This document shows, in pieces, positions 1-43,704 of a stretch of DNA of 43,704 nt; the stretch's first letter is position 1; every line of letters starts with the position of its first letter. The notes under the pieces are model-generated. The model was given only the letters and a program-made list of their open reading frames with translations, made no database searches and was not told the DNA's origin. Source of the stretch: an uncultured Eubacteriales bacterium (GTDB lineage Bacteria; Bacillota; Clostridia; Christensenellales; Aristaeellaceae); the NCBI GenBank assembly GCA_902790525.1, contig CADASI010000066.1, forward strand, positions 1 to 43,704, in the 5' to 3' direction. The translations under genes and the position numbers were made by a program.

Positions 1-723
1 CACGGCGCGGCCCACCATCATGTTGGTCATCTCCTGGGCGTTGGTCTCGGCGGTGACCATGTCGCCGATGTAGTGGCCGCCGCGCAGCACCGCCACCCGG
101 TCGGAGAGGCTCTCCACCTCGTGCATCTTGTGGGTGATGATGACGATGGCCTTGCCGTCGTCGCGCATGTTCCGAAGCACGTTGAACAGCTTGTCCGCCT
201 CCTGCGGCGTCAATACGGCGGTGGGCTCGTCGAGGATCAGTATGTCCGCGCCGCGGTAGAGCACCTTGACGATCTCCACCGTCTGCTTCTGGGAGACGGA
301 CATGTCGTAGATCCTCTGCTTCGGGTCCACCTCGAAGCCGTACTGCGCGCAGATGGCGTTGATCTTCTCCGTCGCGCCGGCCAGGTCCAGCTTGCCCGGC
401 ATGCCCAGCACGATGTTCTCCGCGGCGGTCAGCACGTCCACCAGCTTGAAGTGCTGGTGGATCATGCCGATGCCCAGGGCAAAGGCGTCCTTCGGCGAGG
501 CGATGACCACCGCTTTGCCGTCGATCAGTATCTCGCCCTCGTCGGGGTAGTAGATGCCGGACAGCATGTTCATCAGCGTGGTCTTGCCGGAGCCGTTCTC
601 GCCCAGCAGCGCCAGGATCTCCCCCCGGCGAATCTCCATCGAGATATCGCTGTTGGCCACCACCGGGCCGAACCGCTTCGTGATGTGGCGAAGTTCAACG
701 GCGGGCGCCTTGTTTTGCTGCAT
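1..723 (-). CDS. BMP-type sugar/nucleoside ABC transporter ATPase, N-terminal part (cut by window edge)
   Basis: The frame is open from ATG at 723 to base 1 (241 codons, C-terminus outside the window). It starts MQQNKAPAVELRHITKRFGP and shows Walker A GENGSGKT (41-48), Q-loop around MIHQH (87-91), a degenerate signature MSVSQKQTVEI (141-151) and Walker B ILILDEPTA (161-169). That signature variant is typical of the duplicated ATPases (RbsA/YufO type) that energise simple-sugar or nucleoside importers with BMP-family binding proteins, so a second ATPase half is expected beyond base 1. AAGGGGTG precedes the ATG by 6 nt. It lies downstream of the BMP binding-protein gene on the same strand, which supports one uptake system. 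The substrate (nucleoside or pentose) cannot be read from this part. Confidence 0.93.
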   Translation of the reverse strand, partial: MQQNKAPAVELRHITKRFGPVVANSDISMEIRRGEILALLGENGSGKTTLMNMLSGIYYPDEGEILIDGKAVVIASPKDAFALGIGMIHQHFKLVDVLTAAENIVLGMPGKLDLAGATEKINAICAQYGFEVDPKQRIYDMSVSQKQTVEIVKVLYRGADILILDEPTAVLTPQEADKLFNVLRNMRDDGKAIVIITHKMHEVESLSDRVAVLRGGHYIGDMVTAETNAQEMTNMMVGRAV

Positions 724-761
724 ATATTTCACCCCTTACGATGCGTTGGGTAGGAGGAATC

Positions 762-796
762 AGTAATTTCCAATTTTCAATTTCCCATTCCTCATT
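762..796. repeat. Degenerate heptamer array (AATT type)
   Basis: Five consecutive 7-bp units read AGTAATT, TCCAATT, TTCAATT, TCCCATT and CCTCATT; each ends in ATT and they diverge in the first three or four bases. The array lies between the BMP-protein terminator and the ATPase gene. It looks like an eroded relative of the sharper AATTRGG arrays at 3313, 10077, 10663, 36375 and 38414. Confidence 0.6.
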
Positions 797-806
797 ATCA
801 AACTGA

Positions 807-833
807 AGGCCCGGATCGCGTGGGTCCGGGCCT
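807..833 (-). terminator. Hairpin downstream of the BMP binding-protein gene
   Basis: AGGCCCGGA (807-815) pairs perfectly with TCCGGGCCT (825-833) around a 9-nt loop. On the minus strand it starts 18 nt past the gene end and is followed by only a weak T-rich stretch. It could partly terminate, giving more binding protein than ATPase mRNA, as is usual for importers. Confidence 0.55.
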
Positions 834-850
834 CGAAAGTCAGTGGGATA

Positions 851-2035
851 TCAGAAGGCGGTATCCAGCAGGGTGATGCCGTCGATCTGGAGGTCGAAGT
901 ACGGGGCGGAGCGGAACTCGGACTCGTGGAAGTAGCCGTCCGCGACGACCTCGGTGTCGCCGGTGTAGGCCTCGTCGGTGTCGACGTCAGCCATGTAGCT
1001 CTCCAGCGCCGCGCCGTCCTTGGTGAAGGTGGCGGTGTCGAACACGTGCAGCTCGCCGGCCTTCATGGCGGCCTCGGCGGCCTCGATGGCCTCGGCGGTG
1101 CCGGGGGCGGCGGCCTTCTCGTTCAGGGTCAGCAGCTCGACGGAGCCGGTCTCCAGGGTGCCGGTCCAGTCGGCGGGGATGGCCTCGCCGTTCTGAACGG
1201 CGTTGATGATGAACTCGAAGTAGGGCTCCCAGTTGATGCGGGACGCCACGATATAGGTGTTGGGGCAGGCGTCGGCGGCGGAGCCGTTGTAGAACACGAA
1301 GGGGATGTTGGCGGCCTCGCAGGCGGTGGGCGCGCCCATGGAGTCGGCGTGCTCGGAGATCACGACGCAGTTGTCGGCGATCAGCTTGGCGGCGCCTTCC
1401 TTCTCCAGCGCCTCATCGTACCAGGAGCCGGTGAAGGTGACTTCCATCGTGGCGGCGGGGCACACGGAGCGGGCGCCCAGGAAGAAGGAGGTGTAGCCGG
1501 AGATGACCTCGGCGTAGGTGAACGCGCCGATGTAGCCCAGCTTGGCCTGATCCTCGGTGATGGCGCCGGACTCGATCAGCTCGTTGAGCTTGAGGCCCGC
1601 GGCGATGCCGCCCAGGTAGCGGCCCTCGTAGATGGAGGCGAAGGCATTGTGGTAGTTGCTCAGGCCCTCGGTGTGGGCGCGGGTGCCGGTGGCGTGGCAG
1701 AACTCGACCTCGGGGCACTCCTTGGCGGCCTGGATCATGTAGTCCTCATGGCCGAAGGAATCCGCGAACACGATGTTGCAGCCGGCGTCCACCAGGTCCA
1801 GGGCGGCCTCGTAGCACTCCTGGCCCTCGGGGATGTTGGTCTTCAGAATGGACTCGACGCCCAGCTTCTCGCAGGCTTCGGTGGCCGCGTTGATGAAGTT
1901 GAGGTCGTAGGTGGAGTTCTCGTTGTGCAGGAAGATGAAGCCGACTTTCGGGGTCTTGCCCTCGGCCATCGCGGTGGCAGAGAACAGGCAGACGATCATG
2001 GCGATCGCCATCAGGATGCTGACCAGTTTCTTCAT
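851..2035 (-). CDS. BMP family ABC transporter substrate-binding protein
   Basis: 394 aa from the ATG at 2035; AGGAGGT lies just upstream, so this start is preferred over an in-frame ATG 12 codons earlier. The N-terminus MKKLVSILMAIAMIVCLFSA is a signal sequence ending ATAMA-EG near residue 24. The mature part opens KTPKVGFIFLHNENSTYDLN, characteristic of the BMP/Med family (PF02608), the receptors of nucleoside and related importers. Cys16 is not in a clear lipobox (MIVC), so lipid anchoring is uncertain, unlike most Gram-positive binding proteins. The partner ATPase follows at 723. The ligand is unknown. Confidence 0.92.
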   Translation of the reverse strand: MKKLVSILMAIAMIVCLFSATAMAEGKTPKVGFIFLHNENSTYDLNFINAATEACEKLGVESILKTNIPEGQECYEAALDLVDAGCNIVFADSFGHEDYMIQAAKECPEVEFCHATGTRAHTEGLSNYHNAFASIYEGRYLGGIAAGLKLNELIESGAITEDQAKLGYIGAFTYAEVISGYTSFFLGARSVCPAATMEVTFTGSWYDEALEKEGAAKLIADNCVVISEHADSMGAPTACEAANIPFVFYNGSAADACPNTYIVASRINWEPYFEFIINAVQNGEAIPADWTGTLETGSVELLTLNEKAAAPGTAEAIEAAEAAMKAGELHVFDTATFTKDGAALESYMADVDTDEAYTGDTEVVADGYFHESEFRSAPYFDLQIDGITLLDTAF

Positions 2036-2104
2036 ACCAGATACCTCCTGTATTTGCCCGGCGGTTTGCACACTCCGGGAATAATATTATCATACATTTC
2101 CCGT

Positions 2105-2132
2105 ATAATATCGGAAAGCACTTTCGTGTAAA
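2105..2132 (-). promoter_or_regulatory. SigA-type promoter for the BMP importer operon
   Basis: Minus-strand -35 TTTACA (2132-2127), 16-nt spacer, -10 TATTAT (2110-2105), about 70 nt upstream of the ATG. Confidence 0.65.
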
Positions 2133-2207
2133 GATTGGTGTTTCCCACTGGAAATAAACGAAAAAACTGCGCCGCGGCGCATATCCCCCGTGGGCGTTTG
2201 ACAGCGG

Positions 2208-2216
2208 TGCTATAAT
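2208..2216 (+). promoter_or_regulatory. Extended -10 promoter upstream of the glycerophosphodiesterase
   Basis: TGC-TATAAT at 2208-2216 is an extended -10. A TTGACA at 2198-2203 is only 7 nt away, too close to act as its -35. The likely transcript start lies just before the GGGAACA array, so the 5' leader would be nearly 300 nt and consist of repeats. Confidence 0.5.
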
Positions 2217-2221
2217 TGGGA

Positions 2222-2249
2222 GGGAACAGGGAACAGGGAACAGGGAACA
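2222..2249 (+). repeat. GGGAACA heptamer array, four exact copies
   Basis: Four perfect GGGAACA units in tandem, followed by GGAATGG. The array starts about 6 nt after the -10 box at 2211-2216, so it probably forms the very 5' end of the downstream mRNA. Confidence 0.9.
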
Positions 2250-2252
2250 GGA

Positions 2253-2490
2253 ATGGCCGATGCCTTCCCCTTCAGGGGACCTCGAAAAACCTTACTTTGC
2301 CGCATACATTACTTCGGAAAACCCTGTAAAACAAGGTTTCTTTACGAGGCAATGCATGCGAAAACAGGGTTTTTCGAAGTTGCCTTCAGGGGGTTCGAGC
2401 GCCCGGAAAACAGTCCAGTGGACTGTTTTCAGCGAGAACGGGCCGGCAGGCCCCCAAGAGGTCGTCCCCCCGGTGAACCCTATACACTTA
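2253..2490. repeat. Mosaic of inverted repeats in the leader of the glycerophosphodiesterase gene
   Basis: This stretch has no convincing gene. It carries several hairpins: CCTTCCCCTTCAGGGG near 2260; GAAAACAGTCC-AGT-GGACTGTTTTC (arms 2406-2416 and 2420-2430); and a broader inverted repeat around GGAAAACCCTGT (near 2319) with ACAGGGTTTTTC (near 2375). An open frame (MADAFPFRGP...) crosses it but looks like translated repeat. It resembles composite REP-like intergenic cassettes of Clostridia. Confidence 0.6.
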
Positions 2491-2511
2491 AAACCAAAGC
2501 GGGTGTTCGAT

Positions 2512-3327
2512 ATGCGATTGACGGGCTGGCTGATCGTACTGATCGCGGCGGCGGCGCTGATCTACCTGACCGCGCCGAACCCGAGGCGCGGGCGCATGGC
2601 GCGCTGGCGGCACGAGGTGTTTGCCCACCGGGGGCTGCACGACGTGGACCGGGGCATTGTGGAGAACACGCTGCCGGCCTTCGCGGCGGCCTGCGAAAAC
2701 GGCTACGGCATGGAGCTCGACATACAGTTCTCGAAGGACTTCGAGGTGGTGGTGTTCCACGACGACACCTTAAAACGCTTGGCCGGCGATCCGCGCCGTG
2801 TGGACGCCTGCACCCTCGAGGAGCTGCGGGCCTTCCGCCTCCACGGGGTGGCGGACGCCCGCATCCCCACGCTCAAAGAGGTGCTTCAACTGGTGGACGG
2901 CCGCACGCCGCTTCTGATCGAATTGAAGAGCGGCAAAAACAACGCCCGGCTGTGCCGGGCGCTGATGACGCTGCTAAAGGACTATAAGGGCGAGTACATC
3001 GTGGAATCCTTCAACCCGCTGATCGTGGGCTGGTTCCGGTTAAACGCGCCCGGGGTGGTGCGCGGCCAGCTCGTGTGCCCCATGCGGGAGTACATCGCCC
3101 AGGCCAGCCGCGTCAGCGCGTTCTTCATGTCCGGGCAGCTGCTCAACTGCGTGGGACGCCCCGACTTCGTGGCCTATAACGCCAACGCCGCCCGCTTCTT
3201 CTCGCCCCACTTCCAGCGCTTCATCTTCCATACCCCCATGGCCGCGTGGACGGTGCGCACCGAACATCTGCAAGCGCTGATCGAGAAGCGGGGGGAGATC
3301 AGCATATTTGAGAAAATTAGGAATTAG
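2512..3327 (+). CDS. Glycerophosphodiester phosphodiesterase family protein, membrane-anchored
   Basis: 271 aa from ATG 2512. A single N-terminal membrane segment (about 4-20) precedes the GDPD domain: HRG motif at 39-41, ENT at 51-53, ELD at 68-70, HDDTL at 83-87 and IELKSGK further on. These are the metal-binding and catalytic residues of the family, which hydrolyses glycerophosphodiesters to glycerol-3-phosphate and an alcohol. The ribosome-binding site is weak; an in-frame GTG three codons earlier is an alternative. The last codons (KIRN-stop) are written in the AATTAGGAATTAG array that starts here, so the repeat appears to supply the stop codon. It is convergent with the YhaM gene. Confidence 0.88.
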   Translation: MRLTGWLIVLIAAAALIYLTAPNPRRGRMARWRHEVFAHRGLHDVDRGIVENTLPAFAAACENGYGMELDIQFSKDFEVVVFHDDTLKRLAGDPRRVDACTLEELRAFRLHGVADARIPTLKEVLQLVDGRTPLLIELKSGKNNARLCRALMTLLKDYKGEYIVESFNPLIVGWFRLNAPGVVRGQLVCPMREYIAQASRVSAFFMSGQLLNCVGRPDFVAYNANAARFFSPHFQRFIFHTPMAAWTVRTEHLQALIEKRGEISIFEKIRN

Positions 3328-3344
3328 AAATTAGGAATTAGGAG
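3313..3344 (+). repeat. AATTAGG heptamer array, left arm of an inverted pair
   Basis: Units AAATTAG, GAATTAG, AAATTAG, GAATTAG, GAG... start inside the last codons of the glycerophosphodiesterase gene and provide its TAG stop. The inverted partner is at 3431-3457. Confidence 0.8.
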
Positions 3345-3353
3345 TACAGGTGC

Positions 3354-3368
3354 AAATCCTTCGGATTT
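3354..3368. repeat. Subterminal hairpin AAATCC-TTC-GGATTT
   Basis: AAATCCTTCGGATTT followed by TTGATTAA. The same hairpin-plus-TTGATT(AA) module occurs next to heptamer arrays at 36453-36470 (reverse orientation), 38440-38455 and about 38634-38651 (reverse orientation). Confidence 0.75.
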
Positions 3369-3380
3369 GATTGATTAAAT

Positions 3381-3431
3381 GCTGCCGCGTTTTAGTGCAA
3401 TGATTGTATGCAAACGCGGCAGCAGCTTTTT
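3381..3431 (+). terminator. Strong hairpin terminator between convergent genes
   Basis: GCTGCCGCGTTT (3381-3392) pairs perfectly over 12 bp with AAACGCGGCAGC (3412-3423); AGCTTTTT follows on the plus strand. It sits inside the heptamer-bounded element and should stop transcripts from the glycerophosphodiesterase gene. On the other strand the T-tract is poor. Confidence 0.75.
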
Positions 3432-3457
3432 AATTCCTAACTCCTAATTCCTAATTC
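3431..3457 (-). repeat. AATTAGG heptamer array, right arm of the inverted pair
   Basis: On the minus strand the units are GAATTAG, GAATTAG, GAGTTAG and GAATTA. The array starts at the last two codons of the YhaM gene, whose stop TAG is part of the first unit. Both convergent genes therefore end in the same repeat in opposite orientations. Confidence 0.8.
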
Positions 3458-4407
3458 GCTTCCGCCCTCTCCTTCCTCCGATACAGCTTCCTCTCCAGCG
3501 ACCATATGCGCTCGGTGAAGCCTCCGGGCGGGGCGTTTTTGAGCTCGCGCTGCATCTCGAACATGCGGGCGTCCAGCAGGTCGAGCACGTGCAGCACCTC
3601 GGCTTCGGGGAACATGGGCGGCTTGGGGCTGCCGTACTCGGGCAGGTCGTGATGGGAGAGTATCATGTGCTCCAGCATCATCAGAAGCTCCGGCCGCACC
3701 TTGAGCTTCCGGCCGCAGCGGTCCAGCTCCGCCACGCCCTGCACCAGGTGGCCGATCAGCATGCCCTGGGCGGTGTAGTCGGACACCACGCCGATCTGGT
3801 CGGCCTCCATCTCGGTGATCTTGCACAGGTCGTGGAGGATCACCCCGGCGGCGAGCAGGTCGGCGTCGAGGTTGGGATAGATCTCGCAGATGGCCGCCGC
3901 GCCGCGCAGCATGGTGCTGGTGTGGTGCAGAAGCCCGGCGCGCTCCGCGTGGTGCAGCTTGGACGCCGCCGGGTAGTAGCTCAGCTTGTCGCCGCACTCC
4001 TCCAGCCGCATCAGCACCAGGTCCTTGAGCTCGTGGTCGGCGAAGGCGTCCACCCGGTTGAGGATCTCGTCCAGCATCTCGCTGGCGGGCCGGGGCGCGC
4101 AGGGGGCCAGCGCCGACATGTCCACGTCGTCGCTCTCCACCGAGGGCCGCATCTTGTCCACCCGCAGCTGGGGCCGGCCGTTGTACTCCAGCATCATACC
4201 CCGCAGGCGGATCACCTGCGCGGCGGCGGGCGGGGCGGTGAGGCCGTCCCACATCTTGGCGTTGACCTCGCCGGAGATGTCGCAGAGGGTCATGTCCAGG
4301 TACTTGCCGCCGTTGGAGCTGGTGCGCTGCTGGGCCTGACGCACCAGCAGAAAGCCGTCGAATACCTGCCCCTTGATCATGCTGCCGAGCTGTGGCTGTT
4401 CGCGCAT
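3451..4407 (-). CDS. yhaM: 3'-5' exoribonuclease YhaM family protein (OB fold plus HD domain)
   Basis: 318 aa from ATG 4407 (start MREQPQLGSMIKGQVFDGFL), close to the usual 314-327 aa of YhaM; a longer in-frame extension upstream runs through the promoter and is rejected. The N-terminal OB fold (about 12-90) binds nucleic acid. The HD domain carries HH at 161-162, HD at 192-193, H220 and HH at 252-253, which ligate the catalytic metals. The family degrades RNA, and in Bacillus also acts on DNA, from the 3' end. A GGGGGG-rich sequence serves as ribosome-binding site. Expression is from a divergent promoter shared with the next operon. Confidence 0.9.
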   Translation of the reverse strand: MREQPQLGSMIKGQVFDGFLLVRQAQQRTSSNGGKYLDMTLCDISGEVNAKMWDGLTAPPAAAQVIRLRGMMLEYNGRPQLRVDKMRPSVESDDVDMSALAPCAPRPASEMLDEILNRVDAFADHELKDLVLMRLEECGDKLSYYPAASKLHHAERAGLLHHTSTMLRGAAAICEIYPNLDADLLAAGVILHDLCKITEMEADQIGVVSDYTAQGMLIGHLVQGVAELDRCGRKLKVRPELLMMLEHMILSHHDLPEYGSPKPPMFPEAEVLHVLDLLDARMFEMQRELKNAPPGGFTERIWSLERKLYRRKERAEAN

Positions 4408-4447
4408 GAAACCGCCCCCCTGTTGTGTGATGATATCTTCTGATTCA

Positions 4448-4476
4448 ATAATAGTCTTTCCCCTCCGCCCTGTCAA
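4448..4476 (-). promoter_or_regulatory. SigA-type promoter for yhaM
   Basis: Minus strand: consensus TTGACA (4476-4471), 17-nt spacer, TATTAT (4453-4448). Its -35 lies 4 nt from the -35 of the divergent promoter at 4481. Confidence 0.8.
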
Positions 4477-4480
4477 GCCC

Positions 4481-4509
4481 TTGCGCATACGGAATATTTG
4501 GTCTATAAT
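4481..4509 (+). promoter_or_regulatory. SigA-type promoter for the two-gene membrane operon
   Basis: TTGCGC (4481-4486), 17-nt spacer, TATAAT (4504-4509), about 38 nt upstream of the ATG at 4547. Confidence 0.75.
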
Positions 4510-4546
4510 AGGGATACTGATCTGTAGGTTATCGGAGGTTCGGAAT

Positions 4547-5215
4547 ATGCCGGATACCGGGCTGACATGGTACAATCTGAAGGAGCATCTGCGCAAATTC
4601 TGCTGGGTGTACGCGGCGATCATCGCGGTGACGCTGGTGGTGGGCAACCTTCTGTGGCTCTCCACCGAGCCGCGGGTGCCGGAGAACGAGCGGATACTGA
4701 TCTACATGGCGGCCGAGTGGTCCAACCCGGAGCCGCTCAAGGACATCGCCGCGGACATGCTCAAAAAGCTGCAATCGGAGGACGACACCCTGCGGGAGGT
4801 GGCCTTTGAGAGCCTGACGTTCGCCGACCCCGAGCGGGAGTACACCGGCGTGATGCTGCTGATGACCCGGCTGGCGGTGGGCGAGGGCGACATCTTCCTG
4901 GCCAACGAAAAGGCCATGGAGGCGCTGGTGAGGGCCGGGGCCTGCCTGCCGCTGGACGAATACCGGGCGGCGGGCTGGCTCAACGACAGCGGGCTTGAAC
5001 CCTACTACGCCACCGTGACCGACGAGGAGACCGGCGAGAGCGCCACGCTGCTGGCGGGGTTCAAACTGGACAGCCTGACGGCGCTCAGGGAGATGGAGGC
5101 GTTCGACAATGCGGGCGCGTACCTGGTCATCGCCGCCAACGGCGAGAACATCGAGGCCTCCCTGCGGGCGGCGGAGTTCATGGCGGAGGATCTCAAAGAG
5201 GAGGCGGCACAATGA
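4547..5215 (+). CDS. Membrane-anchored protein of unknown function
   Basis: 222 aa from ATG 4547, with GGAGG eight nucleotides upstream. One membrane segment (about 19-38) follows a short cytoplasmic tail; residues 39-222 should be outside. The outer part is acidic and helical (KDIAADMLKKLQSEDDTLRE), with a region FLANEKAMEALVRAGACLPLD that loosely recalls periplasmic binding-protein folds; I do not recognise a family. It overlaps the next gene by 4 nt (ATGA), so the two are translationally coupled and probably act together at the membrane. Confidence 0.85.
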   Translation: MPDTGLTWYNLKEHLRKFCWVYAAIIAVTLVVGNLLWLSTEPRVPENERILIYMAAEWSNPEPLKDIAADMLKKLQSEDDTLREVAFESLTFADPEREYTGVMLLMTRLAVGEGDIFLANEKAMEALVRAGACLPLDEYRAAGWLNDSGLEPYYATVTDEETGESATLLAGFKLDSLTALREMEAFDNAGAYLVIAANGENIEASLRAAEFMAEDLKEEAAQ

Positions 5216-5694
5216 TACAACAGCGGGTGAGCCACCGCTCCCTGCAGGGCTGGCGCGGCGTGGCGCTGATCGCCGTGATCGCCCTGGGCGTGATCCTGGG
5301 CTCCAACCTGTTCTACGCCCTGGGCCGGTACATCGGCAACGCCGCCTCGCTTCTGTTCATACTGTTCGGCATGGGGGTGGCCTGGTTTCTCTTGAACCGG
5401 TACGTGATGAGCTTCGTGTACCTCTGCGACGGAAGCTGCCTTAGGGTGCGCCGCGCCTACGGCCGCTACGAGCGCCAGATGGCCGACATCTGGTTGAACG
5501 GCATACGGTGCTGCGGCGCGCTCGAGGACGTGAAGCGCCGCTGCCCCGGCGCCAGGGTGCAGTGCGCCGTGAAGCCGGAGTGCGCCATAGAACCCCTGGC
5601 CGTGGCCTACAACGACGCCGGGAAGACCGCCGTCATGGTGTTGCAGCCGGAGGACGAACTGCGGCAGGTCATTATCAAGGCGGCGAAGAAATGA
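5212..5694 (+). CDS. Small membrane protein of unknown function
   Basis: 160 aa. Two membrane segments (about 16-35 and 43-62) are followed by a soluble domain of about 90 aa that includes LCDGSCLRVRRAYGRYERQ and a Cys-bearing stretch (RCCGALEDVKRRCPG, VQCAVKPEC). The layout resembles proteins with a membrane hairpin followed by a PH-like domain, but this is inference. It is coupled to the preceding membrane protein by an ATGA overlap and ends just before a strong palindrome at 5704-5745. Confidence 0.83.
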   Translation: MIQQRVSHRSLQGWRGVALIAVIALGVILGSNLFYALGRYIGNAASLLFILFGMGVAWFLLNRYVMSFVYLCDGSCLRVRRAYGRYERQMADIWLNGIRCCGALEDVKRRCPGARVQCAVKPECAIEPLAVAYNDAGKTAVMVLQPEDELRQVIIKAAKK

Positions 5695-5703
5695 ATTTTC
5701 CGT

Positions 5704-5745
5704 ACACAGACGACCCCGGGACGCGCGTCCCGGGGCCGTCTGTGT
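5704..5745. terminator. Long palindromic hairpin between convergent genes
   Basis: ACACAGACG (5704-5712) pairs with CGTCTGTGT (5737-5745), and the inner CCCCGGGAC/GTCCCGGGG arms extend the stem to about 19 bp around one mismatch. It serves both the plus-strand membrane operon and rubredoxin. T-tracts on either side are weak. Confidence 0.65.
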
Positions 5746-5752
5746 CGTGGGC

Positions 5753-5911
5753 TCAGGCTTCGGAGAACATGTCCTTGCCGACGCCGCACAGCGGGCACTC
5801 GAAATCGTCGGGCAGGTCTTCAAACTTCGTGCCGGGGGCGATGCCGTTCTCGGGGCTGCCGAGCTCCTCGTCGTATTCCCAGCCGCAGGCGTCGCATACA
5901 AACTTTGCCAT
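5753..5911 (-). CDS. Rubredoxin
   Basis: 52 aa from ATG 5911 ([20 protein letters not shown]...), the usual rubredoxin length; an in-frame ATG further upstream is rejected because GGAGG sits just before 5911. Two CxxC pairs, VCDACG and CPLCG, ligate a single iron, and the aromatic core (W, Y, F) is present. Rubredoxins pass electrons in anaerobes, often to rubrerythrin, superoxide reductase or flavoproteins; no such partner is adjacent. It is monocistronic with its own promoter. Confidence 0.97.
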
Positions 5912-5944
5912 GGTGAAATCCTCCATAATCATATTTGTAAAGAT

Positions 5945-5973
5945 ATTATACACGATTTAACAGGGTTTGGCAA
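5945..5973 (-). promoter_or_regulatory. SigA-type promoter for rubredoxin
   Basis: Minus strand TTGCCA (5973-5968), 17-nt spacer, TATAAT (5950-5945). It lies within 10-40 nt of the 3' end of the upstream TtcA-like gene, so rubredoxin is transcribed separately from it. Confidence 0.75.
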
Positions 5974-5981
5974 CCGTTAAA

Positions 5982-6806
5982 TCAATCATCCTCCAGATTT
6001 TCCAGAAAAGTATGGGCGACGCCCCGATGCTTCCAGCCCACCAGGGTGTCGAGCTGCACGGTGTGGACGCTGTTGAATATGTTCTGGGAGACCTTGGGGT
6101 GGTCGGCGTCGAGATTCCGCAGGAGTTCTTTGACGTACTGCCGCCGGGAATCCGTTCGCTTGCGGGTCACGCGACAGGCGCACTGCAAAAACTCCAGGCC
6201 GAAGTCATCCCGCCAGGCGACGATGTCCCGCTCCCGTATGGCGTACATGGGCCGTATGAGCCGCAGGCCGGGGAAGTTCCTGGCCGCCAGCATCGGCGGC
6301 ATGGCCTGGATCTGCCCGCCGTAGAGCATGGCCATCAGGGTGGTCTCGGTCACGTCGTCGAAGTGGTGGCCCAGCGCCAGCTTGTTGCAGCCCAGCGCCC
6401 GGGCGTGGCGGTACAGGCAGCCCCGGCGCATGCGGGCGCACATGAAGCAGGGCCGCGCGTCCTGCGCGGCGGCGGCCTCGAACACGTCGGACTCGATGAT
6501 CACGGGGTCGATGCCCAGCCGCCGGGCGTTGTCCTCGATCTGCCGCCGGTGTTCGGGGGCGTAGCCGGGGTCCATGACGAGGTTCACCGCCTCGAAGGGG
6601 ACCTCGAAGTGCCTCTGCAGCATCCGCATCAGCACCGCAAGCAGCATGGAATCCTTGCCGCCGGACACGCACACCGCGATGCGGTCCCCGGGCTCGATCA
6701 GCCGGTATTCCCGGACGGCGCGGCAGAAGGGCCGCCACAGCGCCTTGCGCCGGCGGGTGAGTATGTCCCGCTCCATGCCCTCGATGAAGCCAAGTTCCCG
6801 CGCCAT
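5982..6806 (-). CDS. TtcA-like PP-loop ATPase (tRNA 2-thiolation type)
   Basis: 274 aa. The ATP-binding PP-loop SGGKDS is at 48-53. Cys120 and Cys123 (PCFMCARMRRG) and a C-A-C pair at 209/211 sit where TtcA places the cysteines of its [4Fe-4S] cluster. The HHFDD motif (147-151) fits as well. TtcA makes 2-thiocytidine at tRNA position 32; Clostridia carry relatives whose substrate is not settled, so the exact product is an inference. Its start is one nucleotide after the stop of the HMA-like gene, so the two are coupled. Confidence 0.88.
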   Translation of the reverse strand: MARELGFIEGMERDILTRRRKALWRPFCRAVREYRLIEPGDRIAVCVSGGKDSMLLAVLMRMLQRHFEVPFEAVNLVMDPGYAPEHRRQIEDNARRLGIDPVIIESDVFEAAAAQDARPCFMCARMRRGCLYRHARALGCNKLALGHHFDDVTETTLMAMLYGGQIQAMPPMLAARNFPGLRLIRPMYAIRERDIVAWRDDFGLEFLQCACRVTRKRTDSRRQYVKELLRNLDADHPKVSQNIFNSVHTVQLDTLVGWKHRGVAHTFLENLEDD

Positions 6807-6807
6807 G

Positions 6808-7032
6808 TCAGCTCAGAAACACCCCGGCGGCGTCCAGGGCGTCCTCCAGCGCGTCGAGGTCGACGCCGTCGTGGGTGATCGTCAGCGCGCCTTCCCGCCG
6901 GTCCGCCCGGGCGTCCAGCACGCCGGGACGCTGCCTGAGCAGCGCCTCGATCTGCCCCTCGCACGTCCGGCAGTGGTTCTTGCCCACGCAGGACTCGCAG
7001 GGAAGGTAGCTGTAGCGGTAGGTGGTGGTCAT
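6808..7032 (-). CDS. Small HMA-like protein with two CxxC pairs
   Basis: 74 aa from ATG 7032 (GGAGG upstream). It starts MTTTYRYSYLPCESCVGKNH and shows Cys12, Cys15, Cys21 and Cys24, a CxxC-x5-CxxC arrangement, followed by a ferredoxin-like beta-alpha-beta pattern (EGQIEALLRQRPGVLDARAD, GALTITHDGVDLDALEDALD) typical of heavy-metal-associated domains. The second CxxC matches the HMA metal site; the first is extra. Coupling to a TtcA-like enzyme suggests a role in metal or sulfur handling for that enzyme rather than copper export, but this is inference. Confidence 0.82.
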   Translation of the reverse strand: MTTTYRYSYLPCESCVGKNHCRTCEGQIEALLRQRPGVLDARADRREGALTITHDGVDLDALEDALDAAGVFLS

Positions 7033-7050
7033 CGCGTTGCCTCCAGATGG

Positions 7051-7083
7051 TGCAGAGTGCAGAGTGCAGAGTGCAGAGTGCAG
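7051..7083 (+). repeat. GCAGAGT heptamer array, 4.6 copies
   Basis: Four exact GCAGAGT units plus GCAG. It lies in the 5' leader of the minus-strand HMA/ttcA-like operon, between its promoter (7129-7157) and start codon, and abuts the hairpin at 7087-7106. Confidence 0.9.
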
Positions 7084-7108
7084 TAGGGACGCCATACATG
7101 GCGTCCGC
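7083..7108. repeat. REP-like palindrome of the GTAGGGACGCC family
   Basis: GGACGCCAT (7087-7095) pairs with ATGGCGTCC (7098-7106), preceded by GTAG. It is a shorter relative of the 28-bp palindromes at 32961-32988 and 42266-42293. Confidence 0.7.
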
Positions 7109-7128
7109 GGACTCTTCACGTTTTCAAT

Positions 7129-7157
7129 ATCATATCACTTCTATGTGGCGCGATCAA
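7129..7157 (-). promoter_or_regulatory. Promoter for the HMA-like/TtcA-like operon
   Basis: Minus strand TTGATC (7157-7152), 17-nt spacer, TATGAT (7134-7129). The leader to the ATG at 7032 is about 90 nt and contains the palindrome and the heptamer array. Confidence 0.65.
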
Positions 7158-7217
7158 GCAGGAAAAGCGAAAGGATGCGGAGAATAGTAAAACATCATCA
7201 ATGAGGAGGATATTATT

Positions 7218-8120
7218 ATGTTCATCGCCGACGCGCACTGCGACACATTATACGAAATCGCCATCTGTCACACCAAACCGGAGGACTGCGTGGTCACCCC
7301 GGACCGTCTTCGCCGGGGCGGCGTGGGGATACAGACCTTCGCGCTGTTCTGCGGCAAGCACGGCACCCACGGCACGGCGTATCAGGACGGCGTCGACATG
7401 CTGAACGCCGTGCCCAAACTGGGCGTGCCGGTGCTGACGGGCGAATTGCCGGACGAGCCGCCGGAGGTCCCCACGGGCATACTGTCCTGCGAGGGCGGGG
7501 AGATGCTGGAGGGCTCCATCGAGCGGTTTAACGAGTTCATGGCCTCGGCGCGGCTTCGGATGATCGCGCTGACCTGGAATTTTGAAAACGAGATCGGCTA
7601 TCCCGCGAAGGGCGGGGAGAGGAAGGGCCTCAAGCCCTTCGGCTTCGAGCTGGTGCGGGCCATGGACGCCGCCGGGGTGCGCGCGGACGTGTCCCACCTG
7701 AACGAGGCGGGCTTCTGGGACTTGATGGAGCGCGCCGCGCTGGCCCCCATCGCCACCCACTCAAACTGCCGCTGGCTGTGCGACGTGCCCCGGAACCTGA
7801 CCCGGGAGCAGGTGAAGGCCCTCATCGACCGAAAAGGCTTCATCGGCATCAACTTCTATTCGGACTTCCTCAGGACCGACGGCCGGGCCACGCTGGACGA
7901 CGTGATGCGGCACATCGACGCCATATGCGAGATGGGCGGCGAGCATGTGCTGGGCTTCGGCTCCGACTTCGACGGCATCGAGACCTGGCCCGACGGCCTC
8001 GGCGACCCCTCCTGCTTCCCCGTGCTGCTGGACGCCCTGCGCCGCCGCGGCTATTCCGAGGAGACGCTTGCCGGAATCGCGGGGCTCAACATGTGGCGGG
8101 TGCTGAAGGAGTCCAAATGA
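7218..8120 (+). CDS. Membrane dipeptidase (peptidase family M19)
   Basis: 300 aa from ATG 7218 with AGGAGG upstream. The zinc ligands expected for M19 are visible: DAHCDT at 5-10 (His7, Asp9), the bridging Glu in ILSCEGGEMLEG, His in VSHLNEAGFWDL and in ATHSNCRWLCD. The C-terminal GFGSDFDGIETWPDG is the family hallmark. These enzymes cleave dipeptides, including D-residue-containing ones. No signal peptide is visible, so it is probably cytoplasmic. Its stop overlaps the start of the following GTPase by 4 nt. Confidence 0.93.
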   Translation: MFIADAHCDTLYEIAICHTKPEDCVVTPDRLRRGGVGIQTFALFCGKHGTHGTAYQDGVDMLNAVPKLGVPVLTGELPDEPPEVPTGILSCEGGEMLEGSIERFNEFMASARLRMIALTWNFENEIGYPAKGGERKGLKPFGFELVRAMDAAGVRADVSHLNEAGFWDLMERAALAPIATHSNCRWLCDVPRNLTREQVKALIDRKGFIGINFYSDFLRTDGRATLDDVMRHIDAICEMGGEHVLGFGSDFDGIETWPDGLGDPSCFPVLLDALRRRGYSEETLAGIAGLNMWRVLKESK

Positions 8121-10078
8121 ACAACACCATCATCGGCGTGCTGGCCCACGTGGACGCGGGCAAGACCACCTTCTCGGAGCAGATATTGCGCCACGCGGGG
8201 GTGATCCGGTCGGCGGGCCGGGTGGACCACGGCGACGCCTTCCTGGACGCCCACCCGCTGGAAAGACAGCGGGGCATCACCATATTCTCGGACCAGGCCG
8301 TGTTCGAGCGGGACGGGCGGCGGTTCTTCTGGGTGGACACCCCCGGCCACGCCGACTTCGCCGCGGAGATGGAGCGCGCCGCCACGGTGCTGGACTACGC
8401 GGTGGTGGTCGTGTCCGGGGCCGAGGGCGTGCAGAGCCACACCGAGACCGTCTGGGCGATGCTCGAGAGGCTTGGGATACCGGCCTTCGTGTTCGTCAAC
8501 AAGACGGACCGGGCGGGCTTCGACGCCGGGACGCGCCTCGCAGACCTGAAGCGCCGCCTGTCCCCGGACGGCGTGGACATGCGGGGCTATGCCGGCGGGG
8601 AGATGCCGGATCAACTGATCGAGGCTGTGGCCGAGCGTGACGAGGCGCTGCTGGACCGCCTGCTCTCGGGCGACTATGACGCCGGGCTGTGGCTCGACGC
8701 CCTCAAAGGGCAGATCACAGGCAGGGAGATTTTCCCGGTCTATTGGGGCTCCGCGCTCAACGACGCGGGCGTCGGGACCTTTCTGGACGCGCTGTGCCTG
8801 CTGACCGGCGACACCGCCCCCGACGCGGGGAACGTCCCCTTCGACGCGCTGGTGTACAAGGTGCGGCGGGACGCCCAGGGCAACCGGCTGACGTTCTTTA
8901 AGGTGCTCGCCGGGTCCGTCGCGGCGCGGGAGGAGGTGGCGCTGCCCTCGGGCGCGACGGCCAAGGTCAACGAGCTTCGGCTGTACTCCGGGGCGAAATA
9001 CCGGCCCGCCGCCCGGGCGGAGAAGGGCATGCTGTGCGCCGCCGCGGGGCTTCCCGAGGCCCGGCCGGGGGATCATATCGGGCAAAGCGCCGGGCAGCGC
9101 AACCGCTTCGAGGCCGAGCCGATGCTGGCCGCCTCGGTGATATGGGGGCCGGAGGTCCCCGCCGGGAGGGTGCTCCAGGCGCTTAAACTGTTGGAGGAGG
9201 AGGACCCGGCGCTGAACGTCAGCGTGAACGCCGCCGGGGACGCCGTCGATGTGAACGTCATGGGCCCGATCCAGCTGGAGGTGTTGAAACAGCTCATGCA
9301 GGACCGCTTCGGCATCCCGGTGGAATTCGGCAGGCTCCGGGTGATGTACATGGAGACCATCGCCGCGCCCGCCATAGGCATCGGGCACTACGAGCCCCTG
9401 CGCCACTACGCCGAGGTGCAGCTTCGGCTGTCGCCGGGGCCCCGGGGCAGCGGCATCACCTTTGAATCAAAGTGCCACGTGGACGAGCTCAGCCTCAACT
9501 GGCAGCGGCTGATCGAGACCCATGTGTTTGAAAAGAAGCACAAGGGCGTGCTCACCGGCGCGCGGCTGACGGACGTGAAGGTGGAGCTTCTGCACGGGCG
9601 CAGTCACTTGAAGCACACCGAGGGCGGCGACTTCCGCCAGAGCACCTACCGCGCCATCCGCAACGCGCTTATGTACGCCGAATCCGTGCTGCTGGAGCCC
9701 GTGTGCCGGTTTGAGCTGCGCCTCCCCGGGGAGGATTACGGCCGGGTGATGGGGGATCTGACCCGCATGCAGGCCGAACTGGAGCCCCCCGCGCCCGAGG
9801 GCGAGGGCTTCACCCTGCGGGGCGAGGCGGCGTTCAGGCTGTTCTCCGATTACATCTCCGACTTCATGGCCGCCACCCACGGGCGCGGGAGCCTGCGCTA
9901 CCGGCTGGACCACTACGCCCCCTGCCGGGACGCGGAGGCCGTCATCGCCGAGGCCGATTACAACCCCCTGGCCGACGATACCCCCGACAGCGTGTTCTGT
10001 TCCCACGGCGCGGGGTTTACCGTGCCGTGGGATCAGGTGCGGCAGTACGCACATACGCCGGTGGAGAAGTTGGGTTGA
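8117..10078 (+). CDS. TetM/OtrA-like ribosome-associated GTPase (translation factor)
   Basis: 653 aa from ATG 8117, which overlaps the dipeptidase stop (ATGA); the longer open frame upstream is a shadow of that gene. G motifs: AHVDAGKTT (10-18), RGIT (52-55), DTPGH (74-78), NKTD (128-131). The rest follows the EF-G/TetM domain order. In domain IV, where TetM has its proline-bearing loop YSPVSTPADFR, this protein has GRSHLKHTEGGDFR, which lacks the prolines that contact the drug site. It therefore looks like a housekeeping paralogue of Clostridia and not an acquired resistance gene. The AATTAGG array begins directly after its TGA. Confidence 0.9.
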   Translation: MNNTIIGVLAHVDAGKTTFSEQILRHAGVIRSAGRVDHGDAFLDAHPLERQRGITIFSDQAVFERDGRRFFWVDTPGHADFAAEMERAATVLDYAVVVVSGAEGVQSHTETVWAMLERLGIPAFVFVNKTDRAGFDAGTRLADLKRRLSPDGVDMRGYAGGEMPDQLIEAVAERDEALLDRLLSGDYDAGLWLDALKGQITGREIFPVYWGSALNDAGVGTFLDALCLLTGDTAPDAGNVPFDALVYKVRRDAQGNRLTFFKVLAGSVAAREEVALPSGATAKVNELRLYSGAKYRPAARAEKGMLCAAAGLPEARPGDHIGQSAGQRNRFEAEPMLAASVIWGPEVPAGRVLQALKLLEEEDPALNVSVNAAGDAVDVNVMGPIQLEVLKQLMQDRFGIPVEFGRLRVMYMETIAAPAIGIGHYEPLRHYAEVQLRLSPGPRGSGITFESKCHVDELSLNWQRLIETHVFEKKHKGVLTGARLTDVKVELLHGRSHLKHTEGGDFRQSTYRAIRNALMYAESVLLEPVCRFELRLPGEDYGRVMGDLTRMQAELEPPAPEGEGFTLRGEAAFRLFSDYISDFMAATHGRGSLRYRLDHYAPCRDAEAVIAEADYNPLADDTPDSVFCSHGAGFTVPWDQVRQYAHTPVEKLG

Positions 10079-10108
10079 GTTAGGAATTAGGAATTAGGAG
10101 ATAGGAAT
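10077..10108 (+). repeat. AATTAGG heptamer array after the GTPase stop codon
   Basis: Units GAGTTAG, GAATTAG, GAATTAG, GAGATAG, GAATTA begin in the TGA stop and run into the MITE at 10109. After the MITE the sequence resumes GGAGTTGATTGG, consistent with one array split by an insertion. Confidence 0.8.
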
Positions 10109-10251
10109 TAGAGTGTGTTTCTAAAATGCCTGAAGCGCATTTTCGGCGTCTTTGACTGCATTTCTGCGTTGCTTTCCCTTGAGGAAATCGCCTTGAAATG
10201 CAGTCAAATCCACTCGAAACTGCATCTCCCGGCATTTAGAAACACACTCTA
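10109..10251. mobile_element. 139-bp MITE with 19-20-bp terminal inverted repeats and TA flanks
   Basis: The left end GAGTGTGTTTCTAAAATGCC (10111-10130) pairs with the reverse complement of GGCATTTAGAAACACACTC (10231-10249), differing by one A. Both ends are flanked by TA (10109-10110 and 10250-10251), the duplication made by IS630/Tc1-mariner transposases. An inner inverted repeat TTGACTGCATTT (10152-10163) / AAATGCAGTCAA (10196-10207) is also present. There is no coding capacity, so it would need a transposase in trans. Confidence 0.82.
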
Positions 10252-10252
10252 G

Positions 10253-10657
10253 GAGTTGATTGGTGCTTCGCGGATAGTTGAGGGCACTCTTCTCCGTTGC
10301 TTGCGGAACCTTTCCGCCCCCTGACGCTTCGCTAGGCCCTACGGACCGGGGGCACCTCCTACTCCCTCCGGCCATGACGGAGAACCTCTCCGCCCCCTTC
10401 GGGGGCACCTCCCCTGAGAGGGGAGGCAAGGGGGTTACGGCATACGCGCGACAGCCCTGGCTCCCCTTTCACGCACCGGCGTCCGCGCGAGCGGGCCGCC
10501 GGCAGCGCCGCGCTGGAATCCGAAGGATTCGCGCGGGCTGGTCGCGCCTGCCGGAGGCAGTGGCGCGACTGCTGTCCAGGGGAGCTGGCCCGCAGGGCCT
10601 GAGAGGTCGTTATCCCCCAGGAAAACGCAAAGAACCCATCGTTCCGTCGGCACTCCA
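10253..10657. repeat. Composite intergenic repeat cassette, no gene seen
   Basis: GC-rich mosaic of hairpins: GCCCCC-TTC-GGGGGC (10392-10406), CTCCCCT-GAG-AGGGGAG (10409-10425), and a GGGAGCTGGCC...GGGCCTGAGAGG module near 10578-10610. These resemble REP-like cassettes found between genes of gut Clostridia. Frames open through it on both strands but encode Arg/Pro/Gly-rich translated repeat. A heptamer array closes the region at 10663. Confidence 0.6.
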
Positions 10658-10662
10658 TAATT

Positions 10663-10690
10663 CCTAATTCCCAATTCCTAATTCCTAATT
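10663..10690 (-). repeat. AATTAGG heptamer array, right arm of the 10077-10690 element
   Basis: Plus-strand units CCTAATT, CCCAATT, CCTAATT, CCTAATT; on the minus strand (AATTAGG)n starts one base after the stop TAA of the four-helix gene at 10692. It is inverted relative to the array at 10077. Confidence 0.85.
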
Positions 10691-10691
10691 A

Positions 10692-11138
10692 TTATACAAG
10701 CACCTTATCTTGGAGATACGCCTTCTGCCGATCAATAATATCATTCTGTTCCACGATGAAGCGGCTGGCGAGGCTGGCGGCGTCGGCATCGGCGTCGGGG
10801 TAGGTGTTGCGGGCCTTGGTCATCTCGATGATGCCCATGGTGGCCCCCTGTATGACCATCTCGGCGATGTGGGCGTTGGAGCGGTCGGTGAGGGTGTTCA
10901 TCTGGGTGCCCACCCACATGCCGGCCTTTTGCAGCGCGCCCACGGGCTCGGCGCGGCCCCCGGCGGCGGCCAGCGCGCTCTCGGCCTCCTGGGCGGAGGC
11001 GCGGTACTGCTCGCGCTCGCGGTCCAGCTCGCCGCGCATCTCCTGGCTCTCGGCCTTGTCCATCAGCTGGTTAATGGCCTCCTCGCCGCTTCGCGCGTTG
11101 CGCACGACATCCTGCAAAAGCTGAATCGTCTCGTTCAT
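10692..11138 (-). CDS. Predicted four-helix bundle protein (DUF2383/ferritin-like?), function unknown
   Basis: 148 aa from ATG 11138 with AGGAGG upstream; the longer frame runs through non-coding DNA. It is almost wholly helical: MNETIQLLQDVVRNARSGEE, INQLMDKAESQEMRGELDRE, a middle stretch QKAGMWVGTQMNTLTDRSNA and a C-terminal helix FIVEQNDIIDRQKAYLQDK. The pattern of a short acidic helix with GEE then paired long helices recalls ferritin-like DUF2383 proteins, but I cannot confirm iron ligands. It appears monocistronic; no clear promoter is visible. Confidence 0.78.
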   Translation of the reverse strand: MNETIQLLQDVVRNARSGEEAINQLMDKAESQEMRGELDREREQYRASAQEAESALAAAGGRAEPVGALQKAGMWVGTQMNTLTDRSNAHIAEMVIQGATMGIIEMTKARNTYPDADADAASLASRFIVEQNDIIDRQKAYLQDKVLV

Positions 11139-11281
11139 GCTGATTCCTCCTGCGATTTTTTTGCGGCCGCGAGGCTTATTATGGCCGCAAAGCGCCGTCG
11201 CAGGCGTGGAAATTGAAGCCTTGGAAAATGTAAAATATGATGGAAGATCGGGCAAAAAATGCAAATTCGGGGCTTTGACAC

Positions 11282-11310
11282 TTGATTTTCGCCGATTAAC
11301 GCGGTATCAT
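11282..11310 (+). promoter_or_regulatory. Promoter for ilvE and its upstream small ORF
   Basis: TTGATT (11282-11287), 17-nt spacer, TATCAT (11305-11310). The expected transcript start is only a few bases before the GGGAGG that precedes the small ORF. Confidence 0.6.
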
Positions 11311-11322
11311 AGGGAGGCAAGG

Positions 11323-11373
11323 ATGCAAAAACGCATCAATCTCTACGATGAAACGGAGCGATACCCATGTTGA
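11323..11373 (+). CDS. 16-aa leader ORF overlapping the ilvE start
   Basis: ATG 11323 has a near-ideal GGGAGG five nucleotides upstream and encodes MQKRINLYDETERYPC. Its TGA (11371-11373) lies just inside the ilvE start codon region (ATG 11367), so ribosomes ending here could restart on ilvE, whose own Shine-Dalgarno (GGAG, 8 nt) is weaker. The peptide has no run of Leu/Val/Ile, so a classical attenuator is not supported. Translational coupling is the simplest reading. Confidence 0.45.
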   Translation: MQKRINLYDETERYPC

Positions 11374-12351
11374 ACATTCGCATTGAGAGGACCGCCGCGC
11401 CCAAGGCGAAGCCGGCGCCGGGTCAGAAGCTGGGCTTCGGCCACATCTTCACCGATCACATGTTTGTGATGGACTACACCGAGGGCCAGGGCTGGCACGA
11501 CGCCCGCGTGGTGCCCTACCAGAATATTTCGCTGGCGCCGTCGGCGATGGTCTTCCACTACGGCCAGGAGATGTTCGAGGGCCTCAAGGCCTATCGCGGC
11601 GAAAACGGCGAGGCCTTCCTGTTCCGCCCGGACATGAACGCCAAGCGCGCCAACGCCTCCAACGACCGCCTGTGCATCCCGCAGATCCCCGAGGAGGACT
11701 TCGTGCAGGCCATCAAGACCGTGGTGGCCGTGGACAAGGACTGGATCCCCACCGACCCGGGCACGTCCCTGTACATCCGCCCCTTCGTGATCGCCACCGA
11801 CGAGTTCCTGGGCGTGGCCCCCTCGAAGACCTACCTGTTCATCATCATACTGAGCCCCTCCGGCGCGTACTATGAGAGCGGCCTGGCCCCCGTGGGCATC
11901 TGGATCGAGGACGAGTACGTCCGCGCCGTGCGCGGCGGCATCGGCTTTGCCAAGACCGGCGGCAACTACGCCGCGTCTCGGCGCCATGAACATCATGTTC
12001 AAGATAAACGGCAAGATCGTCACCCCGATGCTCAACGGCTCCATCCTCCCCGGCATCACCCGCAACAGCGTTCTGTTCCTGTGCCGCCAGTGGGGCATGG
12101 AGGTCGAGGAGCGCAAGGTGTCCGTGGACGAGCTGATCGAGGCCCAGAAGAACGGCACCCTCGAGGAGGTCTTCGGCACCGGCACTGCCGCCGTCATCTC
12201 CCCCGTGGGCAAGCTGCGCTACATGGACGAGGTCATGACCATCGGCGACGGCAACATCGGCCCCGTGACCCAGAAGCTGTACGACACCATCACCGGCATA
12301 CAGACCGGCAAGGTGGAGGACAAGTACGGCTGGCGCGTGCGCGCGGATTGA
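11367..12351 (+). pseudogene. ilvE: Branched-chain amino acid aminotransferase, disrupted by an out-of-frame deletion
   Basis: The frame from ATG 11367 matches type II BCAT (KLGFGHIFTDHMFVMDYTEG) up to [10 protein letters not shown], with the PLP lysine at residue 196. At about 11976-11980 the frame breaks, and homology resumes one frame over with [20 protein letters not shown] through to WRVRAD. Against the usual type II pattern roughly 28 residues (the QVLWLDG...EEV stretch) are missing, so the lost DNA is of the form 3n+2, about 86 nt. Without that segment the product would be non-functional. It is either a real pseudogene or a consensus error. A strong terminator follows. Confidence 0.88.
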
Positions 12352-12364
12352 TTTTTCGGAACAT

Positions 12365-12408
12365 AAAGCCCGGCTCTCCGATCAGCGGGAGCCGGGCTTT
12401 TTTATTTT
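12365..12408 (+). terminator. Intrinsic terminator of ilvE
   Basis: AAAGCCCGGCTC (12365-12376) pairs perfectly with GAGCCGGGCTTT (12389-12400), followed by TTTATTTTAT. It may also act on the convergent MBL operon. Confidence 0.92.
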
Positions 12409-12411
12409 ATT

Positions 12412-13185
12412 TCACACCTCCACGGTATCCCCGGCGCTGATGTAATGAAGCCGGGTCATGCGCCGCTTCATGTATTCGTACTGCTCCGTACCGGTGCAGT
12501 GGCAGGTGTAGTACGTCGCTTTGGCGGCCTCCAGCGCGTCGGCATACCCGTCCAGCGCTTCGCCCACGGGCAGCTTGAACAGGTGGAAGCCCCCGATGAG
12601 CACGTCCGGCCGGAACCGGCGCGCGATGTTCAGTATGCCCCGGTGGGAGCAGCCGCTGAACAGCACGCGGCGGCCGTCGCGCTCGATCAGCAGGTACTGC
12701 TCGTGCAGGAAATCGTCCGGCTGAAGCCGCCCCTGCCTGAACACCTTCAGCCCGAACGCGCCGAAGTCCCCGACCAGGGGAACCTGCCCGGCGTTGATGA
12801 GCGTCACGCCCGGCGCGATCTCCAGGCTGTCGTCCACATAGACCAGGCGGGGCGAGCCCTTCAGGCCCCCGTCCAGACCGATGTATGCGTCCGAGGCGTT
12901 GTAGTGCGGCTCGAAGGCGCGGCGGCTCATATACACCGGCGCGCGGTCGTTGAGGGCGAGGAAGGTCGCCAGGCCGCCGCCGTGGTCGTAGTGCCCGTGG
13001 GACAGCACGGCGAAATCCGCCGTCCCCAGGTCGATGCCCAGCGCCCGGGCGTTCTCGGCGAAGAGCGCCGTCTGCCCCATGTCGAACAAAAACCGCCGGT
13101 CGCCCATGTCCACGAACAGGCTCAGGCCGTGCTCTACGGGCAGGCGACAGGCGGAGGTGTTTTCCGTCAGCACGGTGATTTTCAC
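12412..13185 (-). CDS. MBL-fold metallohydrolase
   Basis: 257 aa with a GTG start at 13185, preceded by GAGGGG. The metal-binding motif SHGHYDHGGG has His63, His65, Asp67 and His68. Further ligands fit SGCSHRG and the C-terminal TCHCTGTEQ. The opening KITVLTENTSACRLPVEHGLSLFVD matches the MBL subgroup near 7,8-dihydropterin-6-methyl-4-(beta-D-ribofuranosyl)-aminobenzene-5'-phosphate synthase, common in anaerobes and archaea. The true substrate is unknown. It is the last gene of a three-gene minus-strand operon with the 94-aa membrane protein and the EAL protein. Confidence 0.88.
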   Translation of the reverse strand: MKITVLTENTSACRLPVEHGLSLFVDMGDRRFLFDMGQTALFAENARALGIDLGTADFAVLSHGHYDHGGGLATFLALNDRAPVYMSRRAFEPHYNASDAYIGLDGGLKGSPRLVYVDDSLEIAPGVTLINAGQVPLVGDFGAFGLKVFRQGRLQPDDFLHEQYLLIERDGRRVLFSGCSHRGILNIARRFRPDVLIGGFHLFKLPVGEALDGYADALEAAKATYYTCHCTGTEQYEYMKRRMTRLHYISAGDTVEV

Positions 13186-13195
13186 GGCGATCCCC

Positions 13196-13480
13196 TCACT
13201 TCATGAGCTTTGTCCCCAGGAAGATGGCCAGTATCATCTGCGCGATCATCGCAAACAGACCCCAGCCCGTCGAGAACAGGCCGACGATGCCGCCGTAGGC
13301 CGGGGCCAGCGCCACCAGCGCGATCACCTTGGCGAACTGCGTGGCGTACCTGCGCTTGTCGGTCACCTTCACGGCGTAGTCCCGGGGGATCATCTTCACG
13401 TCCTTGCACAGGTAGAGTATCGCCGCGTACAGCAAAAGCCCGCCCGAGAACATGAACATCAGTATGGAAAAGGGATTCAT
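13196..13480 (-). CDS. Small membrane protein, unknown function
   Basis: 94 aa (MNPFSILMFMFSGGLLLYAA...). Hydrophobic segments at about 5-24, 50-68 and 74-92 with a basic loop (KMIPRDYAVKVTDKRRYATQ) between the first two. The ribosome-binding site GGAGG is 11 nt upstream. An alternative ATG 14 codons-worth upstream is in another frame. It starts 7 nt after the stop of the EAL protein and ends 10 nt before the MBL gene, so the three are probably cotranscribed. I recognise no family. Confidence 0.8.
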   Translation of the reverse strand: MNPFSILMFMFSGGLLLYAAILYLCKDVKMIPRDYAVKVTDKRRYATQFAKVIALVALAPAYGGIVGLFSTGWGLFAMIAQMILAIFLGTKLMK

Positions 13481-13486
13481 AGCCGC

Positions 13487-15778
13487 TCATTCCTCCTTCG
13501 CTTGCATGTCGTCGAGCCAATGGGCCTCAAATTCCGCCGGGGGCATGGGCCGTGCGAAGTAGTAGCCCTGGAACAGCCGGCAGCGCATGTCGGAGAGCAT
13601 GCCGTACTGCTCCTGGGTCTCCACGCCCTCCACCAGCGACACGATGCCGATGTCCTCGGACATGCGCATCACGTTGTCGAGTATGCGCCGGGCCTTCATC
13701 TCGTGCTCGGAGCGGGACAGGAAGCGCATGTCGATCTTGATCACGTCCACCGGCATGTCCTTCAAGAGGTTCAGCGACGAATACCCGGACCCGAAGTCGT
13801 CCATCTCGATCTGAAAGCCCTCCTTCCTGAGGGATTCCAGTATTTTGATGCGGTTTTCCATGTCCGTCATCATGACGGTCTCGGTGATCTCCAGCCGCAG
13901 CCGGGCGGGGGAGACGCCGTAGTCCCGCACCGCGTCGCGCAGCTCGGCGGCCACGTCCATGAAGAAGAAGTCCTTGGGGGAGATGTTGACGGAGATGAAC
14001 TGCTCGCGCCCGTTGCGCTGCCACTCGGCCAGTATCGCGCAGGCCTGCCGCCACATGTGGCGGTCCACCCGGGCGATCAGGCCGTTTTCCTCGAACACGG
14101 GGATGAACTCGGCGGGGGACAGGAAGCCCTTGACGGGGTGGATCCAGCGCACCAGCGCCTCCGCGCCCACCGGCCTGCCGTCGCCGTCCACGATGGGCTG
14201 GAGGTAGGGCTTGATCTGCCCCTCCGCAAGCGCGTCGGGCAGCTCCGCGGTGATCTGCTGGGCCCAGAGGATGCGGCGGCGCATAGCGTCGTCGTACCAG
14301 GCGATGTGGGTCTGGTATTCCCACTCGATGGTGGACAGCGCCATGTGCGCCCGGTCCAGCATCACCGAGACCTCCAGCTCCGGCTCGGTGACCGCGTACA
14401 CGCCGATGTGGATCAGTATGCTGTGCTCCACCGCGCCGTCCGCCACCACGAAGCGGGACAGCCCGGCCTCCATGGCGGCCTGGTCGAAGGCCTCCTCGGG
14501 CATGCACGCGCCGAAGGTGTCCCCCGCCAGCCGCCCGTAGACGCTGCCTTCCGGCAGGGCGCGGGTGATCCACGCGGCGATGGCGCGTATGGCGTAGTCG
14601 CCGAAGGCCGTGCCGAAGATGTCGTTGATCAGCTTGAAGTCCTTGACGTCGATGAACGCCACCAGGCAGCGGGCGTCGCGGCGGGAGTCGACCATCTCCC
14701 GGATGCGCTCGTACAGGTATTCCCGGTTGTAGAGCCCGGTCAGGCGGTCGTGGGTGGCGTTGTACTTTTCGCGCTGCAGCGCCTGGTGCTCCCGGGTGTC
14801 GTCGCGCACGGACAGAAACGCGCCCAGCAGGCGGCCGCGGTCGTCCGAGAGGGCGTGCTTCTGGAGCACGTAGTGCCGGGTGCCGCCCTCCGCCGCCACC
14901 TGGCGCTGCACGGACCACTCGTCCAGGCTCTTGAGGCTGATGTCGAACATGGCCCTGAGCCGCTCCGTGGCGCCCTCGAAGTCGCCCTCGCGGATCTCCG
15001 CGAGCCGCTGGCCGGGGCGGTTCGCCCACACGCAGTGGCCCGTCACGTCCAGGAAGAACATGGCCTCCGGCATCTCCGAGGCGATGTTGGCCAGCATGCG
15101 GTCCAGAAGCCGCACCGGGCGGTAGTAGATCGAAAAGTAGAACACCAGCAGCCCGAACACGCCGAAGCTCACCATCGAGCGGTCGATGGGCGTGCGGGAA
15201 AAGATGTAGTAGGTCTCCCAGACCAGGCCCACCAGTATGGCCGCCAGTATGATGCCGTAGCGCTCGGCGTAGATGCGGGGGGTGCGGATCAGCTTGTAGA
15301 TGAATATCACGATGACCGTGGCCAGTATGCCGTAGTCCACCACCCGGTGGAAGGTCTGGCCCAGGCGGGGCACCAGCCGGTAGTAGGCGAAGCCGTCCAC
15401 CGGGATGGCCTCGGTGTCAAAGGCGTGGCCGAACAGGGGGTTCAACAAAAGCTGCACGGCGTCGACGGCCAGCAGCGCCCGCACCGTGGTCAGGTATTTC
15501 GCCTTGAGATTCGGCAGATGGCAATACTCCAGCGTGAACCCGGTCAGCGCCAGCATCACCAGGTCCATGCCGAGGAAATAGATGTAGCAGCCCAGCGTCG
15601 AGGACGCCTTCGTCCCGGAGCTGATGATGATCATGTTGCCGATCACCGGGGGGATAAGCGCCGCGACGGTCTGGGCCACGTTTTTTCCGATCGCCTTTCT
15701 GGAGCGCAGCGCCAGGTACGCGCACATCGCCAGGGCGATCGCCATGAGCAGAAATACCAGCGAAAACGTCTGTCTCAT
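13487..15778 (-). CDS. Membrane c-di-GMP phosphodiesterase: 7TM-PAS-degenerate GGDEF-EAL
   Basis: 763 aa. About seven membrane segments in residues 1-220 are followed by a PAS-like region (PEAMFFLDVTGHCVWANRPG), a GGDEF domain starting near HDRLTGLYNREYLYERI, and an EAL domain from about residue 510. The GGDEF signature is changed to AGDTF (RLAGDTFGAC), so it should not make c-di-GMP. The EAL domain keeps EALVRW, NISPKDF, the Glu of ITETVMM, DDFGSGYSSL, VIKID, the VEGVET Glu and QGYYFARP, so it should hydrolyse c-di-GMP to pGpG, perhaps with the dead GGDEF as a GTP-sensing regulator. It heads an operon with a small membrane protein and an MBL enzyme. Confidence 0.93.
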   Translation of the reverse strand: MRQTFSLVFLLMAIALAMCAYLALRSRKAIGKNVAQTVAALIPPVIGNMIIISSGTKASSTLGCYIYFLGMDLVMLALTGFTLEYCHLPNLKAKYLTTVRALLAVDAVQLLLNPLFGHAFDTEAIPVDGFAYYRLVPRLGQTFHRVVDYGILATVIVIFIYKLIRTPRIYAERYGIILAAILVGLVWETYYIFSRTPIDRSMVSFGVFGLLVFYFSIYYRPVRLLDRMLANIASEMPEAMFFLDVTGHCVWANRPGQRLAEIREGDFEGATERLRAMFDISLKSLDEWSVQRQVAAEGGTRHYVLQKHALSDDRGRLLGAFLSVRDDTREHQALQREKYNATHDRLTGLYNREYLYERIREMVDSRRDARCLVAFIDVKDFKLINDIFGTAFGDYAIRAIAAWITRALPEGSVYGRLAGDTFGACMPEEAFDQAAMEAGLSRFVVADGAVEHSILIHIGVYAVTEPELEVSVMLDRAHMALSTIEWEYQTHIAWYDDAMRRRILWAQQITAELPDALAEGQIKPYLQPIVDGDGRPVGAEALVRWIHPVKGFLSPAEFIPVFEENGLIARVDRHMWRQACAILAEWQRNGREQFISVNISPKDFFFMDVAAELRDAVRDYGVSPARLRLEITETVMMTDMENRIKILESLRKEGFQIEMDDFGSGYSSLNLLKDMPVDVIKIDMRFLSRSEHEMKARRILDNVMRMSEDIGIVSLVEGVETQEQYGMLSDMRCRLFQGYYFARPMPPAEFEAHWLDDMQAKEE

Positions 15779-15819
15779 AATGCACCGATATCAGGGGTCA
15801 ATATGTACTCTGTACTCTC

Positions 15820-15848
15820 ATTATAGCAGGATTATCCTTTGATGTCTA
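15820..15848 (-). promoter_or_regulatory. Promoter for the EAL operon
   Basis: Minus strand TAGACA (15848-15843), 17-nt spacer, TATAAT (15825-15820) with an extended TGC in front of the -10. Confidence 0.75.
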
Positions 15849-15872
15849 CTGATTTGTTATGTTACGCGCGCA

Positions 15873-16853
15873 TCATCCCAGCTCCTCGCCCGCGATCCAC
15901 GCGGCCAGGTCCTCGGTGCGGGGATCGTCGAGGGCGCGCAGGGCGTCGGCTATCGCGGCGTTTTCGTAGCGCAGGCCCTCGAGGGCGGGGGCGATGCGGC
16001 CGATCACGGCCTCGTCCATGGCGTCGGACCACACCGCGGCGCGCTCGATCATGCCGTGGCGGAGCTGGAGCTCCAGCGTCACGCCGCCCCAGTCGAACCG
16101 GCGGGACAGCGTGGCGTCAAACGGCAGCGCCTTGCCCAGCCGGAAGTCCCAGGCGGAAAACTGCTCTTCCAGCGCCGCCAGGCAGGCCGGGTCCAGGTCG
16201 GACACGGCGATGCGTTCCGCGCTCCCGTAGGCCGACACAAAGGCCCGCTCCAGCGCGTCGGTCAGCGCGGGGACGGTGATTTCGGGGTTCAGCTCGGCCA
16301 GGTTGCACACCCGGGCGCGCACGCTCTCGATGCCCTTGGCCTTGAGCTTGTCCCTTCCGGGGACCAGGTAGCGGCCCAGCCTGTCCATGTCCACGCGGAT
16401 CAGCACCGTGCCGTGGTGCATGCCCACCGCGTCGGAGAATTTGAAGGCGTTGCCGGAGAACTTCGCCCCGTTCGCCGCGGCCACCAGGTCGTTGCGCCCG
16501 GTGAAGTCGGCCGCGATGCCGAAGTCCGCCACCGCCCGGCGGATCACGTCGAGCTGGCGATGGACGTCGTAACAGGCCCGGGGCGCGACGAACGTGAAGT
16601 TCAGATTGCCCAGGTCGTGGTACACCGCGCCGCCGCCGGTCGAGCGCCGGGCGAGCAGGCCGCCCTCGTCCTCCAGTAGCTTCACCCGGCACTCCTGCCA
16701 GGCGTTCTGATGCCGCCCGATCACCACCGTGTTTTGGTTCTGCCAGAGGTAGAAGGCCATCTCCTCCGGCCCCAGCGTCTCAAACAGCAGCGCCTCCACG
16801 GCCAGGTTGCGAAAGGGGTTGAAGCTGTCCCCCCGCAGCATGCGGTAGTTCAT
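15873..16853 (-). CDS. lplA: Lipoate-protein ligase A
   Basis: 326 aa, full length for the ligase with its C-terminal accessory domain. The hallmark RRSTGGGAVYHD is at 69-80, followed by NLNFTFV and the lysine motif NGAKFSGNAFK around 127-137. The enzyme activates free lipoate with ATP and attaches it to lipoyl domains (GcvH or 2-oxoacid dehydrogenase E2); it acts in salvage and suggests the cell takes up lipoate. GAGGAAAC is the ribosome-binding site. No target gene is nearby. It is monocistronic with its own promoter. Confidence 0.95.
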   Translation of the reverse strand: MNYRMLRGDSFNPFRNLAVEALLFETLGPEEMAFYLWQNQNTVVIGRHQNAWQECRVKLLEDEGGLLARRSTGGGAVYHDLGNLNFTFVAPRACYDVHRQLDVIRRAVADFGIAADFTGRNDLVAAANGAKFSGNAFKFSDAVGMHHGTVLIRVDMDRLGRYLVPGRDKLKAKGIESVRARVCNLAELNPEITVPALTDALERAFVSAYGSAERIAVSDLDPACLAALEEQFSAWDFRLGKALPFDATLSRRFDWGGVTLELQLRHGMIERAAVWSDAMDEAVIGRIAPALEGLRYENAAIADALRALDDPRTEDLAAWIAGEELG

Positions 16854-16882
16854 GATGTTTCCTCATAAGCATCGTTTTTGAC

Positions 16883-16911
16883 ATTATATCGCATCCTCTG
16901 GAACGACGCAA
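16883..16911 (-). promoter_or_regulatory. Promoter for lplA
   Basis: Minus strand TTGCGT (16911-16906), 17-nt spacer, TATAAT (16888-16883), 30 nt upstream of the ATG. Confidence 0.75.
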
Positions 16912-16947
16912 GATGGCGATTTATCATAAAATTTTCATTTCCCACCA

Positions 16948-16976
16948 TTGCAACACGCACAGAATTGCGCTATAAT
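16948..16976 (+). promoter_or_regulatory. Promoter for rpsF-ssb-rpsR
   Basis: TTGCAA (16948-16953), 17-nt spacer, TATAAT (16971-16976). The leader to rpsF is about 60 nt. Confidence 0.8.
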
Positions 16977-17042
16977 AGAAAAAGCGCATCCTTGCCACGA
17001 TGAACCGATCGTGGCCGAAGTCCATAAGGAGGTGAAAATGAC

Positions 17043-17501
17043 ATGAACCAGTATGAAGTCATGTACGTTATTGATCCCGCGCTGGAGGACAGCGCCAGGA
17101 TCGAGCTGATCAACCGTTTTTCGGATTTGGTGAAGAAGAACGGCGGTGAAGTGGATCGCGTCGACGAGTGGGGCAAGCGCCGCCTGGCCTACGCCATCCA
17201 GTACAAGACCGAGGGCTACTATGTGCTGATGTACATCAAGGCGCCCGCGGAGCTGCCCCGTGAGATCGAGCGCAACATGCAGATCTCCGACAGCGTGCTG
17301 CGCTACCTGACCGTGCGCTACGAGGGTGAGCTGCCCGCCAAGCGCGAGCCGCTGAAGCCCTACGTCGCCCGCGACGCCCAGGCGCCCGCCGAGGCTCCCG
17401 CGCCCGCCGCTGAGCCCGCCGAGGCCCCCGCGCCCGCTGCCGAGCCGGAGACCGTGGCCGAGCCCGTCGACGACGAGAAGCCTGAATCCGAGGCCGAATA
17501 A
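17043..17501 (+). CDS. rpsF: Small ribosomal subunit protein bS6 with Ala/Pro/Glu tail
   Basis: 152 aa. Residues 1-100 are a normal bS6 (MNQYEVMYVIDPALEDSARI ... LRYLTVRYEGE). Residues about 108-152 form a low-complexity acidic tail with two copies of an AEAPAPAAEP repeat, so the protein is about 50 aa longer than a minimal bS6. AAGGAGG lies 10-11 nt before the ATG. A two-codon ORF ATG-ACA-TGA (17038-17046) sits between, with better spacing, and overlaps the rpsF ATG. It heads the conserved rpsF-ssb-rpsR operon. Confidence 0.97.
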   Translation: MNQYEVMYVIDPALEDSARIELINRFSDLVKKNGGEVDRVDEWGKRRLAYAIQYKTEGYYVLMYIKAPAELPREIERNMQISDSVLRYLTVRYEGELPAKREPLKPYVARDAQAPAEAPAPAAEPAEAPAPAAEPETVAEPVDDEKPESEAE

Positions 17502-17531
17502 GCCCCGTTCCCGAAAAGGCAGGGATAGTTT

Positions 17532-17975
17532 ATGAACAAGGTTATCATGATCGGCAACCTCGCCAATGATCCCGAGGCCCGCACCACGCAGAGCGGAATC
17601 TCCCAGTCGACCTTCCGCATCGCCGTGCAGCGCCGCTTTGCCAACCAGCAGGGCGTGCGCGAGGCGGACTTCTTTACCGTCATCGCCTGGCGCCAGACCG
17701 CTGACTTCTGCAATCGCTACCTGTCCAAGGGTCGCCGCATTGCCGTGGAGGGCAGCATCCAGAACCGTTCCTATGATGCGCAGGACGGCTCCAAGCGCTA
17801 CGTGACCGAGATCATTGCCGAAAACATCGAGGCCCTGAGCAGCCGCAACGAGGATGGCGGACAGCCGCGCAATTACGACAACGGCCCCACCCCGCCCCCG
17901 GCCAGGCCCGCCCAGCCCGCGCCCCCTTCGGCGAACGATTTCACCGAGGTTGACGACGACGAGCTTCCATTCTAA
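17532..17975 (+). CDS. ssb: Single-stranded DNA-binding protein
   Basis: 147 aa. The OB fold spans about 1-105 (MNKVIMIGNLANDPEARTTQ, FFTVIAWRQTADFCNRYLSK, VEGSIQNRSYDAQDG). A Pro-rich linker follows, ending in the acidic partner-binding tip DDDELPF. Length and tail are those of the housekeeping SSB. It sits between rpsF and rpsR as in most Firmicutes. The ribosome-binding site (AGGG) is weak compared with its neighbours. Confidence 0.98.
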   Translation: MNKVIMIGNLANDPEARTTQSGISQSTFRIAVQRRFANQQGVREADFFTVIAWRQTADFCNRYLSKGRRIAVEGSIQNRSYDAQDGSKRYVTEIIAENIEALSSRNEDGGQPRNYDNGPTPPPARPAQPAPPSANDFTEVDDDELPF

Positions 17976-18056
17976 AAGAAAGTCTCGGAAAGCCATTTCT
18001 TCTTTGGGAATGCCTCTGAGGGTATGCCCTATAATCCGAAAAGGAGGAACAACAAC

Positions 18057-18311
18057 ATGTCTGAAGATCGTGGCGAGCGCATTCGCCGTCCCCGTGGCCG
18101 CAAGCCGCGCAGGAAGGTCTGCGAATTTTGCGTGAATAAGATCCAGCACATCGATTACAAGGATGTCAACCGGCTCCGCCGCTTCACCAGCGAGCGCGGC
18201 AAGATCCTGCCCCGCCGCATGACCGGCACCTGCGCCAAGCACCAGCGCCAGCTGTCCACCGCCATCAAGCGCGCCCGGACCATCGCCCTGATGCCCTACG
18301 TGTCCGACTGA
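18057..18311 (+). CDS. rpsR: Small ribosomal subunit protein bS18, zinc-binding type
   Basis: 84 aa from ATG 18057 (AAAGGAGG upstream). The core matches bS18 ([20 protein letters not shown]). CEFC near residue 22 and TCAKHQ near residue 59 give the four ligands of the Zn-binding C+ paralogue; a zinc-free C- copy may exist elsewhere and be induced when zinc is scarce. It is the last gene of the operon, followed by a hairpin at 18339. Confidence 0.97.
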
Positions 18312-18338
18312 TCGAAGTGAATACCACAACAGAGAGAC

Positions 18339-18372
18339 GGCTTCATGGGAGCGGAAACGCTCCCGTGAAGCC
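18339..18372 (+). terminator. Hairpin terminator after rpsR
   Basis: GGCTTCATGGGAGCG (18339-18353) pairs with CGCTCCCGTGAAGCC (18358-18372) around a GAAA tetraloop; one T-G pair. The following ACTTTCTGT is only weakly T-rich. Confidence 0.75.
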
Positions 18373-18416
18373 ACTTTCTGTAATGTCACAACCGCGATGA
18401 CGAGGAGGCGGCGGAT

Positions 18417-20756
18417 ATGCGCTACGGCCATTTTGACGACGGCGCCCGGGAGTACGTGATCGACCGGGTGAACGCGCCCTTCTCCATGACCAACTACCTG
18501 GGCACCCAGCGCATGGGCGCGGTGCTCAGCCACAACGCGGGGGGCTACTGCTGGCTGGACTCGCCGCAGTTTCACCGCATCACGCGCTTCCGGCCCAACG
18601 GCGTGCCCATGGATTGGCCCGGCCACTACGTGTACCTGCGGGACGCGGAAACCGGGGAATACTGGTCGGTGAGCTGGCAGCCCACGGGGCTCGACCTTTC
18701 CGAGGCGCGGTATGCCTGCCGCCACGGGCTGGGCTATTCCACTTACATCTGCGAATACGGGAGCATCCATGCCCGCCAGACGCTGTTCATCCCCCGGGAG
18801 GCGGGGGACGATACCCCGGTGGAGCTCTTCGACGTGCGCCTGCGCAACGCCTCGGACCGGACGCGGCATATCGACGTGACCGGCTACGTGGAGTTCTCCT
18901 TCCACAACATCGATATCGACAACCAGAACTTCCAGATGAGCCTGTACTGCGCCGGGTCCTTCATGGAGGCGGACGCGGTGATCTGCGAATTGCACTACGA
19001 GCCGGACAGCTACCAGTTCTTCGCCGCCTCCTTCGAGCCGGACGGCTGGGAGGGCACCCGGGACGGCTTCATCGGCGACTACCGCACCGAGCGCGACCCC
19101 GTCGGCGTCGAGCGCGGCCTGAAGGGCGGGCACGGAAACGGCGGCAACCCCGTGGGCGCGCTGTCGAAGCGGCTGACGCTTGCGCCCGGGGAGGATAAGC
19201 GGGTGCTGTTCTACCTGGGCACCGGCCGGGGCGCGGCGGTCCGCGATGCCCGCAGGCGCTACGACTTCGAGGGGACGGACCGGGCGTTTGCAGCGCTTCG
19301 GCGCTTCTGGGACGAAAAGCTGGGCGCGTTGCAGGTCAGGACCCCCCACGAAAACATGGACCGCAGCCTGAACATATGGAACCTGTACCAGAGCGAGATC
19401 AACGTGCTGTTCTCCCGGTTCGCGTCGTTCATCGAGGTGGGCGGGCGCACGGGCCTGGGCTACCGGGACACCGCCCAGGACGCCATGTGCATCCCCCACG
19501 CGGAGCCGGAGGGCTGCCGCAGGCGCATCGAGCAGCTGCTGAACGGGCTGACCCGGGCGGGCTACGGGCTGCACCTGTTCGACCCGGCGTGGTTTGAGGG
19601 GGAAGCCGCCGAGGAAGAGTGGTCCCCCACGGTGGTGCCCAAGGCCGCGGACAACAAGTATATTCACGGCATCGGGGACGCCTGCGCCGACGACGCGCTG
19701 TGGCTGATCCCCGCCATCGTGGAATACGTACGGGAGACGGGGGATGTGGCCTTCTTCGACCACCTCGCGCCCTACGCCGACGGCGGCGCAGAGCCCGTCT
19801 GGGACCACATGAAGCGCATACTGGACTTCTCCTACGGCCAGACCGGGGCCCACGGCATCACGAAGGGCCTGCGGGCGGACTGGAACGACTGCCTGAACCT
19901 GGGCGGCGGTGACGCGGCGCGCTACGAAGCGAAACTCGGGGCCATGAAGGACGCCTGCCAGCGCTGCCTGTGGGACGGAGTATGGTTCCTGCGGGGCTTC
20001 ACCGCCGACGGCCGGGCCATCGGCACGCACCTGGCCGAGGAGGGCAAGGTGCACCTGGAATCCAACGCCTGGGCGGTGGTGTCCGGCGCGGCGACCCGTG
20101 AACAGGGCCTGTCGGCCATGGACGCGGTGGACGCTTGGCTGTACACCCCCTACGGCCTGATGCTCAACGCTCCGGCGTTTACAAAGCGGGACGACGGCAT
20201 CGGCTTCATCACCCGGGTGTACCCGGGCATCAAGGAAAACGGCGCGGTGTTCAGCCATCCCAACCCCTGGGCGTGGGTGGCGGAGTGCCGCCTGGGCCGG
20301 GGCGGACGGGCGATGAAGCTCTACGACGCGCTGTTGCCGGAAAACCAGAACGACATTATGGAGATCCGCCGGGCGGAGCCGTACAGCTACTGCCAGTTCA
20401 TCATGGGCCGGGACCACGCCGACCACGGCCGGGCGCGGCACCCGTTCATGACCGGCTCGGCGGGCTGGGCCTACTTCGCCGCCACGCGCTTCATGCTGGG
20501 CGTGCGGCCGGAATTCGACCGGCTGATCGTCGACCCCTGCATCCCCGCGGAATGGGACGGCTTCGAGGTCGTCCGCCGCTGGCGCGGGGCGGTGTACGAC
20601 ATCCGGGTGGAGAACCCGGAGCACGTGGAGAAGGGCGTCATAACCGTCGAGGTGGACGGCGCACCCGCGGCGGCGATCCCCGCGTTCACAGGCGGGCGGC
20701 ACGCGGTGCGGGTCGTCATGGGGAAATCCCGGAAGGAGGCGAAGAACGATGATTGA
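18417..20756 (+). CDS. GH94 disaccharide phosphorylase (chitobiose/cellobiose phosphorylase-like)
   Basis: 779 aa, typical for GH94. The N-terminal beta-sandwich (MRYGHFDDGAREYVIDRVNA...) is followed by the (alpha/alpha)6 barrel. The catalytic acid is predicted as Asp488 in LRADWNDCLNLGGG, and GYRDTAQDAM lies upstream. Members use phosphate to split disaccharides, giving a sugar 1-phosphate and free sugar. The ADWNDCLN context and length fit N,N'-diacetylchitobiose phosphorylase-like enzymes as well as cellobiose or cellobionate types, so the substrate stays open. No signal peptide. GAGGAGG precedes the ATG. Its last 8 nt overlap a phosphohexomutase, which would convert the 1-phosphate product. 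Confidence 0.92.
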   Translation: MRYGHFDDGAREYVIDRVNAPFSMTNYLGTQRMGAVLSHNAGGYCWLDSPQFHRITRFRPNGVPMDWPGHYVYLRDAETGEYWSVSWQPTGLDLSEARYACRHGLGYSTYICEYGSIHARQTLFIPREAGDDTPVELFDVRLRNASDRTRHIDVTGYVEFSFHNIDIDNQNFQMSLYCAGSFMEADAVICELHYEPDSYQFFAASFEPDGWEGTRDGFIGDYRTERDPVGVERGLKGGHGNGGNPVGALSKRLTLAPGEDKRVLFYLGTGRGAAVRDARRRYDFEGTDRAFAALRRFWDEKLGALQVRTPHENMDRSLNIWNLYQSEINVLFSRFASFIEVGGRTGLGYRDTAQDAMCIPHAEPEGCRRRIEQLLNGLTRAGYGLHLFDPAWFEGEAAEEEWSPTVVPKAADNKYIHGIGDACADDALWLIPAIVEYVRETGDVAFFDHLAPYADGGAEPVWDHMKRILDFSYGQTGAHGITKGLRADWNDCLNLGGGDAARYEAKLGAMKDACQRCLWDGVWFLRGFTADGRAIGTHLAEEGKVHLESNAWAVVSGAATREQGLSAMDAVDAWLYTPYGLMLNAPAFTKRDDGIGFITRVYPGIKENGAVFSHPNPWAWVAECRLGRGGRAMKLYDALLPENQNDIMEIRRAEPYSYCQFIMGRDHADHGRARHPFMTGSAGWAYFAATRFMLGVRPEFDRLIVDPCIPAEWDGFEVVRRWRGAVYDIRVENPEHVEKGVITVEVDGAPAAAIPAFTGGRHAVRVVMGKSRKEAKNDD

Positions 20757-22161
20757 ATTCGGCACCGGCGGCTGGCGCGCCATCATCGGCGACGGCTTCA
20801 CCAAGGCGAACATACGGCGTGTGGCCGCGGCGCTGGGGCGGCGCATCGTCCGGGAGGGCGCGCGGCGGGAGATCTGCATCGGCTACGACCGGCGCTTTCT
20901 GAGCCGCGAGGCGGCCATATGGTTCTCCGAGGCCATCGCGGGCGAGGGCGTGAAGGTGGATTTCATCAACATCTCCGGCCCCACGCCCCAGATCATGTTC
21001 ACCGTCAAGAGCCGGGGGCTGCCCTACGGCGCGGCGATCACCGCCAGCCACAACCCCGCGCTGTGGAACGGTATCAAGCTGTTCACCGCCGGCGGGCGGG
21101 ACGCGGCGCAGGAAGTCACCGACGCAATCCAGGCCGAGGCCAACGCCCTTATGGACGCGGACATCAACACCGTGGACTTCGACGCGGGCCTTTCGGACGG
21201 CAGGATCGCGCGCATCGACCCCCGGGACGAGTACCTCGACTCCATACTAGAGCGGGTGGACATCGCGGCCATCCGCCGCAGGCGGCCCCGGGTGGTGCTG
21301 GACCCCATGTTCGGCGTGAGCCTGACCGGCCTTCTGACGATACTCTACACCGCCCGGTGCGATTTGGACGTCATCAACGACCGCCACGACGCCTTCTTCG
21401 GCCGCCACCTGCCCGCGCCCAACCCGGACACGCTGATCGATTTGCAGATGGCCGTGAAGGAGCACAACGCCGACCTGGGCATCGCCACCGACGGCGACGC
21501 GGACCGGCTGGGCGTGGTGGACGAGACGGGTCGCTACATCAGCGCCAACCTGGTCCTGGTGATGCTCTACTACTACCTGCTCAAATACAAGGGCTGGAAG
21601 GGCGCGGCGGTGCGCAACGTGGCCACCACCCACCTGCTGGACCGGGTGGCCGAGCGCTACGGCGAGCGCTGCATCGAGGTGCCCGTGGGCTTCAAGCACG
21701 TCTCCGCCGCCATGCAGGAAAACGACGCCATGATCGGCGGCGAGTCCTCCGGCGGCCTCACGGTGCGGGGGCACATCTTCGGAAAGGACGGCCTCTATGC
21801 CGCCTCCCTGCTGGTGGAGATGCTCAGCGTCACCGGCCGGCCGCTGTCCGGCATGGTACAGGACATTTACGACGAGTTCGGCGAGCTGCACATGGCCGAG
21901 CACGACTGGCCGCTGACCTTCGACCAGAAGGCGGAGATCGCACGAAAGGTGTTTGAGCGCCGGGAGCTGCCGGACTTCGGCCTGCCCGTGGAGCGCGTCA
22001 GCTGGGAGGACGGCTGCAAGGTGTGGTTTAAGAGCCGCTGGATCATCGTGCGCTTCAGCGGCACCGAGCCCCGGCTGCGCATATTCGCCGAGGCTCCCGC
22101 CCGCGAGGAGGCCGAGGCGCTGGTGCGGGTGATGGCGGATTATCTGGCGCTTCATGGATAG
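20749..22161 (+). CDS. Phosphohexomutase (alpha-D-phosphohexomutase superfamily)
   Basis: 470 aa. Phosphoserine loop TASHNP (98-103, Ser100), metal loop DGDADR (248-253), sugar-binding GGESSGG and C-terminal phosphate-binding RFSGTEPRLR are all intact. It interconverts hexose 1- and 6-phosphates; phosphoglucomutase, phosphomannomutase and phosphoacetylglucosamine mutase cannot be told apart here. Overlap with the GH94 gene points to processing of the glucose- or GlcNAc-1-phosphate it releases into glycolysis or amino-sugar metabolism. Confidence 0.95.
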   Translation: MIEFGTGGWRAIIGDGFTKANIRRVAAALGRRIVREGARREICIGYDRRFLSREAAIWFSEAIAGEGVKVDFINISGPTPQIMFTVKSRGLPYGAAITASHNPALWNGIKLFTAGGRDAAQEVTDAIQAEANALMDADINTVDFDAGLSDGRIARIDPRDEYLDSILERVDIAAIRRRRPRVVLDPMFGVSLTGLLTILYTARCDLDVINDRHDAFFGRHLPAPNPDTLIDLQMAVKEHNADLGIATDGDADRLGVVDETGRYISANLVLVMLYYYLLKYKGWKGAAVRNVATTHLLDRVAERYGERCIEVPVGFKHVSAAMQENDAMIGGESSGGLTVRGHIFGKDGLYAASLLVEMLSVTGRPLSGMVQDIYDEFGELHMAEHDWPLTFDQKAEIARKVFERRELPDFGLPVERVSWEDGCKVWFKSRWIIVRFSGTEPRLRIFAEAPAREEAEALVRVMADYLALHG

Positions 22162-22175
22162 TTGTAGGATATTCC

Positions 22176-22281
22176 CCTCATCAGTCGCGCTTCGCGCGCC
22201 AGCTTCCCCCCAGGGGAAAGCCTTCTCGTCTTGCCTTCCCCTTGAGGGGAAGGTGGACCGCCGCAGGCGGGACGGATGAGG
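22176..22281. repeat. 106-bp inverted-repeat cassette (CCTCATC...GATGAGG)
   Basis: Outer arms CCTCATC (22176-22182) and GATGAGG (22275-22281) enclose nested hairpins, including CCTTCCCCTTGAGGGGAAGG (22234-22253) and CCGCCGCAGGCGG. Elements of this composition are frequent between genes in gut Clostridia. It fills most of the convergent gap between the mutase and HtrA genes. Confidence 0.7.
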
Positions 22282-22299
22282 TGTCCGTTATTCCACAAG

Positions 22300-22332
22300 A
22301 AAGGCCCCCGCGTCCTGTAAGGCGCGGGGGCC
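22300..22332 (-). terminator. Terminator of the HtrA gene
   Basis: On the minus strand GGCCCCCGCG (22332-22323) pairs with CGCGGGGGCC (22312-22303), followed by TTTCTTG. It starts 20 nt past the gene end. Confidence 0.8.
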
Positions 22333-22351
22333 GGTGTCCATACCGGGGTGT

Positions 22352-23713
22352 TTACTTGTCCAGGACCTCCAGGGTGACCTCCAGGTCCAGGGTGGTGTAG
22401 CCGTCGCCCACCACCAGGGTGCCGTTGGTCATGGTGCTGCCGGCGCTGCCGTTGCCGTTGCCGTTGCTGCCGCCGTTGCCGCCATTGCCGTAGTTGTAGC
22501 CGTAGTTGCCGTAGCCGCCGAAGCCGCCGAAGCCGAACCCGAAGGGGAAGCCGTAGTAGCTGTCATAGCCGTTGTTGACGGGCATCATGGACACGTTGTT
22601 GTAGCGGACCACGGTGACGGTCACGGTGTCGCCGGGCTGGAACTTGTCCAGCAGGGTGGTCAGCTCGCGGCGGGAGGTGACGCGCTTGCCGTTGATGGCG
22701 GTGATGAAGTCGTACTGCTTGAAGCCGGCCTTCTCGGCGGGGCCGCCCTCGGTGACGCCGTACACGCACACGCTGGCGGGGGCGTAGTCCTGCATGGGCT
22801 CGTCGGGACCTTCATAGTCCTTGACGGTGACGCCCAGCTGCGGGCGCAGCACCTTGCCGTTTTCGATCAGCTGCTGGGCGATGGGGTAGGCGGTCTCGAT
22901 CGGGATGGCGAAGCCCAGGCCCTCATAGCTGCTGTTGGAGTAGTAGCTGCCGCCGTACTTCAGCGTGTTGATGCCGATCAGGTTGCCCTGGTAGTCGAAC
23001 AGGCCGCCGCCGGAGTTGCCGGAGTTGATCGGCGCGTCGTGCTGGATGTAGTCCACGTTCCGGGTGGTGTTGTTGCTGGAGACGCTGGTGCGCTGCAGGG
23101 CGGAGATGATGCCCTGGGTGACGGTGTTGGCCAACACCTCGCCGCCGGGATTGCCGATGGCGATGACGGTGGCGCCCACCTTCATGGCCTCGGAGCTGCC
23201 GATGGACACGGGGACCAGCTTGTCGGCCTGGTCGGTGACCTTCAATACCGCCAGGTCCAGGTTGGAGTCCGCGCCGGCCACGGTGGCGTCCACCTTGTCG
23301 CCGGAGGGGAGCAGCACCTGGAAGGCGTTGCCGTCCTCGATGACGTGGTAGTTGGTCAGCACGTAGCCGCCCTCTTGGATCACCACGCCGCTGCCCTGGG
23401 CCATCATTCGGTCCTGCACGCCGTAGGTGCGATCCCAGCCCTGGGTGTTGGTGATGATGCCCACCACCGAGTTGGCGTTCTTCTCAGCCACGTAGACGGC
23501 CGGGCTGGTGTCGATCACCGGCGCGCCGACCTGGGCCTGTGTGGCCTCGGCGCTGGCTGCCTTGGGGGCCGCGTTCAGCGCGAACACCGAGCCGATCGCC
23601 AGTGCGCACACCAGCATCAGCGCCGCCAGCAGCGTTGCGCCGCGGCTGTTTCTGCGATGATTCCTCCGATTCGACGTCCTGCGGACGTTTTTGCGCTCAT
23701 TCGTGTACTTCAT
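22352..23713 (-). CDS. HtrA/DegP-like serine protease, membrane-anchored, with Gly/Tyr/Asn-rich insert
   Basis: 453 aa. Basic N-terminus, one membrane segment (about 27-46), then the trypsin-like domain with catalytic His123 (NYHVIE), Asp153 (NLDLAVL) and Ser234 (SGNSGGG). A PDZ domain starts near 293. Between its penultimate strand (GDTVTVTVVRYNN, to about 373) and last strand (TTLDLEVTLEVLD, 440-452) there is a stretch of about 65 residues made mostly of Gly, Tyr, Phe and Asn. Usual HtrA proteins have a two- to four-residue turn there. The protein degrades or refolds damaged proteins outside the membrane. It is monocistronic with a consensus-like promoter. Confidence 0.95.
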   Translation of the reverse strand: MKYTNERKNVRRTSNRRNHRRNSRGATLLAALMLVCALAIGSVFALNAAPKAASAEATQAQVGAPVIDTSPAVYVAEKNANSVVGIITNTQGWDRTYGVQDRMMAQGSGVVIQEGGYVLTNYHVIEDGNAFQVLLPSGDKVDATVAGADSNLDLAVLKVTDQADKLVPVSIGSSEAMKVGATVIAIGNPGGEVLANTVTQGIISALQRTSVSSNNTTRNVDYIQHDAPINSGNSGGGLFDYQGNLIGINTLKYGGSYYSNSSYEGLGFAIPIETAYPIAQQLIENGKVLRPQLGVTVKDYEGPDEPMQDYAPASVCVYGVTEGGPAEKAGFKQYDFITAINGKRVTSRRELTTLLDKFQPGDTVTVTVVRYNNVSMMPVNNGYDSYYGFPFGFGFGGFGGYGNYGYNYGNGGNGGSNGNGNGSAGSTMTNGTLVVGDGYTTLDLEVTLEVLDK

Positions 23714-23785
23714 GGTATATGACTCCTTTCGGGGATGATTTGTCGTTATTGTTCCCGGTTGCGCTCTTTCTCAACCGCTGGATAT

Positions 23786-23814
23786 ATTATATGGTCAGGC
23801 AAGATCAAAGTCAA
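23786..23814 (-). promoter_or_regulatory. Promoter for the HtrA gene
   Basis: Minus strand TTGACT (23814-23809), 17-nt spacer, TATAAT (23791-23786). Confidence 0.8.
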
Positions 23815-23867
23815 CAAACAAACATCCGATGTTTTGTGAACAAAGTTTGAATATGCGCGGGAAGAAC

Positions 23868-23905
23868 ACAAAAACGCCCGGACGTCCTGCGCGGAGCGTC
23901 CGGGC
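23868..23905 (-). terminator. Terminator of the parvulin gene
   Basis: GCCCGGACG (23905-23897 on the minus strand) pairs with CGTCCGGGC (23884-23876), then GTTTTTGT. Confidence 0.88.
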
Positions 23906-23924
23906 AAATACTGTGCGGCTTCGA

Positions 23925-25310
23925 TCAGAAGCGGTCGAGGTGGTAGACGGGCTTGGCCTCCTCCACCCAGACGGCCACCTGGTCGTCGTAGGTCTGGGCG
24001 ACCTTGTCCTCCAGCGCCGCGGCGGCGACGGCGTCCTTGATGTCCTCAAAGGGCACCTCGCCGGGGGTGATGTCGCTCAAGTAGTAGATGATGTGCACGC
24101 CGTTCTTGCCGCGCACGGGCTGACTGATCTGGCCCACGCCGGCGATGGACATGGCGCCCTCGGTGAAGGCGGGGTCCCAATAGGTGGACTTCTCCGACAC
24201 GGCGTAGCCCTGGGTCCTGGTGGGCTCGCGGGTCATGCCGGGGTCCTCGCCGTACTTGTCGATCAGGCTGTCGAAGTCCGCGCCGCCGTTGAAGGCGTCC
24301 ACGACCTCCTGGGCCCTGGGCATGAGCTGGCTGTAGAGCGCCTCGATGGAAGCGCCGATCTCGCCGATGTCGGCCTGGATCTCCTCGCGGGTGCGGGGCG
24401 CGGCCTCCTCCTCCTCGGTCTCCCCGGCCTCCTCGCCCTCGGCGGGCTCGGCGGTGGGCTTGGGGTTGTCCAGCGCGGCCAGCTCGTCGTTCAGGCCGCT
24501 CAGCGCGCTCTGAAGCTCGGTGTACTGCTTGGCCTGGTCCTCGTTAAACTTGACGAGTACATGCTTCACCGCGCGGTAGCCCTCGGGGTTCCAGGCGACG
24601 GCCTCGCCGCCGGAGCGGGCGCTGTTGTAGGCGGCGTCGTCCTCGGCGTAGCTGTCCTTGTCGTCCTCGATCATGGACTGGTACTTGGCCTGGACGTCCT
24701 CGTCGGACACGGCCACGTCCTTGGTCACGGCGTCGTGGAGCTGCTCGCTGACGTAGTTTTCGACGCGGTCTTTAAGCAGCGCCTCCGCGCTGATGCCGTT
24801 GTCCGCCAGGCCCTTCACGGTGGCCTCGCGGTTCTCCTCGTCGGAGGCGCCCTCCTTGGCGAAGTAGCTGCTGTAATAGCCGATATAGGTCTCCAAATCG
24901 GCGTTGGCCTGCTCGGTCAGCGCGGCCATGGTCGCCTCGTCCGGCGCGCTCAGGCCCATCTCCTCGGCCTTGGCGTCCAGCACCGCCTTGCGCACCAGGC
25001 TCTCGACGATGCTCTGCTTGATCTCGGCGGCGTAGTTCTCCACCGGGATGCCGTACTGGGCGTACATCGCGGAGGCTTCGTCGAACTGCTTCTGGGCGTC
25101 CTCCAGCCACACGATGCCGTCCTCGCCGTACTCCGCCACGATCTGGCGCTCGTAGAACGGGCGGTATTTCTCCACCTGCGCCTCCAGCTCGGCGATGTGG
25201 GCGTTGGCCTCATCCAGCTGGGCCTGGAGGTCGTCGCCCTCCGCCAGCGCGCACACGCCCAGCGCAAGCATCAGCGCCAGCGCCAGGCAAAGGATTCTCT
25301 TCATGGTCAT
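23925..25310 (-). CDS. Exported parvulin-type peptidyl-prolyl isomerase (PrsA/SurA-like)
   Basis: 461 aa from ATG 25310 (GGAGG eight nucleotides upstream). Signal peptide MTMKRILCLALALMLALGVC ending ALA-EG near residue 23; Cys20 lacks a proper lipobox. A coiled-coil and SurA-like N-terminal chaperone region (about 25-210) precedes the parvulin domain, which begins YRAVKHVLVKF. The parvulin domain is interrupted by about 75 residues (coiled coil plus an acidic PTAEPAEGEEAGETEEEEAA run) before resuming with RAQEVVDAFNGGADFDSLI and ending GVHIIYYLSDI. It should help fold exported proteins. It is next to HtrA but has its own promoter and terminator. Confidence 0.9.
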   Translation of the reverse strand: MTMKRILCLALALMLALGVCALAEGDDLQAQLDEANAHIAELEAQVEKYRPFYERQIVAEYGEDGIVWLEDAQKQFDEASAMYAQYGIPVENYAAEIKQSIVESLVRKAVLDAKAEEMGLSAPDEATMAALTEQANADLETYIGYYSSYFAKEGASDEENREATVKGLADNGISAEALLKDRVENYVSEQLHDAVTKDVAVSDEDVQAKYQSMIEDDKDSYAEDDAAYNSARSGGEAVAWNPEGYRAVKHVLVKFNEDQAKQYTELQSALSGLNDELAALDNPKPTAEPAEGEEAGETEEEEAAPRTREEIQADIGEIGASIEALYSQLMPRAQEVVDAFNGGADFDSLIDKYGEDPGMTREPTRTQGYAVSEKSTYWDPAFTEGAMSIAGVGQISQPVRGKNGVHIIYYLSDITPGEVPFEDIKDAVAAAALEDKVAQTYDDQVAVWVEEAKPVYHLDRF

Positions 25311-25348
25311 GTCTGTGTCCTCCGTTGGTTGTATTGATATCCTCCCGA

Positions 25349-25377
25349 ATTATAGCACAAGCGCCGATGATGCACAA
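25349..25377 (-). promoter_or_regulatory. Promoter for the parvulin gene
   Basis: Minus strand TTGTGC (25377-25372), 17-nt spacer, TATAAT (25354-25349) with an extended TGC. Confidence 0.75.
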
Positions 25378-25401
25378 CGGCGCCTGTGAATAATTCATAG
25401 T

Positions 25402-26475
<1,074 letters not shown>

Positions 26476-27161
26476 GTGTTTTCACCCTTCTTCTTAGGCC
26501 AGATGAACGTCAGCGCCGTCGCGAGGGCCGACCCCGCGAGGATCGCCGCGAGGCTGTAGACCCCGATGCGCAGGCCCATGTGCATGAACATGGATGCCGG
26601 ACAGATGCGGATCAACAGGTCCGTCGCCGGGTCCAGCAGCCACAGGTCGTTCCGGAACAGCACCCTGTGAAACAGCGTGAATGCCCGGTCGAAGCGAAGC
26701 GCCGCGTACAGCGCGAACAGTCCCAGCGGCACGAGCAACAACAGCGGCGACAGCCACGCGCACCGCCGGGCGCGCCGCCTGTCCTGCATGAGCCACGCCC
26801 CGCCCGCGATCAGAAACACCGCCCAGGGAACCAGCCGGGCGCGGACCTTCCGTAGCAGTTGAAACAGCCCGTAACAGTCCGCCATGTGGGCCATTTCCTG
26901 CGCGTTGAAGGGTGCATCCTGCGAAAGCGCCCGGGGATTACCCCTCAGATAGTCCGCCAGTCGTTGATCCAGCGCCCGAAGCGCTTCGTCGGCGAGGCCC
27001 GTGGCGGGCAGTATGCCGGCCTTTGTCTGTTCGCGGTAGTAGAGGTCGGCGTCCGTGCCGACGATGTGAACGGCCGTCAGTATCAGTATGACATACAGCG
27101 CCGCGAGGCCCAGGATCAGGGCCGCGGCGCCGATGATATGCCGCATGCGCTCAGACATGGC

Positions 27162-27476
27162 TCACTCCGCGTCCTCGTCCAGCGCCTCCAGCAGGAAGCT
27201 GACGGGCCGGAAGCCGTCGTTGCAGGAGATCATGGCGGACCTTGGGTTCTTCATCCAGCCGTCGTAGAGGTTCTCGCCGCCGTGCGCCAGCGTCATCACG
27301 AAGGACGACACGCTGTCCCAGGCGCTGTCGCAGAAGCCCTCGGGCTTTTGCCAGCCCTCGGCGATCCACACCTGCCCCTCGGTCACGCTGCAGGCGTGCT
27401 GGATGGGATTTTCGTACTTTTCGATCAAATCGTCGTGGCGGGCGACCCGCACGGCGGTGATGCGCACCTTTTTCAT
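27162..27476 (-). CDS. TIGR04076 family protein
   Basis: 104 aa from ATG 27476 (MKKVRITAVRVARHDDLIEK...). The family pattern is visible: a conserved Cys-bearing start-to-middle (HACSVTEGQVWIAEGWQKPE), GFCDSAWDSVSSFVMTLAHG, then a closing CNDGFRPVSFLLEAL. The function is unknown. Its ATG overlaps the stop of prfB (ATGA), so it is translationally coupled to release factor 2; the longer frame upstream is a shadow of prfB. Confidence 0.85.
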   Translation of the reverse strand: MKKVRITAVRVARHDDLIEKYENPIQHACSVTEGQVWIAEGWQKPEGFCDSAWDSVSSFVMTLAHGGENLYDGWMKNPRSAMISCNDGFRPVSFLLEALDEDAE

Positions 27477-28570
27477 AGCTTTTGCAGGTAGGCGGTCACG
27501 AAGTCCTCCAGCTTGCCGTCCATCACGGCGTTGACGTCGCCCATCTCGTAGCCGGTGCGGTGGTCCTTGACCATGGTGTAGGGCTGGAACACGTAGGAGC
27601 GGATCTGGCTGCCCCACTCGATCTTCTTCAGCTCGCCCTTGATCTCGCCCATCTGCTCCTGGCGCTGCTGCTCCTTGAGCTCCGCCAGCCGCGCGCGCAG
27701 CCAGATGAAGCACATCTCCTTGTTCTGCACCTGGCTGCGCTCGTTCTGGCACTGCACCACGATGCCGGTGGGCAGGTGCGTGATGCGCACGGCGGAGTCG
27801 GTGCGGTTGACGTGCTGGCCGCCGGCGCCGGAGGCGCGGTAGGTGTCGATGCGCAGGTCCTCGGGCCGGATCTCGATGTCCCCGTCGTCCTCGATGATGG
27901 GGCTGACGTCCAGCGACGCAAACGACGTGTGCCGCCGGGCGTTGGCGTCGAAGGGCGAGATGCGCACCAGCCGGTGCACGCCGCGCTCGGATTTCAGGTA
28001 GCCGTAGGCGTAGTCGCCCGAGACCTCGAAGGTCACGGACTTGATGCCGGCCTCGTCGCCGTCCAGCAGGTCCAGCAGCTTGACCTGAAAGCCCATGCGC
28101 TCGGCAAAGCGGGTGTACATGCGGTAGAGCATCTGGGTCCAGTCCTGGGCCTCGGTGCCGCCCGCGCCCGCGTGCAGCGAGAGTATGCAGTTGCAGTTGT
28201 CGTAGTCGCCGGTCAGCAGGGTCTGGAGCTTGAGCGTCTCCAGGTCGGTCTTCAACCCGTCGAACTCCGACCGGATCTCCTCGACCATGCTCTCGTCGTC
28301 GGCCTCCTCCGCCAGCTCCATCAACACCTCGATGTCGTCGGCGCGGGCGATCAGGCTCTCGTAGTGCTTGATGCGCCGCTCCACCGAGCTGGCCTTCGCG
28401 GACACCTTCTGTGCCCGCTCCGTGTCGTCCCAGAAGCCCGGGGAGCCCATGTCCTCGTTGTATTCCACCAGCTGCTCCCGCAGGTGGTCGATCTGCAGGG
28501 ATTTGCCGGCCTCCTTGAGCATGTCGCGCACGGCGTTCAGGTCCTGCTTGAAAACGTCCATTTCGATCAT
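27473..28570 (-). CDS. prfB: Peptide chain release factor 2, without programmed frameshift
   Basis: 365 aa in one uninterrupted frame. The stop-codon recognition motif SPF is at 205-207 and the catalytic GGQ at 250-252 (SGAGGQHVNRT). In many bacteria prfB has an in-frame UGA near codon 25 that demands a +1 frameshift; here the equivalent region reads GKSLQIDHLREQ with no stop, so that autoregulation is absent. AGGATGT upstream of ATG 28570 is a modest ribosome-binding site; a second ATG three codons in is possible. The gene follows secA, a common Firmicutes arrangement. Confidence 0.97.
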   Translation of the reverse strand: MIEMDVFKQDLNAVRDMLKEAGKSLQIDHLREQLVEYNEDMGSPGFWDDTERAQKVSAKASSVERRIKHYESLIARADDIEVLMELAEEADDESMVEEIRSEFDGLKTDLETLKLQTLLTGDYDNCNCILSLHAGAGGTEAQDWTQMLYRMYTRFAERMGFQVKLLDLLDGDEAGIKSVTFEVSGDYAYGYLKSERGVHRLVRISPFDANARRHTSFASLDVSPIIEDDGDIEIRPEDLRIDTYRASGAGGQHVNRTDSAVRITHLPTGIVVQCQNERSQVQNKEMCFIWLRARLAELKEQQRQEQMGEIKGELKKIEWGSQIRSYVFQPYTMVKDHRTGYEMGDVNAVMDGKLEDFVTAYLQKL

Positions 28571-28588
28571 TTAATCACATCCTATTCA

Positions 28589-28606
28589 GGGAGTAGGGAG
28601 TAGGGG
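28589..28606 (+). repeat. GGGAGTA heptamer array, 2.5 copies, between secA and prfB
   Basis: GGGAGTA-GGGAGTA-GGGG in the 57-nt gap between the two genes. Short, but it has the same 7-bp period and one-strand purine bias as the longer arrays. Confidence 0.55.
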
Positions 28607-28627
28607 TTACGTCGGTACTCCCGTGCG

Positions 28628-31304
<2,677 letters not shown>

Positions 31305-31365
31305 CGTGTTCCTCCATGTCGGTATTGAACGACAGATATGCGTTCCGCATGAAAACTCACTTTAT

Positions 31366-31395
31366 ATTATAGCACAGCGGCGACGGCCTTTTCAA
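31366..31395 (-). promoter_or_regulatory. Promoter for the secA operon
   Basis: Minus strand TTGAAA (31395-31390), 18-nt spacer, TATAAT (31371-31366) with extended TGC. The ribosome-binding site GGAGG precedes ATG 31304. Confidence 0.72.
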
Positions 31396-31485
31396 CCGCC
31401 GCCGATGCGCGAGGCGCGGCGAATGTGGTCATGCGTGTTAAATTTTGCCTTTTCCGGGAAAGCGCGCGCGGAAGCAAAGCGGGGG

Positions 31486-31494
31486 TGGTATAAT
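31486..31494 (+). promoter_or_regulatory. Extended -10 promoter for the MATE transporter
   Basis: TGG-TATAAT at 31486-31494, 37 nt before the ATG; no good -35 hexamer at 17 nt. Confidence 0.55.
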
Positions 31495-31530
31495 CACAAA
31501 TTGATAATTTTCACCCACCCGGAGGTCCCT

Positions 31531-32925
31531 ATGCGCATGAACCATCTCCACTCCCACACCCGGCGGGGCTACGAAATCGACATGTTGAACGGGCCGGTGA
31601 TGCCGAAGCTGCTGGCCTTCGCGGTGCCGCTGATCCTGTCGAGCGTATTGCAGCTGACGTTCAACGCCGCGGACGTGATCGTGGTGGGCAAGTTCGAGGG
31701 CGACGCGGCCCTGGCGGCGGTGGGCGCGCCGGGGGCGCTGATCAACCTGCTGGTCAACCTGTTTCTGGGGCTGTCGGTGGGCGCGAACGTGGTGGTGGCC
31801 CGGTACCACGGCGCGGGGGACTTCCGTCAGACGGGCGAGGGCGTGCACACCGCGATGCTGATGAGCGTGCTGAGCGGCGTGGGCGTGGGCTTCGTGGGCT
31901 TCTTCCTGGCGGGCACGTTCCTCAGTTGGATGAACACCCCCGCGGACGTGCTGCCCCTGGCCACGGCCTACATGCGCGTCTATTTCCTGGGCATGCCGGC
32001 CAACATGATCTACAACTTCGGCGCGGCCATCCTTCGGGCCGTGGGCGACACCCGCCGCCCGCTGATGTACCTGACCCTCGCCGGGGTGGTGAACGTGCTT
32101 TTGAACATACTGTTCGTGGCGGCGCTGGGCATGGGCGTCAGCGGCGTGGCCTGGGCCACCATCACCGCCCAGATCATCTCCGCCGCGCTGGTGACGCTGT
32201 GCCTGATCCGCACCGAGGGCAGCATCCACCTGGACCTGAAGAAGCTGCGCCTGAACCCGCGCAAGGCGGGCGAGATCGCCAGAATCGGCCTGCCCGCGGG
32301 GCTTCAGGGCATATGCTTCTCCTTATCCAACGTGATCATACAGGCCACGGTGAACGCCTTCGGCACCATCGCCACCGCGGGCAACACCGCCGCCAGCAAC
32401 ATCGAGGGCTACATCTACGTGTCCATGAACGCCATGCACCAGGCGGCCATCACCTTCGTCAGCCAGAACGTGGGGGCCTACCGCTACGACCGCATCGGCC
32501 GCGTCGCCCGGGCGAGCCTCGTTGCCGTCACGGGCATCGGCCTGTCGATGGGCGGGATACTGTTGATGTTCATGAAGACCTTCTTCCGCATCTACACCGA
32601 CGATCCCGCGGTGATCGCCGCCGCCGCCGTGCGCTCCTCGGTCATCGCGCCGACCTACTTCCTGTGCGGCATGATGGACGTCATGGTGGGCGTGCTCAGG
32701 GGCATGGGCGCCTCCGTGGCGCCGATGATCGTGTCGGTCATGGGGATCTGCGTGTTCCGGCTGGCGTGGATCGCCCTCGCGTACCCCTTCAACCCTACGC
32801 TGAACATGCTGTATCTGTCCTATCCCATCTCCTGGATCATCACCTTCGCCGTGCACATGCTGTGCTATCTGCGCCTCAAGCGCAGGCGGTACGGCGTCGT
32901 CCCCGTCAACACGCCTCACGCATGA
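31531..32925 (+). CDS. MATE family efflux transporter
   Basis: 464 aa from ATG 31531 (GGAGG upstream). Twelve membrane segments in two similar halves; the first half opens with DMLNGPVMPKLLAFAVPLIL and LTFNAADVIVVGKFEGD, the classic MATE start. These are Na+ or H+ antiporters that export cationic or aromatic compounds. Substrate cannot be assigned. A longer open frame upstream passes through the promoter region and is rejected. The last four codons and stop lie in the left arm of an inverted repeat (32915-32929). Confidence 0.95.
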   Translation: MRMNHLHSHTRRGYEIDMLNGPVMPKLLAFAVPLILSSVLQLTFNAADVIVVGKFEGDAALAAVGAPGALINLLVNLFLGLSVGANVVVARYHGAGDFRQTGEGVHTAMLMSVLSGVGVGFVGFFLAGTFLSWMNTPADVLPLATAYMRVYFLGMPANMIYNFGAAILRAVGDTRRPLMYLTLAGVVNVLLNILFVAALGMGVSGVAWATITAQIISAALVTLCLIRTEGSIHLDLKKLRLNPRKAGEIARIGLPAGLQGICFSLSNVIIQATVNAFGTIATAGNTAASNIEGYIYVSMNAMHQAAITFVSQNVGAYRYDRIGRVARASLVAVTGIGLSMGGILLMFMKTFFRIYTDDPAVIAAAAVRSSVIAPTYFLCGMMDVMVGVLRGMGASVAPMIVSVMGICVFRLAWIALAYPFNPTLNMLYLSYPISWIITFAVHMLCYLRLKRRRYGVVPVNTPHA

Positions 32926-33035
32926 ATGAAGAGATCATTTCAAAAAGGTGACATTCGTTCGTAGGGACGCCCCATGGGGCGTCCCTACGTTGGGTACGCG
33001 GTATCGGGAACAGTGTTCTGTCATTCATGCGTGAG
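32915..33035. repeat. Inverted repeat bracketing a 28-bp REP-like palindrome
   Basis: CTCACGCATGAATGA (32915-32929) is exactly repeated inverted at 33021-33035. Between them, 32961-32988 is a perfect 28-bp palindrome with left arm GTAGGGACGCCCCA. The left arm overlaps the 3' end of the MATE gene. CCCCGTCAA also occurs directly at 32902 and about 33043. The whole looks like a hairpin cassette that copied or captured the gene end, and it may act as terminator. Confidence 0.75.
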
Positions 33036-33059
33036 CCCTGTCCCCGTCAAAACCGGTGA

Positions 33060-33088
33060 TTGAAATGCGCGCGGACATGTGTTATAAT
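33060..33088 (+). promoter_or_regulatory. Promoter for the dprA-topA operon
   Basis: TTGAAA (33060-33065), 17-nt spacer, TATAAT (33083-33088) with extended TGT. Confidence 0.8.
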
Positions 33089-33128
33089 GAGGCTAAAATT
33101 TTTGGCGATCCGGGAATTGGAGAAACCC

Positions 33129-34238
33129 ATGGACTACACCGCAATGGATCAATACTGGATCTGGTTGAGCGGCGTGGAGGACATCGGTCCGAAGCGCTTC
33201 TACCAGCTTTTGACGCTCTATGAGGACCCCCGGGCGGTCTGGGACGCGCTGGGGGAATCCGGCGCGCCCAGGGAGATGCAGTTTCTGGGGCGCGCGGCGC
33301 TCAAATCCCTGCGGGAGGCCCGCAGCGAGGCGTACTTCTACCGGCTGTTCGACCGGCTGGAGCGCAGCGGCATACGCGCCGTCACCCGGCTGTCGGAGGA
33401 CTACCCCGGCGCGCTGACGACCATCTACGATCCGCCGCCGACGCTCTACGTCCGGGGCGAGTGCCCGCTCAACGGCGAAAAGATGTTCGCCGTGGTGGGC
33501 TCCCGGCGCAGCACCCGGGACGGCCAGCGGGCCGCGCGGGAGATCGCCGAGGGGCTGGCCCGGGCGGACGTCACGGTGGTCAGCGGCATGGCCCGGGGCA
33601 TCGACAGCTATGCCCACGAGGGCGCGATGGCCGGTCGGGGCCGCACCGTGGCGGTGCTGGGCTGCGGCGTGGACGTGTGCTATCCCCCGGAGAACGACGA
33701 GCTCATGGGGCGCATACTGGATTCCGGCGGCGCGGTGGTGTCGGAGTACGTGCCCGGCACGCCGCCGCTGGCGGGGCACTTTCCCCAGCGCAACCGCATC
33801 ATCAGCGGGCTTTCCAAGGGCACGCTGCTGGTGGAGGGCGCGAAGAAGTCCGGCGCGATGATCACCGTCAACTGCGCGCTGGATCAGGGGCGGGACGTGT
33901 TCGCCGTGCCCGGGAGCATCTATTCGCCCCTGTCCGCCACCCCCAACCGCATGATCGTGGACGGTGCGATCCCCGTCATCTCCCCGTGGGAGATCCTCGA
34001 ATACTACCGCTGGGCCAGCCGCCCGGAGACCTCCGACGCCAATCCCCACCAGAAGGTGGCGCTGGACCCGGAGGCGTTAAAAATCGTGGAACCCCTGCGC
34101 GAGCAGGAGCTTTCGTTTGAAGAATTAACCCAAATCACGGGTTTTTCCGCGGCAAAGCTAAATTCCCACTTGACAATGTTGGAACTTCGGGGAATAATAA
34201 TGAAGGTGCCCGGCGGCATGTACCGGGCCTACCTATAA
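33129..34238 (+). CDS. dprA: DNA-processing protein DprA
   Basis: 369 aa from ATG 33129 (TTGGAG six nucleotides upstream). An N-terminal SAM-like domain (IWLSGVEDIGPKRFYQLLTL) precedes the Rossmann domain with AVVGSRRSTRDGQRAA, VVSGMARGIDSYAHEGA, PPENDELM, SEYVPGTPP, FPQRNRIISGLS and a C-terminal winged-helix (LSFEELTQITGFSAAKLNSH). DprA loads RecA on incoming single-stranded DNA in transformation. It is first in the conserved dprA-topA-trmFO-hslVU order. Confidence 0.97.
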   Translation: MDYTAMDQYWIWLSGVEDIGPKRFYQLLTLYEDPRAVWDALGESGAPREMQFLGRAALKSLREARSEAYFYRLFDRLERSGIRAVTRLSEDYPGALTTIYDPPPTLYVRGECPLNGEKMFAVVGSRRSTRDGQRAAREIAEGLARADVTVVSGMARGIDSYAHEGAMAGRGRTVAVLGCGVDVCYPPENDELMGRILDSGGAVVSEYVPGTPPLAGHFPQRNRIISGLSKGTLLVEGAKKSGAMITVNCALDQGRDVFAVPGSIYSPLSATPNRMIVDGAIPVISPWEILEYYRWASRPETSDANPHQKVALDPEALKIVEPLREQELSFEELTQITGFSAAKLNSHLTMLELRGIIMKVPGGMYRAYL

Positions 34239-34253
34239 TTTTCGGAGGATATT

Positions 34254-36374
34254 ATGGCAAACAAGCTCGTCATCGTCGAATCTCCGGCCAAGGCCAGGAC
34301 GATCGGCAAGTTCCTGGGCCGGGGCTACAAGGTCGAGGCGTCCCAGGGACATGTGCGCGACCTCCCCAAGAGCCAGATCGGCGTGGATGTCGATAACAAC
34401 TTTGAACCCAAGTACATCACCATTCGCGGGCGGGGCGAGATACTGGGCAAGATCCGCAAGGAAGCCCGCGCCGCCGGGAAGATCTACCTCGCGACCGACC
34501 CGGACCGCGAGGGCGAGGCCATCTCCTGGCACCTGGCCAATGTGCTGGGCATCGCGGAGGACGCCCCCTGCCGCATCGAGTTTCACGAGGTGACCGCCAA
34601 GGCCGTCAAGGCCGCGGTGAAGAACCCCCGGAAGATCAACATGGACCTGGTCAACGCCCAGCAGGCCCGGCGCGTGCTGGACCGGCTGGTGGGCTACAAG
34701 ATCAGCCCCATCCTCTGGCAGAAGGTCAAGAAGGGGTTGAGCGCCGGGCGCGTGCAGTCCGTCGCCACCAAGATCATCTGCGACCGCGAGGCCGAGATCG
34801 AGGCCTTCATCCCCGAGGAATACTGGACGCTGGACGGCACGTTCTCCGTCAACAACGCCCCGGTGAAGGCCCGCTTCATGGGCATCGGGGACGAGAAGGT
34901 GGAACTCAAGACCCGCGCCGAGGCCGACGACGTCATCGCCCGTTTGAAGGACGCCCGCTACACCGTGGGCGAGATCAAACAGAGCGAGCGCCGCCGCATG
35001 CCCGCCGCGCCGTTCACCACCTCGAACCTCCAGCAGGAGGCCAGCCGCAAGCTGGGCTTCTCCACCCAGAAGACCATGCAGATCGCCCAGCAGCTCTACG
35101 AGGGCGTGGAGCTTGCGGGCGAGGGCAGCCAGGGCCTGGTGACCTACATCCGCACGGACTCCACCCGCATCGCCGACGAGGCCGTGGACGCCGTGCGCGC
35201 GCTGATCCTCGAAAGCTACGGGCCGGATTACCTGCCCGAGAAGCCCAACACCTTCAAGACTCGCAAGTCCGCGCAGGACGCCCACGAGGCCATCCGCCCC
35301 ACCGTGGTGGACCGCAAGCCCGAGAACATCAAGGCGTCGCTGTCGCGGGACCAGTTCCGGCTGTACAAGCTGATCTACGAGCGCTTCATGTCCAGCCAGA
35401 TGACCCCGGCCCTCTACGACACCCTGACCGCGGACATCGACGCCTCCACCGGCCCCCGGTTCCACTTCTCCGGGCAGAAGCTGCGCTTCCCCGGCTTTAC
35501 CCGGGTCTACGTGGAGAGCCAGGACGATGCGCAGGACGAGGTCGACAACGCCAGCCTGCCGGACATCACCCAGGGCATGACCGCGGCCTGCGGCGACCTG
35601 GACGCCGAGCAGCACTTCACCCAGCCGCCGCCAAGGTACACCGAGGCGTCGCTGGTGCGCACGCTGGAGGAGCTGGGCATCGGACGCCCGTCCACCTACT
35701 CCCCGACCATCTCCACCATCACCGGGCGCAGGGGCTACATCGCCAAGGAGAACAAGCGCCTGGTGCCCACGGAGCTGGGCCGGATCGTCAACGACCTGAT
35801 GTGCAAGAACTTCCCCGACATCGTGGACACCACCTTCACCGCCGGCATGGAGGACGCGCTGGACGAGGTCGAGGCCGGCAAGATGGAGTGGAAGACCATC
35901 GTGTCCGACTTCTACACCCCCTTCGAGAAGGACCTGGAGAAGGCCGAGGCGTCCATCGAAAAGGTGGCCATCGAGGACCAGGTGTCCGACGTGCCCTGCG
36001 AAAAGTGCGGCGCGATGATGGTCTACAAGATGAGCCGCTACGGCCGCTTCCTGGCCTGCCCCAACTTCCCCGCCTGCCGCAATACCCTGGCCCTGCCCAA
36101 CAACATCGGCGTCAAGTGCCCCAAATGCGGCGGCGAGCTGCTGGAGCGCATCAGCAAGAAGGGCCGCAAGTTCTACGGCTGCGAGAAGTACCCCGAGTGC
36201 GACTTCGTGTCCTGGGACCGCCCCGTGAACGACCGCTGCCCCGTCTGCGGCAGCTATATGGTCTTGAAGCGCGGCCCCAAGGACACCGTCTACCACGTCT
36301 GCGCCAGCGAAACCTGCCGGCATAAGGTGCAGGTGGAGAATACCGCGGCGGAGGATGGGGAGAACGGGGATTAA
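34254..36374 (+). CDS. topA: DNA topoisomerase I
   Basis: 706 aa. Toprim domain (KLVIVESPAKARTIGKFLGR, ATDPDREGEAISWHL), catalytic Tyr298 in YIRTDSTRI, and three C-terminal zinc-ribbon units: CEKCG...CPNFPAC, CPKCGG...CEKYPEC and CPVCG...CASETC. It relaxes negative supercoils. GGAGG precedes the ATG, 16 nt after dprA. The TAA stop is immediately followed by a heptamer array. Confidence 0.98.
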   Translation: MANKLVIVESPAKARTIGKFLGRGYKVEASQGHVRDLPKSQIGVDVDNNFEPKYITIRGRGEILGKIRKEARAAGKIYLATDPDREGEAISWHLANVLGIAEDAPCRIEFHEVTAKAVKAAVKNPRKINMDLVNAQQARRVLDRLVGYKISPILWQKVKKGLSAGRVQSVATKIICDREAEIEAFIPEEYWTLDGTFSVNNAPVKARFMGIGDEKVELKTRAEADDVIARLKDARYTVGEIKQSERRRMPAAPFTTSNLQQEASRKLGFSTQKTMQIAQQLYEGVELAGEGSQGLVTYIRTDSTRIADEAVDAVRALILESYGPDYLPEKPNTFKTRKSAQDAHEAIRPTVVDRKPENIKASLSRDQFRLYKLIYERFMSSQMTPALYDTLTADIDASTGPRFHFSGQKLRFPGFTRVYVESQDDAQDEVDNASLPDITQGMTAACGDLDAEQHFTQPPPRYTEASLVRTLEELGIGRPSTYSPTISTITGRRGYIAKENKRLVPTELGRIVNDLMCKNFPDIVDTTFTAGMEDALDEVEAGKMEWKTIVSDFYTPFEKDLEKAEASIEKVAIEDQVSDVPCEKCGAMMVYKMSRYGRFLACPNFPACRNTLALPNNIGVKCPKCGGELLERISKKGRKFYGCEKYPECDFVSWDRPVNDRCPVCGSYMVLKRGPKDTVYHVCASETCRHKVQVENTAAEDGENGD

Positions 36375-36406
36375 TTAGGAATTAGGAATGGGGAATTAGG
36401 AATTAT
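36375..36406 (+). repeat. AATTAGG heptamer array directly after the topA stop
   Basis: Units TTAGGAA, TTAGGAA, TGGGGAA, TTAGGAA, TTA begin one base after TAA. Inverted partner at 36477-36509. Confidence 0.85.
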
Positions 36407-36452
36407 AGAATGCCCGGTCGGATGGTATGTTGAATCGCAATCCTTAATCAAA

Positions 36453-36470
36453 GAAATCCGCAAGGATTTC
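36453..36470. repeat. Subterminal hairpin GAAATCC-GCAA-GGATTTC
   Basis: Preceded by TTAATCAAA, i.e. the TTTGATTAA of the other copies in reverse. It lies 6 nt inside the right heptamer array. Confidence 0.75.
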
Positions 36471-36476
36471 TACCTG

Positions 36477-36509
36477 AATTCCTAATTCCTAATTCCCAAC
36501 TCCTAATTT
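36477..36509 (-). repeat. AATTAGG heptamer array, right arm, before trmFO
   Basis: Plus-strand units GAATTCC, TAATTCC, TAATTCC, CAACTCC, TAATTTT. It closes the 135-bp element placed between topA and trmFO. Confidence 0.8.
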
Positions 36510-36546
36510 TATCTGATTCAACCTCTCTCTTTTGGAGAAAACACAA

Positions 36547-37869
36547 ATGCAGAATACCTTCCCCACAGTCACCGTCGTCGGCGCGGGTTTGGCGGGGTGC
36601 GAGGCGGCCTGGCAGCTGGCCAGGCGCGGCGTGCCGGTGCGGCTGATCGACATGAAGCCGCAAAAGTACAGCCCCGCGCACAAGTCCCCCGGCTTCGCGG
36701 AGCTGGTGTGCTCCAATTCATTGAAGGCGGAGCACCTGACCAACGCCTCCGGCCTTTTGAAGGTGGAGCTTCGGGCCATGGACAGCCTGATCCTCTCAGC
36801 GGGGGAGGCCACCCGGGTGCCCGCGGGGGGCGCGCTGGCGGTGGACCGCCACCTGTTCTCGGACAGGATCACTACGGCGGTCCAAAGCCACCCCCTCATA
36901 GAATGCGCGTCGGAACTCGTGGAGGAGATCCCCGAGGGCCCCGCCATCATCGCCACCGGGCCGCTGACCGACCCGGCGCTTTGCGATGCCATCGCGCGCT
37001 ACACCGGCGTGAAGGCGCTGAACTTCTTCGACGCCGCTGCCCCCATCGTCACCGCCGAATCGCTGGACATGACCAAGGTCTTCCGCGCCTCCCGCTACGG
37101 CCGGGGGTCGGACGACTACCTCAACTGCCCGATGACCGAGGACGAGTACAACGCCTTCTACGACGCGCTGGTCGGCGCGGAGCTGGCGGAGCTGCACGAC
37201 TTTGAAAAGAAGCTGGTGTTCGAGGGCTGCCTGGCCGTGGAGATACTGGCCTCCCGGGGCCGCCAGACGCTGGCTTTCGGGCCGCTGAAGCCGGTGGGGC
37301 TCGTCGATCCCCGCACGGGGAAGGAACCCTACGCCGTGGTGCAGCTCCGGCAGGAGAACGCCCAGGCCACGCTGTACAACCTGGTGGGCTTCCAGACGCG
37401 CCTCAAGTGGGGCGAGCAGAAGCGGGTGTTCTCGATGATCCCGGGGCTTGAGCACGCCGAGTTCGCCCGCTACGGCGTGATGCACCGCAACACCTACTTG
37501 AACGGCCCCGCGGTGCTGGGCCCAAACTACGCCGTGAAGGGCAATGCGATGCTGCGCTTCGCGGGGCAGCTTTCCGGCGTGGAGGGCTACATGGAGTCCA
37601 CCGCCAGCGGGCTGGTGGCTGCCGTGGGGCTGTACTGCGCGCTGCGCGGCAGGCCCGAGCCCGACTTCACCGGGCGGACGATACTGGGGGCACTGGCGCG
37701 GCACGTGTGCACGCCGAGCCCGAATTTCCAGCCGATGAACGCCAATTTCGGCATACTGGACCCCCTGCCCTTCAAGGTCAGGGGCAAGCGCAACCGATAC
37801 GAGAAGCTGTCGGAGGCCGCCATAGAGACATTGAACGAGGTGATCCAGCAATATGAGTTACGCGGATGA
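36547..37869 (+). CDS. trmFO: tRNA (m5U54) methyltransferase TrmFO, folate/FAD-dependent
   Basis: 440 aa from ATG 36547; an in-frame TTG at 36532 is less likely because GGAG sits between. FAD motif [15 protein letters not shown] is near the N-terminus. [49 protein letters not shown] and [19 protein letters not shown] are family signatures, with the Cys residues used in catalysis. It methylates U54 of tRNA using methylene-THF. Its end overlaps hslV by 17 nt. Confidence 0.97.
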
Positions 37870-38410
37870 ACCCAGAAGCCCCTTCCGGGGCACCACGATC
37901 TGTGCGGTGAAGCGCGACGGCGTGATCGCCGTGGCGGGGGACGGGCAGGTCACCATGGGCGAGCACACCATCATGAAGGGCACCGCGAAAAAGGTGCGGC
38001 GCATCTTCTCCGGCAAGGTCGTCGTCGGCTTCGCCGGGTCGGTGGCGGACGCCTTCGCGCTGTCGGAGAAGTTCGAGGACAAGCTGACCCAGTACTCCGG
38101 CAACCTGCCCCGCGCTGCCGTGGAGCTGGCGCAGGACTGGCGGATGGACAAGGCCATGCGCCGCCTGGAGGCCATGCTGCTTTGCGCCGATCAGGAAAAC
38201 CTGATGCTGGTCAGCGGCACCGGCGAGGTCATCGAGCCCGACGACGGCATACTCGCCATCGGCTCCGGCGGCAACTACGCCCTCGCCGCCGCCCGCGCCC
38301 TCTGTAACAACACCGACCTCCCCGCCCCCGAGATCGCAAGAAAGGCGCTGGAGATCGCGTCTGAAATTTGCGTGTATACGAATGGGAATATCATTGTGGA
38401 GACAGTGTGA
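37853..38410 (+). CDS. hslV: HslV/ClpQ peptidase subunit
   Basis: 185 aa. The proteasome-like core starts at [20 protein letters not shown]; Thr14-Thr15 align with the catalytic Thr of HslV, so about 13 N-terminal residues ([13 protein letters not shown]) would be removed or retained as in Bacillus ClpQ, which starts with Ser. It forms a double hexamer capped by HslU. The usual xerC gene between trmFO and hslV is absent; instead hslV overlaps trmFO. A 276-bp repeat element separates it from hslU. Heptamers start a few bases after the stop. Confidence 0.96.
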
Positions 38411-38413
38411 GAT

Positions 38414-38690
38414 GAATTGAGAATTGAGAATGGCGGAACAAATCCTTGCGGATTTGTCTTGATTGGACCGCCGTTCCAATGCAGTGCCATACCGAATAGA
38501 CCACCAATCGTAACTATTCAGTCCGACGGGCGATCAGGGGATTGCCCCTACGGATACACGCGATTGTAGGGGCGATGCCCTCATCGCCCGCATGAAACGC
38601 ATGCCCGGACTGAACAGTTACCATTAATCAAAAGAAATCCGTCAGGATTTCCTCATAAATTCTCAATTCTCAATTTTCAATTCTCAATTA
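38414..38690. repeat. Nested inverted-repeat element between hslV and hslU, bounded by AATTGAG heptamers
   Basis: Left array GAATTGA-GAATTGA-GAAT (38414-38431) and inverted right array (TTCTCAA)n at 38659-38690. Inside are hairpin AAATCCTTGCGGATTT (38440-38455) with TTGATT, and its inverted copy near 38634-38651. Further in, GTAACTATTCAGTCCG (38510-38525) pairs with CGGACTGAACAGTTAC (38606-38621), one mismatch. In the centre, ATTGCCCCTAC (38541-38551) and GTAGGGGCGAT (38565-38575) form a REP-like hairpin. No gene is seen. Confidence 0.85.
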
Positions 38691-38722
38691 CAGCATGCCA
38701 CGGGCATTGAAAGGATATTATC

Positions 38723-40090
<1,368 letters not shown>

Positions 40091-40108
40091 GCGACAGGAG
40101 GTTTGTGA

Positions 40109-40981
40109 ATGGAACAGCAGCAGACCCGGGCGAAATGGGATACGGTCATCCGCCCGCGCAACGGCTGGTTTGACATCGACCTGAAGGGCGTTTTGAAGTA
40201 CAGGGATCTGATCCTGCTGATGGTGAAGCGCAACTTCACCGTGCTCTACAAGCAGACAGTGCTCGGCCCCGCCTGGGTGGTGATCCAGCCGCTTCTGACC
40301 ACGCTGGTGTTCACCGTGATATTCGGCAAGGTGGCGGGGCTGCCCACGGACGGCATGCCGATGTTCGTGTTCTACATGGGCGGCAACGTGTGCTGGAGCT
40401 ACTTTCAGAACTGCCTGGTCAACACGTCGAACACCTTCATCAAAAACAGCGACATATTCGGCAAGGTCTACTTTCCGCGGCTGTGCATGCCCATCGCCAC
40501 GATCCTCACGGAGCTGATCAACTTCTTCGTGCAGTTCTTGCTGTTTTTGATCGTGGTGCTGTACTACGCCTCGCGGCTCAAGCCCACGATCTGCCCCAAC
40601 TGGCGGCTGATCGTGCTGACGCCGCTGATGCTTTTGCAGCTGGGCGTGCTGGGTCTGGGCTTCGGCATCATCGTGTCCGCGCTGACCACGAAGTACCGCG
40701 ACCTGGCGATGCTGGTGTCCTTCGGCGTCCACCTGTGGATGTACGCCACCCCGGTGACCTACTCCACCTCGATGATCGCGTCGAAGTATCCCAATATGAT
40801 GGGCATCTACATGTTAAACCCCATCACCCCCATCATCGAATTGTTCCGCGCCGCCTACCTGGGCACGGAGGTCTACTCGTATGGCTATAACCTGCAATCC
40901 GTGATCGTCACCATTGTGGTGTTCGTCATCGGCGTGGTGCTGTTCTCGCGCATCGAAAAGACGTTCATGGATACGGTTTAA
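40109..40981 (+). CDS. ABC-2 type polysaccharide exporter permease (Wzm/TagG-like)
   Basis: 290 aa. The cytoplasmic N-terminus (RNGWFDIDLKGVLKYRDLIL) and MVKRNFTVLYKQTVLGPAWVVIQPLLTTLVF are typical of Wzm/RfbA/TagG permeases. Six membrane segments follow, ending with VVFVIGVVLFSRIEKTFMD. Together with the next gene it should export a lipid-linked glycan. AGGAGG precedes the ATG, 18 nt after hslU. No glycosyltransferase is in the window. Confidence 0.93.
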   Translation: MEQQQTRAKWDTVIRPRNGWFDIDLKGVLKYRDLILLMVKRNFTVLYKQTVLGPAWVVIQPLLTTLVFTVIFGKVAGLPTDGMPMFVFYMGGNVCWSYFQNCLVNTSNTFIKNSDIFGKVYFPRLCMPIATILTELINFFVQFLLFLIVVLYYASRLKPTICPNWRLIVLTPLMLLQLGVLGLGFGIIVSALTTKYRDLAMLVSFGVHLWMYATPVTYSTSMIASKYPNMMGIYMLNPITPIIELFRAAYLGTEVYSYGYNLQSVIVTIVVFVIGVVLFSRIEKTFMDTV

Positions 40982-40998
40982 TCGAAAGGAAAGCGACT

Positions 40999-42261
40999 AT
41001 GTCAGAAAGACTGCTCGAAGTGGACGGCGTTTCCAAGCAATACAGGCTGGGCATGATCGGCGGCGGCACGCTGCACGGCGACCTGACCAGCTGGTTTGCC
41101 CGCATCCGCGGCAAGGAGGACCCCAACACCAAGATCGGCATGGAGCACTACGGCCCCAACGAGACCTTCTGGGCGCTTCGGGACGTGAGCTTCAACGTCG
41201 ACCGCGGGGACGCCCTGGCCATCACCGGGCGAAACGGCGCGGGCAAGTCCACGATCCTCAAGCTGATCTCCCGCATCACCGCCCCCACCGAGGGCGAGAT
41301 ACGCATCCGCGGCAAAGTGGCAAGCCTGCTGGAGATCGGCACCGGCTTCCACAAGGAGCTGAGCGGTCGGGACAACATCTACTTAAACGGCGCGATACTG
41401 GGCATGAACCGGGCCGAGACCACCTCCAAGATCAAGCAGATCATAGAGTTTTCCGAGATCGAGCAGTTCATCGACACCCCGGTGAAGCGCTATTCCTCCG
41501 GCATGTACGTCAAGCTGGCCTTCGCGGTGGCGGCGCACCTGGACCCCGAGGTGATGATCTGCGACGAGGTGCTGGCCGTGGGTGACCTGGCCTTCCAGCA
41601 GAAGTGCCTGCAGAAGATGCGCGACATCGCCCAGGACGGCCGCGCGGTGCTCTACGTCAGCCACAACATGCGCACGGTGTCGCAGCTTTGCAACCGCGGG
41701 CTGTTCCTCGAGCAGGGCGCCGTCAAGTACGACGGCACCGTGGAGCGCGCCATCGAGATCTACGGCGGCAGCGGGGCCCGCAGCTTAAAGCAGGACCTCG
41801 ACCATATCCCCCATCCCAGAAACCGCGGCGACACCATGCGCATGCAGGAGATCGAGTTTCTGAACACCCAGGCGCTGGAGTACACCATGGATTCCGTGAT
41901 GGAGTTCCGGCTCAAGGGTATCGCGCACCTGGCCGACCCGCACCTGCGCATACGGCTGATCGTCAAGAGCAGCATCGCCTCGCCCATCGCCATGACCCAG
42001 ACGGAGCCCTTCGAGATCAAAGCCGAGGAGGTCTTCGACCGCACCGTCCGCTTCCCGCTGGACGGCATCGCGCCGGGCGAGTACGTCATGAAGCTGTCGC
42101 TGATCTCCGGCAAGCCCACGGGCACCTCCGTCTACTACGATACCCTCGAGGACGTCAGCCGCTTCATCATCACCGACGATCCCGCCGTCAACGCCGGCTT
42201 CCTGTGGCGCGAGTCGCTGTGGGGCAATTACCGGCTGAAGCCGCTGGAGTTTATCGACTAA
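40999..42261 (+). CDS. ABC transporter ATPase with Wzt-type C-terminal domain
   Basis: 420 aa. Walker A GRNGAGKST (77-85), Q-loop region, signature YSSGMYVKLAFA, Walker B VMICDEVLAVGD and the H-loop in VSHNM. The residues up to about 60 contain an extra segment (GGGTLHGDLTSWFARIRGKE) usual in Tag/Wzt ATPases. From about 275 a beta-sandwich (MRMQEIEFLNTQALEYTMDS ... LEPLEFID) resembles the Wzt C-terminal domain that binds the end-modified O-polysaccharide. It starts 17 nt after the permease gene. Confidence 0.93.
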   Translation: MSERLLEVDGVSKQYRLGMIGGGTLHGDLTSWFARIRGKEDPNTKIGMEHYGPNETFWALRDVSFNVDRGDALAITGRNGAGKSTILKLISRITAPTEGEIRIRGKVASLLEIGTGFHKELSGRDNIYLNGAILGMNRAETTSKIKQIIEFSEIEQFIDTPVKRYSSGMYVKLAFAVAAHLDPEVMICDEVLAVGDLAFQQKCLQKMRDIAQDGRAVLYVSHNMRTVSQLCNRGLFLEQGAVKYDGTVERAIEIYGGSGARSLKQDLDHIPHPRNRGDTMRMQEIEFLNTQALEYTMDSVMEFRLKGIAHLADPHLRIRLIVKSSIASPIAMTQTEPFEIKAEEVFDRTVRFPLDGIAPGEYVMKLSLISGKPTGTSVYYDTLEDVSRFIITDDPAVNAGFLWRESLWGNYRLKPLEFID

Positions 42262-42265
42262 AGAG

Positions 42266-42293
42266 GCAGGGACGCGCCATGGCGCGTCCCTGC
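42266..42293. repeat. 28-bp perfect palindrome, GCAGGGACGCG type
   Basis: Left arm GCAGGGACGCGCCA, right arm its complement. It lies 5 nt after the ATPase stop and 16 nt from the convergent gene, so it may end both transcripts. It is a relative of 32961-32988 and 7083-7108. Confidence 0.85.
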
Positions 42294-42309
42294 GTCCCTG
42301 TGATCATTG

Positions 42310-43704
42310 TCACCGCCGGGTGACGACTTCCAGCGCGCTGCCGTCCGAGTACATGCTGACCCGGCCGTTGCGGTTGGACGCGGTGATGTACACCTTGATG
42401 CCGCGCCGCTTGAGCCAATGGACGTAGGCCCTGGGCGGCAGCTGATCGGCGCTGGTGGAGAACACCACGATCTGCGGCTTCGCCTTCTTGATCAGGTATT
42501 TCTGGGACTTGTCGTGGTGGGGGTTTTTCACCACCATGGCGCGCATGGCCCCCGGCATGCGCCGGTTGATGTCGACCAGCTCGCCCCCCAGCGCGTCGCC
42601 GCAGAGCAGGAAGCTGTTGACGCCGTGGGTGAGCCGGAGCACCAGCGAATTGCGGTTTTCGGGGCCGCCCTCCTCGGTGCCGGCCTTGATGACGTGGATC
42701 GGCCCCAGGCACACCAGGTTCGCGCTGCCCAGCGCAATGGTCTCGCCCGGGCGCATGATGTGGTAGTTCGCGGTCTTCGCTGCGGCCCGCTCCGCCGGGC
42801 CGTGGGCCCAGCGCCTGATCCAGCCGATGCAGCGCTTATGGGGGACGAGCACCGTGTCCACGTCCAGACCCTCCAGGATCACCGGCGCGCCGCCCAGGTG
42901 GTCCTCGTGGCCGTGGGTGCCCACGTAGTATTTGAGGTGCGTGATGCCCCGCCGGAGCAGGTACTTCTTCGCCTTCACGCCCTGCGGGTGCTCGCCGGAG
43001 TCGAAGAAGGCGTATTCGCCGTCGCAGCAGAGCAGTATGCCGTCGTTGTGGCCGATGTTCAGGAAGGTGACCTCCAGCCGCCCCTGGACGGCGTTGGCGT
43101 CCGGGATGTCCACGTCCACCCGGCAGCGGGCGGTCCTGCCGTTGTAGGTCCGCGCTGTGACGGTGGCCGCGCCCGCGCCCACGGCGGTGACCAGCCCGGT
43201 GGCCGGGTCCACCGCCGCCACCCCCGGATTGGAGGAGACAAAGCGCACCCGGCTGCTGCCCCCGTACACGGTGCAGCCGAGCTGGGCGCTGTCCCCGGCG
43301 TGCAGGGACAGGCCGTGCCGGTGCATGTGGATGCGCTTGGGCGCGCGGGTGACCTGTACGGCGATGGGCAGCGTGAGGCCGCCGTCCGAGGTGACGGTGA
43401 CGGTGCACCGGCCCTTCTTCCGTCCCTTGACGACGCCGTCCGCGGAGACGGTGGCGATCCTCGGGCGGCTGGAGCGGTACGTCAGCGCGCAGGGAGCGCC
43501 CTGCGGCACCGGGGTCACGCCCAGCGGCACCGATTCGCCCTTGCCGATCGACAGCGATACGCTGGGCGCGGTGAGGCCCGAGGCCGCCTCGGGGGCGGCC
43601 TCGGCGGGGGACACGCCTGCTTCGGCGGGAGTGCCCGGATCCACGGGCGCGTCCGGCACGGTGGGCACGTCGGTCCCGGCGCTCGCGGGGGCATCCGGGG
43701 CGTC
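42310..43704 (-). CDS. Secreted-type protein with BIG2 Ig-like domains and a ComEC-like MBL domain (5' end outside window)
   Basis: At least 464 residues; the frame is open through base 43704, so the GTG at 43668 is not necessarily the start. Order: Pro/Ala-rich linker (DAPVDPGTPAEAGVSPAEA), two BIG2-like units (SIGKGESVPLGVTPVPQGAP; LHAGDSAQLGCTVYGGSSRV ... VTAVGAGAATVTART), then an MBL fold starting VTFLNIGHNDGILL. Metal motif THGHEDHLGG and later CGDALGGELV, NPHHDKS fit the C-terminal nuclease-like domain of ComEC/Rec2. The surface-type BIG2 domains imply export; the signal peptide would lie beyond the window. The role (nuclease or hydrolase) is unknown. Confidence 0.87.
   Translation of the reverse strand, partial: DAPDAPASAGTDVPTVPDAPVDPGTPAEAGVSPAEAAPEAASGLTAPSVSLSIGKGESVPLGVTPVPQGAPCALTYRSSRPRIATVSADGVVKGRKKGRCTVTVTSDGGLTLPIAVQVTRAPKRIHMHRHGLSLHAGDSAQLGCTVYGGSSRVRFVSSNPGVAAVDPATGLVTAVGAGAATVTARTYNGRTARCRVDVDIPDANAVQGRLEVTFLNIGHNDGILLCCDGEYAFFDSGEHPQGVKAKKYLLRRGITHLKYYVGTHGHEDHLGGAPVILEGLDVDTVLVPHKRCIGWIRRWAHGPAERAAAKTANYHIMRPGETIALGSANLVCLGPIHVIKAGTEEGGPENRNSLVLRLTHGVNSFLLCGDALGGELVDINRRMPGAMRAMVVKNPHHDKSQKYLIKKAKPQIVVFSTSADQLPPRAYVHWLKRRGIKVYITASNRNGRVSMYSDGSALEVVTRR

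What the first reader, a model, noticed from the sequence alone, without database searches (positions are those of the whole stretch)
762..38690. Family of intergenic arrays with an exact 7-bp period but unrelated sequences
Seen directly: AATTRGG-type arrays (3313, 3431, 10077, 10663, 36375, 36477), AATTGAG type (38414, 38659), a worn AATT array (762), GGGAACA x4 (2222), GCAGAGT x4.6 (7051) and GGGAGTA x2.5 (28589). All have period 7, are purine-rich on one strand and are confined to gaps between genes. Heptameric STRR sequences are known from cyanobacteria; I know of no described counterpart in Clostridia. Inference: one process (slippage, templated end addition, or a mobile element with heptamer ends) generates 7-mers of different sequence. 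This is my best candidate for an undescribed system.
Basis: partly seen in the sequence, partly recalled or inferred. Interest (0 to 1): 0.85.

Follow-up and report, generated by a model that had tools for sequence, protein, structure and literature searches.

The report
Seven-letter repeats ending rRNA-intron-like elements
The seven-letter repeat arrays are the matched inverted ends of small, apparently mobile elements related to the "intervening sequences" long known inside some bacterial ribosomal RNA genes; complete copies carry one small protein gene whose lineage goes with the seven-letter word, which could give many bacterial heptamer repeats a common cause.

Summary
Period 7 is hugely enriched (100 arrays against 4 of period 6 and 1 of period 8 in 435 kb of this genome; 107, 7 and 1 in 400 kb of a relative). 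The arrays form in-facing inverted pairs (71-611 bp in this genome) with the same heptamer class at both ends (38 of 41 and 34 of 39 pairs). They are insertions, empty in some near relatives, without target duplication. The cause lies outside the window: in this genus 33 of 41 genes of family PF05635 (S23p, the protein of 23S rRNA intervening sequences, IVS) are bracketed by matching inverted heptamer arrays (shifted controls 0 of 110), and the heptamer goes with the protein lineage. So are 22 of 38 such genes elsewhere in the phylum (one inside a 23S rRNA gene) and 7 of 9 plasmid loci, mostly cyanobacterial. The window's copies are S23p-less, apparently internally deleted derivatives. Best reading: a genome-wide IVS-type mobile element with heptamer-array ends, probably read by the pentameric S23p. 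What cuts and joins is unknown; no reverse transcriptase was found in two carriers, one with recent insertions, one with most copies. Beyond three heptamers noted in one IVS, my searches found no paper making this link.

The parts
3315..3457 (.). Non-autonomous element 1: left array 3315-3343 (AATTAGG x4.1), HP hairpin 3352-3369, core hairpin about 3380-3424, right array 3431-3457 (inverted)
   Evidence: RNA fold z -9.6; same gap filled in G060 and G061 with a similar core hairpin but different heptamers
10078..10690 (.). Non-autonomous element 2: arrays about 10078-10111 and 10658-10690 (inverted), interior holding other repeats including an IS-like palindrome about 10110-10250
   Evidence: G061 has an 89-bp gap here with AATGAGG left and AATTCCC/CATTCCC right arrays
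36373..36508 (.). Non-autonomous element 3 between topA and trmFO: arrays 36373-36405 and 36477-36508, HP hairpin 36453-36470
   Evidence: RNA fold z -5.1; gap empty in 11 of 18 relatives read, AATTGAG element in L078
38414..38689 (.). Non-autonomous element 4 between hslV and hslU: AATTGAG arrays 38414-38431 and 38658-38689, HP hairpins 38438-38456 and 38634-38651, other palindromes nested inside
   Evidence: AATTAGG element at the same gap in L078 and L099; short gap without element in L079, L080, L081, L083, L087, L093, L096
765..789 (-). Worn single array, relic
   Evidence: 15-16 bp at the orthologous gap in G060 and G061
2221..2251 (+). Single GGGAACA array (4.4 units) of a larger insertion about 2217-2490
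   Evidence: G060 has only 23 bp here
7050..7083 (+). Single GCAGAGT array (4.9 units); the other end appears replaced by another palindrome
   Evidence: G060 has about 2-3 units followed by a similar palindrome; G061 has a GGAGAGT pair at the site
15804..15818 (-). Possible remnant of a GCAGAGT-type array (TGTACTC x2.1)
   Evidence: a possible trace (GCAGAATTCACTCT) at the orthologous gap in G061
28588..28605 (+). Single GGGAGTA array (2.6 units), relic; no orthologous sequence fetched

Best explanation
The arrays are the terminal inverted repeats of small mobile elements of the 23S-rRNA intervening-sequence (IVS) kind. A complete element in this genus is 434-654 bp: array (median 31 nt, about 4.4 heptamers), the S23p gene (PF05635, a four-helix-bundle protein whose solved relative is described as a pentamer), and the same array inverted. 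The window holds S23p-less, apparently deleted derivatives and relics; none of the 80 pairs sampled in two genomes lies on a contig with an S23p hit. Shown by tool results: paired matching ends, S23p between such ends, presence/absence between species, no target duplication, constraint on S23p and on its arrays, and S23p with heptamer arrays inside 23S rRNA genes. Inferred: the S23p pentamer grips the array, one heptamer per subunit (about 70%), which would explain the fixed period and the 4-5 units; S23p takes part in mobilising cognate elements in trans (about 55%). Cleavage and joining are by an unidentified enzyme. Once transcribed, the elements should fold into RNase III-type hairpins as IVSs do, which may be why insertion between genes is tolerated.
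For: In-facing pairs: 41 pairs from 97 own arrays and 39 from 105 in G001, against 3+3 and 5+3 out- or same-facing neighbours. Same coarse heptamer class at both ends: 38 of 41 and 34 of 39 (shuffles average 17 and 13); same fine type 30 of 41 and 23 of 39 (11.5 and 5.5). The inner HP hairpin was next to an array at every site the pattern found (own 8 A and 10 B sites; G001 4 and 4), with several different heptamers. PF05635 bracketed by matching inverted arrays within 240 bp: genus 26 of 30 plus 7 of 11, all period 7; shifted controls of the first 30 loci 0 of 110; phylum 19 of 29 plus 5 of 9 (22 of period 7, one of 11, one of 13 probably spurious), shifted 2 of 114; plasmids 8 of 9 (7 of period 7, one of 8), shifted 1 of 36; random 0 of 464 in other Bacillota and 4 of 525 in the own sample. 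S23p genes of L274 and L284 lie inside 23S rRNA genes next to heptamer arrays (L284 fails the strict pair test). S23p dN/dS median 0.09 in 12 pairs. In 28 same-heptamer pairs 3' arrays are on average 98% identical against 42% for the 40 nt inside them; 5' arrays 81% against 53%. Pairs at 69% or more protein identity: 24 of 26 same heptamer, the other two one base apart; below 60%: 1 of 413. Termini shared by complete and short elements: HP at the 3' end of L251 and L255 (2 of 26), GCCGC motif in L253 and L300. Polymorphic insertions: a 173-bp HP element in G060 where the own genome and G061 have none (window 16913); an S23p element in G060 where own has 9 bp.
Against: No transposition was observed, only presence and absence between species at about 92% identity; empty could also mean lost. 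S23p has no nuclease or polymerase domain known to me (recalled), so it would not act alone. 8 of 41 genus and 14 of 38 phylum PF05635 genes lack a detected matching pair; some have arrays of period 8 or 11 (L258, L260, L263, L283, L293). L292 passes the test by a farther array; its nearest arrays are direct. Heptamer and gene travel together, so their correlation is partly descent. In 200 kb from ten S23p-bearing genomes of the phylum only 2 period-7 arrays were seen, against 0 in 166 kb from ten without: too few to support a genome-wide link outside this genus. G018 and G027 have many AATTAGG matches but no S23p hit; own GGGAACA, GCAGAGT, AATTGAG and GGGAGTA arrays have no cognate S23p in the own draft.
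Confidence: 0.85

Rival explanations
1. Ordinary simple-sequence slippage: short purine-rich repeats expand and contract in gaps, with no element behind them.
For: Orthologous arrays differ by exact 7-bp units (L047:19146, L052:2716, L047:13455).
Against: Slippage would not favour 7 over 6 and 8, make inverted pairs with matching units, attach the same hairpin inside, or bracket one gene family.
Confidence: 0.03
2. MITEs of a classical DDE or HUH transposase that happens to use heptamer arrays as ends; the S23p association is cargo.
For: Short, dispersed, inverted-repeat elements with homology ending near the array edges.
Against: No target-site duplication of 4 bp or more in 79 pairs; only a 2-bp excess at one of the offsets tried (14 against 6.7 expected). 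No Y1 transposase (PF01797) in the own genome; no transposase-bearing long element met in the two samples, the only long candidate (L074 8181-11149) showing no transposase by eye; S23p is the gene repeatedly found between such ends. DDE families were not searched.
Confidence: 0.12
3. RNA-mediated retro-mobility: the excised IVS-like hairpin RNA is copied by a reverse transcriptase with S23p as an Avd-like helper.
For: PF05635 resembles Avd, the helper of diversity-generating retroelements (PMC10053308, passages); no target duplication; the own genome has three RVT_1 matches.
Against: RVT_1 found in only 8 of 28 genomes of the genus and not in G001 (most AATTAGG matches) or G005 (the same genome as G060, with recent insertions); both are about 95% complete.
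Confidence: 0.12
4. Non-mobile regulatory RNA hairpins (attenuators, RNase III sites or terminators) conserved for host function; heptamers only make the stem.
For: Strong predicted hairpins (z -9.6 and -5.1); location between genes of operons; sites often filled in relatives (12 of 14 in G060; and T9).
Against: Empty sites in close relatives, different element families at the same gap, and an S23p gene inside complete copies.
Confidence: 0.05

Closest known systems
23S rRNA intervening sequences (IVS) with S23p, PF05635
   Same: S23p gene between inverted repeats that form a long stem; tandem heptamers (GACAGAT) with variable copy number lie before S23p in the Coxiella IVS (PMC4990558, passages read); L274 and L284 here are S23p insertions in 23S rRNA with heptamer arrays.
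   Different: Here the elements sit between protein genes, in many mostly S23p-less copies, with ends made of heptamer arrays of many sequences.
GGGAATC heptamer repeats of Xanthomonas and GGGGA(C/T)T repeats of Nostoc
   Same: Heptamers, preference for four units, intergenic; 70 and 75 convergent inverted pairs in two Xanthomonas genomes (PMC4692102, passages). A solved S23p relative, 2gsc, is XCC0516, by its name a Xanthomonas campestris protein.
   Different: The authors discuss G-quadruplexes and generally found no mobile elements there; whether those pairs flank S23p was not testable here. They report few inverted pairs in Nostoc PCC 7120 and none of the repeats on its plasmids.
Cyanobacterial STRR heptamers and TAACTGA repeats of Beggiatoaceae
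   Same: Tandem heptamers in gaps; all 8 cyanobacterial plasmid S23p loci fetched show heptamer arrays (7 of 8 by the strict test).
   Different: TAACTGA sets are direct, with one inverted case (PMC4679880, passages); S23p is not mentioned in the passages read. STRR details are recalled.
REP/BIME elements with RAYT (TnpA_REP; features recalled)
   Same: Paired inverted palindromic units, intergenic, no target duplication.
   Different: No Y1 transposase in the own genome; ends are heptamer arrays.
Eukaryotic Foldback elements (recalled)
   Same: Long inverted ends built of short tandem repeats.
   Different: Different hosts and genes; analogy only.

Membership tests
23S rRNA IVS (S23p) elements | Inverted-repeat ends forming a long stem | tested here: met
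   RNA fold of two window elements
23S rRNA IVS (S23p) elements | S23p (PF05635) gene inside | tested here: met
   Met for complete copies in the genus (33 of 41 genes bracketed); not in the window's own copies, the three own-genome S23p genes being on other contigs
23S rRNA IVS (S23p) elements | Located in rRNA | tested here: not met
   Window elements lie between protein genes; S23p with heptamer arrays inside 23S genes exists elsewhere (L274, L284). Hence 'IVS-type element', not rRNA IVS
23S rRNA IVS (S23p) elements | Excision from RNA by RNase III | not testable with these tools
   Predicted stems only
MITE of a DDE transposon | Target-site duplication | tested here: not met
   79 pairs: longest shared word at the junctions 3.34 on average against 3.27 in mismatched pairs; a 2-bp duplication cannot be excluded
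MITE of a DDE transposon | Ends shared with an autonomous partner | tested here: met
   Partner is the S23p element: same heptamers, some shared inner motifs; it is not a DDE transposon
REP/RAYT | Y1 transposase (PF01797) in the genome | tested here: not met
   0 matches in G000
Simple slippage repeats | Unit-number change between relatives | tested here: met
   Exact 7-bp differences
Simple slippage repeats | No preference for inverted pairing or for one gene | tested here: not met
DGR (Avd) systems | Reverse transcriptase and template repeat nearby | tested here: inconclusive
   No RVT_1 in G001, G003 or G005, three matches in the own genome; their neighbourhoods, template and variable repeats were not examined

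The most novel reading that the evidence does not exclude
A new class of transposition system: a pentameric four-helix-bundle protein with no catalytic domain of its own reads DNA or RNA by a heptamer code, one heptamer per subunit, and with a host nuclease moves any sequence bounded by two inverted cognate arrays. Bacterial heptamer repeats (cyanobacterial STRRs, Xanthomonas GGGAATC, Geobacter and Beggiatoa repeats) and rRNA IVSs are all its footprints, and the protein-heptamer pairs form a readable, re-programmable code.
Probability: 0.4. Interest if true: 0.97.

Novelty: new variant of a known kind. Interest (0 to 1): 0.88.

Why it matters
Heptamer repeats have been noted in several bacterial groups without an agreed cause; the mobility of rRNA intervening sequences and the role of S23p are open questions. 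Tying them together makes all three testable with one small protein and synthetic arrays. The fixed period would follow from a pentamer that takes one heptamer per subunit. If the protein-heptamer concordance reflects recognition, it is a natural specificity code. For genome readers, hundreds of intergenic 'microsatellites' in such genomes become mobile-element ends.

Tried and rejected
Target-site duplication: none above control, apart from a 2-bp excess at one offset. Palindromic insertion sites: 1 of 77 pairs (L059:17772) with strongly symmetric flanks, so not a general rule; the P2 palindrome of G001 hosts or abuts some arrays (6 of 8 arm hits). RAYT/IS200: no PF01797. Long autonomous element between single arrays (L074 8181-11149): ORFs there showed no transposase by eye (no family search). 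Rfam match of the window: none at gathering score. Resident reverse transcriptase: 8 of 28 genomes. Prediction that S23p-bearing genomes of the phylum are rich in period-7 arrays: 2 in 200 kb against 0 in 166 kb, inconclusive. Other-phylum genome search through a plasmid locus: not accepted.

Selections and drops: of 42 PF05635 matches in the genus 41 were examined (30 fetched automatically, 11 later; G007:C103:7569, a fragment beside L238, left out). In the phylum 38 outside the own genus were examined (29 fetched automatically, one per genome, and 9 strong ones chosen) of a much longer list that I did not count. Of 29 plasmid records 9 were opened (H1, H2, H3, H4, H5, H7, H8, H9, H11). Own-genome stretches were mostly taken from contigs known to hold AATTAGG; G060 stretches partly from contigs with repeat matches. 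The heptamer labels were set by hand; one search sets them by script, for the 32 elements with a readable frame and two arrays. In one search several 5' array identities are too low because arrays of unequal length were compared without shifting phase. In one search only pairs with dS below 2 among the 60 most alike were used (12).
Full report
The arrays are real and period 7 is special. In 435 kb of the own genome there are 100 period-7 rows, 4 of period 6 and 1 of period 8; in 400 kb of the congener G001, chosen blind, 107, 7 and 1. Four genomes from other genera of the family had none in 238 kb, and 719 kb of other Bacillota had one. Congeners without AATTAGGx3 may have other heptamers (G011: 5 in 19.5 kb; G020: 6 in 80 kb; G026: 1 in 80 kb; G004: 0 in 80 kb; G017: 0 in 9 kb). 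AATTAGGx3 (up to 1 mismatch) occurs in 21 of 28 genomes of the genus counting the own, 0 of 8 from other genera of the family, and 1 of 24 elsewhere in the order. The nearest named relatives are uncultured Clostridiales/Clostridia MAGs, several with rumen or other gut sources in their titles.

The arrays are ends. In the window, AATTAGG and AATTGAG arrays form four inverted pairs. In the samples 41 in-facing pairs account for 82 of 97 own arrays, and 39 pairs for 78 of 105 in G001; neighbours facing out or the same way are 3+3 and 5+3. Modal array length is 32 nt. Both ends carry the same coarse heptamer class in 38 of 41 and 34 of 39 pairs (shuffled means 17 and 13) and the same fine type in 30 of 41 and 23 of 39 (11.5 and 5.5). 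Copies at unrelated places can be alike over their whole length, and the likeness ends near the array edges. There is no target-site duplication above control in 79 pairs, save a 2-bp excess at one offset. Inside the array often lies an AAATCC..GGATTT hairpin (HP), which the search pattern found only next to arrays, or a GCCGC-rich motif; HP occurs with AATTAGG, AATTGAG, AATGGAG and GCAGAGT arrays.

They are insertions that turn over. Of 18 relatives read at the trmFO locus, 11 have a topA-trmFO gap of a few bases and 7 a short hslV-hslU gap without element; others are filled by different elements: the window has AATTAGG then AATTGAG, its close relative L078 the reverse. Two relatives at about 92% identity (G060, the genome of L078; G061, of L099) were compared further. 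A 173-bp GCAGAGT element stands at window 16913 in G060 and is absent from the own genome and from G061, whose alignment runs through the site. Of 14 own pairs with an orthologous gap in G060, 12 were filled there by a heptamer element, 1 was empty, 1 held another repeat; of 9 in G061, 8 were filled and 1 held another repeat (with L047:19146). In the other direction, of 15 G060 pairs with an orthologous gap in the own sample (22 had none), 9 were filled, 4 empty and 2 had other sequence; of 7 in G061, 6 filled and 1 other sequence (at most 420 bases of a gap were printed). One more G060 element (L214), missed by that script, has a 27-bp gap in the own genome. Filled sites often hold another heptamer or another interior: L047:17819 is AATTAGG in the own genome and AATTGAG with the hairpins reversed in G060. 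Arrays also change by exact units (L047:19146, L052:2716, L047:13455).

The complete element. One polymorphic G060 element (L221 5713-6148; 9 bp in the own genome) contains an ORF that looked like S23p. PF05635 occurs in 20 of 28 genomes of the genus, 42 matches; that ORF is among them (L254; G005 and G003 share contig numbers and lengths with G060 and G061). A uniform test asked for arrays of the same period within 240 bp on both sides with units reverse-complementary at 70% or more. It is passed by 26 of 30 genus loci and 7 of 11 more, all with period 7; segments shifted along the first 30 loci pass in 0 of 110. Misses: L230 and L303 (contig edges; the visible side has an array), L249 and L295 (broken gene), L238 (arrays lie farther out), L245, L298, L302. 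In the rest of the phylum 19 of 29 (18 of period 7, one of 11) and 5 of 9 (4 of period 7, one of 13 probably spurious) pass, against 2 of 114 shifted; on plasmids (eight cyanobacterial, one Gemmatimonadota) 8 of 9 (7 of period 7, one of 8) against 1 of 36. Random segments pass in 0 of 464 (other Bacillota) and 4 of 525 (own sample). Some loci have period 8 or 11, so 7 is strongly preferred, not absolute; L292 passes by a farther array, its nearest arrays being direct. The genes of L274 and L284 lie inside 23S rRNA genes (RF02541): IVSs with heptamer arrays, though L284 shows one clear array only and fails the pair test. The flanks of L313 look like 23S too (by eye; not tested).

The window's elements look like derivatives. 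The own genome has three S23p genes, of AATTAGG, GGGATTA and GGAGAGT type (L252, L231, L294), none on a sampled contig. Inner termini of complete elements reappear in short ones: the HP hairpin stands between gene and 3' array in L251 and L255 (2 of 26 elements), the GCCGC motif inside the arrays of L253 and L300. Each heptamer with five or more arrays in the own sample has an S23p element of that type somewhere in the genus; GGGAACA, GCAGAGT, AATTGAG and GGGAGTA have none in the own draft, which is 94.7% complete. Internal deletion is the natural reading but no parent-derivative pair was traced.

Constraint and concordance. S23p is under purifying selection (dN/dS median 0.09, 12 pairs). Among 25 elements all 27 pairs at 69% or more protein identity share the heptamer, and 1 of 273 below does. 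With 32 elements and a scripted consensus heptamer, 24 of 26 share it and the other two differ by one base; 12 of 57 at 60-69% and 1 of 413 below 60% share it. Gene and array travel together, so descent explains part of this. But in 28 same-heptamer pairs the 3' arrays are on average 98% identical while the 40 nt just inside are 42% (5' arrays 81% and 53%), and an odd unit (GGCAGTA) keeps its place in GGGAGTA elements: third from the outside at the 5' end in 5 of 7, second at the 3' end in 6 of 7. The arrays thus look held by selection, and since the odd units do not face each other in the hairpin, not only for pairing.

Mechanism. Solved relatives of S23p are 2gsc (XCC0516) and 2rld, each deposited with five chains; the Coxiella IVS paper cites the Xanthomonas protein as a homopentamer of four-helix bundles, and PMC10053308 notes likeness to Avd (passages). 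Arrays of about 4.4 units suggest one heptamer per subunit; this is inference. What cuts and joins is unknown: no Y1 transposase in the own genome, no reverse transcriptase in G001, G003 or G005, though three RVT_1 matches in the own genome; DDE families were not searched. Transcripts of window elements 1 and 3 fold into long hairpins (z -9.6 and -5.1; 0 of 200 shuffles as stable).

Literature. Heptamers are described in Xanthomonas and Nostoc (PMC4692102), Beggiatoaceae (PMC4679880) and Geobacter (PMC2700814), and a few in the Coxiella IVS (PMC4990558); PMC11270868 reports the 23S_rRNA_IVP domain in rRNA insertions of CPR bacteria. All were read as passages only, as were PMC4853749 and PMC8700078, which added nothing. 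Searches found no paper joining S23p to heptamer arrays beyond the Coxiella remark; most hits were seen as listings only. The library holds only openly licensed papers and no preprints.

Verdict. The element is of IVS type, known in rRNA but, as far as I could find, not known as a genome-wide family with a heptamer code. Confidence is high (about 0.9) that the arrays are ends of S23p elements and derivatives, moderate (0.7) that S23p binds them, and about even that S23p drives their movement.

Noticed in passing
window 10110-10250: IS-like palindromic repeat (ends AGAGTGTGTTTCTAAA) lying inside element 2; many copies at about 95-97% identity in G060, several near contig ends. It sits next to TTAG of heptamer arrays here and at L045:14495.
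   Followed up: partly
window 11977-11978 and 30149-30150: 86 bp (G060 and G061) and 62 bp (L078 and L099) are missing from the window between like flanks, apparently inside coding sequence; frameshift deletions or assembly errors.
   Followed up: no
L059 17740-17985; L066 2816; L067 15735: In G001 some array elements lie inside or beside another palindromic repeat (arm GATAAACAGGGATTTG): nested repeats.
   Followed up: partly
window 38490-38620; L198 11642-11736; L053; L056: Other palindromic intergenic families (GGGCGATGAGGGCATCGCCC, GTAGGGACGCCAT..ATGGCGTCC, CTTCCCCTGAAGGGGAAGG) recur, nest in the heptamer elements, and some are themselves polymorphic.
   Followed up: no
L285, L292: On two cyanobacterial plasmids an S23p gene stands between cas6 and cas4 of a CRISPR locus (type I-D by the Cas1d label of L285), with heptamer arrays around it.
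   Followed up: no
L258, L260, L263, L293, L283: S23p genes with arrays of period 8 or 11 on one or both sides instead of 7; a comparison with period-7 S23p proteins might reveal what sets the period.
   Followed up: no
L086 and L091, downstream of hslV: A small ORF resembling a DUF559-type endonuclease-like protein (name recalled, not searched) sits in the gap after hslV.
   Followed up: no
L056 13830: At one orthologous site the own array is GGGATTA x4 plus GGGAGTA while G060 has GGGAGTA only: a direct case of heptamer change.
   Followed up: partly
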